This document shows positions 1 to 64,000 of a stretch of DNA of 64,000 bases, piece after piece. Location: the NCBI RefSeq assembly GCF_963675165.1, contig NC_087387.1, positions 5,544,990 to 5,608,989 of the forward strand. Reading direction: 5' to 3'. The position numbers were made by a program, and so were the translations under genes. The stretch's first letter is position 1, and the number at the start of each line of letters is the position of its first letter. This stretch comes from Halichondria panicea (Eukaryota > Porifera > Demospongiae > Suberitida > Halichondriidae). Below the pieces are notes generated by a model. The model ran no database searches. It had not been told where the DNA came from and saw only the letters and a program-made list of their open reading frames with translations.

Positions 1-176
1 CAGTGAGTAGTGAAGCTATCGTGAGAGAAGAGGAGTTCTACATTGCTGAGGATCACACGTACGCAGCTGTCAATAAGAAAGCAAAGAAGAAAAAGAAGCC
101 AAAGAATGCAGAATCTGATAGAGAGGGAGAGGAGGAAGTCCCGCCTCCTTTTGTCAGTACCATGGCTGAAGTTTAG
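1..176 (+). CDS. C-terminal tail of an SRCR receptor, cut by the window edge
   Basis: This is the last part of the shared cytoplasmic tail, reading from base 3 (VSSEAIVREEEFYIAEDHTY...) to a TAG at 174-176. It keeps the FYIAE and TYAAV tyrosines, the lysine run and the PPPFVSTMAEV end. The 5' part of the gene lies outside the window, so the head type is unknown. It matches the tails of the complete genes downstream almost residue for residue, so identity is not in doubt. Confidence 0.85.
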   Translation, partial: VSSEAIVREEEFYIAEDHTYAAVNKKAKKKKKPKNAESDREGEEEVPPPFVSTMAEV

Positions 177-650
177 GGTGGGGGTGACTGAACACTGCAT
201 GTGAACTGAGATATTGAACATTACTGGCTGTAAGACGTCCATAGTAGTAGTATAGAGAGAGTGAATACACAAAATCGGTTATTATGTACTGTAGTACGCT
301 CAATTTAGAAGGAAGAAAATTATAATTGACATTTCTTGACAAAAGGCTATTCCCCAATAGTATCCATTTTATGGATGTACCACTGTACGGCAATTCGTAT
401 TAGTGCCCTTGTAGTGATCTCAGTCCTTAACCACTACGAGCCAATACATTGCTTTGTGGCACTCATTGCCATATGTAATCTAATGTCGTAAAGCGTGAAA
501 TTTTATATTTCGTCTAATGGCCTCTCAAGGTATTTCGTTGAATAAATTCGTGGGTTGACTGGTACTGAAAGCACTTCCAGGCCACGCCTTTAATCTTTGC
601 ATATTAAGCAGTAATTAGGAACCATTTTCGTGGAATTAATTTTTGTGTAG
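177..650 (+). other. Spacer unit before orphan membrane/tail cassette
   Basis: No gene is seen. This segment recurs at 4286-4806, 16553-17052 and 17712-18246, each time directly before an orphan membrane-plus-tail cassette. Shared landmarks are TTCGTCTAATGGC, an AATAAATTCGTGGGTTGAC stretch that contains a poly(A)-like signal, and GCACTTCCAGGCCACGCC. It is part of a duplicated unit of roughly 1.1 kb. Confidence 0.7.
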
Positions 651-1327
651 GATTGCTAACACTATCTACACAGTTGCCTCCTATAGAATTTACCCCCAGA
701 AATGAAAGAGGCACTAGATCCACACGTGCTAACAATTCCACCACCTTCATTGCTGGCATTGGTGTACTGGTGGTTCTGTTACTAGCTCTATCAGTTGGTT
801 GGATAGTGTCCTTTGTTATTCTACTCAGGAGAGAGGACAGGCTGTGCACAAACAACAGTGAGTGGCCCTAAACACACACCTCATGTTTACCCATACTAAT
901 GTGTTGTTTCTACTAAATGTTGTTTACTGCTATTCCCATACAGTGTTGATGCAGGTACTATCTCAACAAGGAGCAATCAGAGCTACACACAACAGGACAT
1001 CAACACACAGCTCTACGCTGAGGCCACCCCTCCTGATACAACCTACAGTAGACTGAACAGAAGTGATAAACAGACGGAAGAAATTGCTACCTACGATTAC
1101 GCTGATCCCAACCAGATAAGGGTAGAGTGTCCCAAGCAACCAACCCACCACCAGTGAGTGATGAAACTATCGTGAGAGAAGAGGAGTTCTACATTGCTGA
1201 GGATCACACGTACGCAGCTGTCAATAAGAAACCCAAGAACAAAAAGAAGCCAAAGAATGCAGAATCTAATGGAGAGGGAGAGAGTGAAGCCACGCCTCCA
1301 TTTGTCAGCACCCTGGCTGAAGTGTAG
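651..1327 (+). pseudogene. Orphan membrane/tail cassette, frameshifted
   Basis: A stalk-plus-membrane exon (651-857, acceptor GTGTAG) and a tail exon (944-1327) stand here with no signal or SRCR exons between them and the previous gene's stop. The membrane exon has two extra bases in the AGGAGAGAGGAC stretch, compared with AGGAGAGGAC in intact copies. The tail lacks one T at GAGTGTCCCAAG. Reading therefore leaves the family frame and stops early. It is either a dead alternative C-terminal cassette of the preceding gene or a dead gene remnant; the intact copy at 17053-17711 favours cassette origin. Confidence 0.7.
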
Positions 1328-1562
1328 GGTGGGGTGAGGGAACACTGTGAACTGGGAGTGAGTCAGACATTGAACTTTACTGACTGAAATTAACTGTAAG
1401 ACATTCATAATTATAGTATATATTATATAGAGAGAGATTGAATACACGATTCATTACACCAACAGATTAGTACAATTATATTAGTATTAGAGAGTAAACC
1501 TTCTAAGTCGCAGTTTTAAAAAGGAAGTATATAAAGATCACTCAGCTCTTATAGTAGTCAAC

Positions 1563-2090
1563 ATGACAGTTTTGAACATACTACTGCTATCTAGATAGTG
1601 TCCCTGTTACTTCAACTCAACAACAACAAGGTATGTAAACCATACACCTATAATAGGCTTTGAATTTCCATGAATTGTTTACAGAATGTTTGAATGGACA
1701 ACTTCGAGAAACTACTTCTAATTCCCTGGAGTACTGTTACCATGCCATGAAGAATGGACATTAGTCTGCCATGATGACAGTCAGTGGAACCAAGAGAGGA
1801 CAATTGTATACACACAACTGGGTTACAGTGCTCTGGTAAGTTAATTATCAAGTGAGGAGTAGAATACTTTGTGTATATATGGAATAGCAAATGAGCCCCA
1901 CTACACAAAGGAAATGTGTCACACTGACTAACTGCAGTGAACCCAGGACAGCATCTCACAGAATGCATGGTCACGGCCAGTGACAACTGTACTAGAGTAG
2001 ACTACCGAATTTCGTCACACGTCAATAATTGTCAGCTAAAAAGTGTGTATAATGCACGAACAAAACAAGATTGATTCTAACTAACTGCAC
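1563..2090 (+). pseudogene. Decayed SRCR gene head (MTVLN type)
   Basis: It has a signal exon (MTVLNILLLS then an in-frame TAG), an SRCR1 first-half exon near 1683-1834 with extra bases at TACCATGCCATGAAG, and a second-half exon from about 1884 that loses its frame. No SRCR2, membrane or tail exon follows; the next gene starts at 2554. The same head type recurs, always broken, at 19288, 22220 and 30524. A TATATAAAG motif about 35 bases upstream of the ATG is retained. Confidence 0.75.
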
Positions 2091-2553
2091 ACACTAATAG
2101 ATGGCCATGGGACTACTAACTAGCGAAAAATTTGGATGGGCCAAGTTACTTCCAGTAGGAGCTGTGATAACTAGAAAAACTGTCCAATCATTTGATTTTC
2201 ATCTTATAGCTAAATCTAGTTAAATGTGCTGCTGCATGAACTGTCACTCTGCATGTTGATTAGCTGATTGTTATGATTCTTTGAGTGCGTTAATACTTGA
2301 ACGACAGCCTTTTAAATATGAATAGACTATGAAAAGGTACAGAACTTGCATTTACAACTCATGTATATTCTCTAAGACCATCCCCTTCCTTCTCTGCATG
2401 CATGACAGCAGGTAATAACATGAACTAACGCAACTAGTATTTCCTGTTGGCATGATTATATCAAATGCTGTACTCAACTTTTAGTCTCGCATTACAATTA
2501 TATAGTTCTCTCTAAGCTGTAACAAACAAAGCAGTATAAAAGAGTGACACACT
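2091..2553 (+). promoter_or_regulatory. Upstream region of class Ia gene
   Basis: There is no coding sequence. The segment is repeated upstream of the other class Ia genes (19811-20283, 31036-31521 and, in part, 39590-39756). Shared landmarks are CCAAGTTACTTCCAGTAGG-like sequence, a CCATCCCCTTCCTT block, and the promoter-proximal CTAAGCTGTAACAAACAAAG. Confidence 0.55.
2535..2542 (+). promoter_or_regulatory. TATA box of class Ia gene
   Basis: TATAAAAG sits 19 bases before the first ATG (2554) and is preserved with the surrounding GCAGTATAAAAGAGTGA in other class Ia genes. Being so close to the ATG, it implies a very short 5' leader, or use of the second ATG (2563). Confidence 0.6.
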
Positions 2554-4285
2554 ATGGCCATCATGACTGTTCACTGTGCAGTAATCCTTGGAATGCTACT
2601 GTTGTTAATCATTTCCACTACTGGCACTGCTCAACAAGGTATGTTCATAAGTAATCTCAGTAGATAAGCTTTTTACTGTGCAAATATAGAGTGCTTCAAT
2701 GGGCAAGTTCGGAAACTTCATTTTGATCTCCTTGAGTATTGCTACAATGGAGAATGGAGATTGGTCTATTACTCAGAGAGTCAGTGGAGTCTGGATATGA
2801 CAAGGACAGTGTGTGCACGACTGGGTTACCACAAGTTTTTTGGTAACTATAAAAATTATAGCGTGTATACACAGTCTGCACAATATTTCTAATAGGAGTG
2901 GTGCGAGGGGTAAGTCAGAGTGGTGCAGGAAAATTTGTCACTCTGACTGAATGCAATGAAACAGGACTAACAGGATGCATAGAGACACCCAGTGAAGACA
3001 GCTGTACTGAGTGCTCTCTTGTGTTTCTAACGTGTATCGCAGGTTCATCTCAGTTTTACCAATACATTTTTAGATACAAACCATGTTATTCTCATGCAGT
3101 ATAGTTATATGTATTTAGCTAACTGTGATGATGGAGAGACAAGACTGGTGGGTGGATCCACTGACAGAGAGGGACGAGTGGAGGTGTGTGTAGGAAGTCC
3201 CCTAACTTTATGGAGGACAGTTTGCACTGGCAGTCAAGAACTGGCAGGAGCTGTTTGTTCACAAATGGGTTACATCTTTGAAGGTCTGAACAGATAAATT
3301 CATGTATTGCAATGTAATTACTACCTACAGGAGGCACTGTGGCATTGCCTGACGTATTTCCTCCTGGAGCATTTCAAGAGTACAGACTAAACTGTACACA
3401 ACTAAGCAATGGAACGTGGCACTGTAGTCCAGTTGAACAACAATGTGACAGCTTTATGGAGCTTGGAGTCGTTTGTAAGAGCTATGAAAATCTGTACAAT
3501 GACTGTTCAAGGAACTGTACACTGTCAAAATTGTCAGTAACTACACAGTCACCTACTCAGCAAGGTAATTTTATATAGACAATAAACTAGTATTTTACTG
3601 CATGACATCCCTAATATATAGTTACTACTCAAAGGGAAGCTGTTTGTGCTAACAATTCAACTGTGGCAGTAACCACTCCAATGGCATGTACTGACAATTC
3701 CACAACCTTCATTGCTGGCATTGGACTGGTGGCTCTGTTACTAGCTGTATCAGTTGGTTGGATAGTGTCTTGTATTATTCTGCTCAGGAGAGGACAGACT
3801 GTGCACAAACAACAGTGAGTGGCCCTAAACACACACCTCATGTTTACCCATACTAATGTGTTGTTCCTACTAAATGTTGTTTACTGCTATTCCCACACAG
3901 TGTTGATGCAGGTACAATCTCAACAAGGAGCAATCAGAGTTACACACAACAGAACATCAACACACAGCTCTACGCTGAGGCCACTCCTCCTGATACAACC
4001 TACAGTAGGCTGAACAGAAGTGATAAACAGACGGAGGAAATTGCTACCTACGATTACGCTGATCCCAACCAGATAAGAGTTGAGCGTTCCCAAGCAACCA
4101 ACCCACCACCAGTGAGTTGTGAAGCCATCGTAAGAGAAGAGGAGTTCTACATTGCTGAGGATCACACGTACGCAGCTGTCAATAAGAAAGCCAAGAAGAA
4201 AAAGAAGCCAAAGATTCAAGAATCTGATGGAGATGAAGAGTGTGAAGCCCCGCCTCCTTTTGTCAGCACCCTGGCTGAAGTGTAG
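2554..4285 (+). CDS. SRCR-SRCR membrane receptor, class Ia, intact
   Basis: Seven exons: 2554-2638, 2690-2842, 2896-3042, 3119-3283, 3331-3564, 3622-3814, 3901-4285. They join to 453 residues. Residues 1-28 are a signal peptide. SRCR1 is about 29-128 (LEYCYNGEWRLVYY...VCARLGY). SRCR2 starts near 129 (LVGGSTDREGRVEV...ICSQMGY-type core, ending VVCKSYE). A stalk follows, then a membrane helix near 290-316 (VALLLAVSVGWIVSCIILL) with a basic stop-transfer. The 128-residue tail has seven tyrosines, including LYAEA, TYSRL, TYDYA, FYIAE and TYAAV. TYSRL fits the ITIM-like T-x-Y-x-x-L form, and a proline run and a lysine run follow it. This is inferred to be a cell-surface recognition receptor that binds SH2 proteins when phosphorylated. 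A second in-frame ATG at 2563 is also usable. Confidence 0.88.
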
Positions 4286-4806
4286 GGTGGTGGTGACGGA
4301 ACACTGTGAACTGAGATATTGACATTACTGAGTGTAAGACGTCCATAGTAGTAGTAGTATAGAAAGAGTAGATACACAAAATCGGTTATTTGTACTGTAT
4401 AGTATACGTACGCTCAGTTTTAGAAGAAAGTAAATTACACTTGTTATTTCTTGACAAAAGGCTATTCCCAATTACAGTGTCCATTTTATGGAGGTATACA
4501 GCTGTATGGCAATTTGTGCCAAAACAGATTAGTGCCCTTGTAGTATAGATAGTGATCTCAGTCCTTAACCAGTATATGACTACGGGCCAATACACTGATC
4601 ATGGCACTAATCAGTGCCATATGTAATTTAATGTTGTAAAGCGCGAAATTTTATATTTCGTCTAATGGCTTTTCAAATCATTATTTTTGTGAATAAATTC
4701 GTGGGTTGACTACTACTGGAAGCACTTCCAGGTCACGCCTTTCATCTTATTTCTCACATTATAGCGAATAATTAGGAACAATTTCGTGGAATTAATTTTT
4801 GTGTAG
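4286..4806 (+). other. Spacer unit before second orphan cassette
   Basis: No gene is seen. It is a copy of the 177-650 spacer, with the AATAAATTCGTGGGTTGAC and CTTCCAGGTCACGCC landmarks, and leads into the membrane exon at 4807. Confidence 0.65.
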
Positions 4807-5235
4807 GATTGCTAACTCTATCTACACAGTTGCCTTCTAAAGAAAGCACCCCCAGCAATGAAAGAGGCACTAGATCCACACATGCTGACAATTCCACCAC
4901 CTTCATTGCTAGCATTGCTGTACTGCTGGCTCTGTTACTAACCATATCAGTTGGTTGGATAGTGTCCTGTGTTATTCTACTCAGGAGAGGAGAGAATGTG
5001 CACAAACAACAGCATAAGTTAGTGTCAATATCTCAGTTCACACGATGTGTTCCGTCACCTCCACCCTACACTTCGGCCAGGTGTGTTGTTCCTACTAAAA
5101 TAATGTTGTTTACTGCTATTCTCACACAGTGTTGATGCAGGTACTATCTCAACAAGCAATCAGAGCTATACACAACAGGACATCAACACACAGAGGTCAC
5201 CCCTACACAATCTACAGTACACTGAACAGAGGTGA
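4807..5235 (+). pseudogene. Orphan membrane/tail cassette with inverted insert
   Basis: The stalk/membrane exon (4807-5011) is open and carries VLLALLLTISVGWIVSCVILL. Its normal GTGAGT donor is gone. Bases 5013-5080 are instead an inverted copy of a receptor tail end plus 3' UTR, so the frame runs on into antisense tail sequence. A tail exon start at 5130 is recognisable, but internal deletions end it at a TGA (5233-5235) soon after NTQRSPLHN. As spliced in the other copies it cannot make a normal receptor. Read unspliced, it would give a membrane protein with a new tail. Confidence 0.75.
5013..5080 (-). repeat. Inverted copy of receptor tail end
   Basis: Read on the minus strand, this matches the end of the tail exon and its 3' UTR (CTGGC[C/T]GAAGTGTAGGGTGG, then GTGAACTGAGATATTGACAC). 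The best visible donor is the gene at 5951-7668, which shares the CGTGTGAACTG stretch after GGAACAC that most copies lack. Confidence 0.75.
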
Positions 5236-5950
5236 TAAGCTACTTTTTCTGGCTAATAACTGTGGAAGTACCTGCATATTATTTTTTGCAATTTTGTGCT
5301 GCGAAGCGATTACCACCCACAAAATTCACATAGTAATTTGATACTCGCAAAACAATTGTATAGATAGCATGGCTGTAACTCAGAACAAGGACACAGCCTA
5401 ATTTTTATATACAAAACACTTCTACGGGACATTCATCTTCCTAATTACACTAATAATTTATACCCCTGAGTATACGGATATACAATGGAGAATGGTGCTT
5501 TGGAGACAGTCAGTAGAATATACTTTGTTATGAGAATGCCCTTTCTACATGCACTCTATCGGCAATTTCATCCTTTCAATCACTGCGCTCATTTCCGTAT
5601 ACAAAATAATGTATAGGAGTGACCTGTTTTTCACTCTCGTATAGTCAGCAGCTTGAGCTTATATATGCCTAACCTATAGGAAGCTCACACAAACTAAATG
5701 ACCTGATCATGCAGGAGGATCACACTTATGCGTTATAGGGACGGAGATTAATGTTCAATATAAATACACTTCGCCTCACATGGATTGCAGTTTCCCCTGT
5801 GTTCTGTGATCGAAAAATTTACAGGCTTGTTATCATGACATAAGAAATAATTATACATCCCCTATATACATGCGTGTAGGCATCAAAACTACATCCTGTA
5901 TACATAAAAGGATATATATAGCTAGAATCTATCCTATTGCTACTATCAAA
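5236..5950 (+). other. Spacer with a relic SRCR exon
   Basis: There is no open gene. Near 5482-5522 the sequence ACAATGGAGAATGG then GGAGACAGTCAGTAGAA resembles the SRCR1 core exon (YNGEW...DSQWN) with deletions, a decayed remnant. The rest is AT-rich. Confidence 0.45.
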
Positions 5951-7668
5951 ATGCAGGTCTCAAAGATATTGGTGTTAGTTGTCGCTACTATTGCTACAGC
6001 TCAATCATCACAAGGTAGCAATAATTGTGTACATGCTAAATCAGACTTAACTATCAGTGAATGTAGAGTGTTTCAATGGACAAATTAGTGAAGGTACTAC
6101 TAATTTCCCTGAGTACTGTTACAATGGAGAATGGAGATGGATCTGTTACCAAGACAGTCAGTGGAACCACGAGAAGACAATATCTGTATGCACACAACTG
6201 GGTTACAGTGCACTCGGTTAGTTATTATCAAGTGATAAGTAGATAGCTCGTAATATCTTTTATATACAGGAGTAGCAGACAACCAATGTGGGACTATTCA
6301 AAGAAAAGTTGTCACACTGACTAACTGCAATGCACAGCATTTCACAGAATGCATGGTCACGGCCAGTGACAACTGCACTACCTGTTCTTACTTGTCTTTA
6401 AGATGTTCCGCAGGTTGGTGCATATAATGTTGCCATGCCGTTTTAGCATACTAAATTTATTTCAGCCATCTGCACTCATGGAGAGATAAGACTGGTGGGT
6501 GGGTCCACTGACAGAGAGGGACGAGTGGAGGTGTGTGTGGGTGGCAGGCGATGGAGGACAGTTTGCACTGGCAGTCAAGAACTGGCCGGAGCCGTTTGTT
6601 CACAAATGGGATACATCTTTGAAGGTAACACTCAAATAATGTACTGTGGATATAATTATCTACCAACAGCAAGTGCTGTTGCACTACCAAACTCATTTCC
6701 TCCTGGAGCATTCCCAGAGTACAGACTAGACTGTACACAAATAAGCAATGGAGCATGGCACTGTAGTCCAGTTTATCAACAATGTGACAGCTTTGTGGAG
6801 CTTGGAGTTGTTTGTAAAAACTATGAAGATCTATACAATGAATGCTCAAGGAACTGTACACTGTTAGTTACTACACAGTCACCTACCACCCAGCAAGGTA
6901 TAGACTAATTAATACAGTTAGAGGAGATTAAGCAACATTTCACTTCACAACATCCCAACAGTTACTCAAGGGGAAGCTGTTTGTGCTAACAATACGACCG
7001 TGGCAGTAATCAATCCACTAACATGCACATGTACTGACGACAGTTCTACCAAGGGGCCAAAATATACATCTAAACCTGCTGACATTTCCACCCTCACTGC
7101 TGGCATTGGTATACTAGCGGCTCTGTTACTAGCTGTATCAGTTGGTTGGATAGTGTCCTGTGTTATTCTACTCAGGAGAGAACAGACTGTGCACAAACAA
7201 CAGTGAGTGGCCCTAAACACACACCTCATGCTTACCCATGCATACTAATGTGTTGTTCTTACTAAATGTTGTTTACTGCTATTCCCACACAGTGTTGATG
7301 CAGGTACTATCTCAACAAGGAGCTACACACAACAGAACATCAACACACAGCTCTACGCTGAGGCCACCCCACCTGATACAACCTACAGTAGACTGAACGG
7401 AGATAATAAACAGACGGAAGAAATTGCTACCTACGATTACGCTGATCCCAACCAGATAAGAGCAGAGTGTTTCCAAGCAACCAACCCACCACCAGTGAGT
7501 GGTGAAGCTATCGTGAGAGAAGAGGAGTTCTACATTGCTGAGGATCACACGTACGCAGCTGTTAATAAGAAACTCAAGAAGAAAAAGAAGCCGAAGAATG
7601 CAGGATCTGATGGAGAGGGAGAGGGTGAAGCCCCGCCTCCTTTTGTCAGCACCCTGGCTGAAGTGTAG
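5951..7668 (+). CDS. SRCR-SRCR membrane receptor, class I with own head, intact
   Basis: Seven exons: 5951-6014, 6067-6216, 6270-6413, 6466-6624, 6670-6897, 6962-7202, 7293-7668; 453 residues. The signal peptide (MQVSKILVLVVATIATAQ) is unlike its neighbours. SRCR1 carries PEYCYNGEWRWICYQDSQW. SRCR2 is the AGAVCSQMGYIFEG form. The stalk exon is separate and rich in Thr, Asn and Cys (AVCANNTTVAV, LTCTCTDDS). The tail lacks the two codons for NQ after STRS but keeps every tyrosine except SYTQQ context changes. The TGT/TTC change (AECFQATN) is in frame. The start is the only ATG in frame before the signal sequence. Confidence 0.87.
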
Positions 7669-8208
7669 GGTGGTGGTGACGGAACACTTCGTGTGAACTG
7701 AGATATTGACACTAACTTAAGCTGCCTATAAAACGTCCATAGTAGTATATATAGAGAGTGAATACACAACATGGGTGATACTACAATATATTGTCCTGTA
7801 GTATGCTCATATAATTATTATAACATTATGAGAGTGCCCTTTCAAGGAAGTTAAAAAAAATAATGTCAGCAACTAGGTGATTCGTTTTATAACATGTATA
7901 CAGGAAACTGAAAGAGGATCAAATAAGAATAACAGTGGACATTTGCTGCATCAAGTACATCAAGTAAGAGTCATGGTAACTGACCAATCCGAGCACCTGG
8001 AGACTTGCCTCAATTAAGGTAACAATACCAAATTGACATTATTGATCACACGTTTCAGACAGGAATACCGAATATATCATTATTATGCACAGTATGCATG
8101 CATTAGGCGTGATGATGCAGGTTGTTAACAGGATGTAGATTTAATTGACATATAACTGGGTAGCTAGTAAATGCCATTCACTCTAAGAACTGACAACTCT
8201 CGGTCAAT
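7669..8208 (+). promoter_or_regulatory. Class II upstream region
   Basis: There is no coding sequence. It is the first of eight related spacers that precede class II heads. Landmarks are CTGCCTATAAAACGTCCATA, CAGGAAACTGAAAGAGGATC, GATCACACGTTTCAGACAGG and TTCACTCTAAGAACTGACAA, ending just before the ATG. Conservation over the whole length suggests that promoter and gene duplicate as one unit. Confidence 0.6.
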
Positions 8209-9844
8209 ATGCAAGTCTCAAACTTCATTCTGCTATTAACTGTTGTCATCACTGTCATAGCACAACCAGGTATAATTACAATGACTGTAGTTCAGAGCAA
8301 CACTCTAGAATTGTGTACAGAATGTTTAGACGGACAACTTCGTCTTCCTGATCATGAAGTACCCACACTTTTTGAGTACTGTCACAATGGAGAATGGAGA
8401 TGGATCTGTCATGATGAAAGTCAGTGGAATATTGAGAGATTAGAGGCTACTTGTGGACAACTGGGATATTCGCATGAATTTGGTAGGTGAGATGTGTTCT
8501 AAAATAAACTAAGACAAATAATTATTGTTACTTATATAGGACTAGTAAATACCGGGGATTCTCAGAATGGTTCAAGAAGAGTAGTCACTCTGAGTGGCTG
8601 CAATGGACCAAGACTAACAGAGTGTATGGTGACACCCAATGACAGCTGTAACTCTCTTGTGCGACTAGTGTGTACCACGGGTTAGTAACAATTTGTTAAG
8701 ATGCATAATGTTATGCACTACTAAATGTACATACACTATAATAGCTAACTGTGCTGGTGGTGGAGAGACAAGATTGGTGGGTGGATCCACTGACAGAGAG
8801 GGACGAGTGGAGGTGTGTGCTAACAGACGATGGAGGACAGTTTGCACTGGCAGTCAAGAACTGGCAACAGCTGTTTGTTCACGAATAGGAATTGACAGTT
8901 TAGTATTAGAAGGTGATGATCATATAACTTAATAAGTATAACGACTGATAGCACAACTATATATACAGGAAGCACTGTGGCAGTAACTAACTCATTTCCT
9001 CATGGAGCATTTCCAGTGTACAGCCTGGAGTGCAACAGGCAGCAATTCGATGGAGATTTGCGCTGTAGTCTAGTTGAAGGATGTAACAGCTTTGTGGAGC
9101 TTGGAGTTGTTTGTAAAAAGTATGAAGATCTACGCAATGAATGTTCTAGGACTAGTACACTGTCTACATTGTCAACTAGCGTACAAGTTACTACACCTTT
9201 GCCTACTACTACAACATGTGGCCCTATCAAATCAGATTTTAAATCAGACTTTAAATGTACTGGTAATTCCACCAACCTCACTGCTGGCATTGGTGTACTG
9301 GTGGCTCTGTTACTAGCCGTATCAGTTGGTTGGATAGTGTCCTGTGTTATTCTACTCAGGAGAGGAAAGACTGTGCACAAACAACAGTGAGTGGTCCTAA
9401 ACACACACCTCATGTTTATGTGTTGTTCCTACTAGATGTTGCTTACTGCTATTCCCATACAGTGTTGATGCAGGTACTATGTCAACAAGCAATCAGAGCT
9501 ACACACAACAGGACATCAACACACAGCTCTACGCTGAGGCCACTTCACCTGATACAACCTACAGTAGGCTGAACAGAAGTGATAAACAGACGGAGAAAAT
9601 TGCTACCTACGATTACGCTGATCCCAACCAGATAAGAGTAGAGCGTTCCCAAGCAACCAACCCACCACCAGTGAGTGGTGAAGCTATCGTGAGAGAAGAG
9701 GAGTTCTACATTGCTGAGGATCACACGTACGCAGCTGTCAATAAGAAAGCCAAGAATAAAAAGAAGCCGAAGAATGCAGAATCTGATGGAGAGGGAGAGA
9801 GTGAAGTCCCGCCTCCTTTTGTCAGCACCCTGGCTGAAGTGTAG
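8209..9844 (+). CDS. SRCR-SRCR membrane receptor, class II, intact
   Basis: Six exons: 8209-8269, 8321-8482, 8540-8680, 8745-8912, 8969-9386, 9463-9844; 443 residues. Class II differs from class I in that the second half of SRCR2, the stalk and the membrane helix share one exon. Its SRCR2 first half ends SRIGIDSLVLEG rather than SQMGYIFEG. The signal is MQVSNFILLLTVVITVIAQP. SRCR1 reads LFEYCHNGEWRWICHDESQW. The stalk has TTPLPTTTT and a duplicated KSDFKSDFK. The tail starts ADAGTMSTSNQ (one codon shorter than usual) and keeps TYSRL, TYDYA and FYIAE. Confidence 0.87.
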
Positions 9845-10122
9845 GGTGGGGGTGACGGAACACTGTGAACTGAGAGTGAGTCAGACAATTAACTTGATAC
9901 TGACTGAATTAAAACATTCATAGTAGCTTTAGCTAGAGATTGAAAACACAATCGATTACACCAATACGTTAGTACACTATTATTGAGACAGTAAACTTTC
10001 TAAGTCACAGTTTTCAGAAGGAAGTAAATTTTAATTGTCATTTCCTGTACAAAAATACAATAGTTGCATGTCTTAGACAATATTATTTGCATATAGAAAG
10101 ATCAGTCTAGCTCGTAGTCAAC

Positions 10123-11757
10123 ATGAAAGTTTTGCACGTACTACTGCTATCTATCGTCACTATTGTATCAACTCAACAACTACAAGGTATGTATTTGCTA
10201 TAGACATCTACTGCTTTAAGTTTCCTAATTACGAAACGTTTACAGAATGTTTGAATAGACAACTTCAACAAACAAACAAAATCTCTGGTATCTCTGAGTA
10301 CTGTCACCATGGAGAGAATGGACATTCATCTGCCATGGTGACAGTCAGTGGAACCAAGAGAGGACAATATCTGCATGCACACAACTGGGTTACAGTAACT
10401 CTGGTGGTAAGTTAGTTACCAAGTGCATAAGGAGTAGATAGCTTGTATGTATCTTATAGGAATAGCAGGAGGAGGGCAATGTGGGTCTACTCAAAGAAAA
10501 GTTGTCACACTGACAAACTGCAGTGAACCAGGACAGCATCTCACAGAATGCATGGCCACGGCCAGTGAAAGCTGCACTAGTACCTGTTCTATATTGTTTT
10601 TAACATGCTTCCCAGGTTCGTTCATATAATTATAACAAGGTGGCCATTTATTCATTATTTATTTATTTATTTCAGCTATCTGCAACTGGTGGGTGGATCC
10701 ACTGACAGAGAGGGACGAGTGGAGGTGTGTGTGGGTGGTCGTGAGGGTGGTCGTTGGAGGACAGTTTGCACTGGCGGTCAAGAACTGGCAGGAGCCGTTT
10801 GTTCACAAATGGGATACATCTTTGAAGGTAAGAGAGTGGATTGATAAATGTGCTATGAATTTTATGATCCATCAATAGAGAGTACTGTATCAAATTCATT
10901 TCCTCCTGGAGCATTTCCAGAATATAGACTAAACTGTACACAACTAAGTAATGGAGCAAGGCACTGTAGTCCAGTTGAACAACAGTATGACAGCTTTGTG
11001 GAGCTTGGAGTTATTTGTATAAACTATGAGGAGTATTATGAACGTTCAAGGAACAACCCACTATCTACACAGTTGCCTTCTATAGAATGCATCCCAGGCA
11101 ATGAAAGAGGTACAACGCACACTAGCAATTCCACCACCATGGCCAACATTGTTGATGATTCCACCACCTTCAACACTGTCATTGGTGTACTGGTGGCTCT
11201 GTTACTAGCCGTATCAGTTGGTTGGATAGTGTCCAGTGTTATTCTACTCAGGAGAGGACACACTGTGCACAAACAACAGTGAGTGGCCCTAAACACACAC
11301 CTCATGTTTACCCATGCATACTAATGTGCTGTTCTTACTAAATGTTGTTTATTGCTATTCATTCCCCCACAGTGTTGATGCAGGTACTATCTCAACAAGG
11401 AGCAATCAGAGCTACACACAATAGGACATCAACACACAGCTCTACGCTGAGGCCACTCCTCCTTATACAACCTACAGTAGACTGAACAGAAGTGATAAAA
11501 AGACGGAGGAAATTGCTACCTACAATTACGCTGATCCCAACCAGATAAGAGAAGAGCGTTCCCAAGCAACTAACCCACCACCAGTGAGTGGTGAAGCTAT
11601 CATGAGAGAAGAGGAGTTCTACATTGCTGAGGATCACACGTACGCAGCTGTCAATAAGAAAGCCAAGAAGAAAAAGAAGCCGAAGAATGCAGAATCTGAT
11701 AGAGAGGGAGAGGGGGAAGTCCCGCCTCCTTTTGTCAGCACCATGGCTGAAGTGTAG
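10123..11757 (+). pseudogene. SRCR receptor, class Ib, three lesions
   Basis: All six exons are present: 10123-10186, 10246-10406, 10460-10615, 10676-10827, 10879-11278, 11373-11757. Exon 2 has two extra bases (CATGGAGAGAATGG), exon 4 lacks 16 bases after CTATCTGCA, and the tail has CAG changed to TAG (ACACAATAGGAC). Neither indel restores the other. The near twin at 26350-27972 has none of these. Signal MKVLHVLLLSIVTIVSTQQ and the SRCR2 insert GGREGGRW are shared only with that twin. It is inferred to be a recent pseudogene; sequencing error would need three coincidences. Confidence 0.8.
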
Positions 11758-12397
11758 GGTGGGGTGATGGAACACTGTGAACTGAGATATTGACACTAAC
11801 TTATGCTGCCTGTAAAACGTCCATAGTAGTATAGAGAGAGTGAATACACAAAATGGGTGATATATTGTACTGTAGTATGCTCTCATAATTCATTATGACA
11901 GTGCCCTTTCAGGAAATTAAGAAAATACTGTCGGCCACTAGGTGATTTGTTTTATAATACGTATACAGGAAACTGAATTGAGGATCAAATAAGAATAACA
12001 GTGGACATTTGCTGCATCAAGTACATCAAGTAAGAGTCATGGTAACTGACCAATCCGAGAGCCTGGAGACTTGCCTCGAGGTAACAATAATTATTGATCA
12101 CGCGTTTCAGACAGGAAGTCACGTTATTTATCGAATACATCTTATGCACAGTATATGCATGCGTTTGATATTCTCTCTAGCTATAGCAATTCATATAATT
12201 ATGCATTCTACCAGACCCCCCCCCCCCCACCCTATCAACTAGAAAAGCCTGCATGGCAATTTCGATAAGATTTCTCAGTGATTGCTAAATAATTAGGCGT
12301 GTTGTTAATACAGGATGTATAGATTACATAGACATAACCAACAACGGGGTAGCTAGTATATGCCATTCACTCTAAGAACTGACGACTTTCAGTCAAC
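11758..12397 (+). promoter_or_regulatory. Class II upstream region
   Basis: No gene is seen. It is a copy of the spacer described at 7669, with a run of 13 C near 12217. The proximal part (CTCTAAGAACTGACGACTTT) leads to the ATG at 12398. Confidence 0.55.
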
Positions 12398-14217
12398 ATG
12401 CAAGTCTCAAGCTTCATTCTTCTATTAACTGTTGTCACCACTGTCACAGCACAACCAGGTATACAATAATTATGACTGTAGTTCAGAGCAATTGCAACAC
12501 TCTAGAATTGTATACAGAATGTTTAGACGGACAACTTCGTCTTCCTGAAGTAGCCACACTTCTTGAGTACTGTCACCATGGAGAATGGAGATGGATTTGT
12601 CATGATGCAAGTCAGTGGAATACTGCGAGATCAGTAGCTACTTGTGTACAACTGGGATATTCGGATCAATTTGGTAAGTAAGATGTGTCCTGAAATTAAA
12701 GTATTTCTGCTTAGTTTATAAGATAAAATGAATATAGAACTAGCAACCGGGGATTCTCATAATGGTTCAAGAAGAGTAGTCACTCTGAGTGACTGCAATG
12801 GACCAGGACTAGCAGAGTGTACAGTGACACCCAGTGACAGCTGTAACTCTCTTGTGCGACTAACGTGTGCCATGGGTTAGTAACAATTTGTTGAGATGCA
12901 TAATGTTATGCACTATACTAAATTTACATACATACATACACTAACAGTTAAATGTGCTACTGGTAGCAACTAGTTAGAGCATGCAAAGACTACCAACCTA
13001 CAATCTTGTACTGTGGAGATGCGCGTAATGTTATGAACTACTAAATGCAAATAAGTTATATACAGTTACCTGTGCTGCTGATAATAGCGAGACAAGACTA
13101 GTGGGTGGATCCAATGACAGAGAGGGACGAGTGGAGGTGTGTGTGGGTGGTCGCTGGAGGACAGTTTGCACTGGCAGTCAAAAACTAGCAGTTCTGGCAA
13201 GAGGCGTTTGTTTACGAATAGGAATTAAAAGTTTAGTGTTAGAAGGTAATGATCATAATTATAATAGCCATTTATACTTATAGTATAACGACTGATAGCA
13301 CAAATATTATTATATACAGGAAGCACTGTGGCAGTAAATAACTCATTTCCTCCTGGAGCATTTCCAGAGTACAGCCTGGAGTGCAGGCAGCTACCTGATA
13401 AGGAATTGCGCTGTACTCCAGTGGAAAAACAATGTATTGATTTTTTGGAGCTTGAAGTTGTTTGTAAGAACTATGAAGATCTACGCAATGAATGTTCTAG
13501 GACTAGTACACTGCCTACATTTTCAACAACCGTACATGCAACTACACCGTTGCCTAGTACAACATGCGGCCCTATCAAGTCAGACTCTACGTGTAATGAC
13601 AATTCTACCACCATCATTGTTAATAAATCCACCACCCCCATTGCTGGCATTGGTGTACTGGTGGCTCTGTTACTAGCTGTATCAGTTGGTTGGATAGTAT
13701 CCTGTGTTATTCTACTCAGGAGAGGACAGACTGTGCACAAACAACAGTGAGTGGTCCTAAACACACACCTCATGTTTACCCATACTAATGTGTTGTTCCT
13801 ACTAAATGTTGTTTACTGCTATTCCCACACAGTGTTTATGCAGGTACTATGTCAACAAGGAGCAATCAGAGCTCCACACAACAGGACATCAACACACAGC
13901 TCTACGCTGAGGCCACTCCTCCTTATACAACCTACAGTAGACTGAACAGAAGTGATAAAAAGACGAAGGAAATTGCTACCTACGATTACGCTGATCCCAA
14001 CCAGATAAGAGTAGAGCGTTCCCAAGCAACTAACCCACCACCAGTGAGTGGTGAAGCTATCATGAGAGAAGAGGAGTTCTACATTGCTGAGGATCACACA
14101 TACGCAGCTGTCAATAAGAAAGCCAAGAAGAAAAAGAAGCCAAAGAATGCAGAATCTGATGGAGAGGGAGAGAGTGAAGCCACGCCTCCTTTTGTCAGTA
14201 CCCTGGCTGAAGTGTAG
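12398..14217 (+). CDS. SRCR-SRCR membrane receptor, class II, intact
   Basis: Six exons: 12398-12458, 12518-12673, 12738-12875, 13066-13245, 13320-13746, 13833-14217; 448 residues. The signal is MQVSSFILLLTVVTTVTAQP. SRCR1 carries LLEYCHHGEWRWICHDASQW. SRCR2 is the VLARGVCLRIGIKSLVLEG form, and the stalk contains the CGPIKSDSTC motif. The tail begins VYAGTMSTRSNQSSTQQ, so the first tail tyrosine seen in other copies (SYTQQ) is serine, while a new tyrosine appears three residues in. TYSRL, TYDYA, FYIAE and TYAAV remain. Intron 3 is unusually long (190 bases) and contains repeated ATAATGTTATG sequence. Confidence 0.87.
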
Positions 14218-14881
14218 GGTGGGGGTGACGGAACACTGTGAACTGAGATATTGACAGTAACTTATGCTGCCTGTAAAACGTCCATGCATAGTAGTATAGA
14301 GAGAGAGAGTGAATACACAAAAATGGGCAATATATATATTGTACTGTAGTACACACATAATTATTATAACATTATGAGAGTGCCTTTTCAGTTTCATAAG
14401 GAAGTTAAAAATGTCGGCAACTAGGTGATTCGTTTTATAATACGTATACAGGAAACTGAATTGAGGATCAAATAAGAATAACAGTGGACATTTACTGCAT
14501 CAAGTACATCAAGTAAGAGTCATGTAACTGACTAATCCGAGCGCCTGGAGACTTGCCTCGAGGTAACAATACCACAGTGATCACACGTTTCAGACAGAAA
14601 TACCGAATACATCATTATTATGCACAGTATGTATGCGTTCGATACTTTCTCTATAATTATGACTCTTGTACTATATAATTATGCTTTCTACCAGACCCCC
14701 CACCCTGTCAGCTAGAGTAGCCTGCATGGCAATTACGATAAGATTTCTCAGTGATTGCTAAATAATTAGGTGTGTTGATACAGGTTGTTGACAGGATGTA
14801 GGTTAAATAGACAAAACCAACAATGGGGTAGCTAGTAAGCTAGTATAATTATTTTCTGAGAAGTGACGACTTTTGGTCAAC
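14218..14881 (+). promoter_or_regulatory. Class II upstream region
   Basis: No gene is seen. It is a further copy of the class II spacer (CAGGAAACTGAATTGAGGAT, GATCACACGTTTCAGACAGA). The proximal CTCTAAGAACTGACG block is altered here to TTTTCTGAGAAGTGACG. Confidence 0.55.
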
Positions 14882-16552
14882 ATGCAAGTCTCAAGCTTCA
14901 TTCTGCTATTAACTGTTGTCACCACTGTCACAGCACAACCAGGTATACAATACTTATGACTGTAGATCAGAGCAACACTCAGAGAATTGTGTACAGAATG
15001 TTTAGACGGACAAATTCGTCTTCCTGATCATAAAGTACCCACACTTCTTGAGTACTGTCACCATGGAGAATGGAGATGGATTTGTCATGATGAAAGTCAG
15101 TGGAATATTACGAGGTCAGTAGCTACTTGTGTACAACTGGGATACTCAAATGGAGTTGCATTTGGTGAGTGAGATGTGTCATTAAATTACAAAGAAATTC
15201 TGCTTAGTTTATAAGACAAAATTAATAGGACAAGTTATTGAGGATTCTCAGAATGGTTCAAGAAGAGTAGTCACTCTGAGTGACTGCAATGGACCAGGAC
15301 TAGCGGAGTGTATGGTGACACCCAGTGACAGCTGTAACTCTCTTGTGCAACTACTGTGTCTCACGGGTTAGTAACAATTTGTAGAGATGCATAATGTTAT
15401 GCACTACTAAATGTATATACATAATTATACACTAACAGCAGCTGCCTGTACTAACGGAACTATAAGACTGGTAGGTGGATCCACTGACAGAGAGGGACGA
15501 GTGGAGGTGTGTATGGGTGTTCGCTGGAGGACAGTTTGCACTGGCAGTCAAGACCTGGCAGTTCTGGCAAGAGGCGTTTGTTTACGAATAGGAATTGAAA
15601 GTTTAGTATTAGAAGGTGATCATCATAATTATAATTACATACCGACTGATAGCACAACTATATAATTATATACAGGAAGCACTGTGGCAGTAACTAACTC
15701 ATTTCCTCCTGGAGCATTTCCAGAGCACAGCCTGGAGTGCATGCAGCAATCTGATGGGGAGTTGCAATGTAGTCTAGTTAAACAACGATGTGACAGCTTT
15801 GTGGAGCTTGGAGTTGTTTGTAAGAACTATGAAGATCTATACAATGAATGTTCTAGGAATAGTACACTCTCTACATTGTCAACTAGCGTACATGCAACTA
15901 CACAGTTACCTAATACAACATGCACCCCTGACTCTACACGTGCTAACAATTCCACCAGCTTCATTGCTGGCATTGGTGTTATTGGAGTACTGGTGGCTCT
16001 GTTACTAGCCGTGTCAGTTGGTTGGATAGTGTCTTGTGTTATTCTACTCAGAAGAGGACAGACTGTGCACAAACAACAGTGAGTGGTCCTAAACACACAC
16101 CTCATGTTTACCCATACTAATGTGTTGTTCCTACTAAATGTTGTTTACTGCTATTCCCACACAGTGTTGATGCAGGTACTATCTCAACAAGGAGCAATCA
16201 GAGATACACACAACAGGACATCAACACACAGCTCTACGCTGAGGCCACCCAACCTGATCATATAACCTACAGTAGACTGAACAGAAGTGATAAACAGATG
16301 GAGGAAATTGCTACCTACGATTACGCTGATCCCAATCAGATAAGAGTAGAGTGTTCCCAAGCAACCAACCCACCACCAGTGAGTGGTGAAGCTATCGTGA
16401 GAGAAGAGGAGTTCTACATTGCTGAGGATCACACGTACGCAGCTGTCAATAAGAAAGCCAAGAAGAAAAAGAAGCCGAAGAGTGTAGAATCTGATGGAGA
16501 GGGGGAAAGTGAAGCCCCGCCTCCTTTTGTCAGCACCCTGGCTGAAGTGTAG
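14882..16552 (+). CDS. SRCR-SRCR membrane receptor, class II, intact
   Basis: Six exons: 14882-14942, 14997-15164, 15229-15366, 15439-15615, 15676-16078, 16165-16552; 444 residues. SRCR1 ends with an enlarged loop (QLGYSNGVAFG), also seen in the copy at 34550. SRCR2 starts ACTNGTIRLVGG. The membrane helix is preceded by a small duplication, GIGVIGVLVALL. In the tail, TPPDTTYSRL is replaced by TQPDHITYSRL, so the ITIM-like core stays with Ile at -2. Two orphan membrane/tail cassettes follow in the same orientation at 17053 and 18246, making this the gene with the most alternative 3' ends available. Confidence 0.87.
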
Positions 16553-17052
16553 GGTAAGGGTGACGGAACACTGCATGTGAACTGAGATATTGAACGTTAC
16601 AGGCTGTAAGATGTCCATAGTTACTGTAGTATAGTATAGAGAGAGAGTGAATTATGTGATGTAGTATGCTCAGTTTTAGTAAAATTAATTATAATTGACA
16701 TTTCTTGATAAAAGGGTATTCCCCAATAGTGTCCATTTATGGAGGTATACCACTGTATGGCAATTCGTGCCAAAACAGATTAGTGCCCTTGTAGTATTAG
16801 ATAGATATAGTGATCTCAGTCCTACACCAGTATATGACTACGGGCCAATACATTGCTTGTGGCACTCATTGCCTTGTAATCTAATGTCATAAAGCGTGAA
16901 ATTTTATATTTCGTCTAATGGCCTCTCAAGGTATTTCGTTGAATAAATTCGTAGGTTGACTGGTACTGGAAGCACTTCCAGGCCACGCCTTTAATCTTTG
17001 CATATTATAGCAGTAATTAGGAACCATTTTCGTGGAATTAATTTTCGTATAG
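16553..17052 (+). other. Spacer unit before intact orphan cassette
   Basis: No gene is seen. It is a copy of the 177-650 spacer with AATAAATTCGTAGGTTGAC. The last 55 bases are open in the frame of the next exon (MHIIAVIRNHFRGINFRIG...), but the conserved acceptor at 17051-17052 argues that they are intron. Confidence 0.6.
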
Positions 17053-17711
17053 GATTGCTAACACTATCTACACAGTTGCCTCCTATAGAATGTACCCCCG
17101 GCAATGAAAGAGACATTAGTTTTACACGTGTTGATAATTCCACCTCTCTCATTGCTGGCATTGGTGTACTGGTGGCTCTGTTACTAGCCGTATCAGTTGG
17201 TTGGATAGTGTCCTGTGTTATTCTACTCAGGAGAGGACAGACTGTGCACAAACAACAGTGAGTGGCCCTAACACACACCTCGTGTTTACCCATACTAATG
17301 AGTTGTTTACTGCTATTCCCACACAGTTTTGATGCAGGTACTATCTCAACAAGGAGCAATCACAGCTATACACAACAGGACATCAACACACAGCTCTACG
17401 CTGAGGCCACTCCTCCTGATACAACCTACAGTAGGCTGAACAGAAGTGATAAACAGACGGAGAAAATTGCTACCTATGATTATGCTGATCCCAACCAGAT
17501 AAGAGTAGAGCGTTCCCAAGCAACCAACCCACCACCAGTGAGTGGTGAAGCTATCGTGAGAGAAGAGGAGTTCTACATTGCTGAGGATCACACGTACGCA
17601 GCTGTCAATAAGAAAGCCAAGAAGAAAAAGAAGCCGAAGAATGCAGAATCTGATGGAGAGGGGGAAAGTGAAGTCCCGCCTCCTTTTGTCAGCACCCTGG
17701 CTGAAGTGTAG
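17053..17711 (+). CDS. Orphan membrane/tail cassette, intact
   Basis: There are two exons, 17053-17257 (stalk and membrane helix) and 17327-17711 (tail), both with good splice signals and no frame error. The first begins in phase 1 after GTATAG, so it can accept any upstream SRCR exon of the array. The stalk reads LLTLSTQLPPIECTPG, and the helix is GVLVALLLAVSVGWIVSCVILL. The tail has FDAGTISTRSNHSY and all later tyrosines. No signal peptide or SRCR exon precedes it. The likeliest use is as an alternative C-terminus of the gene at 14882-16552, which would drop SRCR2's second half. A remnant kept open by chance is the other possibility. Confidence 0.6.
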
Positions 17712-18246
17712 GGTGGGATGAGGGAACACTGTGAACTAAGATATTGACATCACTGGTTGTAAGACGTCCATAGTAGTAGTATAGAAAGAGTGAATACTCA
17801 AAATCGGTTATTTGTACTGTAGTATACGTACGCTCAGTTTTAGAAGGAAGTAAAATTACAATTGCTATTTCTTGACAAAAGGCTATTCCCAATTATAGTG
17901 TCCGTTTTATGGAGGGTACCACTTGTATGGAAATTCGTGCCAAAACAGATTAGTACCATACGTTGGCCCTGAGCGCTACTAGTAGTTCACCTGATCAGCT
18001 ATTGATAGTTCACCTACATTAGCTACTGGATAGTTCAACTACCTTCGTACCATGTAATTTAATGTTGTAAAGCGTGAAATTTTATATTTCGTCTAATGGC
18101 TTCTTCTAATTCTCAAAGCATTTTGTTGAATAAATTCGTGAGTTGACTACTACTGGAAGCACTTCCAGGCCACGCCTTTCATCTTTGCATATTATATAGC
18201 GGATAATTAGGAACAATTTAGTGGAATTAATTTTTGTGTATATAGG
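17712..18246 (+). other. Spacer unit before fourth orphan cassette
   Basis: No gene is seen. It is a copy of the 177-650 spacer. It includes a local duplication around 17985-18045 with three variants of TAGTTCACCTAC-like sequence (AGTAGTTCACCTGATCAGCT, GATAGTTCACCTACATTAGC, GATAGTTCAACTACC). Confidence 0.55.
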
Positions 18247-18680
18247 ATTGCTTGTTTAAGGGACAGCACACTATCTACACAGTTGCCTCCTATAGAAAGC
18301 ACCCCCAGCAATGAAAGAGGCACTAGATCCACACATGCTGACAATTCCACCACCTTCATTGCTGGCATTGGTGTACTGGTGTCTCTGTTACTAGCCGTAT
18401 CAGTTGGTTGGATAGTGTCCTGTGCTATTCTACTCAGGAGAGGACAGACTGTGCACAAACAACAGTGAGTGGTCCTAAATACACACCTCATGTTTACCCA
18501 TACTAATGTGTTGTTCCCTAAATGTTGTTACTGCTATTCCCACACAGTGTTGATGCAGGTACTATCTCAACAAGGAGCAATCAGAGCTACACACAACAGG
18601 ACATCAACACACAGCTCTACGCTGAGGCCACACCTCCTGCATGATACAACGGCTGAACAGAAGTGATAAACAGACAGAGG
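18247..18680 (+). pseudogene. Orphan membrane/tail cassette, broken
   Basis: The membrane exon is recognisable up to 18464 (TLSTQLPPIESTPSNERG..., VLVSLLLAVSVGWIVSCAILL). Its 5' edge has a 14-base insertion (TTGTTTAAGGGACAG) that introduces a stop and shifts the phase from the usual acceptor. The tail exon starts at 18548, hits TGA at 18642-18644 (CCTGCATGA) and loses all similarity by about 18680. Confidence 0.75.
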
Positions 18681-19287
18681 AAAACATAGATTTCTTCTCT
18701 CAAGTAGGGTGCGATAGCTTAATCACTGGATAGATAATGATCTCGGGCCTAAAGGCCCTTGACCACAATCTACTACCGGGCTAATAAACAGCTTGTGGTA
18801 CTCATAGCCATGTAATAACTGTTACTAGGTACCTATAATTTACGTTGTTAAGTAATTGTATTGTAGTCAAGCGCATGCGCACTATTATCAAAATGAAACT
18901 GTGTGTCTAACTCTTATTTATAGCAGGCTTCCAAGCAGGCAAGTAAACTATCAAAAATGAAACAATTAACAAAAACGCTAGCTGCTACATGCAGGAAAGG
19001 TCAAGAATCCACAACAAGAATGTTCATAAAAATGACCCTATTGACCCTGGGATTGTTTCATACGAGATTAACTTTCATGAGATCAACTCCCACGAGATCA
19101 TTTCTTACCAGATCTTTGCATGAGGTCAACTCTCAGTACATATATTATAGAGAGAGAGATTGAATACACAATTCATTACACCAAAAAGTTAGTACAAAAA
19201 TTAGTATTATATAGAGTAAACCTTCTAAGTCGCAGTTTTAAGAAGGAAGTATATAAAGATCACTGTTACTAGCTCTTAATTAGTCAA
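18681..19287 (+). other. Unique spacer with a short degenerate tandem repeat
   Basis: There is no convincing gene. Around 19060-19136, five imperfect 13-15-base units run ACGAGATTAACTTTC, ATGAGATCAACTCCC, ACGAGATCATTTCTT and so on. The small open frame over it (from 18957) has no protein-like features. From about 19140 the upstream region of the MTVLN-type head begins (TATATAAAGATCAC). Confidence 0.5.
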
Positions 19288-19810
19288 CATGACAGTTTTG
19301 AACATACTACTCCTATGTATATAATTATGATAGTGTCCCTATTACTTCAACTCAACAACAACAAGGTATGTAAACCATACACCTATAAGGCTTTGAATTT
19401 CCATAAATTTTTTACAGAATGTTTGAATGGACAACCTTGAGAAACTACTTCTAATTCCCTGGAGTACTGTTACCATGGAGAATGGAGATGGATCTGCCAT
19501 GGTGACAGTCAGTGGAACCAAGAGAAGACAATATCTGTATGCACACAACTGGGTTACAGTATAACTGTGGTAAGTAGTTATCAAGTGAGGAGTAGAATAC
19601 CTTGTGTATGGAATAGCAAATGGACCATGTGGGACTATTCAAAGAAAAGGTGTCACGCGGTCTAACTGCAGTGAACCAGGACAGCATCTCACAGAATGCA
19701 TGGTCACAGCCAGTGACAACAGCACTAGAGTAGACTGCCGAATTTCGTTACACGTCAATAATTGTCAGCTAAAAGGTGTGTATAATGCACGAACAAAACA
19801 AGATTGATTC
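19288..19810 (+). pseudogene. Decayed SRCR gene head (MTVLN type)
   Basis: The signal exon reads MTVLNILLLCI then TAA. The SRCR1 exon keeps SLEYCYHGEWRWICHGDSQW and VCTQLGYS, followed by a second-half exon that drifts out of frame (GTCACGCGGTCTAACTGC). It stops at the same place as the other three copies, just past AATTGTCAGCTAAAAGGTG, with no SRCR2. Confidence 0.75.
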
Positions 19811-20283
19811 TAACTAACTGCACACACCAATAGGTGGCTATGGGACTACTAACCAGCGAAAATTTGGATGGGCCAAGTCTCTTCCAGTCGGAGCTGTGAT
19901 CACTAGAAAAAACTGTCCAATACTTTGATATTCGGCGAGTGTAATCTTATAGTTAGATGTGCTGCTGCATGCATGAACTGTCACTCTGCATGTGGATTAG
20001 CTGATGGTTAAGAGTTATTGAGTGCAGAAAGACAGCTTTTTAAATGTGAATAGAATAACGATCACTATAAAAGGTACAAAACATGCATTTACAACTCATG
20101 TATATTTTCCAAGACCCTCCCCTTCCTTCTCTGCATGATAGCAGGTAATAACATGAACTACCGCAACTAGTATTTCCTGTTTACATGATTATATATCAAA
20201 TGCTGTACTCAGTATCGCATTACAATTATATAGTTCTCTCTAAGCTGTAACAAACAGGCCAGTATAAAAGAGTGACTCACTAT
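19811..20283 (+). promoter_or_regulatory. Upstream region of class Ia gene
   Basis: There is no coding sequence. It is a copy of the 2091-2553 region (GATGGGCCAAGTCTCTTCCA, CCCTCCCCTTCCTTCTCTGC). It ends with the TATA box at 20263-20270. Confidence 0.55.
20263..20270 (+). promoter_or_regulatory. TATA box of class Ia gene
   Basis: TATAAAAG in the context CCAGTATAAAAGAGTGACTC, 21 bases before the first ATG at 20284. Confidence 0.6.
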
Positions 20284-21995
20284 ATGACCAGCATGACTGT
20301 TCACTGTGCGGTAATCTTTGGAATTCTACTGTTGTCAATCACTTTAACTATCGGCACTGCTCAACAAGGTATCAAGTACACTAAGTAGATAAGCAGTTTA
20401 CTGTGCAAATATAGAGTGCTTCAATGGGCAAGTTCGTAAACTTCATTCCAATCTCCTTGAGTATTGTTACAATGGAGAATGGAGATTGGTCTATTACTCA
20501 GAGAGTCAGTGGAGTAGTCGGGAAATGACAAAGCCTGTGTGTGCACAACTGGGTTACCACGATTTTCCCGGTAATAATACAATTGACTATAGCATGTATA
20601 AAGTATACACAGTCTGCATATTTATAATAGGAATGGTGGAACGGTTACGTCAGAGTGGTGCAGGAAGATTTGTCACTCTGAGTGAATGCAACGAACCAGG
20701 ACTAACAGGATGCATAGTGATGCCCAGTGACGACAACTGTACTGAGTGCTCTCTTGTGTTTCTACTGTGTATCGCAGGTTAAAATATGTTTTACCAATAC
20801 CTTTTTGGATACACACCATAATTATGTTATTCTCATGCATGCAGTAGAGAAAGTTATAATTATGTATACAGCTAACTGTGCTGATGGAGTTCTACGACTG
20901 GTGGGTGGCAGAGACACTGACAGAAAGGGACGAGTGGAGGTGTGTGTTAACAATCGATGGAGGACAGTTTGTACTGGCAGTCAAGAACTGGCAGGAGCCG
21001 TTTGTTCACAAATGGGATTCATCTTTGAAGGTAACACGGTGGATTGATAAATTCATGTATTGCGAATGTACAATAGGAGGCACTGTGGCATCACCCAACT
21101 CATTTCCTCCTGGAGCATTTCCAGAGTACAGACTAATTTGTACACAACTAAGCAATAGAACATGGCACTGTAGTCCAGTTGATCAACAATGTGACAGCTT
21201 TGTGGAGTTTGAAGTTGTTTGTAAAAACTATGAAGATCTATACAACGAATGTTCAACGAACTGTACACTGCCAAGATTGTCAGTAACTACTTCACAATCA
21301 CCTACCACCCAGCAAGGTTAGACAATAAACAGTATTTTTACTGCACGACATCCAAAATAATTATATAGTTACTACTCAAACGGGAGCTAATTCAACTGTG
21401 ACAGTAACCGACCTCATTGCTGTCATTGGTGTACTGGTGTCTCTGTTACTAGCTGTATCAGTTGGTTGGATAGTGTCCTGTGTTATTCTACTCAGGAGAG
21501 GACAGACTGTGCACAAACAACAGTGAGTGGTCCTAAACACACACCTCATGTTTACTCATACTAATGTGTTGTTCTTACTAAATGTTGTTACTGCTATTTC
21601 CACGCAGCAGTGCTGATGCAGGTACTATCTCAACAAGGAGCAATCAGAGCTACACACAACAGAACATCAACACACAGCTCTACGCTGAGGCCACCCCTCC
21701 TGATACAACCTACAGTAGACTGAACAGAGATGATAAAAAGATGGAGGAAATTGCTACCTATGATTACGCTGATCCCAACCAGATAAGAGTAGAGCGTTCC
21801 CAAACAACCAACCCACCACCAGTGAGTGGTGAAGCTATCGTGAGAGAAGAGGAGTTCTACATTGCTGAGGATCACACGTACGCAGCTGTCAATAAGAAAG
21901 CTAAGAAGAAAAAGAAACCAAAGAATGATGAATTTGATGTTGAAGGAGAGATTGAAGCCCCGCCTCCTTTTGTTAGCACCCTGGTTGAAGTGTAG
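20284..21995 (+). CDS. SRCR-SRCR membrane receptor, class Ia, intact
   Basis: Seven exons: 20284-20368, 20415-20570, 20631-20777, 20872-21030, 21077-21316, 21369-21522, 21611-21995; 441 residues. It starts MTSMTVHCAVIFGILLLS. SRCR1 has EYCYNGEWRLVYYSESQW, where the usual second cysteine is tyrosine. SRCR2 begins LVGGRDTDRKGRVEVC, with an Arg-Asp insertion shared with the copy at 39757. The stalk exon is the shortest of the family (TTQTGANSTVTVTDLIAVIG). The last acceptor is CAGCAG, so the tail can start with or without one extra codon. The tail end is divergent (DEFDVEGEIEAPPP, STLVEV). Confidence 0.87.
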
Positions 21996-22219
21996 GGTGG
22001 GGATGACGGAACACTGTGAACTGAGAGTGAGTCAGACATTGAACTTTACTGACTGAAATTAACTGTAAACATTCATAATTATAGTAGCTTTAGTATAATC
22101 ATTACACGATTCATTACACCAAAAAGTTATAAATTATTAGTATTATAGAGAGTAAACCTTCTAAGTCGCAGTGTTAAGAAGGAAGTATATAAAGACACTC
22201 TAGCTCTTAATTAGTCAAC

Positions 22220-22745
22220 ATGACAGTTTTGAACATACTGCTATCTATAATTATGATAGTGTCCTTATTACTTCAACTCAACAACAACAAGGTATGTAAA
22301 CCATACACCTACCGGCTTTGAATTTCCATGAATTGTTTACAGAATGTTTGAATGGATAACTTCAAGAAACTACTTCTAATTCCCTGGAGTACTGTTACCA
22401 TGGAGAATGGACACTCGTCTGCCATGATGACAGTCAGTGGAACCAAAAGAGGACAATATCTGTATGCACACAACTGGGTTACAGTGACTCTGGTAAGTTA
22501 GTTATCAAGTGAGGAGTAGAATACCTTGTGTGTGGAATAGCAAATGGACCATGTGGTACTTACACAAAGAAAAGTTGTCACACTGACTATAACTGCACTG
22601 AACCAGGACAGTATCTCACAGAATTCATGGTCACGGCCAGTGACACTGTACTAGAGTAGACTACCGAATTTCGTCACACGTCAATAATTGTCAGCTAAAA
22701 GGTGTGTATAATGCACGGACAAAACGAGATTGATTCTAACTAACT
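22220..22745 (+). pseudogene. Decayed SRCR gene head (MTVLN type)
   Basis: The signal exon has lost bases (MTVLNILLSIIMIVSLLLQ, then the wrong splice phase). The SRCR1 exon begins CLNG followed by TAA. Later parts match the copies at 1563, 19288 and 30524. Unlike those, it is not followed by a class Ia gene; class II proximal promoter sequence starts about 150 bases later. Confidence 0.75.
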
Positions 22746-22974
22746 GCCACACCAATAGGTGGCCATGGGACTACTAACTAGCGAAAATTTGGATGAGCCA
22801 AGTCGCTTCCAGTCGGAGCTGTGATCACTAGAAAAACTGTACAATCATTTGATTTTCGGCGACTTATAGCTAAATCTAGTTAAATGTGCTGCTGCATGAA
22901 CATAACCAAAAAACTGGGATAGCTATAGTATATGACCATTCACTCAGAAAGCTGCACAGCAACTATTGGTCAAC

Positions 22975-24153
22975 ATGCAAGTCTCATGCTTCTTTCTGCT
23001 ATTAACTGTTGTCACCACTGTCACAGCACAACCAGGTATTACAATATGACTGTAGCTCAGAGCAAAGATATATTCTAGAATTGTGTACAGAATGTTTAGA
23101 CGGACAAATTCGTCTTCCTGAAGTAACAGACACACTTCTTGACTGTCACAATGGAGAATGGAGATGGATCTGTCATGATGCAAGTCAGTGGAACAATTCG
23201 AGATCAGAAGCTACTTGTGAAAAACTGGGATATTCGAATAAATTTGGTAAGTGAGATGTGTTCTAAGTAAAATAATTCTGCTTAGTTTACAACATTTATT
23301 TTATTTTATCTTTATTATTGTTATAGGACTAGCGACCGGGTATTTTCAGAATGGTTCAAGAAGAGTAGTCACTCTGAGTGACTGCAATGGACCAGGACTA
23401 ACAGAGTGTACAGTGACACCTAGTGACAGCTATAACTCTCTTGTGCGACTAGTGTGTCTCACGGGTTAGTAACAATTTGTAGAGATGCATAATGTTATGC
23501 ACTACTAATAATTACAGTTACCTGTGCTGCTGATGGAGAGACAAGACTGGTGGGTGGATCCACTGACAGAGAGGGACGAGTGGAGATGTGTGTGGGTGGC
23601 CGATGGAGGACAGTTTGCACTGACAGTCAAAACCTGGAAGTTCTGGCAAGAGGCGTTTGTTTACGAACAGGAATTCAAAGTTTAGTGTTAGAAGGTGATG
23701 ATCATATAATATAGCCATTTACTTGTAACAACTGATAGCACAACTATATATACAGGAAGCACTGTGGCAGTAACTAACTCATTTCCTCATGGAGCATTTC
23801 CAGAGTACAGCCTGAAGTGCGTGCAGCGACCCGGTGAAGATTTGCGCTGTACTCCAGTTCAACAACAATGTGACAGCTTTGTGGACCTTGGAGTTGTTTG
23901 TACGCAATGAATGTTCTAGGACTAGTACACTGTCTACACTGTCAACTAGCGTACATGCAACTACACCGTTGCCTAGTACAACATGCGGCCCTATCAAATC
24001 AGATTTTAAATTAGACTTTAAATGTACTGGTAATTCCACCAACCTCACTGCTGGCATTGGTGTACTGGTGGCTCTGTTACTAGCCATATCAGTTGGTTGG
24101 ATAGTGTCCTGTGTTATTCTACTCAGGAGAGGACAGACTGTGCACAAACAACA
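22975..24153 (+). pseudogene. SRCR receptor, class II, truncated after SRCR2, tail exon lost
   Basis: Exons 22975-23035, 23091-23246, 23327-23464, 23518-23694 and 23756-24153. In the last, 17 bases (AAGAACTATGAAGATCT in relatives) are missing straight after the final SRCR2 cysteine codon, giving VVCTQ then TGA at 23908-23910. The downstream membrane sequence is still readable in its old frame, but no tail exon follows; the intron runs into unrelated AT-rich DNA after 24228. As it stands the gene would encode a secreted two-SRCR protein of 228 residues. SRCR1 also lacks EY before its cysteine (LLDCHNGEW). It is either a pseudogene or a soluble form. Confidence 0.7.
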
Positions 24154-24502
24154 GTGAGTGGCCCTAAACACACACCTCATGTTTACCCATGCTAATGTGT
24201 TCCTTTTTACTGCTACATTCCCACGCAGTATAATAATAATTATGAGCAAAATGATAATTATAACTGTCTCTTAATTGTCATTATTGTCAAGTCTATATAC
24301 TGTACTGCTATATCTTGCATTAAAGTGATTACTGGCATTTCATCGACAATAATATGCATGCATCATTGACAAGTGAATTTCGCTATAGCAAACAGGAACA
24401 GGAAATTTACTGCAGTGGTAAATGAGTAAATGTATACATCCTGTACACAATTGCATATAGAGGTAATTCAACTTTAAATAGCCATTGTGTACAGCCATCA
24501 AA
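24154..24502 (+). other. Spacer replacing a lost tail exon
   Basis: No gene is seen. It starts as the normal receptor intron (CACCTCATGTTTACCCATGC) up to a CCCACGCAG acceptor, then continues with TATAATAATAATTATGAGC where the tail should be. From about 24400 it is the upstream region of the next gene. Confidence 0.6.
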
Positions 24503-26071
24503 ATGCAAGTCACAAGCTTATTGCTGTTGGCCACTACTGCCATTGCTACAGCTCAGTCTCCAGGTATATAGCTATGTGTGTAGTGAATAAACCATTGCTA
24601 AACCTTCAATGTAGAGTGCTTCAATGGACAACTTCGTGAATCTAATACAACACTTAGTTTACTTGAGTACTGTTATGATGGAGAATGGAGAAGGATCTGT
24701 TCCACAAACGGTCAGTGGAAGGATACTGATATGTCAGTGGCGGTCTGTACAGAACTGGGCTACAGTGAATCTGGTAAATCAACTATTAAATTTTTTGTAT
24801 GGATATAAATTAACGTGGTTATTCATTTTAGAATCAACTACAATTCAAACAATTTGTCGAAATCCAAATCCTCCAATAAAAGTGTTCATTCTGAGTGACT
24901 GCAAAGAACCAGGACTAACCAATTGCACAGTGGCATCCAGTGACAACTGTGTTACCTCATGCTTTATTGTGAGCTTACAAACGTGCAACACAGGTTAGAT
25001 GATTTTTGGAATGAATATTCACCTAAAACAATTTTGAATTTCAGCCAACTGTGCTGATGGAGAGATAAGACTGGTGGGTGGATCTACTGACAGAGAGGGA
25101 CGAGTGGAGGTGTGTGTGGGTGGCAGGCGATGGAGGACAGTTTGCACTGGCAGTCAAGAACTGGCAGGAACTGTTTGTTCACAAATGGGATACATCTTTG
25201 AAGGTAACAGGTCTGAACAGATAAATTCATGTATATATTGCGAATGTCCAACAGAGAGCCCTGTGGCAAACTCATTTCCTCCTGGAGCATTTCCAGAGTA
25301 CAGACTAAACTGTACGCAACTAAGCAATGGAATATGGCACTGTAGTCCAGTTAAAGAACAGTGTGACAGCTTCGTGGAACTTGGTGTAGTTTGTTATGAA
25401 CGCTCAAAAAACAGCACATCTACACAGTTACCTTCTATAGCACGGACCCCCGGCAACGAAGACACTACAAGAACTGGCAATTCCACCACCTTCATTGCTG
25501 GCATTGGTGTACTGGTGGTTCTGTTACTAGCCGTATCAGTTGGTTGGATTGTGTCCTGTGTTATTCTACTCAAGAGAGGACAGACTGTGCACAAACAACA
25601 GTGAGTGGTCCTAAACACATACCTCATGTTTACCCATACTAATGTGTTGTTCCTACTAAATGTTGTTTACTGCTATTCCCACACAGTGTTGATGCAGGTA
25701 CTATCTCAACAAGGAGCAATCAGAGCTACACACAACAGAACATCAACACACAGCTCTACGCTGAGGCCACCCCTCCTGATAAAACCTACAATAGGCTGAA
25801 CAGAAGTGATAAACAGACGGAGGAAATTGCTACCTATGATTATGCTGATCCCAACCAGATAAGAGTAGAGCGTTCCCAAGCAACCAACCCACCACCAGTG
25901 AGTGGTGAAGCTATCGTGAGAGAAGAGGAGTTCTACATTGCTGAGGATCACACGTACGCAGCTGTCAATAAGAAAGCCAAGAAGAAAAAGAAGCTGAAGA
26001 TTGCAGAATCGGATGGAGAGGGAGAGAGTGAAGCCCCGCCTCCTTTTGTCAGCACCCTGGCTGAAGTGTAA
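24503..26071 (+). CDS. SRCR-SRCR membrane receptor, class I with own head, intact
   Basis: Six exons: 24503-24563, 24615-24773, 24832-24993, 25045-25203, 25255-25600, 25687-26071; 423 residues, the shortest intact member. Signal MQVTSLLLLATTAIATAQ. SRCR1 is the most divergent (LLEYCYDGEWRRICSTNGQW, second half TICRNPNPPIKVFILSDC). SRCR2 is the class I form (GTVCSQMGYIFEG), yet its second half is fused to the membrane exon as in class II. The stalk is short (STSTQLPSIARTPGNED). The tail is typical and ends in TAA instead of TAG. Confidence 0.87.
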
Positions 26072-26349
26072 GGTGGTGGTGACGGAACACTGTGAACTGA
26101 GAGTGAGTCAGACAATTATATAACTTTACTGACTGAATTAAAACATTCATAGTAGCTTTAGCTAGAAATTGAAAACACAATTGATTACACCAATACGTTA
26201 GTACACTATTATTGAGACAGTAAATTTTCTAAGTCACAGTTTTTAAGGAAGTAAATTTTAATTGTCATTTCCTGTATAAAAATACAATAGTTGGATGTCA
26301 TAGACAGTATTATTTGCATATAGAAAGATCAGTCTAGCTCGTAGTCAAC

Positions 26350-27972
26350 ATGAAAGTTTTGCATGTACTACTGCTATCTATCATCACCATTGTATCAACT
26401 CAACAACCACAAGGTATGTATTTGCTATAGACATCTACTGCTTTGAGTTTCCTAATTACGAAACGTTTACAGAATGTTTGAATAGACAACTTCAACAAAC
26501 AAACAAAATTTCTGATATCTCTGAGTACTGTCACCATGGAGAATGGACATTCATCTGCCATGGTGACAGTCAGTGGAACCAAGAGAGGACAATATCTGCA
26601 TGCACACAACTGGGTTACAGTAACTCTGGTGGTAAGTTAGTTACCAAGTGCATAGGAGTAGATAGCTTGTATGTATCTTATAGGAATAGCAGGAGGAGGG
26701 CAATGTGGGTCTACTCAAAGAAAAGTTGTCACACTGACTAACTGCAGTGAACCAAGACAGCATCTCACAGAATGCATGGTCACGGCCAGTGAAAGCTGTA
26801 CTACCTGTTCTATATTGATTTTAACATGCTTCCCAGGTTCGTTCATATAATTATAACAAGGTTGCCATTTATTCATTATTTATTTATTTCAGCTATCTGC
26901 ACTCATGGAGCCCTAAGACTGGTGGGTGGATCCACTGACAGAGAGGGACGAGTGGAGGTGTGTGTGGGTGGTCGTGAGGGTGGTCGTTGGAGGACAGTTT
27001 GCACTGGCGGTCAAGCACGGGCAGGAGCCGTTTGTTCACAAATGGGATACACCTTTGAAGGTAAGAGAGTGGATTGTTAAATGTGCTATGAATTTTATCC
27101 ATCAATAGAGAGCACTGTGTCAAACTCATTTCCTCCTGGATCATTTCCAAAATACAGACTAAACTGTACACAACTAAGCAATGGAACATGGCACTGTAGT
27201 CCAGTTGAACAACAATGTGACAGCTTTGTGGAGCTTGGAGTTGTTTGTATAAACTATGAGGAGTTTTATCAACGTTCAAGGAACAGAACACTATCTACAC
27301 AGTTACCTCCTATAGAAAGCACCCCCAGCAATGAAAGAGGCACTACATCTAAACCTGCTGACAATTCCACCACCTTCATTGTTAATAATTCCACCACCGT
27401 CATTGCTGGCATTGGTGTACTGGTGGCTCTGTTACTAGCTGTATCAGTTGGTTGGATAGTGTCCTGTGTTATTCTACTCAGGAGAGGACACCCTGTGCAC
27501 AAACAACAGTGAGTGGTCCTATTAACACACACCTCATGTTTACCCATACTAATGTGTTGTTCTTACTAGATGTTGTTTACTGCTATTCCCACACAGTGTT
27601 GATGCAGGGACTATCTCAACAAGGAGCTACACACAACAAGACATCAACACACAGCTCTACGCTGAGGCCACTCCTCTTGATACAACCTACAGTAGACTGA
27701 ACAGAAGTGATAAACAGACTGAGGAAATTGCTACCTATGATTATGCTGATCCCAACCAGATAAAAATAGAGCGTTCCAAAGCAACCAACCCACCACCAGT
27801 GAGTGGTGAAGCTATCGTGAGAGAAGAGGAGTTCTACATTGCTGAGGATCACACGTACGCAGCTGTCAATAAGAAAGCCAAGAAGAAAAAGAAGCCAAAG
27901 ATGGTAGAATCTGATGGAGAAGGAGAGGGTGAAGCCCCGCCTCCTTTTGTCAGCACCCTGGCTGAAGTGTAG
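26350..27972 (+). CDS. SRCR-SRCR membrane receptor, class Ib, intact
   Basis: Six exons: 26350-26413, 26473-26631, 26684-26836, 26893-27060, 27109-27508, 27597-27972; 439 residues. It is the intact twin of the pseudogene at 10123. Signal MKVLHVLLLSIITIVSTQQ. SRCR1 has ISEYCHHGEWTFICHGDSQW. SRCR2 has an insertion GGREGGRW and ARAGAVCSQMGYTFEG. The stalk has three NST sequons, and a two-fold repeat NSTTFIVNNSTTVIAG precedes the helix. The tail lacks the NQ pair after STRS, as in the 5951 gene, and has PKMVESDGEGEGEAPPP. Confidence 0.87.
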
Positions 27973-28587
27973 GGTGGTGGTGACTGAACACCGTGAACTG
28001 AGATATTGACACTAACTAATGCTGCCTGTAAAACGTCCATGCATAGTAGTATATAGAGAGTGAATACACAAAATGGGTGATATTGTACTGTAGTACGCTC
28101 ACATAATTATTATAACATATCAGCTAAAGTGCCCTTTCAGTTTCCTAAGGAAGTAAAAGTTGGCAACTAGGTGATTCGTTTTATAACACATATACAGGAA
28201 ACTGAATCGAGGATCATAATATTATAAGAATACAGTGGACATTAATTTTGCTGCATCAAGTAAAAGTAAGAAACTGACCAATCTGAGTGCCTGGATACGA
28301 GGTAACAATTATTCTGTCATTATTGATCACGCGTTTCAGACAGGAATACTAAATACATCATTATTATGCACAGTATGTATGCGTTCGATACTTATTATGA
28401 TTTGCTCTTGTACAATTAAGTCATATAATTCTACCAGACCCCATATACCTGCATGGCAATTACGATAATATTATGTTTTCTCAGTGATTGATACGGGATG
28501 TTGATATAGGATGTAGATTTAACATAACCAACAACGAGGTAGCTAGTATATGCCATTCACTCTAAGAACTGGCAACTTTCAGTCAAA
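27973..28587 (+). promoter_or_regulatory. Class II upstream region
   Basis: No gene is seen. It is a copy of the class II spacer with deletions (GGAAACTGAATCGAGGATC, GATCACGCGTTTCAGACAGG, TTCACTCTAAGAACTGGCAA). Confidence 0.55.
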
Positions 28588-30206
28588 ATGCAAGTCTCAA
28601 GCTTCTTTCTGCTATTAACTGTTGTCACCACTGTCACAGCACAATCAGGTATACAATACTTATGACTGGAGTTTAGAGCAACACTCTGAGAATTGTGTAC
28701 AGAATATTTAGACGAACAACTTCGTCTTCCTGAAGTAACAGACACACTTCTTGAGTACTGTCACCATGGAGAATGGAGATGGATCTGTCATGATGAAAGT
28801 CAGTGGAACAAAATTGAGATATCAGAAGCTATTTGTGAACAACTTGGATATTCGAATCCTTTTGGTAAGTGCTCATGAGATGTGTTCTAAGTCTGCTTAT
28901 ACTTTATAAGACAACATAAAATCGTACTTATAATAATTATAGCACAAGCAATGGAGTATTCCACGCATAATGGGGAAAGAAGAGTAGTCACTCTGAGTGA
29001 CTGTAATGGGCGAAGAGTAAAAAAGTGCACAGTGACACCCAGTAAAAGTTGTAACTCGGTTGTGCATCTAAGGTGTATCACAGGTATAATGTCGAAACCT
29101 ATAATGTTATGCGCTACTAAACGTATCTATATAATTAGACAACAGTGACAAATGTGCTGATGGAGAGATAAGACTGGTGGGTGGATCAACTGACAGAGAG
29201 GGACGAGTGGAGGTGTGTGTGGGTGGTCGCTGGAGGACAGTTTGCACTGGCAGTCAAGACCTGGCAGGAGCCATTTGCTCACAAATGGGATACATCTTTG
29301 AAGGTAACAGAGGAGTGATAAATGCATGTACTAACTACGCTATTCAAATGTATTTACTGCCTACAGAAAGCACTGTTATTAATTCATATCCTCCTGGAGC
29401 ATTCCCAGAGTATAGACTAAACTGTACACAACTAAGCAATAGAGCATGGCACTGTAGTCCAGTTGAACAACAATGTGACAGCTTTGTGGAGCTTGGAGTT
29501 GTTTGTATAAACTATGAAGAGTTTTATCAACGTTCAAGGAACAGCACACCATTTACACAGTTGCCTCCTATAGAATGCACCCCCAGCAATGAAAGAGGCA
29601 CTACATGTGCTGACATTTCCACCACCCTCTTTGCTGGCATTGGTGCGCTGGTGGCTCTGTTACTAAGTGTATCAGTTGGTTGGATGGTGTCCTGTGTTAT
29701 TCTACTCAGGAGAGGACACCCTGTGCACAAACAACAGTGAGTGGTCCTAAACACACACCTCATGTTTACCCATACTAATGTGTTGTTCTTACTAAATGTT
29801 GTTACTGCTATTTCCACACAGTGCTGATTCAGGTACTATCTCAACAAGGAGCAATCAGAGCCACACACAACAGGACATCAACACACAGCTCTACGCTGAG
29901 GCCACCCCTCCTGATACTACCTACAGTAGACTGAACAGAAGTGATAAACAGACGGAGGAAATTGCTACCTACGATTACGCTGATCCCAACCAGATAAGAG
30001 CAGAGTGTTCCCAAGCAACCAATCCACCACCAGTGACTGGTGAAGCTATCGTGAGAGAAGAGGAGTTCTACATTGCTGAGGATCACACGTACGCAGCTGT
30101 CAATAAAAAAGCCAAGAAGAAAAAGAAGCCGAAGAATGCAGAATCTGACGGAGAGGGAGAGAGTGAAGCCCCGCCTCCTTTTCTCAGCACCCTGGCGGAA
30201 GTGTAA
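28588..30206 (+). CDS. SRCR-SRCR membrane receptor, class II head on class I SRCR2, open
   Basis: Six exons: 28588-28648, 28703-28864, 28943-29083, 29139-29303, 29367-29736, 29822-30206; 427 residues. Signal and SRCR1 are class II (MQVSSFFLLLTVVTTVTAQS, LLEYCHHGEWRWICHDESQW), but SRCR2 is class I (LAGAICSQMGYIFEG) and the stalk resembles the class Ib gene beside it. The first SRCR1 cysteine is tyrosine (EYLDEQLR, where relatives have ECLDGQLR). Exon 4 uses an acceptor 12 bases upstream of the expected place (ATTAG), adding DNSD. The tail starts ADSGTISTRSNQSH and ends in TAA. Confidence 0.85.
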
Positions 30207-30523
30207 GGTGGGGGTGACGAAACACTGTGAACTGAGAGTAAGTCAAATGTTTAACTGACTGACTGAAATTAAATGTAAAACATTCATATAGTAGCTTTAG
30301 TATAATCATTATAATTATGTACAGAGAGAGATTGAATACATGATTCATTACAAATTAGTACAATAATTATTATATATATAGAGAGAGAAACGATTCATTA
30401 CACCAAAAAGTTATAAGAGTACTTATACATACTTATACGTTTACTCTAAAGAGTAAACCTTCTAAGTCGCAGTTTAAGAAGGAAGTATATAAAGATCACT
30501 CTTACTAGCTCTTATTAGTCAAC
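30207..30523 (+). promoter_or_regulatory. Upstream region of MTVLN-type head
   Basis: No gene is seen. AT-rich (TATATATATAGAGAGAG), with a TATATAAAG motif near 30487 ahead of the pseudogene ATG. Confidence 0.5.
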
Positions 30524-31035
30524 ATGACAGTTTTGAACATACTACTCCTATCTATCGTCATTATTACTTCAACTCAACAACAACAAGGTATGTAAACCAT
30601 ACACCTATAGGCTTTGAATTTCCATGAATTGTTTACAGAACGTTTAAATGGACAACTTCGAGAAACTACTTCTAATTCCCTGGAGTACTGCATGTTACCA
30701 TGCCATGGAGAATGGACATTCATGTCATGATGACGGTCAGTGGAACCAAGAGAGGACAATTGCATGCACACAACTGGGTTACAGTAACTCTGGTGGTAAG
30801 TTAGTTATGAAGTGAGGAGTAGAATAGCTTGTGTATGGAATAGCAAATGGACCATGTGGTACTACTACACAAAGAAAAGTTGTCACACTGACTAACCACA
30901 GTGAACCAGGACAGCATCTCACAGAATGTATGGTCATGGCCAGTGACAACTGTACTAGAGTAGACTACCGAATTTTGTCAGACGTCAATAATTGTCAGCT
31001 TAAAGTGTGTATAATTGCACGAACAAAATGAGATT
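30524..31035 (+). pseudogene. Decayed SRCR gene head (MTVLN type)
   Basis: The signal exon is intact here (MTVLNILLLSIVIITSTQQ). The SRCR1 exon starts with the cysteine codon changed (AACGTTTAAATGG), carries extra bases at TACTGCATGTTACCATGCC, and has lost the ATCTGC cysteine codon. The second-half exon is still recognisable to about 30990. It is the least decayed of the four. Confidence 0.75.
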
Positions 31036-31521
31036 GATTCTAACTAACTGCACACACCAATAGGTAGCTATGGGACTACTAACTAGTGAAAATTTGGATG
31101 GGCCAAGTCGCTTCCAGTCGGAGCTGTGATCACTAGAAAAACTGTCCAATCATTTTGATTTTCGGCGAGTGTATTCTTATAGTAAATCTAGTTAGATGTG
31201 CTACTGCATGAACTGTCACTCTAAATGTTGATTAGCTGGTTGTTATGTTTCTTTGAGTGCATTAAGACTTGAACGACAGCCTTTTAAATATGAATAGATT
31301 ATGAAAAGGTACAGAACTTGCATTCACAACTCATGTATATTCTCCAAGACCATCCCCTTCCTTTTCTGCATGACAGCAGATAATAACATGAACTACCGCA
31401 ACTAGTGTTTCCTGTTGACATGATTATATCAAATGCTGTACTCAACTTTTAGTCTCGCATTACAGTTATATACTTCTCTCTAAGCTGTAACAAACAAAGC
31501 AGTATAAAAGAGTGACTCACT
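31036..31521 (+). promoter_or_regulatory. Upstream region of class Ia gene
   Basis: There is no coding sequence. It is a copy of 2091-2553, with the TATA box at its end. Confidence 0.55.
31503..31510 (+). promoter_or_regulatory. TATA box of class Ia gene
   Basis: TATAAAAG within GCAGTATAAAAGAGTGACTC, 19 bases from the ATG at 31522. Confidence 0.6.
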
Positions 31522-33349
31522 ATGACCAGTATGACTGTTCACTGTGTAGTAATCATTGGAATGCTACTGTTGTTAATCATTTCAACTATCGGCACTGCTC
31601 AACAAGGTATAATTATATGTCAAGTACACTAAGTATGTATGTTCATCAAGTAATCTATAAGTAGATAGGCAGTTTACTGTGCAAATATAGAGTGCTTCAA
31701 TGGACAAGTCCGTAAACTTGTTTCTAATCTCCTTGAGTATTATTACAACGGAGAATGGAGATTGGTCTATTACTCAGAGAGTCAGTGGAGTCCGGATATG
31801 ACAAGGGCTGTGTGTGCACAACTGGGCTACCACGATTTTTTCGGTAGTTATAATAATTATAATTATATAGCGTGTATGAAGTATACACAGTCGGCATAAT
31901 TATTTCTAATAGTAACGCTGAAAGGGTCACGTCAGAGTGGTGCAGGAAAATTTATCACTCTGAGTGAATGCAACAAAACAGGACTAACAGGATGCATAGA
32001 GACGCCCAGTGAAGACAACTGTACTGAGTGCTCTCTTGTGTTTCTACAGTGTATCGCAGGTTCATCTCAGTTTTAATACTTTTTTGTATACACACCATGT
32101 CATTCTCATGTATATAGTTGTATGTATCATAATTATTATATACAGCTAACTGTGCTGATGGAGAGATAAGACTGGTGAGTGGATCCACTGACAGAGAGGA
32201 GCGAGTGGAGGTGTGTGTAGGAAGTCCCCAAACTTTATGGAGGACAGTTTGCACTGGCAGTCAAGAACTGGCAGGAGCCGTTTGTTCACAAATGGGATAC
32301 ATCTTTGAAGGTCTAAACAGATAAATTCATGTATTGCAAATGTAATTACTAACTACAGGAGGCACTGTGGCATTGCCTGACGTATTTCCTCCTGGAACAT
32401 TTCCAGAGCACAGATTAAACTGTACACAACTAAGCAATGGAGCATGGCACTGTAGTCCAGTTGAACAACAATGTGACAGCTTTGTGGAGCTTGGAGTTGT
32501 TTGTAAGAGCTATGAAAATCTGTACGATGAATGTTCAACGAACTGTACACTGTCAAAATTGTCAGTAACTACACAGTAACCTACCACCAAGCAAGGTAAT
32601 GTTATATAGGCAATAAACTAGTATTTTACTGCATGACATCCCTAATATATAGTTACTACTCAAAAGGAAGCTGTTTGTGCTAACAATTCAACTGTGACTG
32701 TAATCACTCCAGTGGTATGCACATGTACTGATGACAACAAGTCTACATGTGCTGACAATTCCACCACCTTCATTGCTGTCATTGGTGTACTGGTAGCGGT
32801 GTTACTAGCTGTATCAGTTGGTTGGATAGTGTCCTGTGTTATTCTACTCAGGAGAGGACAGACTGTGCACAAACAACAGTGAGTGGCCCTAAACACACAC
32901 CTCATGTTTATCCATACTAATGTGTTGTTCTTACTAGATGTTGTTTACTGCTATTCCCACACAGTGTTGATGCAGGTACTATCTCAACAAGGAGCGATCA
33001 GAGCTACACACAACAGGACATCAACACACAGCTCTACGCTGAGGCCACCCCTCCTGATACAACCTACAGTAGACTGAACAGAAGTGATAAACAGACGGAG
33101 GAAATTGCTACCTACGATTACGCTGATCCCAACCAGATAAGAGTAGAGTGTTCCCAAGCAACCAACCCACCACCAGTGAGTGGTGAAGCTATCGTGAGAG
33201 AAGAGGAATTCTACATTACTGAGGATCACACATACGCAGCTGTCAATAAGAAAGCCAAGAAGAAAAAGAAACCAAAAAATGCAGAATCTGATGGAGAGGT
33301 AGAGAGTGAAGCCCCACCTCCTTTTGTCAGCACCCTGGCTGAAGTGTAG
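31522..33349 (+). pseudogene. SRCR receptor, class Ia, single nonsense codon after SRCR2
   Basis: Seven exons: 31522-31606, 31691-31843, 31913-32059, 32146-32310, 32359-32595, 32653-32878, 32965-33349. All splice sites and both later exons are sound. The only truncating defect is TAA at 32577-32579 (ACACAGTAACC, where relatives read ACACAGTCACC), 17 codons past the last SRCR2 cysteine. The product would be a secreted two-SRCR protein of 256 residues. SRCR1 has lost both cysteines of one expected pair (LEYYYNGEWRLVYY). Otherwise it is closest to the gene at 2554. It is either a recent pseudogene, a soluble form or a polymorphic stop. Confidence 0.75.
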
Positions 33350-34549
33350 GGTGGTGGTGACTGAACACTGTGAACTGAGATATTGACACTAACTTATGCT
33401 GCCTGTAAAACGTCCATAGTATAGTATAGAGAGAGTGAATACACAAAATGGGTGATACTATAACAATATTGTCCTGTAGTACGCTCACATAATTATTATA
33501 ACATTATGACAGTGCCCTTTCAAGGAAGTTTAAAGAATAATGTTGGCAACTAGGTGATTCGTTTTAAAACACGTATATACAGGAAACTGAATTGAGGAAC
33601 AAATAAGAATAACAGTGGTGCTGCATTAAGTACAAGTATGGTAACTGACCAATCCGAGCGCCTGGAGACTTGCCTCAAGGTAACAATACCAAATTGTCAT
33701 TATTAATCACACGTTTCAGACAGGAATACCGAATACATCATTATTATAATTATGCACAGTATGAATGCATTTGCGTTTGCTCTCTTTAATTATGACTCTT
33801 GTACATATAATTATGCATTCTACCAGACCCCTCATCCTGTCATAGAATAGCCTGCATACTCAGGTACATTAAGGACTGGGACCAGCAATTATTGTTGATT
33901 CAGCGAAAACGAAGCTCCGCCCACGATTTTTACTATCAATTGTGCAGTAAAAATGGAGTTTTGCTGCTCTAATCTTTAGCTCAAATTCCGGAGTGTCAAA
34001 CCTTAGTTTAAGTGTTTACTTTTTAGTGCAGTAGTTAGTTCAAAGCTATATGCAGGCACTACCGTTAGCGCCTAACAGTGGGATCAATGAAAAGTAAGTT
34101 ATTAGCCTTTACATGCAAAATATTAAGCTTAAAAAGTACTTTATTTAGAAAATCTCACCTTTAGCTGATCCCACTGTTAGGCGCTAACGGTAGTGCCTGC
34201 ATATAGCTTTGAACTAACTACTGCACTAAAAAGTAAACACTTAAACTAAGGTTTGACACTCCGGAATTTGAGCTAAAGATTAGAGCAGCAAAACTCCATT
34301 TTTACTGCACAATTGATAGTAAAAATCGTGGGCAGAGCTTCGTTTTCCCTGAATCAACAATAATTGCTGGTCCCAGTCCTTAATGTACCTGAGTAGCAAG
34401 TACGATAATATTTCTCAGTAATTGCTAAATAATTAGGCATGTTGATACAGGATGTTGATACAGAATGTAGATTAAATAGGCATAACCAACAATGGGGTAG
34501 CTAGTATATGCCATTCCCTCTAAGCACTAATCGACGACTTTCGGTAAAC
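33350..34549 (+). promoter_or_regulatory. Class II upstream region split by a foldback element
   Basis: The class II spacer runs from 33350 to about 33856 and resumes at 34396 (GCAAGTACGATAATATTTCT), continuing to TTCCCTCTAAGCACTAATCG before the ATG. The inserted DNA is listed separately. No gene is seen. Confidence 0.6.
33859..34393. mobile_element. Foldback (palindromic) transposable element, 535 bp
   Basis: Two arms of about 228 bases (33859-34086 and 34165-34393) are near-perfect reverse complements with a 78-base spacer. The ends are CTCAGGTACATTAAGGACTG, and a TA dinucleotide flanks each side. Sister spacers without the insert (CCTGCATGGCAATTACGATA near 14720) show the empty site. There is no coding capacity, so it is a non-autonomous element. 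The TA target suggests Tc1/mariner-type mobilisation. Confidence 0.85.
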
Positions 34550-36180
34550 ATGCAAGTCTCAAATTTTATTCTGCTATTAACTGTTGTCACCACTGTCACA
34601 GCACAATCAGGTATACAATAATCATGACTGTAGTTCAAAGCAACACTCTGAGAATTGTGTACAGAATGTTTAGACGAACAACTTCGTCTTCCTGAAGTAA
34701 CAGACACACTTCTTGAGTACTGTCACCATGGAGAATGGAGATGGATTTGTCACGATGAAAGTCAGTGGAACTTTGAGAGATCAGAAGCTACTTGTGTACA
34801 ATTGGGATACTCAAATGAACGTGCATTTGGTAAGTGAGATGTGTCTTGAAATTACAGAGAGTAAAGTATTTCTTAATAGGACAAGCGACTGTGGATTCTC
34901 AGAATGGTTCAAGAAGAGTAGTCACTCTGAGTGACTGCAATGGACCTGGACTAGCGGAGTGTATGGTGACACCCAGTGACAGCTGTAACTCTCTTGTGCA
35001 ACTAATATGTAACATGGGTTAGTAACAATTTGTAGAGATGCATAATGTTATGCACTACTAAAATATTAATGTACATACATATATAGCTGCCTGTGTTAAT
35101 AGCGATACAAGACTGGTGGGTGGATCCACTGACAGAGAGGGACGAGTGGAGGTGTGTGATAACAGTCGATGGAGGACAGTTTGCACTGGCAATCAAGACT
35201 TGCCAGTTCTGGCAGGAGGTGTTTGTTCACGAATAGGAATTCAAAGTTTAGTGTTAGAAGGTGATGATCATAATTTACTTATAGTATAATAACTGATAGC
35301 ACAACTATATATACAGGAAGCACTGTGGCAGTAACTAACTCATTTCCTCCTGGAGCATTTCCAGAGCACAGCCTGGAGTGCATGCATCAAACCAATGGAG
35401 ATTTGCGCTGTAGTCTAGTTAAAAAAAAATGTGACAGTTTTGTGGAGCTTGAAGTTGTTTGTAAAAACTATGAAGATTTACGCAATGAATGTTCTAGGAA
35501 TAGTACACTCTCTACATTGTCAACTAGCGTACATGCAACTACACAGTTACCTAATACAACATGCACCCCTGACTCTACACGTGCTAACAATTCCACCACC
35601 TTCATTGCTGTCATTGTGTACTGGTGGCTCTGTTACTAGTCGTATCAGTTGGTTGGATAGTGTCCTGTGTTATTCTGCTCAGGAGAGGACAGACTGTGCA
35701 TAAACAACAGTGATTGGCCCTAAACACACACCTCATGTTTACCCATACTAATGTGTTGTTCCTACTAAATGTTGTTTACTGCTATTCCCACACAGTGTTG
35801 ATGCAGGTACTATCTCAACAAGGAGCAATCAGAGCTACACACAACAAGACATCAACACACAGCTCTACGCTGAGGCCACACCTCCTGATACAACCTACAG
35901 TAGGCTGAACAGAGGGGATAAAAAGACGGAGGAAATTGCTACCTACGATTACGCTGATCCTAACCAGATAAGAGTAGAGCGTTCCCAAGCAACCAACCCA
36001 CAACCAGTGAGTGGTGAAGCTATCGTGAGAGAAGAGGAGTTCTACATTGCTGAGGATCACACGTACGCAGCTGTCAATAAGAAAACCAAGAAGAAAAAGA
36101 AGCCGAAGAATGCAGAATCTGATGGAGAGGGAGAGAGTGAAGCCCCGCCTCCTTTTGTCAGCACCCTGGCTGAAGTGTAG
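34550..36180 (+). pseudogene. SRCR receptor, class II, one-base deletion in membrane helix
   Basis: Exons 34550-34610, 34665-34829, 34880-35017, 35087-35260, 35317-35709, 35796-36180. Relatives read ATTGGTGTACTGG at the start of the helix; here it is ATTGTGTACTGG, so translation ends VIVYWWLCY with a stop at 35637-35639 (286 residues). The donor after the helix is also weakened (GTGATT for GTGAGT). Both SRCR domains are complete, with the enlarged SNERAFG loop and an SRCR2 reading PVLAGGVCSRIGIQSLVLEG. The tail exon is open. A third member would thus yield a tail-less, probably secreted product. Confidence 0.75.
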
Positions 36181-36886
36181 GGTGGTGGTGACTGAACACT
36201 GTGAACTGAGATATTGATACTAACTTATGCTGCCTGTAAAACGTCCATATATATAGTAGTATAGAGAGAGTGAATACACAAAATGGGCCATATATATAAT
36301 GTACTGTAGTACACACATAATTATTATAACATTATGAGAGTACCTCATAAGGAAGTTAAGAAAAAAATGTCGGCAACTAGGTGATTCGTTTTATAATATG
36401 TATACAGGAAACTGAATTGAGGATCAAATAAGAATAACAGTGGACATTTGATGTATCAAGTAAGAGTCATGGTAACTGACCAATCTGAGCGTCTGGAGAG
36501 GTAACAATACTAAATTGTCATTATTGATCACACGTTTCAGACAGGAATACCGAATATATCATTATTATGCACAGCATATGCATGTGTTTGCTCTCTTTAA
36601 TTATGACTCTTGTACATATAAATATGCATTCTACCAGACCCCCCACCCTGTCAGAGAATAGGCTGCATGGCAATTACGATAATATTTTTCAGTGATTGCT
36701 AAATAATTAGGCATGCATGTTGATACAGGATGTTGATACAGGATGTTGATAGATTCAATTGATACAGGATGCATGTAGATTGATACAGGTTGTTGATGCA
36801 GGATGTACATATTCAATTGACACAACTAACAACTGGGTATAGCTTTATATGCCATTCCCTCTAAGAACTGACGACTTTCGGTCAAC
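36181..36886 (+). promoter_or_regulatory. Class II upstream region with minisatellite
   Basis: No gene is seen. It is the class II spacer; from about 36630 it is almost identical to the spacer before 42243 and contains the TGATACAGGATGT minisatellite (36719-36810). Confidence 0.6.
36719..36810 (+). repeat. Minisatellite upstream of class II gene
   Basis: Seven imperfect units of 10-17 bases built on GTTGATACAGGAT, separated by ATTCAATT-type interruptions. Other class II promoters have one or two units here. Confidence 0.75.
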
Positions 36887-38577
36887 ATGCATGTCTCAAG
36901 CTTCATTCTGCTATTAACTGTTGTCACCACTGTCACAGCACAACCAGGTATACAATAATCATGACTGTAGTTCAGAGCAACACTCTAGATTTGTGTACAG
37001 AATGTTTAGACGGACAACTTCGTCTTCCTGACCTGATTGAAGTGGACACACTTCTTGAGTACTGTCACCATGGAGAATGGAAATGGATTTGTCATGATGC
37101 AAGTCAGTGGAATATTGAGAGATCAAAAGCTACTTGTGGACAACTGGGATATTCGGATCAATTTGGTAAGTGAGATGTGTCCTGAAATTACAAAGAGTAT
37201 AGAGTATTTCTGCTTAGTTTATAAGACAAAATTAATAGAACAAGTAAACGGGGATTCTCAGAATGGTTCAAGAAGAGTAGTCACTCTGAGTGACTGCAGT
37301 GGACCAGGACTAGCGGAGTGTATGGTGACACCCAGTGACAGCTGTAACTCTCTTGTGCGACTACTGTGTTCCGTGGGTTAGTAACAATTTGTCGAGATGC
37401 ATAATGTTATTCACTACTAAATGTACACACATGCATATATACAGCTAACTGTGCTGATGGAGAGACAAAACTGGTGGGTGGAACCACTGACAGAGAGGGA
37501 CGAGTGGAGGTGTGTGTGGGTGGCAGGCGATGGAGGACAGTTTGCACTGGTAGCCAAGACCTGGAAGTTATGGCAATAGCTGTTTGTTTACGAATAAGAA
37601 TTCGAAGTTTAGTGTTAGAAGGTGATGATCATAATTATAATAGCCATTTATTTATAGTATAACGACTGATAGCACAACTATATATACAGGAAGCACTGTG
37701 GCAGTAACTAACTTATTTCCTCCTGGAGCATTTCCAGAGCACAGCCTGGAGTGCACGGAGCGACCCGATGAAGATTTGCGCTGTAGTCTAGTTGAACAAC
37801 AATGTGACAGCTTTGTGGAGCTTGGAGTTGTTTGTAAGAACTATGAAGATCTACGCAATGAATGTTCTAGTACACTGCCTACATTGTCAACTAGAATACA
37901 TGCAAATACACCATTGCCTAATACAACATGTGGCCCTCCTATCAAATCAGACTTTGACAATTCCACCACTATCATCATTGTTGATAATTCCACCACCTTC
38001 ATTGCTGTCATTGGTGTACTGGTGTCTCTTTTACTAGCCGTATCAGTTGGTTGGATAGTCTCCTGTGTTATTCTACTCAGGAGAGGACAGACTGTGCACA
38101 AACAACAGTGAGTGGTCCTAAACACACACCTCATGTTTACCTATACTAATGTGTTGTTCCTACTAAATGTTGTTTACTGCTATTCCCACACAGTGTTGAT
38201 GCAGGTACTATCTCAACAAGGAGCATCAGAGCTACACACAACAGGACATCAACACACAGCTCTACGCTGAGGCCACCCCTCTTGATACAACCTACAGTAG
38301 ACTGAACAGAAGTGATAAACAGACGGAGGAAATTGCTACCTACGATTATGCTGATCCCAAAAAGATAAGAGTAGAGCGTTCCCAAGCAACCAACCCACAA
38401 CCAGTGAGTGGTGAAGCTATCGTGAGAGAAGATGAGTTCTACATTGCTGAGGATCACACGTACGCAGCTGTTAATAAGAAAGCAAAGAAGAAAGAGAAGC
38501 CGAAGAATGCAGAATCTGATGGAGAGGGAGAGGGGGAAGCCCCGCCTCCTTTTGTCAGCACCCTGGCTGAAGTTTAG
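36887..38577 (+). pseudogene. SRCR receptor, class II, frameshifted tail
   Basis: Exons 36887-36947, 37001-37165, 37239-37376, 37445-37621, 37690-38107, 38194-38577. Everything through the membrane helix is open. In the tail, AGGAGCATCAGAGC lacks one A compared with AGGAGCAATCAGAGC, so after about eleven tail residues the frame changes and ends at TGA 38303-38305 (356 residues). The product would be a surface receptor without any of the signalling tyrosines. Signal MHVSSFILLLTVVTTVTAQP is shared only with 42243. SRCR2 is LEVMAIAVCLRIRIRSLVLEG. Confidence 0.75.
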
Positions 38578-39216
38578 AGTGGGGGTGACTGAACACTGTG
38601 AACTGAGATATTGACTAACTTAAGCTGCCTGTAAAACGTCCATAGTAGTATAGAGAGAGAGAGTGAATACACAAAATGGGTGATACTACAATAATATATA
38701 TTATAATTATAATTATTGTACTGTAGTACGCTCACATAATTATTATAACATTACGACAGTGCCCTTTCAAGGAAGTTAAAAAAAATAATGTCGGCAACTA
38801 GGTGATTCGTTTTATAACACGTATACAGGAAACTGAAAGAGGATCAAATAAGAATAACAGTGGACATTAATTTTGCTGCATCAAGTACATCAAGTAAGAG
38901 TCATGGTAACTGACCAATCCGAGCGCCTGGAGACTTGCCTCGAGGTAACAATACCAAATTGTCATTATTGATCACGCGTTTCAGACACCGAATACATCTT
39001 ATGCACAGTATATGCATGCATTTGATACTATAATTATACTAGACCCCTACCCTATCAACTAGAATAGCCTACATGGTAAGATTTCTCAGTGATTGCTAAA
39101 TAATTAGGCATGTTGATACAGGTTGTTGATACAGTATATAGATTAAATTGACATAACTAACAACGGGGTAGCTAGTATATACCATTCACTCTAAGAACTG
39201 GCGACTTTCGATCGAC
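38578..39216 (+). promoter_or_regulatory. Class II upstream region
   Basis: No gene is seen. It is a copy of the class II spacer, in front of a truncated head. Confidence 0.55.
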
Positions 39217-39391
39217 ATGCAAGTCTCAAGCTTCTTTCTGCTATTAACTGTTGTCACCACTGTCACAGCACAACCACCAGGTATATATACAATACTTATG
39301 ACTGTAGTTCAGAGCAACACTCTGAGAATTGTGTACAGAATGTTTAGACGGACAACTTCGTCTTCCTGAAGTAGCCACACTTCTTGAGTAT
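39217..39391 (+). pseudogene. Truncated class II head
   Basis: The signal exon (MQVSSFFLLLTVVTTVTAQP plus P) is followed by the first third of the SRCR1 exon (ECLDGQLRLPEVATLLEY). Similarity ends abruptly at CTTGAGTATAGGG, and sequence typical of class Ia upstream regions starts about 200 bases later. A deletion or unequal exchange has removed the rest of this gene. Confidence 0.8.
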
Positions 39392-39756
39392 AGGGGGTGA
39401 GGTTACACATAGCCAAGCCGTGGTGATGGTGATAACAAGTACGGACATCAATGAATCAGTGCTATAGGACAGCCACACTAACAGAATAGGTCTAGCAATA
39501 GCAATAATAATAAAATTAATTTTACCTTTAGTGCAATATAGCTACAAGTATAGAGTAAAACAAATTGAATGTTCTTTCTATAACTCTGCATATTGCATAT
39601 GTATGTTCTCCAAGACCCTCCCCTTCTCTGAATGACAGACAGCAACTATATAGTGTTTCCTGTTGACATAATAATATACCAAATGCTGTACTCATCTTTT
39701 AGTCTCTTGAGCCTCTAAGCTGAAACAAAGAAAGCAGTATAAAAGAGTGATTCACT
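39392..39756 (+). promoter_or_regulatory. Upstream region of class Ia gene, distal part replaced
   Basis: 39392-39590 is unique. From 39600 it matches class Ia promoters (TCTCCAAGACCCTCCCCTTC, then TATAAAAG at 39738-39745). Confidence 0.55.
39738..39745 (+). promoter_or_regulatory. TATA box of class Ia gene
   Basis: TATAAAAG in AAAGCAGTATAAAAGAGTGA, 19 bases before the ATG at 39757. Confidence 0.6.
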
Positions 39757-41510
39757 ATGACCAGCATGACTGTTCACCATGCAGTAATCATTGGAATGTT
39801 ATCAATCATTTCAACTATCAGCACTGCTCAACAAGGTATGTTCATAAGTAATCTCAGTAAATAAGCTTTTTACTGTGCAAATATAGAGTGCTTCAATGGA
39901 CAAGTTCGTAAACTTCATTCTGATCTCCTTGAGTATTGTTACAATGGAGAATGGAGATTGGTCTATTACTCAGCGAGTCAGTGGAGTACGAATATGACAA
40001 GGGCTGTGTGTGCACAACTGGGTTACCAGGATTTTTTCGGTAATAATTATTAATTGACTATAATTATAGCATGTATGAAGTATATACACAGACGGCAAAA
40101 TTATTTCTAATATAGGATTAGTGCGAGGGGGAAGTCAGAGTGGTGCAGGAAAATTTGTAACTCTGAAAGAATGCAACGAACCAGGACTAACAGGATGCAT
40201 AGAGACACCTAGTGACAGCTGTACTGAGTGCTCTCCTGTGTTTCTACAGTGTACCGCAGGTTAATCTCGTTTTACCAATACCTTTTTGGATACACACCAT
40301 AATTATGTCATTCTTATGCATGCAGTAGAGTTATAATTATGTATACAGCTAATTGTGATGATGGAGAGATAAGACTGGTGGGTGGCAGAGACACTGACAG
40401 ACAGGGACGAGTGGAGGTGTGTGCTAGCCAGCGATGGAGGACAGTTTGCACTGGCAGTCAAGAAGTGGCAGGAGCTGTTTGTTTACAAATGGGATACATC
40501 TTTGAAGGTAATAAAGGACTGACAAATTCATATAATTATTTGTAGCGAATGTAATTACAACCGATAGGAGGCACTGTTGCACCACCAAACTCATTTCCTC
40601 CTGGAGCATTCCCTGAGTACAGACTGGACTGTACACACCTAAGCAATGGAGCATGGCACTGTAGTCCAGTTGAACAACAATGTGACAGCTTTGTGGAGCT
40701 TGGAGTTGTTTGTAAGAACTATGAAAATCTGTACGATGAATGTTCAACGAACTGTACACTGTCAAGATTGTCAGTAACTATTACACAGTCACCTACCACC
40801 AAGCAAGGTAAATTTAATGTTATAGACAATAAGCGGTATTTTTACTGCACGACATGCCAAATAATAGCTGTTTGTGCTAACAATTCAACTGTGGCAGTAA
40901 CCACTCCAATGGCATGTAATTCCACCACCTCCATTGTTGGCATTGGTGTACTGGTGGCTCTGTTACTAGCTGTATCAGTTGGTTGGATGGTGTCCTGTGT
41001 TATTCTACTCAAGAGAGGACAGATTGTGCACAAACAACAGTGAGTGGTCCTAAACACACACCTCATGTTTACCCATACTAATGTGTTGTTCTTGCTAAAT
41101 CTTGTTAACTGCTATTCCCACACAGTGTTGATGCAGGTACTATCTCAACAAGGAGCAATCAGAGCTACACACAACAGGACATCAACACACAGCTCTACGC
41201 TGAGGCCACCCCTCCTGATACAACCTACAGTAGGCTGAACAGAAGTGATAAACAGACGGAGGAAATTGCTACCTACAATTACGCTGATCCCAACCAGATA
41301 AGAGTAGAGCGTTCCCAAGCAACCAACCCACCACCAGTGAGTGGTGAAGCTATCGTGAGAGAAGAGGAGTTCTACATTGCTGAGGATCACACGTACGCAG
41401 CTGTCAATAAGAAAGCCAAAAAGAAAAAGAAACCAAAGAATGCAGAATCTGATGCAGAAGGAGAGAGTGAAGCCCCGCCTCCTTTTGTTAGCACCCTGGC
41501 TGAAGTGTAG
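39757..41510 (+). CDS. SRCR-SRCR membrane receptor, class Ia, intact
   Basis: Seven exons: 39757-39835, 39887-40039, 40116-40259, 40349-40507, 40568-40807, 40868-41039, 41126-41510; 443 residues. The signal is shorter by two codons (MTSMTVHHAVIIGMLSIIS). SRCR1 has EYCYNGEWRLVYYSASQW and VSPVFLQCTA at its end. SRCR2 begins LVGGRDTDRQGRVEVC and has the class I core EVAGAVCLQMGYIFEG. The stalk exon begins directly at AVCANNSTVAV because its acceptor lies further downstream than in the copy at 3622. In the tail, TYDYADP is TYNYADP. Confidence 0.88.
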
Positions 41511-42242
41511 GGTGGTGGTGACTGAACACTGTGAACTGAGATATTGACACTAACTTATGCTGCCTGTAAAATTACGTCCCTAGTAGTATAGAGAGAGAGT
41601 GAATACACAAAATGGGTGATATAATTATTGTACTGTAGTACACTCACATATAATTATTATAACATTATGAGAGTGCCCTTTCAAAATATTGTCGGCAGCT
41701 AGGTGATTCGTTTTATAAAACGTATACAGGAAACTGAATTGAGGATCAAATAAGAATATATAACAGTGGACATTTGCTGCATCAAGTACAAGTAAGAGTC
41801 GTGGTAACTGACCAATCTGAGTGCTGCCTGGAGACTTGCCTCGAGGTAACAATACCAAATTGTCATTATTGATCACGCGTTTCAGACAGGAAGTCACGTT
41901 ATTTATCAAATACATCTTATGCACAGTATATGCATGCATTTGATATTCTCTAGATATAATTATAGCAATTCATATAATTATGCATTCTACCAGACCCCCC
42001 ACCCTGTCAGAGAATAGGCTGCATGGAAATTTCGATAATATTTTTCAGTGATTGCTAAATAATTAGGCATGCATGTTGATACAGGATGTTGATACAGGAT
42101 GTTGATAGATTCAATTGATACAGGATGCATGTAGATTGATACAGGTTGTTGATGCAGGATGTACATATTCAATTGACACAACTAACAACTGGGTATAGCT
42201 TTATATGCCATTCCCTCTAAGAACTGACGACTTTCGGTCAAC
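41511..42242 (+). promoter_or_regulatory. Class II upstream region with minisatellite
   Basis: No gene is seen. It is the class II spacer; the segment from about 41985 is nearly the same as 36630-36886, including the minisatellite (about 42074-42165). Confidence 0.6.
42074..42165 (+). repeat. Minisatellite upstream of class II gene
   Basis: Same unit order and interruptions as 36719-36810 (GTTGATACAGGAT units), with no visible length difference. Confidence 0.75.
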
Positions 42243-43926
42243 ATGCATGTCTCAAGCTTCATTCTGCTATTAACTGTTGTCACCACTGTCACAGCACAAC
42301 CAGGTATACAATAATCATGACTGTAGTTCAGAGCAACACTCTAGATTTGTGTACAGAATGTTTAGACGGACAACTTCGTCTTCCTGATTATGACGTACCC
42401 ACACTTCTTGAGTACTGTAACCATGGAGAATGGAGATGGATTTGTCATGATGAAATTCAGTGGAATATTGAGAGATCAAAAGCTACTTGTGGACAACTGG
42501 GATATTCGGATAAACTTGGTAAGTGAGATGTGTCCTGAAATTTCAGACAAAGAGTAAAGTATTTCTGCTTAGTTTATAAGATAAAATTAATAGGACACGT
42601 GATCGAGGATTCTCAAACTGGTTCAGGAAGAGTAGTCACTCTGAGTGACTGCAATGGACCAGGACTAGCAGAGTGTATGGTGACACCCAGTGACAGCTGT
42701 AACTCTCTTGTGCAACTAGTGTGTACCACGGGTTAGTAACAATTTGTAGAGATGCGTAATGTTATGCACTACTAAATGTACACACTAATAGCTAACTGTG
42801 CTGGTAGACAGACAAGACTGGTAGGTGGATCCACTGACAGAGAGGGACGAGTGGAGGTGTGTGTGGGTGGCAGGCGATGGAGGACAGTTTGCACTGGCAA
42901 TCAAGAACTGGCAGTTCTGGCAAGAGGCGTTTGTTTACGAATAGGAAATCGAAGTTTAGTGTTAGAAGGTGATGATTATAATTAGCATTTACAGTATAAC
43001 GATTGATAGCGCAACTATATATACAGGAAGCACTGTGGCAGTAACTAACTCATTTCCTCCTGGAGCATTCCCAGAGTACAGCCTGGAGTGCATGCAGCGA
43101 CCCGCTGAAGATTTGCGCTGTAGTCTAGTTCAACAACAATGTGACAGCTTTGTGGAGCTTCAAGTTGTTTGTAGGAACTACGAAGATCTACGCAATGAAT
43201 GTTCTAGGACTAGTGCACTGTCTACATTGTCAACTAACGTACATGCAACTACACCCTTGCCTAGTACAACATGTGGCCCTATCAAATCAGACAGTAAATG
43301 TACTGGCAATTCCACCACCTTCATTGCTGTCATTGGTGTACTGGTGGCTCTGATACTAGCTGTATTAGTTGGTTTAGTGTCCTGTGTTATTCTACTCAGG
43401 AGAAGACCAACTCAACACAAACGAAGGTAAGTGTCACATACCCTAAACACACATTGGAGCTAAACAACAGTGGGTACATTACGCCCACATATGCATGCAC
43501 TTTATATTTGTAGCATAACCCATCATATTTACTGTTATTTTTACCTTGAATATTTATACTTATAATTACAGTGTTGATCCAGCTATCTCAACAAGGAGCA
43601 ACCAGAGCTACACACAACAGGACAGCAACGAACAGCTTTACGACGAAGCTAAAGCACCTGACCAGACCTACAGTAGGCTGAACAGAGGTCAAGCACAGGA
43701 TCATAAGACGGATGAAATTGCTACCTATGATTACGCTGATCCCAACCAGATAAGAGTAGAGTGTTCCCAAGCAACCAACCCACCACCAGTGAGTGGTGAA
43801 GCTATCGTGAGAGAAGAGGAGTTCTACATTGCTGAGGATCACACGTACGCAGCTGTCAATAAGAAAGCTAAAAAGAAAAAGAAAAAAGACGATGGTGAGG
43901 GAGACAAAAACAATTCATCACTTTAA
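42243..43926 (+). CDS. SRCR-SRCR membrane receptor, class II, divergent membrane and tail, intact
   Basis: Six exons: 42243-42303, 42357-42518, 42594-42731, 42792-42968, 43027-43426, 43572-43926; 430 residues. It is the last gene of the array. The helix is VLVALILAVLVGLVSCVILL, two residues different in length from the others, with RRRPTQHKRR after it. The donor is GTAAGT instead of GTGAGT, and the last intron is longer and unlike the other copies. The tail starts VDPAISTRSNQSY, has QLYDEAKAPDQTYSRL and an insertion GQAQDHKTDE, and ends KKKKKKDDGEGDKNNSSL in place of PPPFVSTLAEV. All the tyrosines remain. The 5' end, by contrast, is nearly identical to that of 36887. Confidence 0.88.
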
Positions 43927-43940
43927 ACAGAAACATTTCC

Positions 43941-43946
43941 AATAAA
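43941..43946 (+). promoter_or_regulatory. Poly(A) signal
   Basis: AATAAA, 15 bases past the stop of the last receptor gene, followed by a GT-rich stretch (GTGCTGACTGTGTGTTC). It is the clearest 3' end in the array. Confidence 0.6.
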
Positions 43947-44594
43947 CGTGCTGACTGTGTGTTCAAGTACTTGATTTGTGTGTTACACTGTACATTAGTT
44001 TTCATTCACTTCACTATCAGATTCTGTCTGTGTGTGCTTATTGTGATTCGTGGCAGAAGCAGTAGTTATTAATGATACCGGTATTATGAGCACTTATAAT
44101 TATTATGGACTAAAATTATGGAAGCCTTTGTTTCCTACAGCTATAATATGCATGAACTGGATTACAGGCTACAATATGCATGCATAATCTACAGCGAAGA
44201 GCATAATTTTATTTGGAGAGGGGATTTTAATTTTTGTTAAACAAATGAACTGTGTTTGTATTCTGTATTAGCTTTCAGTAACCTGTAGCTTGCTTAGCTA
44301 GCAGCGTATGTTACTAAGCAAACAGTGTTGAGAGAGTGTTACACATGTGCATTTTCAATATCGATGTGGTTCAACTCTTTAGAACTTCGATCTTCAAACT
44401 ACACCAGCGTTGTTTCACATGCATGTGTTTGAGTATGTGATATGACCGTACTCAGCCACAAGACAAACTGAGCTAACTTTCACTTTCACTTCGTGCAAAA
44501 CTATAATTTAAATTAAGAATCATAATAGCAAGTGGAAGCACCCAACTCCCACTATAAGAACATGCTACATAATGTATCTTTCAAGCCATCTATA

Positions 44595-44839
44595 GGGTTT
44601 CATCTAGTGAGGGGGGGGCAGGGGTGAACCTTCCTCACCAAAATGCTTAGCTTCTCCCCCAAAAATGTTGTAGAATAATGACATCATAAATTATAAGGTA
44701 GATCTATTGTGATGCGTTAAGTTAAGCATGATGTAATCAACAAAAGTGGGTGTAGCCAAACATTTTGCAACGCGTTTACGTGTGCCCAAATCTTCTCCCC
44801 CCCCCCCCAAATTAATGTTTTATCCTAGATGAAATCCTG
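44595..44839. mobile_element. Small inverted-repeat element
   Basis: The left end AGGGTTTCATCTAG and the right end CTAGATGAAATCCT are inverted copies with one mismatch, enclosing about 245 bases with a G-run and a C-run next to the ends. An 11-base TTTCAAGCCAT stands outside each end. It looks like a MITE or a foldback remnant. Confidence 0.5.
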
Positions 44840-45466
44840 ATCTATTTTCAAGCCATGCATGCATCAACGTATACTGGGTAATTTCAGTTAGAATGACCCA
44901 TTATACTTCCATGTTAATTTTATAGTCTTGCGGGTCATACTTTGAACTGATTGGACTGATTTTGATACTATACGTATGGCGACTATAGGGTTTTTGCGTC
45001 GAGTTCTGGAATTTTGGAACGATGGAATTTCTACATGATAACCCACAAAATACACCGCAAGCATTGAAAAGGGGCGTCGTTTACGCCATTGCTAAAAGTC
45101 GATAAGTCACACTGTACTCTTGGTTGTGCAATCAGACACCGTAAAAAGAAGACAATAATCATTGTATTACTTTCTTGATGAAAGCACCCCACCGGTGCTG
45201 ATGCCTTGGTGGAGGTGTCAAAGCTACATAACATACAAAGCTACTAGCTATTATAGCAATAGCTTTTATACACACATTATATCATGATGAACATTTTTAT
45301 TTTGCTGCAGCAGGCAGAGTCCAGAATACAAAGAGTGGGTAATGATCAGCCATGATTGTTGTTAAAAACGATTGATGCCAAAATTCTAAAATGATGAACC
45401 TTGCAGCTTGGTGTAATTTATTATAAGCGTTCTAAAAGCTAACTACTATAAGTAGAGCATAGCAAC

Positions 45467-45639
45467 ACTTCACGGACAAGTAGGTATAACTCGAGAACAA
45501 AGCATTTTTGTAAATCCATGTATTAAAATCCAAAAAAAACATGACTAGACTTCACGAACAAGTAAGCAAAACTAGGTATAACTCGAGAACAAAGCATTTT
45601 TGTAAATCCATGTATTAAAATCCAAGAAAACATGACTAG
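45467..45639 (+). repeat. Tandem duplication, two units of about 85 bases
   Basis: Both units contain ACTTCACG[G/A]ACAAG, TAACTCGAGAACAAAGCATT, TTTGTAAATCCATGTATTAA and CATGACTAG. The second has an extra TAAGCAAAAC. Confidence 0.85.
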
Positions 45640-46600
45640 AAACCCCTTACTTGCACTTCATTGATTTTGAGCAGCTGTAGACAGACACACACACAAACAC
45701 ATTACCGTATACCTCGCTTGCGCCTGCGCACCGAGGCATAAATATCTAGCTGATGGATAATAGTTGCAGTCAAAAGTGAAAAGAAATAATAGGGAGCTCA
45801 AAAGTATGGTTTCATTATTCTAGGCAGAAAGAACTTAAACATTAATATAACAAGGTTTTCATGGCTGCATTGCGAGACTATAGTACACTTAGTATGACAA
45901 GGCGAATGGAATGTTTTATCAGGATTTACAATCAGCCACAATTAAATTATTTTTCCTCTAATCCCAATCACTACATAGATTATACTATACTTACTAATTG
46001 TGCATGACTTCCTCTTATCAACGATCACGATACAATTGAAGGTCTGCTTCCGCACTGAAGCCTGCATGTGGTGGAAGTGAGGTACGACAAGTTAGACCTA
46101 CTGGAGTTGCATGTGAGGACTTCATCACTTACAAGCTTTTGGGAGCCTAGGTGTACCATTGGACACAGGGATGGAGCTGATAAAGAGACAGATTAGTCCA
46201 CGTAGCTATATCCCATAGTCTGTTTCCTCTAACCCCAATCACTACATAGATTAGACTATACAGGGATGGAGCTGATAAAGAGTCCACGTGGCTGTAGATC
46301 CTATATCCCATAGTCCGGGCAACGCCCCCTAAATGCTATTAAAATCCAGAGCTAGATCTAGATGTAAAATAAAATTCTGTCACTATTAATAGACCAACGA
46401 AAGTGTCAGTTGGCCTGCTAATGGAGGAGGTGAGTCTAGTTTGTATGCAGAAGTTGATGATGATGGAGAAATTATTATTTTGCAATCAGCTCTCCGATTT
46501 ATTATATATACAACAATTATGTCATTAATTAAAGTTCGTTCTATTCATTGTCACTATTTCTACTGGGTCCGTTTATTAGTCTTTGGTGATTGGGTGTGGT

Positions 46601-49017
46601 TTAGTGACAGGAACACTGACGATAGTAGGGGTCCCACCTGAACACAGAGAAAAGCATTCCTAATTATTATTAGCACCAATAAGTAAAGGACGTGAAACTG
46701 CATTCAATAATTACACCTGCTCGAGCTTCTCTATAACTATTATTGTTTCCATGCAATTGTCCTGGGACCCATGCACCCATCCACTCACCTGCACTGGTTG
46801 GGTCCACATTTGGTCATGTCGCACCACAGCTTGTCCGTTTGGTTCTCACAGCGAGGACAGGAGCAGCTACGATCGTTGGAGTTCCACCTACAGGCACAGA
46901 GAAAAGCACTTGCATTTCACTAGTACATTTTTCATTGTCATAACTCATCACCAACAGGTATCAAATGGTTAAAATTTAAACCATGCATTCTCAGCAATAA
47001 TGTGTGTCTGCAATGTGTGTGTCCATGCATACAATGTCCAGGACCCATGCACCCACTCACTCACCTGCATTGGTTGGTTCCACAGTGGGTCATATCACAC
47101 CAGAGCTTGTCCTTCTGGTTCTCACAGCGAGGACAGGAACACGTATTAGCGATGGAGTTCCACCTACATGCAGGCACAGAGATAAGTATTTGTATCTATA
47201 TTCTATATTCTTATCAATGCAAGATTTACATTAGTGTTTGTTAACATGCATGTAACAATAATTATACTAACCACCCATTCACACACACACACACACACCT
47301 ATATACACTCACCTGCACTGGTTGGGGCCACAGTGGGTCATACTACACCACGGCTGGTCCATCTGGTCCCCACAGCGAGGACAGCGACAAGTCTGAGAGT
47401 ACGCATCCAGTTTACACCTGGGCTTTAATGGCTGGTCAAGGCATCTGTATGGGAGAGAGGGGTAAATCATTATTAACTCATGCCATTATTTATGTAAAAA
47501 ACCTTTTCGTCCTAGGCCTATAGTTTATGGACCTGAAGTGTCTATAATTATTATAAAGTCATGCAGGCATGCATGTATTTATACATGTCATGTAAGTGGT
47601 TTACTTTAACTAATTAAGCAGTAAGCACTAAACCCTAAATTTTCTCCCTGCATGCATTATGTGCATGCATGAATAGTTGTGGAGCATAATGATAACTCAT
47701 ACTTACTTAGTGATGCTACACTGGTGGGGACTGGCAGAGTCACAGGTTGGACAACTACACTTGTTGCCATCAGGCTTGCACTGGAAGTGAGTGTTGTCAC
47801 GGCATTTCACAAACTCACAATGGTTCACGCTGACATCTTCACAACTGCAGAAGAGAAAAAATAAAAAATCAACAACAGGTTCTTACAATGCACTGAGCTA
47901 TTATAATTATAGTGCTTACTTTCCAACACAGTTGCCATCAGCAATCATTTTGCTTCCCTTAGGACACTCACACTCACAAGTAGCTGTGTTGTAGGTCTGA
48001 CCTTTCTTGCATTCAGGAGGAGGTGATGGACACACACACTTGCACTTCGAATTCACAACCTTCGGCAGCTTGCAACGTAGATTACAGCATCTACATATTC
48101 CATGTGTGGGTACGGGTAGTGGAATGAGATCATCAATAGGTTCAGGGGCAGCTGCTGCTTCAGCAAGTGCCAGGCGAGGGGGACCAATTGTGGGTGGTCC
48201 GATTGTAGGGGGCTTGATTGTGAAAAGGAAGGGAGTCCAGTAGCAGAAGCTGTTGGGAACTATAATGTCGCTGTTGGGAGTGTCGCTGTTGGGACATGAG
48301 TTTTTGCATAACCAAGAAATGCGAATATCGTTGCAAGATTTGCAACCACATTCAAGATGATTTTCATAGGTCCTAGGTTGTCTTCCTAAGTTGATCCACT
48401 TTCCGTCGATTTTCTTATAAACGTAAACGCATTTCGTTACCTTCTCAGTTTTACGAGCAATACAGGGGGGATCTCGGCAGAAGAGGTTGTCACATGATCC
48501 ACGGTAGATTCGAGGCCAATGAAACTCGTCAGGCACATGGTGCAGGATCTACATGCAAACAAAAATTATCCCAACATTGTATGCCTAGTATTTGCATGCA
48601 CTTTAAGTAGAATGTGATACATATAGTGTCGTGCACTCACCTTCCTAGGTCCATCCTCACACCTTGGGAGGGGAATTGCGATGGTCAACTTGTCTATACT
48701 GCTGGCTGCAGCCGCCACCTCAACACTTTCATCTGCTGGTTCTTCCCCTCTCTCCAACCGGGCCGTTAAGTCCGCGACTTCCGCCGCTTCTCTGCTGTCG
48801 AGGACCCACCCGAGGCATGGATTGAGTATAGTGAGACTATCGGCTGCTGGAGCAATCTGAGCATAACATGTGCTCACCTATATGGAATAAAATAAAGAAT
48901 CGAGTCTAATTACAACATTCGCATACACCTCTAGAATTGATGTAGAAATAGTATAAGAAGTGTGTAGTTACAACTATAACTTACAAAGACAGTGACTAGC
49001 AATGCTAGAAGCTTCAT
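46601..49017 (-). CDS. Secreted PDGF/VEGF-like protein with CxCPxC repeats, long form
   Basis: Eight exons in transcript order: 48985-49017, 48641-48877, 47920-48548, 47707-47844, 47313-47444, 47065-47163, 46789-46887, 46601-46637. Their sum is 1404 bases, exactly 467 codons plus stop. The signal peptide MKLLALLVTVF continues into exon 2. Exon 3 holds GSCDNLFC, PPCIAR and NHLECGCKSC. The last resembles the final cystine-knot strand of PDGF/VEGF factors (HLxCxC). Exon 3 then adds a proline-rich linker with PPTIGPPTIGPP and a second cysteine cluster. Exons 4-8 encode repeats of the form CxCPxC...WC...CGxNQC, recalling the cysteine-rich C-terminal repeats of VEGF-C-type factors. Exons 6 and 7 are equal-length near-copies. 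It is inferred to be an extracellular ligand; the family call rests on motif order only. Confidence 0.7.
47280..47298 (+). repeat. (CA)n microsatellite
   Basis: About nine CA/AC units, in the intron between exons 5 and 6 of the minus-strand gene. Confidence 0.9.
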
Positions 49018-49081
49018 GATGAGATTTGCTGACAAAAACCGAATCAAAGCATAAAATAATTTGCAACAGTTGTCCCCCTAC

Positions 49082-49089
49082 TATTTATA
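49082..49089 (-). promoter_or_regulatory. TATA box of minus-strand growth-factor-like gene
   Basis: CTATAAATAG on the minus strand, upstream of the ATG at 49017. Confidence 0.55.
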
Positions 49090-50118
49090 GTCGCTCATCG
49101 GTACACATTTAACGTCCCAAGGGTCATTGCATGCAGATCATTTTGATAAGTAAAATGCAATTATTTCAAGTGTTTTGTCCAATTTCGAGGGTGTTATAAA
49201 ATATTGAAAAACCACACCAAACTAATGCACTCCGTGGTAACTGAAGTTGGTCCAACTGTGAGGTCAAAATAAAGTCAAATATGGCTATTGCATATTGCAC
49301 ATTTGTAAATATTGAAACAAAACAGCTTATGCAACACGTGCAAGTATACCATCTGTATGATGGCGATTGCTTTCAGTTAGTAATAATTGCTTTGACTGCG
49401 GCTAAGTAATGTTTACCCTCTCACTGGTAATCACTATGTGTGACTGTATGCAGTTCGGGTGTGACTACATGTGTCTCCGGAAGTGGTGGTAGGTGTGGGA
49501 GGTATAGCAAAACAAATTGGAGCAGTAGAGACAAAACTTTCGATTCATTATAGCCTAAATTGAATTCTTGTTTTGATGCTCGTGACTCAGCAAGATCGTG
49601 ACACGCATCGTTAGTGGTATGGGATCACCTCCAAGTTCCCACAGCATCACCTCCTAGTCAAGTAACCCTTATGGTTTGATTAATGCATAGCGATAGTGGG
49701 TGGATGTGTCAACGTGGGCGAATGTACGTTAATCTTATTAACCATGGGAGAATCAATCCCAGGTGTAGCGTTGCTATAACAAATAACTCACAGAGTACTC
49801 ACAGAGTGAAGAAAAAAACAGCAATGATTTTTATTGCCACAATAGTGTCAGCACATGGTCAGCAGTCAAGCGTAACAATATTGATCAACATTAGGGTACA
49901 GTCAATCCATATACGTATAAGGAATTTGGTCCGTGGTACTTGCCATATCATTTGGACCCATTGCTGCCCCACCCACTGACATCACCAGTGGTTAAAAATT
50001 ACTCTCATTGGTAGCCAACTTCTTTAAACGTGGGGAAATCATAAACTGCATGGTAAAAATGTAATGCGTATTGTAACCAGTGGCTTATTAACTCGAGGCG
50101 TGCCACGGGGTATAGCCT

Positions 50119-50143
50119 GTCTGTCTGTCTGTCTGTCTGTCTG
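50119..50143 (+). repeat. (CTGT)n microsatellite
   Basis: Six units of CTGT interrupted only at the ends, in the bidirectional intergenic region. Confidence 0.9.
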
Positions 50144-50663
50144 CATGTGTGTATTCCGAGTCTACTCGCCTGGATGCAATAGCGCTGTGTTTGTACCATG
50201 GATGATAGCCTCAACACAACAACGTAGTAAAATTTGGCAGATTTTGATGTTAAAGCTTTGTGTCGAATAAAAGCGATCAAAAGCTAAGAAAGTCGAACCT
50301 GCACATTGGCCTCTGCATTGGCCTATAGGTACACGCGGCTTTGACGCGAGGTTGTAGACTACGTACACTAAACCCCAAATTAACGCCGAGGGTTTGCACT
50401 TCAGTGCTCTAATTTCTCAGGAAATCCCTGCTCTGTATTAACAAACAATCATTATTGTCAACATTGACATTTATAATGCAATTAGAAATGTTTATTTTGT
50501 CCAAGCTATTGATAAACTTTCAGTATGCATGACTAATCTATGGCAAGCATTAGTTAATTGCTGATATCTTTTATTTGTTCTATTGTATCTGAAGTGAAAC
50601 CTAATTATGATTGTTATGTCCTGCTAATAATGTCCGTCCATTATTGGTTTAGATTTAACGGAG

Positions 50664-50670
50664 TATATAA
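50664..50670 (+). promoter_or_regulatory. TATA box of plus-strand growth-factor-like gene
   Basis: GAGTATATAAGG upstream of the ATG at 50764. Confidence 0.55.
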
Positions 50671-50763
50671 GGTCAACTCACACTAAGAGTTATCACTTTA
50701 CTATATTCATATATTTTTCTCAAGATTCGAAGCGATACAAGGCACAGAACTCCCAACAGTGAA

Positions 50764-52741
50764 ATGTTGATTCAAGCAACATTTCTACTTTGTCTAGCTG
50801 TAAGCAGTAGTGAAATACATTGTACACTGTTGACAAAAGGAATACAACTAGTTCAGTTTTTATTTTTCCATTGACTGTTGCATACCTTTCACACAGGTGG
50901 TGAGCAGCTATGCTCAAGTTCCAGCCGGCTTACCCGAAGCAATAGCTCTTCCAAGCAGCTGTTCTGTGCCACTGCCAATTGGTAAGCGTGCAGCAGATGA
51001 TCCCGAGGACATAGTGAGGAGACTCAACAGCGGGGAACTGAGCCCTGAGGGTGAGGACGACACGGCAACACTGTCTGGCCCTCAACGCTTTGCACCCCCC
51101 TTCAGATGTGAAGATGGACCAAAATCGGTAATTATAGAATGCCGTAATATCAGATCTCAATACATTCTCGGAGGAAAGACAATGCTTTGTTTTGAGATGC
51201 ATAATTATACTATTCTCTGTCTACATGGATAGCAGTATACTAAAAAATTGTGTCTATATAATATTATACTGGTATAAAGGTGGTGGTAAAATCGTTCATC
51301 AAAACACTGTGGAGATTGACGGGTCAATGAACTTTTAGGCTGCTTTTCCATGAGATAAAAAACATCTTCAGTACATAGTTAATTTTTTCCATACAGATTA
51401 TTCATACAGTTCATGGAGAGTTTTATTGGCCACCTATCCGTCGTGGATCATGTGACAACCTCTACTGCCGAAACCCTCCTTGTATCGCCCGTAAGACAGT
51501 CTGGAAATCAGCATGTGTCTTCGTGTTCAAAATTATCAAAGGTAAATGGGTCTTCCTCGGTCGTCGATTGAGGAGATATTTGGACCACCAGGAGTGCGGT
51601 TGCAAAAACTGCGGTGACATCACCTCTCGTACCCAGTGCACCACCACAAGACCTTGCCCCAATAGTCTGATCCGCAACTCATTTTGTTACTGGACCAAAA
51701 AGTGCGAATGTTGCACCCCCTTCAAGTGCCCCAAAGGCCAAATCTTCAACTATCGGACGTGCCAGTGTGATTGTCCCCCTGGGAGCAAGAAGAACAGAGC
51801 AGGAAACTGTGTCGGAGAGTAAGTCCTTGTCGATAGCTAGATGCATGCAGGTTGTGTATAGTTATAAGTAAAACATTCCTTTAGTGCAAATTATGGAAAA
51901 TTTATCATGATAAAGGTAGTACAGCCGAGGAATTGCAGCAGTATTAATTTTCTAGATAGGAAATTCTTGTACCACTTTTTGTGGACAATACATCATTACA
52001 AAAAACTATAATGTATCCATTCCCTGCAGTTGTGATGACATAAACCTTAACTTCTGCCCCACTGTGCTGTGTGCTGAAAATGACCATCTCAAGTGTCAGG
52101 TGCAGGGTTACAAGTGCGTCTGCCCATCATGTGATGATGTCACTGCCACTAACGACTGTACAAGGACAAAGTAAGCTAAAATCTGTTTAATTGGTAGTAT
52201 TTTTGTCGTGTCCATAACACAACGTATATAATTGCGCAAAAATTAATTAGTTCATGCATATCTCATGCAAGTAAATTATCAATGTCTTATTTCAACATTA
52301 CATTAGCAAGCATAAGTATACAATACCTTTTCTTCCCTTAAAGATGCCTTGAGCAGCGTACCAAGCCTCGGTGTAAGGTGGACCCATGCACGCGCAAGTG
52401 TCGCTGTCCTAACTGCGAGGATGCACCCGATAGACTCTGGTGTGCCAGGACATACTGTGGCCCTAACAACCATCTGCAGTGCAGGTGAGAGAACCCTATG
52501 GCTAATACATGTTGTGATTGTATGATGCTCGAGTTATACATTAATGTATATACTCATCACTCCATGCATCTAACTATTTGCAGTGCCAAAACCAAATCCC
52601 TGTACTGTGTAATATCCTTGCTTATAGACATCACCTACTTAGATGTAGTATTTAAATCCAACACATGCACAGTTTATGACATCATGTTACTCCCTGTGCA
52701 GGTGGAACCCGTACTACGAGAGCTGCTCCTGTCCCCATTAA
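50764..52741 (+). CDS. Secreted PDGF/VEGF-like protein with CxCPxC repeats, short form
   Basis: Six exons: 50764-50799, 50897-51127, 51397-51818, 52030-52170, 52344-52484, 52702-52741; 1011 bases, 336 codons plus stop. Signal MLIQATFLLCLA. The acidic N-terminal region has a GKRAADD dibasic site that could be a propeptide cleavage point. The knot region has GSCDNLYC, PPCIARKT and HQECGCKNC, then CECC and QCDCPPGS. Two repeat exons (CVCPSC, CRCPNC...LWC) follow, and the end is NPYYESCSCPH, matching DPYYRQCSCH of the minus-strand paralogue. Intron positions and phases agree between the two genes, which shows that they are duplicates. It lacks the proline linker and two repeat exons of the partner. 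Confidence 0.72.
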
Positions 52742-53888
52742 CATGTTAGATCATGCATGGCAGGAAACTTGTTGAATACTGAACTAAATTAATCATTAGC
52801 GAGCTATTAATCAGTGCTGTGACTTTTAAGAGTTTGACCATTATTTGGTGAATAATTCTTTTATAAAAAATTCCATATACAACATCAATTAATTTCCTGG
52901 TAATACAATTATATGCATGGCTATGAACATCAGTGTAGTCTATGATGTTTGCAGTCAGTTAAGTTCACATGCACTATTGGCACTCGAACACATATCATGC
53001 ACCACCTGCATGTAGAAATTAGGATGAAAATTGAACATCAAACATGTATGTGTGATGCTGATAGATGTTGTTTGCTGGTACATGTATGCATTACAATACC
53101 AATGCATCTTTTATCTACATGCAATCCAAACTCAATCACATACCTTTAGCTGGGACCCTATATAATTGTCCCTGGTGGGCATTCATACTCACACGTATCA
53201 GGATTGAGAATCTGAATGGACTGACATCGGTTACTAGCACTGATAGGACATTCACAAAGTATAAGTTGGGAATACAGAATCAAGCTATAAAGACCCCTAT
53301 TTTGTGGCCTAATTTTTGTTCCCTTAATTAAAAAACAGCTATTTTACTATCTATAACCGTTTACAAAGTGATAAGTTATGAGATCTTGCAGTTGTGTACG
53401 TTTTTTTATCGCAATTGCAATGATTTGTTTATCGTAATGATTTAAACAGCCCATATTGTTCACAAGTTTTGCAGTTTATCAGAAATTTTTAACCTACCAT
53501 CTTGTTCAGTTCCAGCAATGTTTATCTTCCATTTGGCTGCTCTTTTCTGAATTAATAGACTTAGTGGCTCCACTGTTACAACTGCACATCATGCAGAGAA
53601 TAGAATAGGGGCTATTTGAGCTGGTAATTATTATTGAGAATATGAATTTCATCACACGCATCATCGAGATCAGCCCCTCCCCTTATAGGGAAATTCCCCT
53701 GCTTTGCAAACCAGCCTCTCCCCTTTACGGAAGGGTAAGCCCCTGCTAAAGCGTTAATCTACAATGTTATCACAGGTCACGGGTCCAGCTCTAGCTCTTG
53801 CCTTACATCCGATTCTCCACTCTTATTTACCTGCTATCGTGAAGTTTGTGAGTGTCTAGTCTGTAAGAGCACTGACTTACCAGCAAAG
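52742..53888 (+). other. Spacer, no gene seen
   Basis: AT-rich. A CCCCTCCCCTTATAGGGAAA / CTCCCCTTTACGGAAG pair near 53670-53730 is a short local duplication. The last 100 bases are GC-richer and presumably hold the V-ATPase promoter; no TATA is visible. Confidence 0.5.
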
Positions 53889-56800
53889 ATGGCGTTATCT
53901 GACACAGAAGTGGAGAAACAGGTAGATTGCTTTGTCATACACTCTGTGTTTCAGCACATTATGCAATTGGCTCAAACCATAGCTCAAACTCACCCGGTAC
54001 CCTATATAGCACGTTCACGGTGTAACTAGCTCCTGGTGAGATCATTAAGTGCTTAGGAAATGGACCTTGTGGCAATTACTAGGCACCCAACCTTGTTAAA
54101 ATGTAGGTTTTTGTACAAGTTCGGGTATTTAGTACTACACAGTTTATTTGATTTAAGGAAAAGCTGTACCCTAATCCCACCTCCCTCTCCCTCTCTCTCT
54201 CAGATTAAACACATGAAGAAATTCATTGAGCAGGAGGCTAGGGAAAAAGCCGAGGAGATCATGATCAAGGTACTTGATTAAAAATTCCATTGAAATTAGC
54301 GAGTCAATGTTTAGCTCTATACCTTCAAATAGATGGTTGTACAGTACTTGAATCTAGAGAGAACTAAAGTCACGAGGTTCATCTCTTTTGAGTGCTCTAT
54401 TGAGAGCAAGGATTGAATAGACACAGTGCCTATTGTGTGGTACATAGCGTGAAACGCACACACACACTCAGCTAGCCTGCTCTGAGAAGCATTTCTATTA
54501 TATGCTACCATTCCTACGCAATCTATGTGGCCCACAATTTTTGAAATTGTGGCTAATTCGATCTTCTAAATAGTGATTATTTTGGTTAGTACCAACTACC
54601 ACCGACCACCGACCAGTGTTGTTACGTCCCTGTGCATGTAATTATATACTCACCTACATGGACGTACCCTCTCCCCTCCCACACACACTAAGGCGGAGGA
54701 AGAGTTCAACATTGAGAAGGGCCGTCTGCTGCAGAACGAAAAGAGAAAAGTTTCTAACTATTACGAAAGGAAGGAAAAACAACTCGAGGTTCAGAGGAAA
54801 ATGTGAGTTGCTGTAGCAATCTTTGAGATACCATAACTTGAATTATCTAATCTCAAAACTGAAGATTCCTTTAGTAGCAGTTTTGTAGTGTTCTGGTGTC
54901 TTAGATCAGCAATTACTTTTGAGCCCAACTCTTCTGATTTGTGATAAAAAGCATTTCCTTAGAGTTTCCCAAAAATTGGTTTAGAGAAGAATCTATGCAT
55001 TTAAGTAGCTCTTTGCAGCTTTATAACTGTAACTGCTAGATGAGAAGTGGCTATAGTTCCTAGGCCATAGGCATAATTACAGAAAGCAGAGCCAAGCCAG
55101 GTGGTAGGAAATACCGTGATACCTCGATTTATGGCGACCCCCAAATATATGCGACACCCAGGCCGGAGCTTCAGCAATTTTCTGACCTCTAAAAATAGCG
55201 ACAGCTGCGTTGACAATTATTTTTTAATGTCGCGTTCTAAATATAGGTATAAATGTAGCCACTCCCTAGCCTCGATTGTAGCCCACTAGAAAGTCAGTGT
55301 TTTTAAGCGGCCTGAAATCGAGGCAAGTACACTCTGTAAAGTTACCTCCAATTAGATGCGACCCTCTAAATATGCGACACCAGGACTTCAATATAATTTT
55401 TCAACCTCCAAAAGAAGCGACCTCTGGCTTTATAATTATTAAAAAGTGTCGCTTTAAATCGAGGTCTTACGGTACATCATTATAGCCTAATCTGTACTTG
55501 TCATGACCTTGACCGCCCCCTCACAGTCAACACTCTAACATGCTGAATCAGGCACGTCTTCGAGTGCTCAAGAGTCGTGATGACAATATCAGTGATATTC
55601 TGGAGGAGGCCAAAGGTCGTCTTGGGGAGGTTACCAAAGATGCAGCAAGGTGGAGGAACATGCTCGGAGATCTTATCACCCAGGTAATGAAGGGGGAGGC
55701 GCTTGTCGGTTTCCAGCCATAACGTAATAATTATGATGGTCATGACCACAAAGGATTTTGATGCTTTACCCCTCCAATCTTAGCAAAGTTTTACATAGCA
55801 AATCAAGGGTAATGGTAGTGAGTACAACCAATAGTGTTGGTGGTGTGCGCACGTATTTCTCTATACTTATTCACAAGGCAAAACTGGGTGTGTTCAAATA
55901 GTGCAAAACAATAACAAGGCCAGTCTGACAATGCGCTGCTCTGAATAGCTAGACACAGAATCAAACAACCTTCTTTGTCTCTCCACCTACATAATTATAA
56001 TAATCATACCGCTATAAGACATGTATGTGATTGATTATCATGTGACGTTCACCATACACAGGGTATCTACCAGCTGCTGGAGCCTGAGGTGACAGTGCGG
56101 TGTAGGCAGGTGGACATCAACCCTATCAAGGTAACCAACAGTATTGTACTGTGCCTCTGAGATTTTCTGTTAAACTCTTCAACTCTTTTTGTATTGAGTA
56201 GTCCTTTTGAGAAGTGTGTTGAATGTTTTTATCCATCGCTCTCTCTCTTTACTAGTGAGAGGGTTTGCAAGAAAATCCGATGTTTTAATTTCCCTTCTTT
56301 TCCTCACAGGAAGTTATTCCCACTGTAATGGCCAACTATACCAAGGGGACCGGCAAAACTTGCAAGATCATTGTGAATGAAAGTAACCCTCTACCCTCTG
56401 AAGTGTGAGTGTACAAAAGTAATCTAAGAGCTTCAAATGTATAAAAGAAGGAGCTTAAAAAAAAAACCATGAACTTTGATTAGTAGGAATTGAAAAAAAA
56501 ATAAAAGGCCCTGACCGGATTTGAACCGGTGATCTCCTGTTTACTAGACAGGCGCTTTAACCAACTAAGCCACAGAGCCAACACGTTTGAAGTTTGGCTT
56601 AGTACTAGTGTCTATCCTTGCACACGAACAGCGCTGGAGTGGAAGTACTCGCTCATGATGGCAAGATAAAGGTTGTGAACACTTTGGATAGCAGACTGGA
56701 GCAGCTGGCAAGACAGGTTAGTTTAGTCAATAATTATAAGTCTGATCTGATAAACGTTTCTCTGAATGGTACAATGGTAGCTTCAATGAATATTATTAAC

Positions 56801-56895
56801 TCAATTGCTTACATTGGCCTTGTACCCTGTAGATGATGCCAGAGATTCGGACCACTCTGTTCGGAGCCAATCCATCGAGACACTTCATGGACTGA
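53889..56895 (+). CDS. ATP6V1E: V-type proton ATPase subunit E
   Basis: Eight exons: 53889-53921, 54204-54269, 54693-54802, 55527-55683, 56062-56130, 56310-56404, 56632-56716, 56833-56895; 678 bases, 225 residues, about the length of animal subunit E. It starts [20 protein letters not shown], the hallmark N-terminus, followed by a long charged helix ([33 protein letters not shown]). The C-terminal domain has [34 protein letters not shown] and [20 protein letters not shown]. Subunit E forms the peripheral stalk of the V1 sector that couples ATP hydrolysis to proton pumping into endomembrane compartments. Single-copy housekeeping gene, unrelated to its neighbours. Confidence 0.96.
55114..55472. 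mobile_element. TA-flanked inverted-repeat element in V-ATPase intron 3
   Basis: The ends CCGTGATACCTCGATTTA and, inverted, CCGTAAGACCTCGATTTA form an imperfect terminal inverted repeat of about 25 bases, with TA on each side (55112-55113, 55473-55474). It is 359 bases, without a coding frame. Internal CTCGATT/AATCGAGG copies suggest a nested or rearranged MITE. Confidence 0.8.
56492..56505 (-). terminator. Pol III T-run terminator of the tRNA gene
   Basis: On the minus strand the tRNA end is followed directly by TTTTATTTTTTTTTCA, a strong RNA polymerase III stop. Confidence 0.75.
56506..56579 (-). tRNA. tRNA-Thr (anticodon AGU)
   Basis: On the minus strand the acceptor stem GGCTCTG pairs with CAGGGCC (one G-U). 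Box A is TGGCTTAGTTGG, the anticodon arm is CCTGT-CTAGTAA-ACAGG with AGT at the centre, and box B is GGTTCAAATCC. It is 74 bases including a U discriminator and has no intron. It lies antisense inside intron 6 of the V-ATPase subunit E gene. Confidence 0.95.
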
Positions 56896-57655
56896 GTGAA
56901 TGGCTAGATGAACGATTAGATTTATTGAACTGTACTGTCGTTTATGTGATCTATAGCTGTTGTAGTGTTCAATTGATTTTGTAAGTATTAATTTTGTTTC
57001 ATGCTACAGTGTATGTGTTTGAAGAGTACTCTTGAAGACTAAATATTTTGCATAATTAAAATCATGAAGCTTACAATGCTTGCAGTCTACAGAGTAAAAA
57101 AAATGCAAATTTGCTGGTATTGGTACATAAATGTGAATATATATCTTGTGACGGGAACATTTCTAAGAAATGTTGCTGATAGATAAAAGAATACTCTAAA
57201 ATACACCCAAAACGGTTTCTATGGAAACCAAAGGTGGTGGGTATCTGTTGGTTTATATGAGAGCAAAAATGTTCTATAGTGGACAATCGCTTAGCGATGG
57301 AAAACCAATCGTTGTCGTCTAAGGTAAGGAACTGTGGCACAACATTCCTGAATACCTGAATGGTAGTTTATCTATCATGTGCATGGTTTCGTAAAGTTTA
57401 CATAACTAAGTTGGCAAATCGATAAATCGTCGAATTTCTCAATCTCAAACAGAGTTATAATCAATTTTGAGTCTTCTCGCTTTCAATAATCTCGATATCT
57501 TTTCGCTTTTTGTTCAGTTTTGAAATTGAGATGTATTTGCCAGATAAAATTGTGGGCCTGGCATGATTAACACTGCTGGAGATTTCGTCTGTCAATGGCT
57601 GGGATCCCTATACTGGAGTCAATAAACAAGTAACCTCTCTACTCGTTATTCTCTC
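56896..57655. other. Spacer between V-ATPase gene and minus-strand exons
   Basis: It holds the V-ATPase 3' region and no clear gene. A possible plus-strand first exon (ATGGAAAACCAATCGTTG, 57298-57324, donor AAG/GTAAGG) has no continuation that I can find. The minus open frame at 57071-57340 overlaps it and has no features. Confidence 0.4.
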
Positions 57656-58354
57656 CTATTGCACTCGAGCAGCCTCTGTTTCCACGTTGACCTTGTACTT
57701 GAGGATGTCATTGTACTCGTTACAGAGGTGATCATACGATTCAAGCGCTTTACTAGTTGAGGTGTCATTTTGATCGAATGTCGGTCGCTTTTCTTCCAAA
57801 AACGGACCAACTTCCTCTGGGCTTTGACGTTTACTAATCTCGACAGCTCGGCAGTAGATGGGTAGGAGGTCGTAAAGAGCGAGGAAACGATCACGGTCGG
57901 GGTCATCTTGTGGCACAGAAGACCTCTTTTCCTGTGGGGAAACTGTATTAGAAATTGGTACACTATATAATTATACAATCTCAGATTGTAACTACGAATA
58001 ATTATAATTTAGTAATGGTGTTGCATATATGAACCACATAGCTAGTATGTATTAAAGTTGTTATGGAAAGTTATCGTAAAAACCGTTACTGTCAGTATAA
58101 TTACACGTGCGTAGATAAAACTTCATAATTGGAAAAAGTAACAATAATAACAAAAATCCTCGATTACAATAATGACCAGTACATTCCCTGACCCCCATGC
58201 ACCTGCACAAAGCCGATGTAGTGTTGGTTCCATCTCTCCAGAGTGTAGACCACACCCACTTCACGTTCAATATGAGTCATCTCGACACAGAGGAGGATGG
58301 GCACATCGAAACGTCGCCACGAATATAAACTGTTGACACGGCAGCCTCCGTCTC
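57656..58354 (-). CDS. Two 3' exons of unrecognised protein, possibly the end of the CC-module gene
   Basis: Exon 58203-58354 (acceptor CACCAG, donor CAG/GTGCAT) reads DGGCRVNSLYSWRRFD...IEREVGVVYTLERWNQHYIG. Exon 57656-57931 reads EKRSSVPQDDPDRDRFLALY and ends KVNVETEAARVQ with TAG. The residue mix is typical of a folded, acidic, helix-rich protein; I do not recognise the family. The first exon needs one base from upstream (phase 1), exactly what the CC-module exon at 59429-59497 offers. Joined to it, the whole reading frame from 63966 is 951 bases. A separate gene whose 5' exon lies in 58355-59428 is the alternative. Confidence 0.55.
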
Positions 58355-59428
58355 CTGGTGCATAAACATCTCAAAATGGACTTGTGACACCCAAAAAATG
58401 GGCAATAAAACTTGATTTTAGCACATCTATGAACTAAGCTATAAATCATGCAACCGTTAGAACACAAGTAACATCTAAATATTATATGTAGCTAATGTAA
58501 TGTAATGGTCTCTTGTATATAAAGCTGCAGTTGAACGATATCGGCTCTTTTAATATGTCAATGAATGCTAACTAAGCTACAAGAACAATTAAAGTTGATG
58601 GTTATTGTAACATAATTATGATCACTATACAGAAAGTGCACACATGCACACACACACACACACACATGCACCTTTGGAGTGCATGACTAGTAGTTCACCC
58701 GCCTGCCTCAGTGAGAGCATACACACTAATCAGGTGATCCTGCATGCCTTTGCAAATCCACGAATATATCCAAGAGAACTTAACGTGGCTATAGAAGCCT
58801 ATATAGTTTTACACACATGCAGACAGACAGACAGACACACACATGCACCCAGTCAGCTTTACCGTAACCCTCGTGCGGCTACGTCTCTAGAGAATTATAT
58901 ATCAAAACCAAAACCATGTATATATAGTATCAATGGATGGACTATGGTAACAAATACACACCACTTGCATGGTTTTGATAATTATATACTACACTGTACA
59001 TCATGCATGTAAATGGCCGTCAGACATTTTGAGCAATAACTGAATGGCTATAATTATATACAAAAATCTTAACTGTCTTCAGTTCTTCACTATAAGTATA
59101 ACTATATCATTGTCTCTAGGATCTACGAGTGTATATAGTCTATACTGCTAACATAATTATACATACATATACTTCACTATAATTATAGAAGTTCAAGTCC
59201 ATTTTTGTGTCTTTTGCAGTTTAATCGTGATCATTTATTCCATGTCCAAGTCTGTATATGCGTGCGGAATGAAACATTCACTCTATCACTGCATGCATGT
59301 ATTATACTCATTTTACAGTCATACATTTATAATACAGCACTAATTTCTACACTATAATATCATTACTCGTGTGGCTACAATTAAAAAATTATATTGAGAC
59401 CAGCTCTATAGCATGCATGCATTCATAC
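58355..59428. other. Probable intron or spacer with microsatellites
   Basis: No exon is recognised. (CA)n at about 58644-58666 and (CAGA)n at about 58818-58836. The rest is AT-rich with many TATAATTATA motifs. Confidence 0.5.
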
Positions 59429-62400
59429 CTTGGCTGATCTCATCAGACTTCTTATAGTAAGGACAGCACGAAAGACGAAAATTGCAACATATGGCCTCTG
59501 CATGCAGAATGAAGTGATGATTCTACAAAACACTCAGGGCCAATGAAAACGGACCTTAACGCGGCAATAATTAAATTAAGCTATAGGCCAATTTAGTAGA
59601 AATGAAAAACATGGGCAAAAAATTTTTTCTTTCACAGGTGCTAACTTCAACCCTTCCTCTACCTACCTGTAAAAATTTGGGTCTCTACGAAGCTTTAAAC
59701 AGGTCAAGCACGGACATTGAAGAAACTCACCGAACGTTCATTTTTTACAATGAAATTTACTGTCTACGTGAGGGGAAATTCCCTGGGAATTTCCCTATTA
59801 TTGTTAATTATTTTTAACAAATAAAGATGACAACTTGTACAGGACTATTTCATCAGCCCAGTACTTACAATCATCAAGAGGAGCCAGGTATATTATAGTT
59901 CCACTTCTTAACAAACATAATTTAGCAACAGAAATAGATTAGAAAGAGCAGCTATCTAGCTAGCTAGCTTGGCGTAGATCCACTCTTGTTTCTTTAGATG
60001 TACGTATCCCGTGCCACTTGTCCTCATAAACACTCCATAACAACCTACAGATAAGTAGTAAGTTAAGATAGACACAATATCAATGTCACTTACATTCTAG
60101 CCAATAGACTAGCGTTTCTCAGGCCTCCGACACTTACCACCACCTGGGGGAACCATCAATATAAATGTTATACGACAATTCCACGCAGTTTCCTGGGCCC
60201 TCCATGATGTGATCACCCATCCCATCAGGCCTGTTACTACTAAGCACAATGGCAGTGATACCAGTACTAAATTAAAGGAGGAAAGCTTCTTATAAAGCTA
60301 CTAATAAGTTGGATCAAGCCTTAGATCAATACGGACGAATACTAAGTGAAAGACTACCTATAATAGATCACTTAGGCTTCCTTTAAGCTGTATGAAGGAC
60401 AGAGACACTTTCTGTAGGCTCAATACAAGTGAGGGATCTTTTATAAGACTGATACATTACACAGTTAATAAGTACAAGCTTATAACAAGACATGAGAGCT
60501 TACCATTCGAGGGACGGGAGTCTTTGTCTCTTTATTTCTTCGAAGATCCTTCCTAGGTGCCAAGTAATCCAGCTACATATCTATACTAGCTAGCTAGAGA
60601 GTCCTAGAACGCCTAGCCTTCATCTAACTAACTTGTCTTCTCCAGAACATCTTTTACTAAGCTTTATGAGTATACGGAAGTGCCCGGAAGCCAATAATTG
60701 AACTTCAATTATCATGACGTTTGAGCGTCATTTACTCAAGAGGGCGTTGCAATACCTTTGTAGCGTTCCCTCGAACATATCTCCGGAAAGAAAGTAGCTA
60801 GGAGGTCTATCTTGGTATCATTTTGAAGCTTAAAGGACGCCCTATCAGATTCAACAATAAAAACTGATTCGAAAATTCCCGCGTTAAGGTCTGTTTTCAT
60901 TGGCCCTGTCACCTATTCATACATTACAGCAATCATACATGCACTTAGCCTCGGTCCCAGGCCGATTTTTTTTTAATAGAACGAAGTTAAAAAATACTAG
61001 TAGGCGACCTAGCGTTCAATTGGAGACGGATCGGCCTGGGATCGAGGCTAACATGCACTATATCATTGCTCGTTGTGCATGACTCTATATATACACATTG
61101 AATTTATTCCTAGTAATGTTAATCACGACGTTTTTAAGGGGTGTGGTAATTCTATAGCTTGTCGTTCGCGTTCAACATTCAAAGCTGCTCACTGCACACT
61201 GATATAGGAGAAAATCTCTTTACTGAAATCATCTAAATAGAGACAATAAGAGACAATAATTATAGTCGGGTTGATTCTCTTCACTTGCACTTCGCAAATT
61301 CTGTGCGAGTTGATTACGTGCAATTGACAGAATGTCACATTACTTTATCCACAGTTTTTGTGTAGATCTATCATACAGTAGTTTGACTGTTCTCTTCTTA
61401 TGCACTCTTGCATTGCTATAACTTGCATGCATGTAGCGATCTCCTCGTTGTGGATATAATTATAGAGACCAGATTGCATTTATTAATGTTTATATACCTT
61501 GGTTGGCCGTGATCTCATCAGATTTCTTCTGAGAATGACAACATGCAAGACGCATATTGCAACAGAAATTTTGATCCATGGCTACGTCTGTATCTGCATG
61601 TGGAATGAAGTGATAATTCTTTAATTATAATGATTCATTTACAGTCATACATTATAGCTCTGATAATTTCATTGCTCGTTATGGCTATACTGTAACGGGA
61701 GGGACCATGCAGTAGCATACATTCAGTATAAATACAGTGGAACCTCTAATATAACAGACTCTCTAAATAGCAGACCCCTAACTCTGTTATAGCGGACAGC
61801 ATGCTTTGTATGTCAACTGCATGCTAGCTAAAATAGTGTATACTTGCAGAGTTAGGGTTATAGGGTTAGGGTTAGGTGCAACCCGAATAGCAGACACCTC
61901 TAAACTCTGGACAACAAACGAGTTGTCTTGCACGAAAGACACATTTATATAGTAAAACTAGCACAGGATGATATTGCAAATTCTTTGCGAGTTGATTACG
62001 TGCAATTGACAGGATGTCACGTTACTTTGTGCACAGTTTTTGTGTAGATCTATCATACAGTAGTTTGACTGTTCTCTTCTTATGCACTTGCATTGCTATA
62101 ACTTGCATGCATGCAGTGATCTGCTTGTTGTGGATATAATTATAGAGACCAGATTGCATTTATTAATGTTTATATACCTTGGTTGGCCGTGATCTCATCA
62201 GATTTCTTCTGAGAATGACAACATGCAAGACGCATATCGCAACAGAAATCTTGAATGGCTACGTCTGTATCTGCATGTGGAATGAAGTGCTAATTCTTTA
62301 ATTATAATGATTCATTTACAGTCATACATTATAGCTCTGATAATTTCATTGCTCATTATGGCTATACTGTAACGGGAGGGACCATGCAGTAGCATACATT

Positions 62401-63966
62401 CAGTATGAATACAGTGGAACCTCTAATATAACAGACTCTCTAAATAGCGGACCCCTAACTCTGTTATAGCGGACAGCATGCTTTGTATGTCAACTGCATG
62501 CTAGCTAAAATAATGTATACTTGCAAGGTTAGGGTTAGGGTTAGGGTTAGGGTTAGGGTGCAACCCCGAATAGCAGACACCTCTAAATTCTGGACAACAA
62601 ACGAGTTGTCTTGCACGAAAGACACATTTATATAGTAAAACTAACACAGGATGATATTGCAAATTCTGTGCGAGTTGATTACGTGCAATTGACAGGATGT
62701 CACGTTACTTTGTGCACAGTTTTTGTGTAGATCTATCATACAGTAGTTTGACTGTTCTCTTCTTATGCACTCTTGCATTGCTATAACATGCATGCATGCA
62801 GCGATCTGCTCGTTGTGGCTATAATTATAGAGACCAGATTGCATTTATTAGTGTTTATACACCTTGGTTGGCCGTGATCTCATCAGATTTCTTCTGAGAA
62901 TGACAACATGCAAGACGCATATCGCAACAGAAATCTTGATCCATGGCTATGTCTGTATCTGCATGTGGAATGAAGTTAATTATAATAATTCATTTACAGT
63001 CATACATTATAGCTCTGATAATTTCATTGCTCGTTATGGCTATACTATAACGGGAGGGACCATGCAGTAGCATACCGTATAGCGTGTAATTTTTGTGGGG
63101 CAAAATATTCGTGGTTTTCGTGGTTGGAGGTATGACCACGAATATTTTACCAACGAATGAAGCGACCTTGCCTACCTTTACCTGCAGTGCAAGCTCCAAC
63201 CACGAAAATATTACCCACGAAATGTCTCAATATTGCTGAACCACGAATATTTTGTCCCCCGAAAATTACCCGCTATACGGTACATTCAGTATAAATACAG
63301 TGGAACCTCTAATATAACAGACTCTCTAAATAGCGGACCCCTAACTCTGTTTATAGCGGACAGCATGCTTTGTATGTCAACTGCATGCTAGCTAAAATAG
63401 TGTATACTTGCAGGGTTAGGGTTAGGGTTAGGGTGCAACCCCGAATAGCAGACACCTTTAAACTCTGAACAACAAACGAGTTGTCTTGCACGAAAGACAC
63501 ATTTATATAGTAAAACTAACACAGGATTGATATTGCAAATTCTGTGCGAGTTGATTACGTACAATTGACAGGATGTCACGTTACTTTGTGCACAGTTTTT
63601 GTGTAGATCTATCATACAGTAGTTTGACTGTTCTCTTCTTATGCACTCTTGCATTGCTATAACTTGCATGCATGCAGCGATCTGCTCGTTGTGGATATAA
63701 TTATAGAGACCAGATTGCATTTATTAATGTTTATATACCTTGGTTGGCCATGATCTCATCAGATTTCTTCTGAGAATGACAACATGCAAGACGCATATCG
63801 CAACAGAAATTTTGAATGGCTACGTCTGTATCTGCATGTGGAATGAAGTGATAATTCTTTAATTATAATGATTCATTACGAGTCACCTACCACTACTGAT
63901 GACAGAGGGTGCAGCAGATGCCATGGCTGCCATGGCAATGACGCTAAGTAGAATGAAGGTTTTCAT
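59429..63966 (-). CDS. Secreted protein with tandemly amplified CC-x5-CC exon
   Basis: Exon 1, 63891-63966, encodes MKTFILLSVIAMAAMASAAP, a clear signal peptide with an AxA-type cleavage site, and ends in phase 1. Five phase-1-to-phase-1 exons follow: 63739-63831, 62863-62958, 62178-62270, 61498-61593 and 59429-59497 (31, 32, 31, 32, 23 codons). Each carries CC, five residues, CC, then KKSDEI (for example FCCDMRLACCHSQKKSDEI). The first four are nearly identical; the last is diverged (ICCNFRLSCCPYYKKSDEI). All have AG acceptors and GTATAT, GTGTAT or GTATGA donors. Because the exons are symmetric, copy number can change without breaking the frame. The protein is likely secreted, as a precursor of repeated four-cysteine units. 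No family is recognised. Only 34 bases of promoter are in the window. Confidence 0.68.
59535..60908. mobile_element. DNA transposon-like element with 30-base terminal inverted repeats
   Basis: The ends at 59535-59564 and 60879-60908 are reverse complements over 30 bases with one mismatch (CAGGGCCAATGAAAAC..., ACCTTAACGCGG). The 1374-base interior has no transposase that I recognise. It sits in the intron before the last CC module. No clean target duplication is visible (ACACT left, TCACC right). It contains possible minus-strand exons, listed separately. Confidence 0.75.
59960..60265 (-). CDS. Possible two-exon fragment inside the inverted-repeat element
   Basis: On the minus strand, an exon from about 60265 (acceptor TTTAG) to about 60146 (GTAAGT donor) and a second from about 60048 (acceptor TGTAG) to a stop near 59960 read open in two frames. 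One gives NRPDGMGDHIMEGPGN and CVELSYNIYIDGS; the other ends GTGYVHLKKQEWIYAKLAS. I cannot decide the frame or name a family. It could be a captured gene piece, a remnant of the element's own gene, or chance. Confidence 0.25.
60948..61048. mobile_element. Very short TA-flanked MITE
   Basis: GCCTCGGTCCCAGGCCGAT at the left end and ATCGGCCTGGGATCGAGGC at the right end are inverted copies with few mismatches. TA flanks both sides, and the total length is 101 bases. Confidence 0.8.
61851..61876 (+). repeat. Interstitial telomere-like repeat
   Basis: GTTAGGGTTATAGGGTTAGG with one interruption, in the first tandem unit. Confidence 0.8.
62527..62559 (+). repeat. Interstitial telomere-like repeat
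   Basis: Five uninterrupted GGTTAG hexamers plus GGG, in the second tandem unit. Confidence 0.9.
63075..63280. mobile_element. TA-flanked MITE inserted in one tandem unit
   Basis: The left end CCGTATAGCGTGTAATTTTT and the right end, inverted, CCGTATAGCGGGTAATTTTC form terminal repeats of about 45 bases, flanked by TA (63073-63074, 63281-63282). The sister units read GTAGCATACATTCAGTA without the insert, giving the empty site directly. 206 bases, no coding frame. Confidence 0.9.
63412..63434 (+). repeat. Interstitial telomere-like repeat
   Basis: About three and a half TTAGGG units in the third tandem unit. Confidence 0.85.
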
Positions 63967-64000
63967 CTTTGTTGACTATCTAAAAGCTTGATCAGAAATC

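Follow-up and report, generated by a model that had tools for sequence, protein, structure and literature searches.

The window, a 64,000-nt stretch of Halichondria panicea chromosome C11, was searched with exon queries by tblastn, and the tail exons were later recounted. It contains a tandem array of genes for type I membrane receptors with a signal peptide, two SRCR domains, a transmembrane (TM) segment and a tyrosine-bearing tail. This confirms the SRCR receptor array described in an earlier note: there are 16 gene models with a signal-peptide exon and both SRCR domains, and 20 exons that encode a shared tail, termed T1. The features are listed below, with head classes designated a to d.

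1..176, +, end of the T1 tail exon of class-c gene U4c, open, starting upstream at C11:5543565 (tail match, gene model)
731..1327, +, orphan TM and T1 tail cassette without ectodomain, tail frameshifted
1684..2017, +, class-b SRCR1 fragment, broken
2554..4285, +, W1a, SRCR receptor gene, class-a head, open (gene model)
4887..5239, +, orphan TM and truncated T1 tail
5951..7668, +, W2b, SRCR receptor gene, class-b SRCR1, open (gene model)
8209..9844, +, W3d, SRCR receptor gene, class-d head, open (gene model)
10123..11757, +, W4b, SRCR receptor gene, broken by an SRCR1 frameshift and a tail stop (gene model)
12398..14217, +, W5d, SRCR receptor gene, open (gene model)
14882..16552, +, W6d, SRCR receptor gene, open (gene model)
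17133..17711, +, orphan TM and full T1 tail cassette
18340..18638, +, orphan TM and truncated T1 tail
19417..19720, +, class-b SRCR1 fragment, broken
20284..21995, +, W7a, SRCR receptor gene, open; exons 2–7 match RefSeq protein P0002
22342..22653, +, class-b SRCR1 fragment, broken
22975..24154, +, W8d, SRCR receptor gene without tail exon, SRCR2 frameshift (gene model)
24503..26071, +, W9c, SRCR receptor gene, RefSeq protein P0004, open
26350..27972, +, W10b, SRCR receptor gene, open (gene model)
28588..30206, +, W11da, chimera of class-d SRCR1 and class-a SRCR2, open; RefSeq protein P0005, which differs slightly in its splice sites
30524..30968, +, class-b head fragment, broken
31522..33349, +, W12a, SRCR receptor gene, stop codon in the stalk (gene model)
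34550..36180, +, W13d, SRCR receptor gene, frameshift ahead of the TM (gene model)
36887..38577, +, W14d, SRCR receptor gene, open only if the tail acceptor is shifted (gene model)
39217..39391, +, class-d head fragment, broken
39757..41510, +, W15a, SRCR receptor gene, RefSeq protein P0001, open
42243..43926, +, W16d, SRCR receptor gene, final copy, tail end divergent, open (gene model)

The sequence fits models that use phase 1 introns for exons 1–6 and phase 2 for the last one, and each SRCR domain is split over two exons. Twelve of the 16 models are open from ATG to stop (36887–38577 with the shifted acceptor). Four are broken (10123–11757, 22975–24154, 31522–33349 and 34550–36180), and five further ectodomain fragments lie between models. 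The 20 T1 tail exons account for 21 matches, since a frameshift divides one of them in two. Fifteen of the exons belong to models with their start inside the window, one to the gene cut at the left edge (stop codon at 174–176), and four to orphan TM and tail cassettes, two of which are short truncations and one of which is frameshifted. For T1 copies that are full or nearly full, the E values are at most 2e-50, and chance is therefore excluded. The earlier count of seventeen tail-sharing copies is thus replaced, although the tail-sharing array itself stands. The many broken copies and the mixture of distinct head classes claimed earlier are both borne out: classes a to d are interleaved along the array, and at 28588–30206 a class-a SRCR2 is joined to a class-d SRCR1. 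Because only five protein clusters (90% identity) carrying T1 were found, versus 15 open T1 models, many array copies may be silent.

The SRCR2 domain of one copy, W1a, scores 40.3 bits, above the Pfam cut-off of 26.1. With PF00530, four SRCR1 class examples give 28.9 bits for class b, which passes, and 22.0–25.5 bits for classes a, c and d, just below 26.1. With domains above the cut-off, the predicted proteins are assigned to the SRCR superfamily. P0001, the one protein counted, has eight cysteines in each of its two SRCR domains. The available text of PMC10855680 defines group B SRCR proteins (WC1, CD163, CD5, CD6) by eight cysteines per domain, and on cysteine count P0001 is classified as group B.

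Between-class dS for exons 1–7 is 1.62, 0.97, 0.58, 0.19, 0.29, 0.10 and 0.14. It drops from the signal peptide (1.62) to the tail (0.14), where it is as low as in the TM exon. In AU tests the tree of each block is rejected on the data of the other blocks (p at most 0.0011). The genes are mosaics, with blocks exchanged between copies. The old part is the head (promoter, signal peptide and SRCR1), which has diversified into at least four classes; SRCR2, TM and tail are young or homogenised across classes. A link between head and SRCR2 is weakly kept (exon 2 to exon 4, r = 0.33, p = 0.001). Linkage of exons 6 and 7 as a third inherited block was discarded, as it depends on a single copy, W16d (r = 0.76 when included, 0.10 when left out).

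The T1 tail is under purifying selection, with a between-class dN/dS of 0.44 (0.30–0.63). Within classes, dN/dS for exons 2–5 is 0.63–1.08 with upper limits all above 1; the intervals span 1, and positive selection on the SRCR domains is not claimed. The earlier note had proposed dN/dS per domain as a check and purifying selection over both SRCR domains as an observation that would count against its reading. Such selection is not clearly seen within classes, but the N-terminal half of SRCR1 has a between-class dN/dS of 0.37 (0.18–0.67), as low as the tail, and SRCR1 is thus constrained in part.

The array continues beyond the window. Copies with a second and different tail, T2, extend upstream to C11:5,479,213; T2 was found at 13 places upstream of the window, on the same ectodomain classes, and at least three T2 genes are open (P0006, L046 and L047). 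The description of the locus as having one conserved tyrosine tail therefore holds inside the window only. Between the T1 gene U1b and the T2 gene A6b, a 735-nt stretch that starts 207 nt 5′ of the ATG and runs into intron 3 is 98.6% identical; beyond the shared head, identity is 83% in SRCR2, and TM and tail are without a match. In a second pair, W2b (positions 5805–6880) and the T2 gene L046 (tail exon at C11:5499845) share 92.2% identity along 1,087 nt. These are linked genes with near-identical sequence over the head or over most of the ectodomain and with different tails, the arrangement that characterises paired receptors.

T1 and T2 were at one point taken as wholly unrelated. This was dropped, since a short block that ends with EDHTYxxV is common to both (its score is reached in 12 of 2000 shuffles); the tails are “different” rather than “unrelated”, and may not be wholly independent in origin. 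BLASTP gives no match between them, and a profile comparison gives a probability of 3.9%. Word-based region searches with P0001 and P0006 identified no tail homologues outside H. panicea, two ENA proteins aside.

An older cluster of three-SRCR genes lies near the main array on the same arm of C11 and carries both tail types on similar ectodomains. It has four T2-type tails (T2′), each followed by a gene with a P0010-type ectodomain, and all three of these genes whose end was read have a T1-type tail (T1′). The first half-exon of SRCR3 in eight genes is 95.5% identical across tails and 95.7% within tails. T2 and T2′ have 12 of 25 core residues in common. Stops are present in the exons read of several genes in this cluster. 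The paired-receptor-like layout suggested earlier is thus supported, and more strongly than the window alone could show: shared ectodomains carry either of two tails, heads have been exchanged recently, some copies are broken, and both tail types recur in a second cluster.

The T1 motif TYSRL, previously called ITIM-like, is present, but it is of the form TxYxxL and is not a canonical ITIM ([SIVL]xYxx[IVL]). The tyrosine of this motif aligns in 13 of 14 T1-type tails; the +3 leucine is found only in the main array and in two of five distant tails, and the reading of TYSRL as a conserved ITIM is rejected on this ground. The canonical pattern is found in none of five main-array T1 and none of four T1′ tails, and in two of five T1″ tails. 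T2 has LTYAVV in the consensus built here and LTYSVV in P0006 (shuffle P = 0.08–0.10), and the four T2′ tails have no such pattern. A strict ITAM (YxxL/I-x6-12-YxxL/I) is absent from all six T2/T2′ tails scanned, one of them the consensus. All six display YxxPhi-x8-YxxPhi, YxxV-x8-YxxV in T2, which is ITAM-like only if V is allowed (shuffle P = 0.004–0.032, uncorrected). The relaxed pattern also matches five of 14 T1-type tails (none of five main-array, two of four T1′ and three of five T1″ tails), as well as the P0008 tail, and one T1′ tail fits the strict ITAM. Motif type therefore fails to separate the tails across clusters and was abandoned as a clean divider of T1 and T2.

The genome encodes a SHP-2-like phosphatase with tandem SH2 and PTP exons, whose second SH2 region matches PTPN11 structures at E = 5e-57, and a kinase with SH2, ankyrin, SH2 and kinase exons. 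Both are candidate signalling partners.

The reading we favour, and consider somewhat more probable than its negation, is that these are paired SRCR receptors which work like bovine WC1 and are encoded in a block-exchanging tandem array. SRCR1 would be the main part through which a sponge cell binds surface ligands of microbes or of self, and phosphorylation of the tail tyrosines would let the tail set the response. T2, in which two YxxV motifs are spaced 12 residues apart, may engage a tandem-SH2 kinase, and main-array T1, with single motifs, may engage SHP-2 or adaptors; one tail may activate and the other inhibit. The immune or self/non-self role proposed earlier is plausible, and the findings do not point to allorecognition rather than to microbe recognition.

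Endocytic sorting motifs likewise have the form YxxPhi. The genes could also be an ordinary, tandem-duplicated family of scavenger or uptake receptors, with tails that serve as trafficking signals and have been homogenised through unequal crossing-over; T1 and T2 would then differ in sorting and not in the sign of a signal. The tail and the TM exon have similarly low dS, as homogenisation predicts, and main-array T1 is without a canonical ITIM or ITAM. Tandem duplication is the usual mode of SRCR growth in the sponge treated in the available text of PMC10855680, and that of PMC8242945 puts the number of SRCR genes in the H. panicea transcriptome above 600. We nevertheless regard this account as unlikely: two tails are kept on shared ectodomains in two clusters of differing SRCR number, the tail dN/dS is 0.44, and the conserved T1 block far exceeds the length of a sorting motif and is kept across tails of 37%–54% identity.

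A histocompatibility locus, with the heads as polymorphic self-markers or receptors as in Hydractinia Alr and Botryllus fuhc, would also have private heads in a cluster, with tails in common and some copies broken. According to the available text of PMC12065747, the Hydractinia and Botryllus loci both have motifs of ITIM/ITAM type, and control of this type can be followed from mammals to the allorecognition systems of ascidians and cnidarians. P0018, from another assembly, with a class-d SRCR2 and a T2-type TM, has a best match here of 61%, which could be haplotype variation. P0019, again from another assembly, is however identical to the present one at 212 of 213 positions, and SRCR is nowhere mentioned in the Amphimedon grafting paper; a histocompatibility locus is improbable. 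Very improbable, in our estimate, is a mostly decaying array of a few working genes and relics kept alike by gene conversion. The four broken genes, four orphan cassettes, five head fragments and the small number of T1 protein clusters would fit it, but 12 of 16 window genes are open and the tail is under purifying selection.

A wider form of the paired SRCR receptor reading is tentative, and we would not call it probable: the C11 arm may be a sponge “leukocyte-receptor-complex”, in which ancient T1 and T2 (or more) tails predate the split of two- and three-SRCR genes and heads are continually swapped onto them. If so, a successful head would be tried with different outputs, this would be the earliest-branching paired-receptor system, and tail-switching would precede Ig-type immune receptors. 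A paired-receptor layout would be a surprise in so early-branching an animal lineage; the same SRCR heads on two conserved tyrosine tails would carry paired-receptor logic to Porifera and to a non-Ig scaffold. The gene pairs P0003/P0006 and W2b/L046 are concrete material for a direct comparison of tail function.

Vertebrate paired receptors (KIR, LILR, Siglec, FcR-like) have near-identical ectodomains with different tails, are homogenised by gene conversion and include many pseudogenes. Their ectodomains are of Ig or lectin type, and the activating partner is usually short-tailed with a charged TM residue. The sponge genes are similar in their near-identical ectodomains on different tails, but differ in having SRCR ectodomains and tyrosines in both tails. 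The charged TM residue expected of an activating partner was not found: K, R, D, E and H are absent from the one T1 and the one T2 TM tested, the T2 TM having one Q.

Hydractinia Alr and Botryllus FcoR are likewise clustered invertebrate receptors, with ITIM/hemITAM-type tails. FcoR has Ig-type ectodomains in place of SRCR, and both have a known fusion phenotype, whereas the sponge array is known from sequence (PMC12065747, available text). As a large tandem SRCR family the array resembles the sponge and sea urchin SRCR expansions (PMC10855680), and receptor expression in H. panicea is individual-specific (PMC8242945). The available text of these two papers describes neither tail classes nor shared ectodomains on different tails, and the word “tyrosine” is absent from that of PMC10855680. 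In the portions available of the open-access literature, no description of tail classes or paired receptors in sponges was found.

The system that compares most directly is bovine WC1, the group B SRCR co-receptors of gamma-delta T cells (PMC2681482, in the text available). WC1 genes have 6 or 11 SRCR domains and 4–6 tail exons, unlike the sponge genes with two (or three) domains and a one-exon tail, and on these features the window genes lie outside the WC1 family. The two systems are alike in their clustered SRCR genes, a first domain that is the most diverse, and distinct tail types, those of WC1 being tyrosine-phosphorylated. WC1-4 and WC1-9 have very similar ectodomains and different tails, and were likened by the authors to paired receptors.

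The window spans C11:5544990–5608989 of Halichondria panicea, and exons in it were sought with exon queries drawn from one copy. This shows 20 exons encoding the tyrosine-bearing tail termed T1 (~127 residues each) and 16 gene models with a signal-peptide exon, SRCR1 on two exons, SRCR2 on two exons, a transmembrane (TM) exon and a tail exon (exons 1–7), one of the 16 being without the tail exon. Twelve models are open and four are broken, and head classes a, b, c and d (promoter, signal peptide and SRCR1) are interleaved, as the earlier note had described for broken copies and for classes mixed along the array. In the model W11da, SRCR1 is of class d but SRCR2 is of class a. An intron splits stalk and TM in class a of the window, in U1b (a T1 gene upstream) and in W2b; they form a single exon in most other copies. 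In class-d genes the script-chosen donors of two exons are slightly short, and better donors in the same phase lie a few codons further with no stop between.

The RefSeq protein P0002 combines the signal-peptide exon of W1a (window 2554–2637) with exons 2–7 of W7a (window 20414–21995), so that five genes and the first exon of W7a itself are skipped; the join reflects either splicing over a long distance or an artefact of read mapping.

A whole-genome search for T1-type exons gave 58 matches at E ≤1, all on chromosome C11. The main T1 array extends upstream to C11:5,534,743, with a short T1 piece at 5,528,328. Five T1′ relatives (39%–50% identity) are at C11 5.44–5.47 Mb, and T1″ relatives (37%–54%) at 5.98–6.01 and 6.65–6.78 Mb. 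Three equal-scoring T1″-type tail exons at C11:5989618, 5992850 and 5996082 are spaced by 3,232 bp and represent either a very recent tandem duplication or an assembly artefact.

The single conserved tail of the earlier note is present as T1, but the same ectodomain family also carries a second tail, T2. RefSeq P0006 has the class-b ectodomain of the array family with a T2 tail. Of the 13 places with a T2 exon, 12 fall within C11:5,479,213–5,532,082; the remaining one is at 5,341,858. T2 genes carry class-b and class-c heads, and a broken copy has a class-a head. The isolated T2 exon belongs to a hybrid gene:

C11:5341858, minus strand: L044, hybrid gene in which a class-d ectodomain is followed by a TM exon of T1 type, the remaining stump of a T1 tail exon and finally a T2 exon

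In L044 an inserted element precedes the T2 exon, its inverted terminal repeats being judged by eye. Elsewhere in the T2 array, a class-c gene contains an inverted partial SRCR copy (C11:5517455–5518251, minus strand). At L052 (C11:5488763) the tail of RefSeq isoform P0007 is short and free of tyrosines, although a T2 exon follows just downstream; P0007 is possibly an alternative tail-less form of this gene.

In the gene sequences compared, the last intron is in phase 2 with both T1 and T2, thus the tails are exchangeable in frame. T1 and T2 give no BLASTP match with each other, and a profile comparison gave a probability of 3.9%. They have in common a short block ending EDHTYxxV, whose local score was reached by 12 of 2000 shuffles, and a remote common origin is possible.

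Two pairs of genes display related heads on different tails. U1b and A6b (a T2 gene) are 98.6% identical over 735 nt, from 207 nt 5′ of the ATG into intron 3; identity drops to 83% in SRCR2, and no match is left in TM or tail. W2b (T1), which lies in the window, matches the T2 gene of locus L046 at 92.2% identity over a stretch of 1,087 nt that runs through SRCR2. When 34 gene regions, some of them incomplete, were compared by blastn, no other T1–T2 match reached both 500 nt and 90%; six more were at 85%–89%, and in five of these the hybrid locus or a broken-tail copy takes part. Tails may differ in a third case, L058 (C11:6672400–6676000), where two neighbouring opposite-strand genes have the SRCR2 C-half and TM in common and differ in their tails, one T1″ and the other with LYEQI.

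Fifteen open T1 genes (12 from the window, three upstream; broken copies excluded) were analyzed for mosaic structure and selection, W11da being left out of class-wise comparisons. Between-class dS (Nei-Gojobori) for exons 1–7 is 1.62, 0.97, 0.58, 0.19, 0.29, 0.10 and 0.14, a spread that cannot easily be obtained from a single gene history. Distance matrices of exons 1–3 agree mutually (r 0.70–0.86), those of exons 4–5 at r 0.44, and head and tail not at all (r −0.11 to −0.21). There is a weak head–SRCR2 link (exon 1 with 4, r 0.31; 2 with 4, r 0.33; 2 with 5, r 0.28); agreement of exon 6 with exon 7 is r 0.76 with W16d and 0.10 without it. In AU tests the head tree is rejected by the SRCR2 data (1.4e-7) and by the tail data (0.0011), and the SRCR2 tree by the data of head (4.6e-7) and tail (0.0005). 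Head and SRCR2 data each reject the tail tree. Because of these discordant trees and distances and the dS spread, the likeness of the common tail is probably owed largely to exchange, plus selection.

Tail dN/dS is 0.44 [0.30–0.63], intervals being codon bootstraps with copies treated as independent. Between classes, signal peptide (0.28) and SRCR1 N-half (0.37 [0.18–0.67]) are, judged by these ratios, also constrained. The per-domain check that the earlier note had proposed has a divided outcome: the SRCR1 N-half is constrained between classes, but within-class dN/dS of exons 2–5 is 0.73, 1.08, 0.63 and 0.96, every upper limit exceeding 1.

Among the columns kept in ≥90% of 14 T1-type tails are NPPPV..EA......F..AE.H, the tyrosine of a DY and that of TYSRL; YAAV is in 8 of the 14. 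Of the TYSRL that the earlier note called ITIM-like, the leucine is kept among these 14 tails only in the main array and two of five T1″ tails. Canonical ITIMs are absent from all five main-array T1 tails and all four T1′ tails but occur at least once in each of two T1″ tails, in one of them perhaps within intron sequence. LTYAVV or LTYSVV in T2 fits the canonical ITIM pattern. All six T2/T2′ tails scanned (T2′ being the T2-like tail of the second cluster described below) have YxxPhi-x8-YxxPhi, one of the six being a consensus sequence (shuffle P 0.004–0.032, uncorrected), and none of the six has a strict ITAM. The relaxed pattern (6–12 residues between) also fits five of the 14 T1-type tails, none from the main array; an inhibitory T1 and an activating T2 are therefore hypothesized for the main array only.

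A second cluster (C11:5442971–5476143, read with gaps) has genes with three SRCR domains and T2′ (four places) or T1′ (five places) tails. At 219–609 bases after each T2′ tail is the first exon read of a following gene whose ectodomain is of the same type. Of the four following genes, three were followed as far as a T1′ tail, and for the fourth a T1′ exon is listed at 5,466,688. Genes of the P0008 protein type, with a third tail, sit between the pairs, and several of the exons read contain stops. The SRCR3 first half-exon of eight genes shows 95.5% identity across tails (16 pairs) and 95.7% within tails (12 pairs). T2 and T2′ cores have 12 of 25 residues in common (E 4e-7, single comparison). 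The cluster would represent an older case of the same ectodomain type on different tails.

Candidate signal readers are encoded elsewhere in the genome. At C3:8403000–8407200 tandem SH2 domains lie beside PTP exons, the second SH2 region best matching PTPN11 structures (E 5e-57). Exons at C9:5255500–5259800 encode SH2, ankyrin, a further SH2 and tyrosine-kinase domains, an arrangement like that of Shark/HTK16 kinases. Among the best 150 candidates scored, dozens of tyrosine-phosphatase domain exons cluster at C4:0.04–2.6 Mb, an apparent large expansion.

The window also contains two related reading frames rich in cysteine and inverted relative to each other (47916–48877, minus strand; 50852–51822, plus strand), possibly growth-factor-like as a guess; a CXCXC repeat is above the Pfam cut-off in one of the two scanned. 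One further feature was found with Rfam:

window 56506–56579, minus strand: tRNA gene

RefSeq names with isoform numbers suggest that transcripts exist; the searched protein set has only five T1 protein clusters. P0019, from another assembly, is identical to this genome at 212 of 213 positions. P0018, also from another assembly (class-d SRCR2, T2-type TM), has a best match here of only 61%, so gene content may vary. A survey of H. panicea gives >600 SRCR genes and individual-specific expression of 62% of recognition receptors (PMC8242945); it is compatible with the array genes, without singling them out.

Judged from its sequence, the sponge array likely works like a paired-receptor array. Bovine WC1 (PMC2681482) has clustered SRCR genes with domain 1 the most diverse and distinct tail types, and WC1-4 and WC1-9 have similar ectodomains and different tails. 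The sponge array differs from WC1 in SRCR domain number and in its tail exons, and so is not a WC1 member; WC1 is nearest to it in design, in clustered SRCR genes, tail types and similar ectodomains on different tails.
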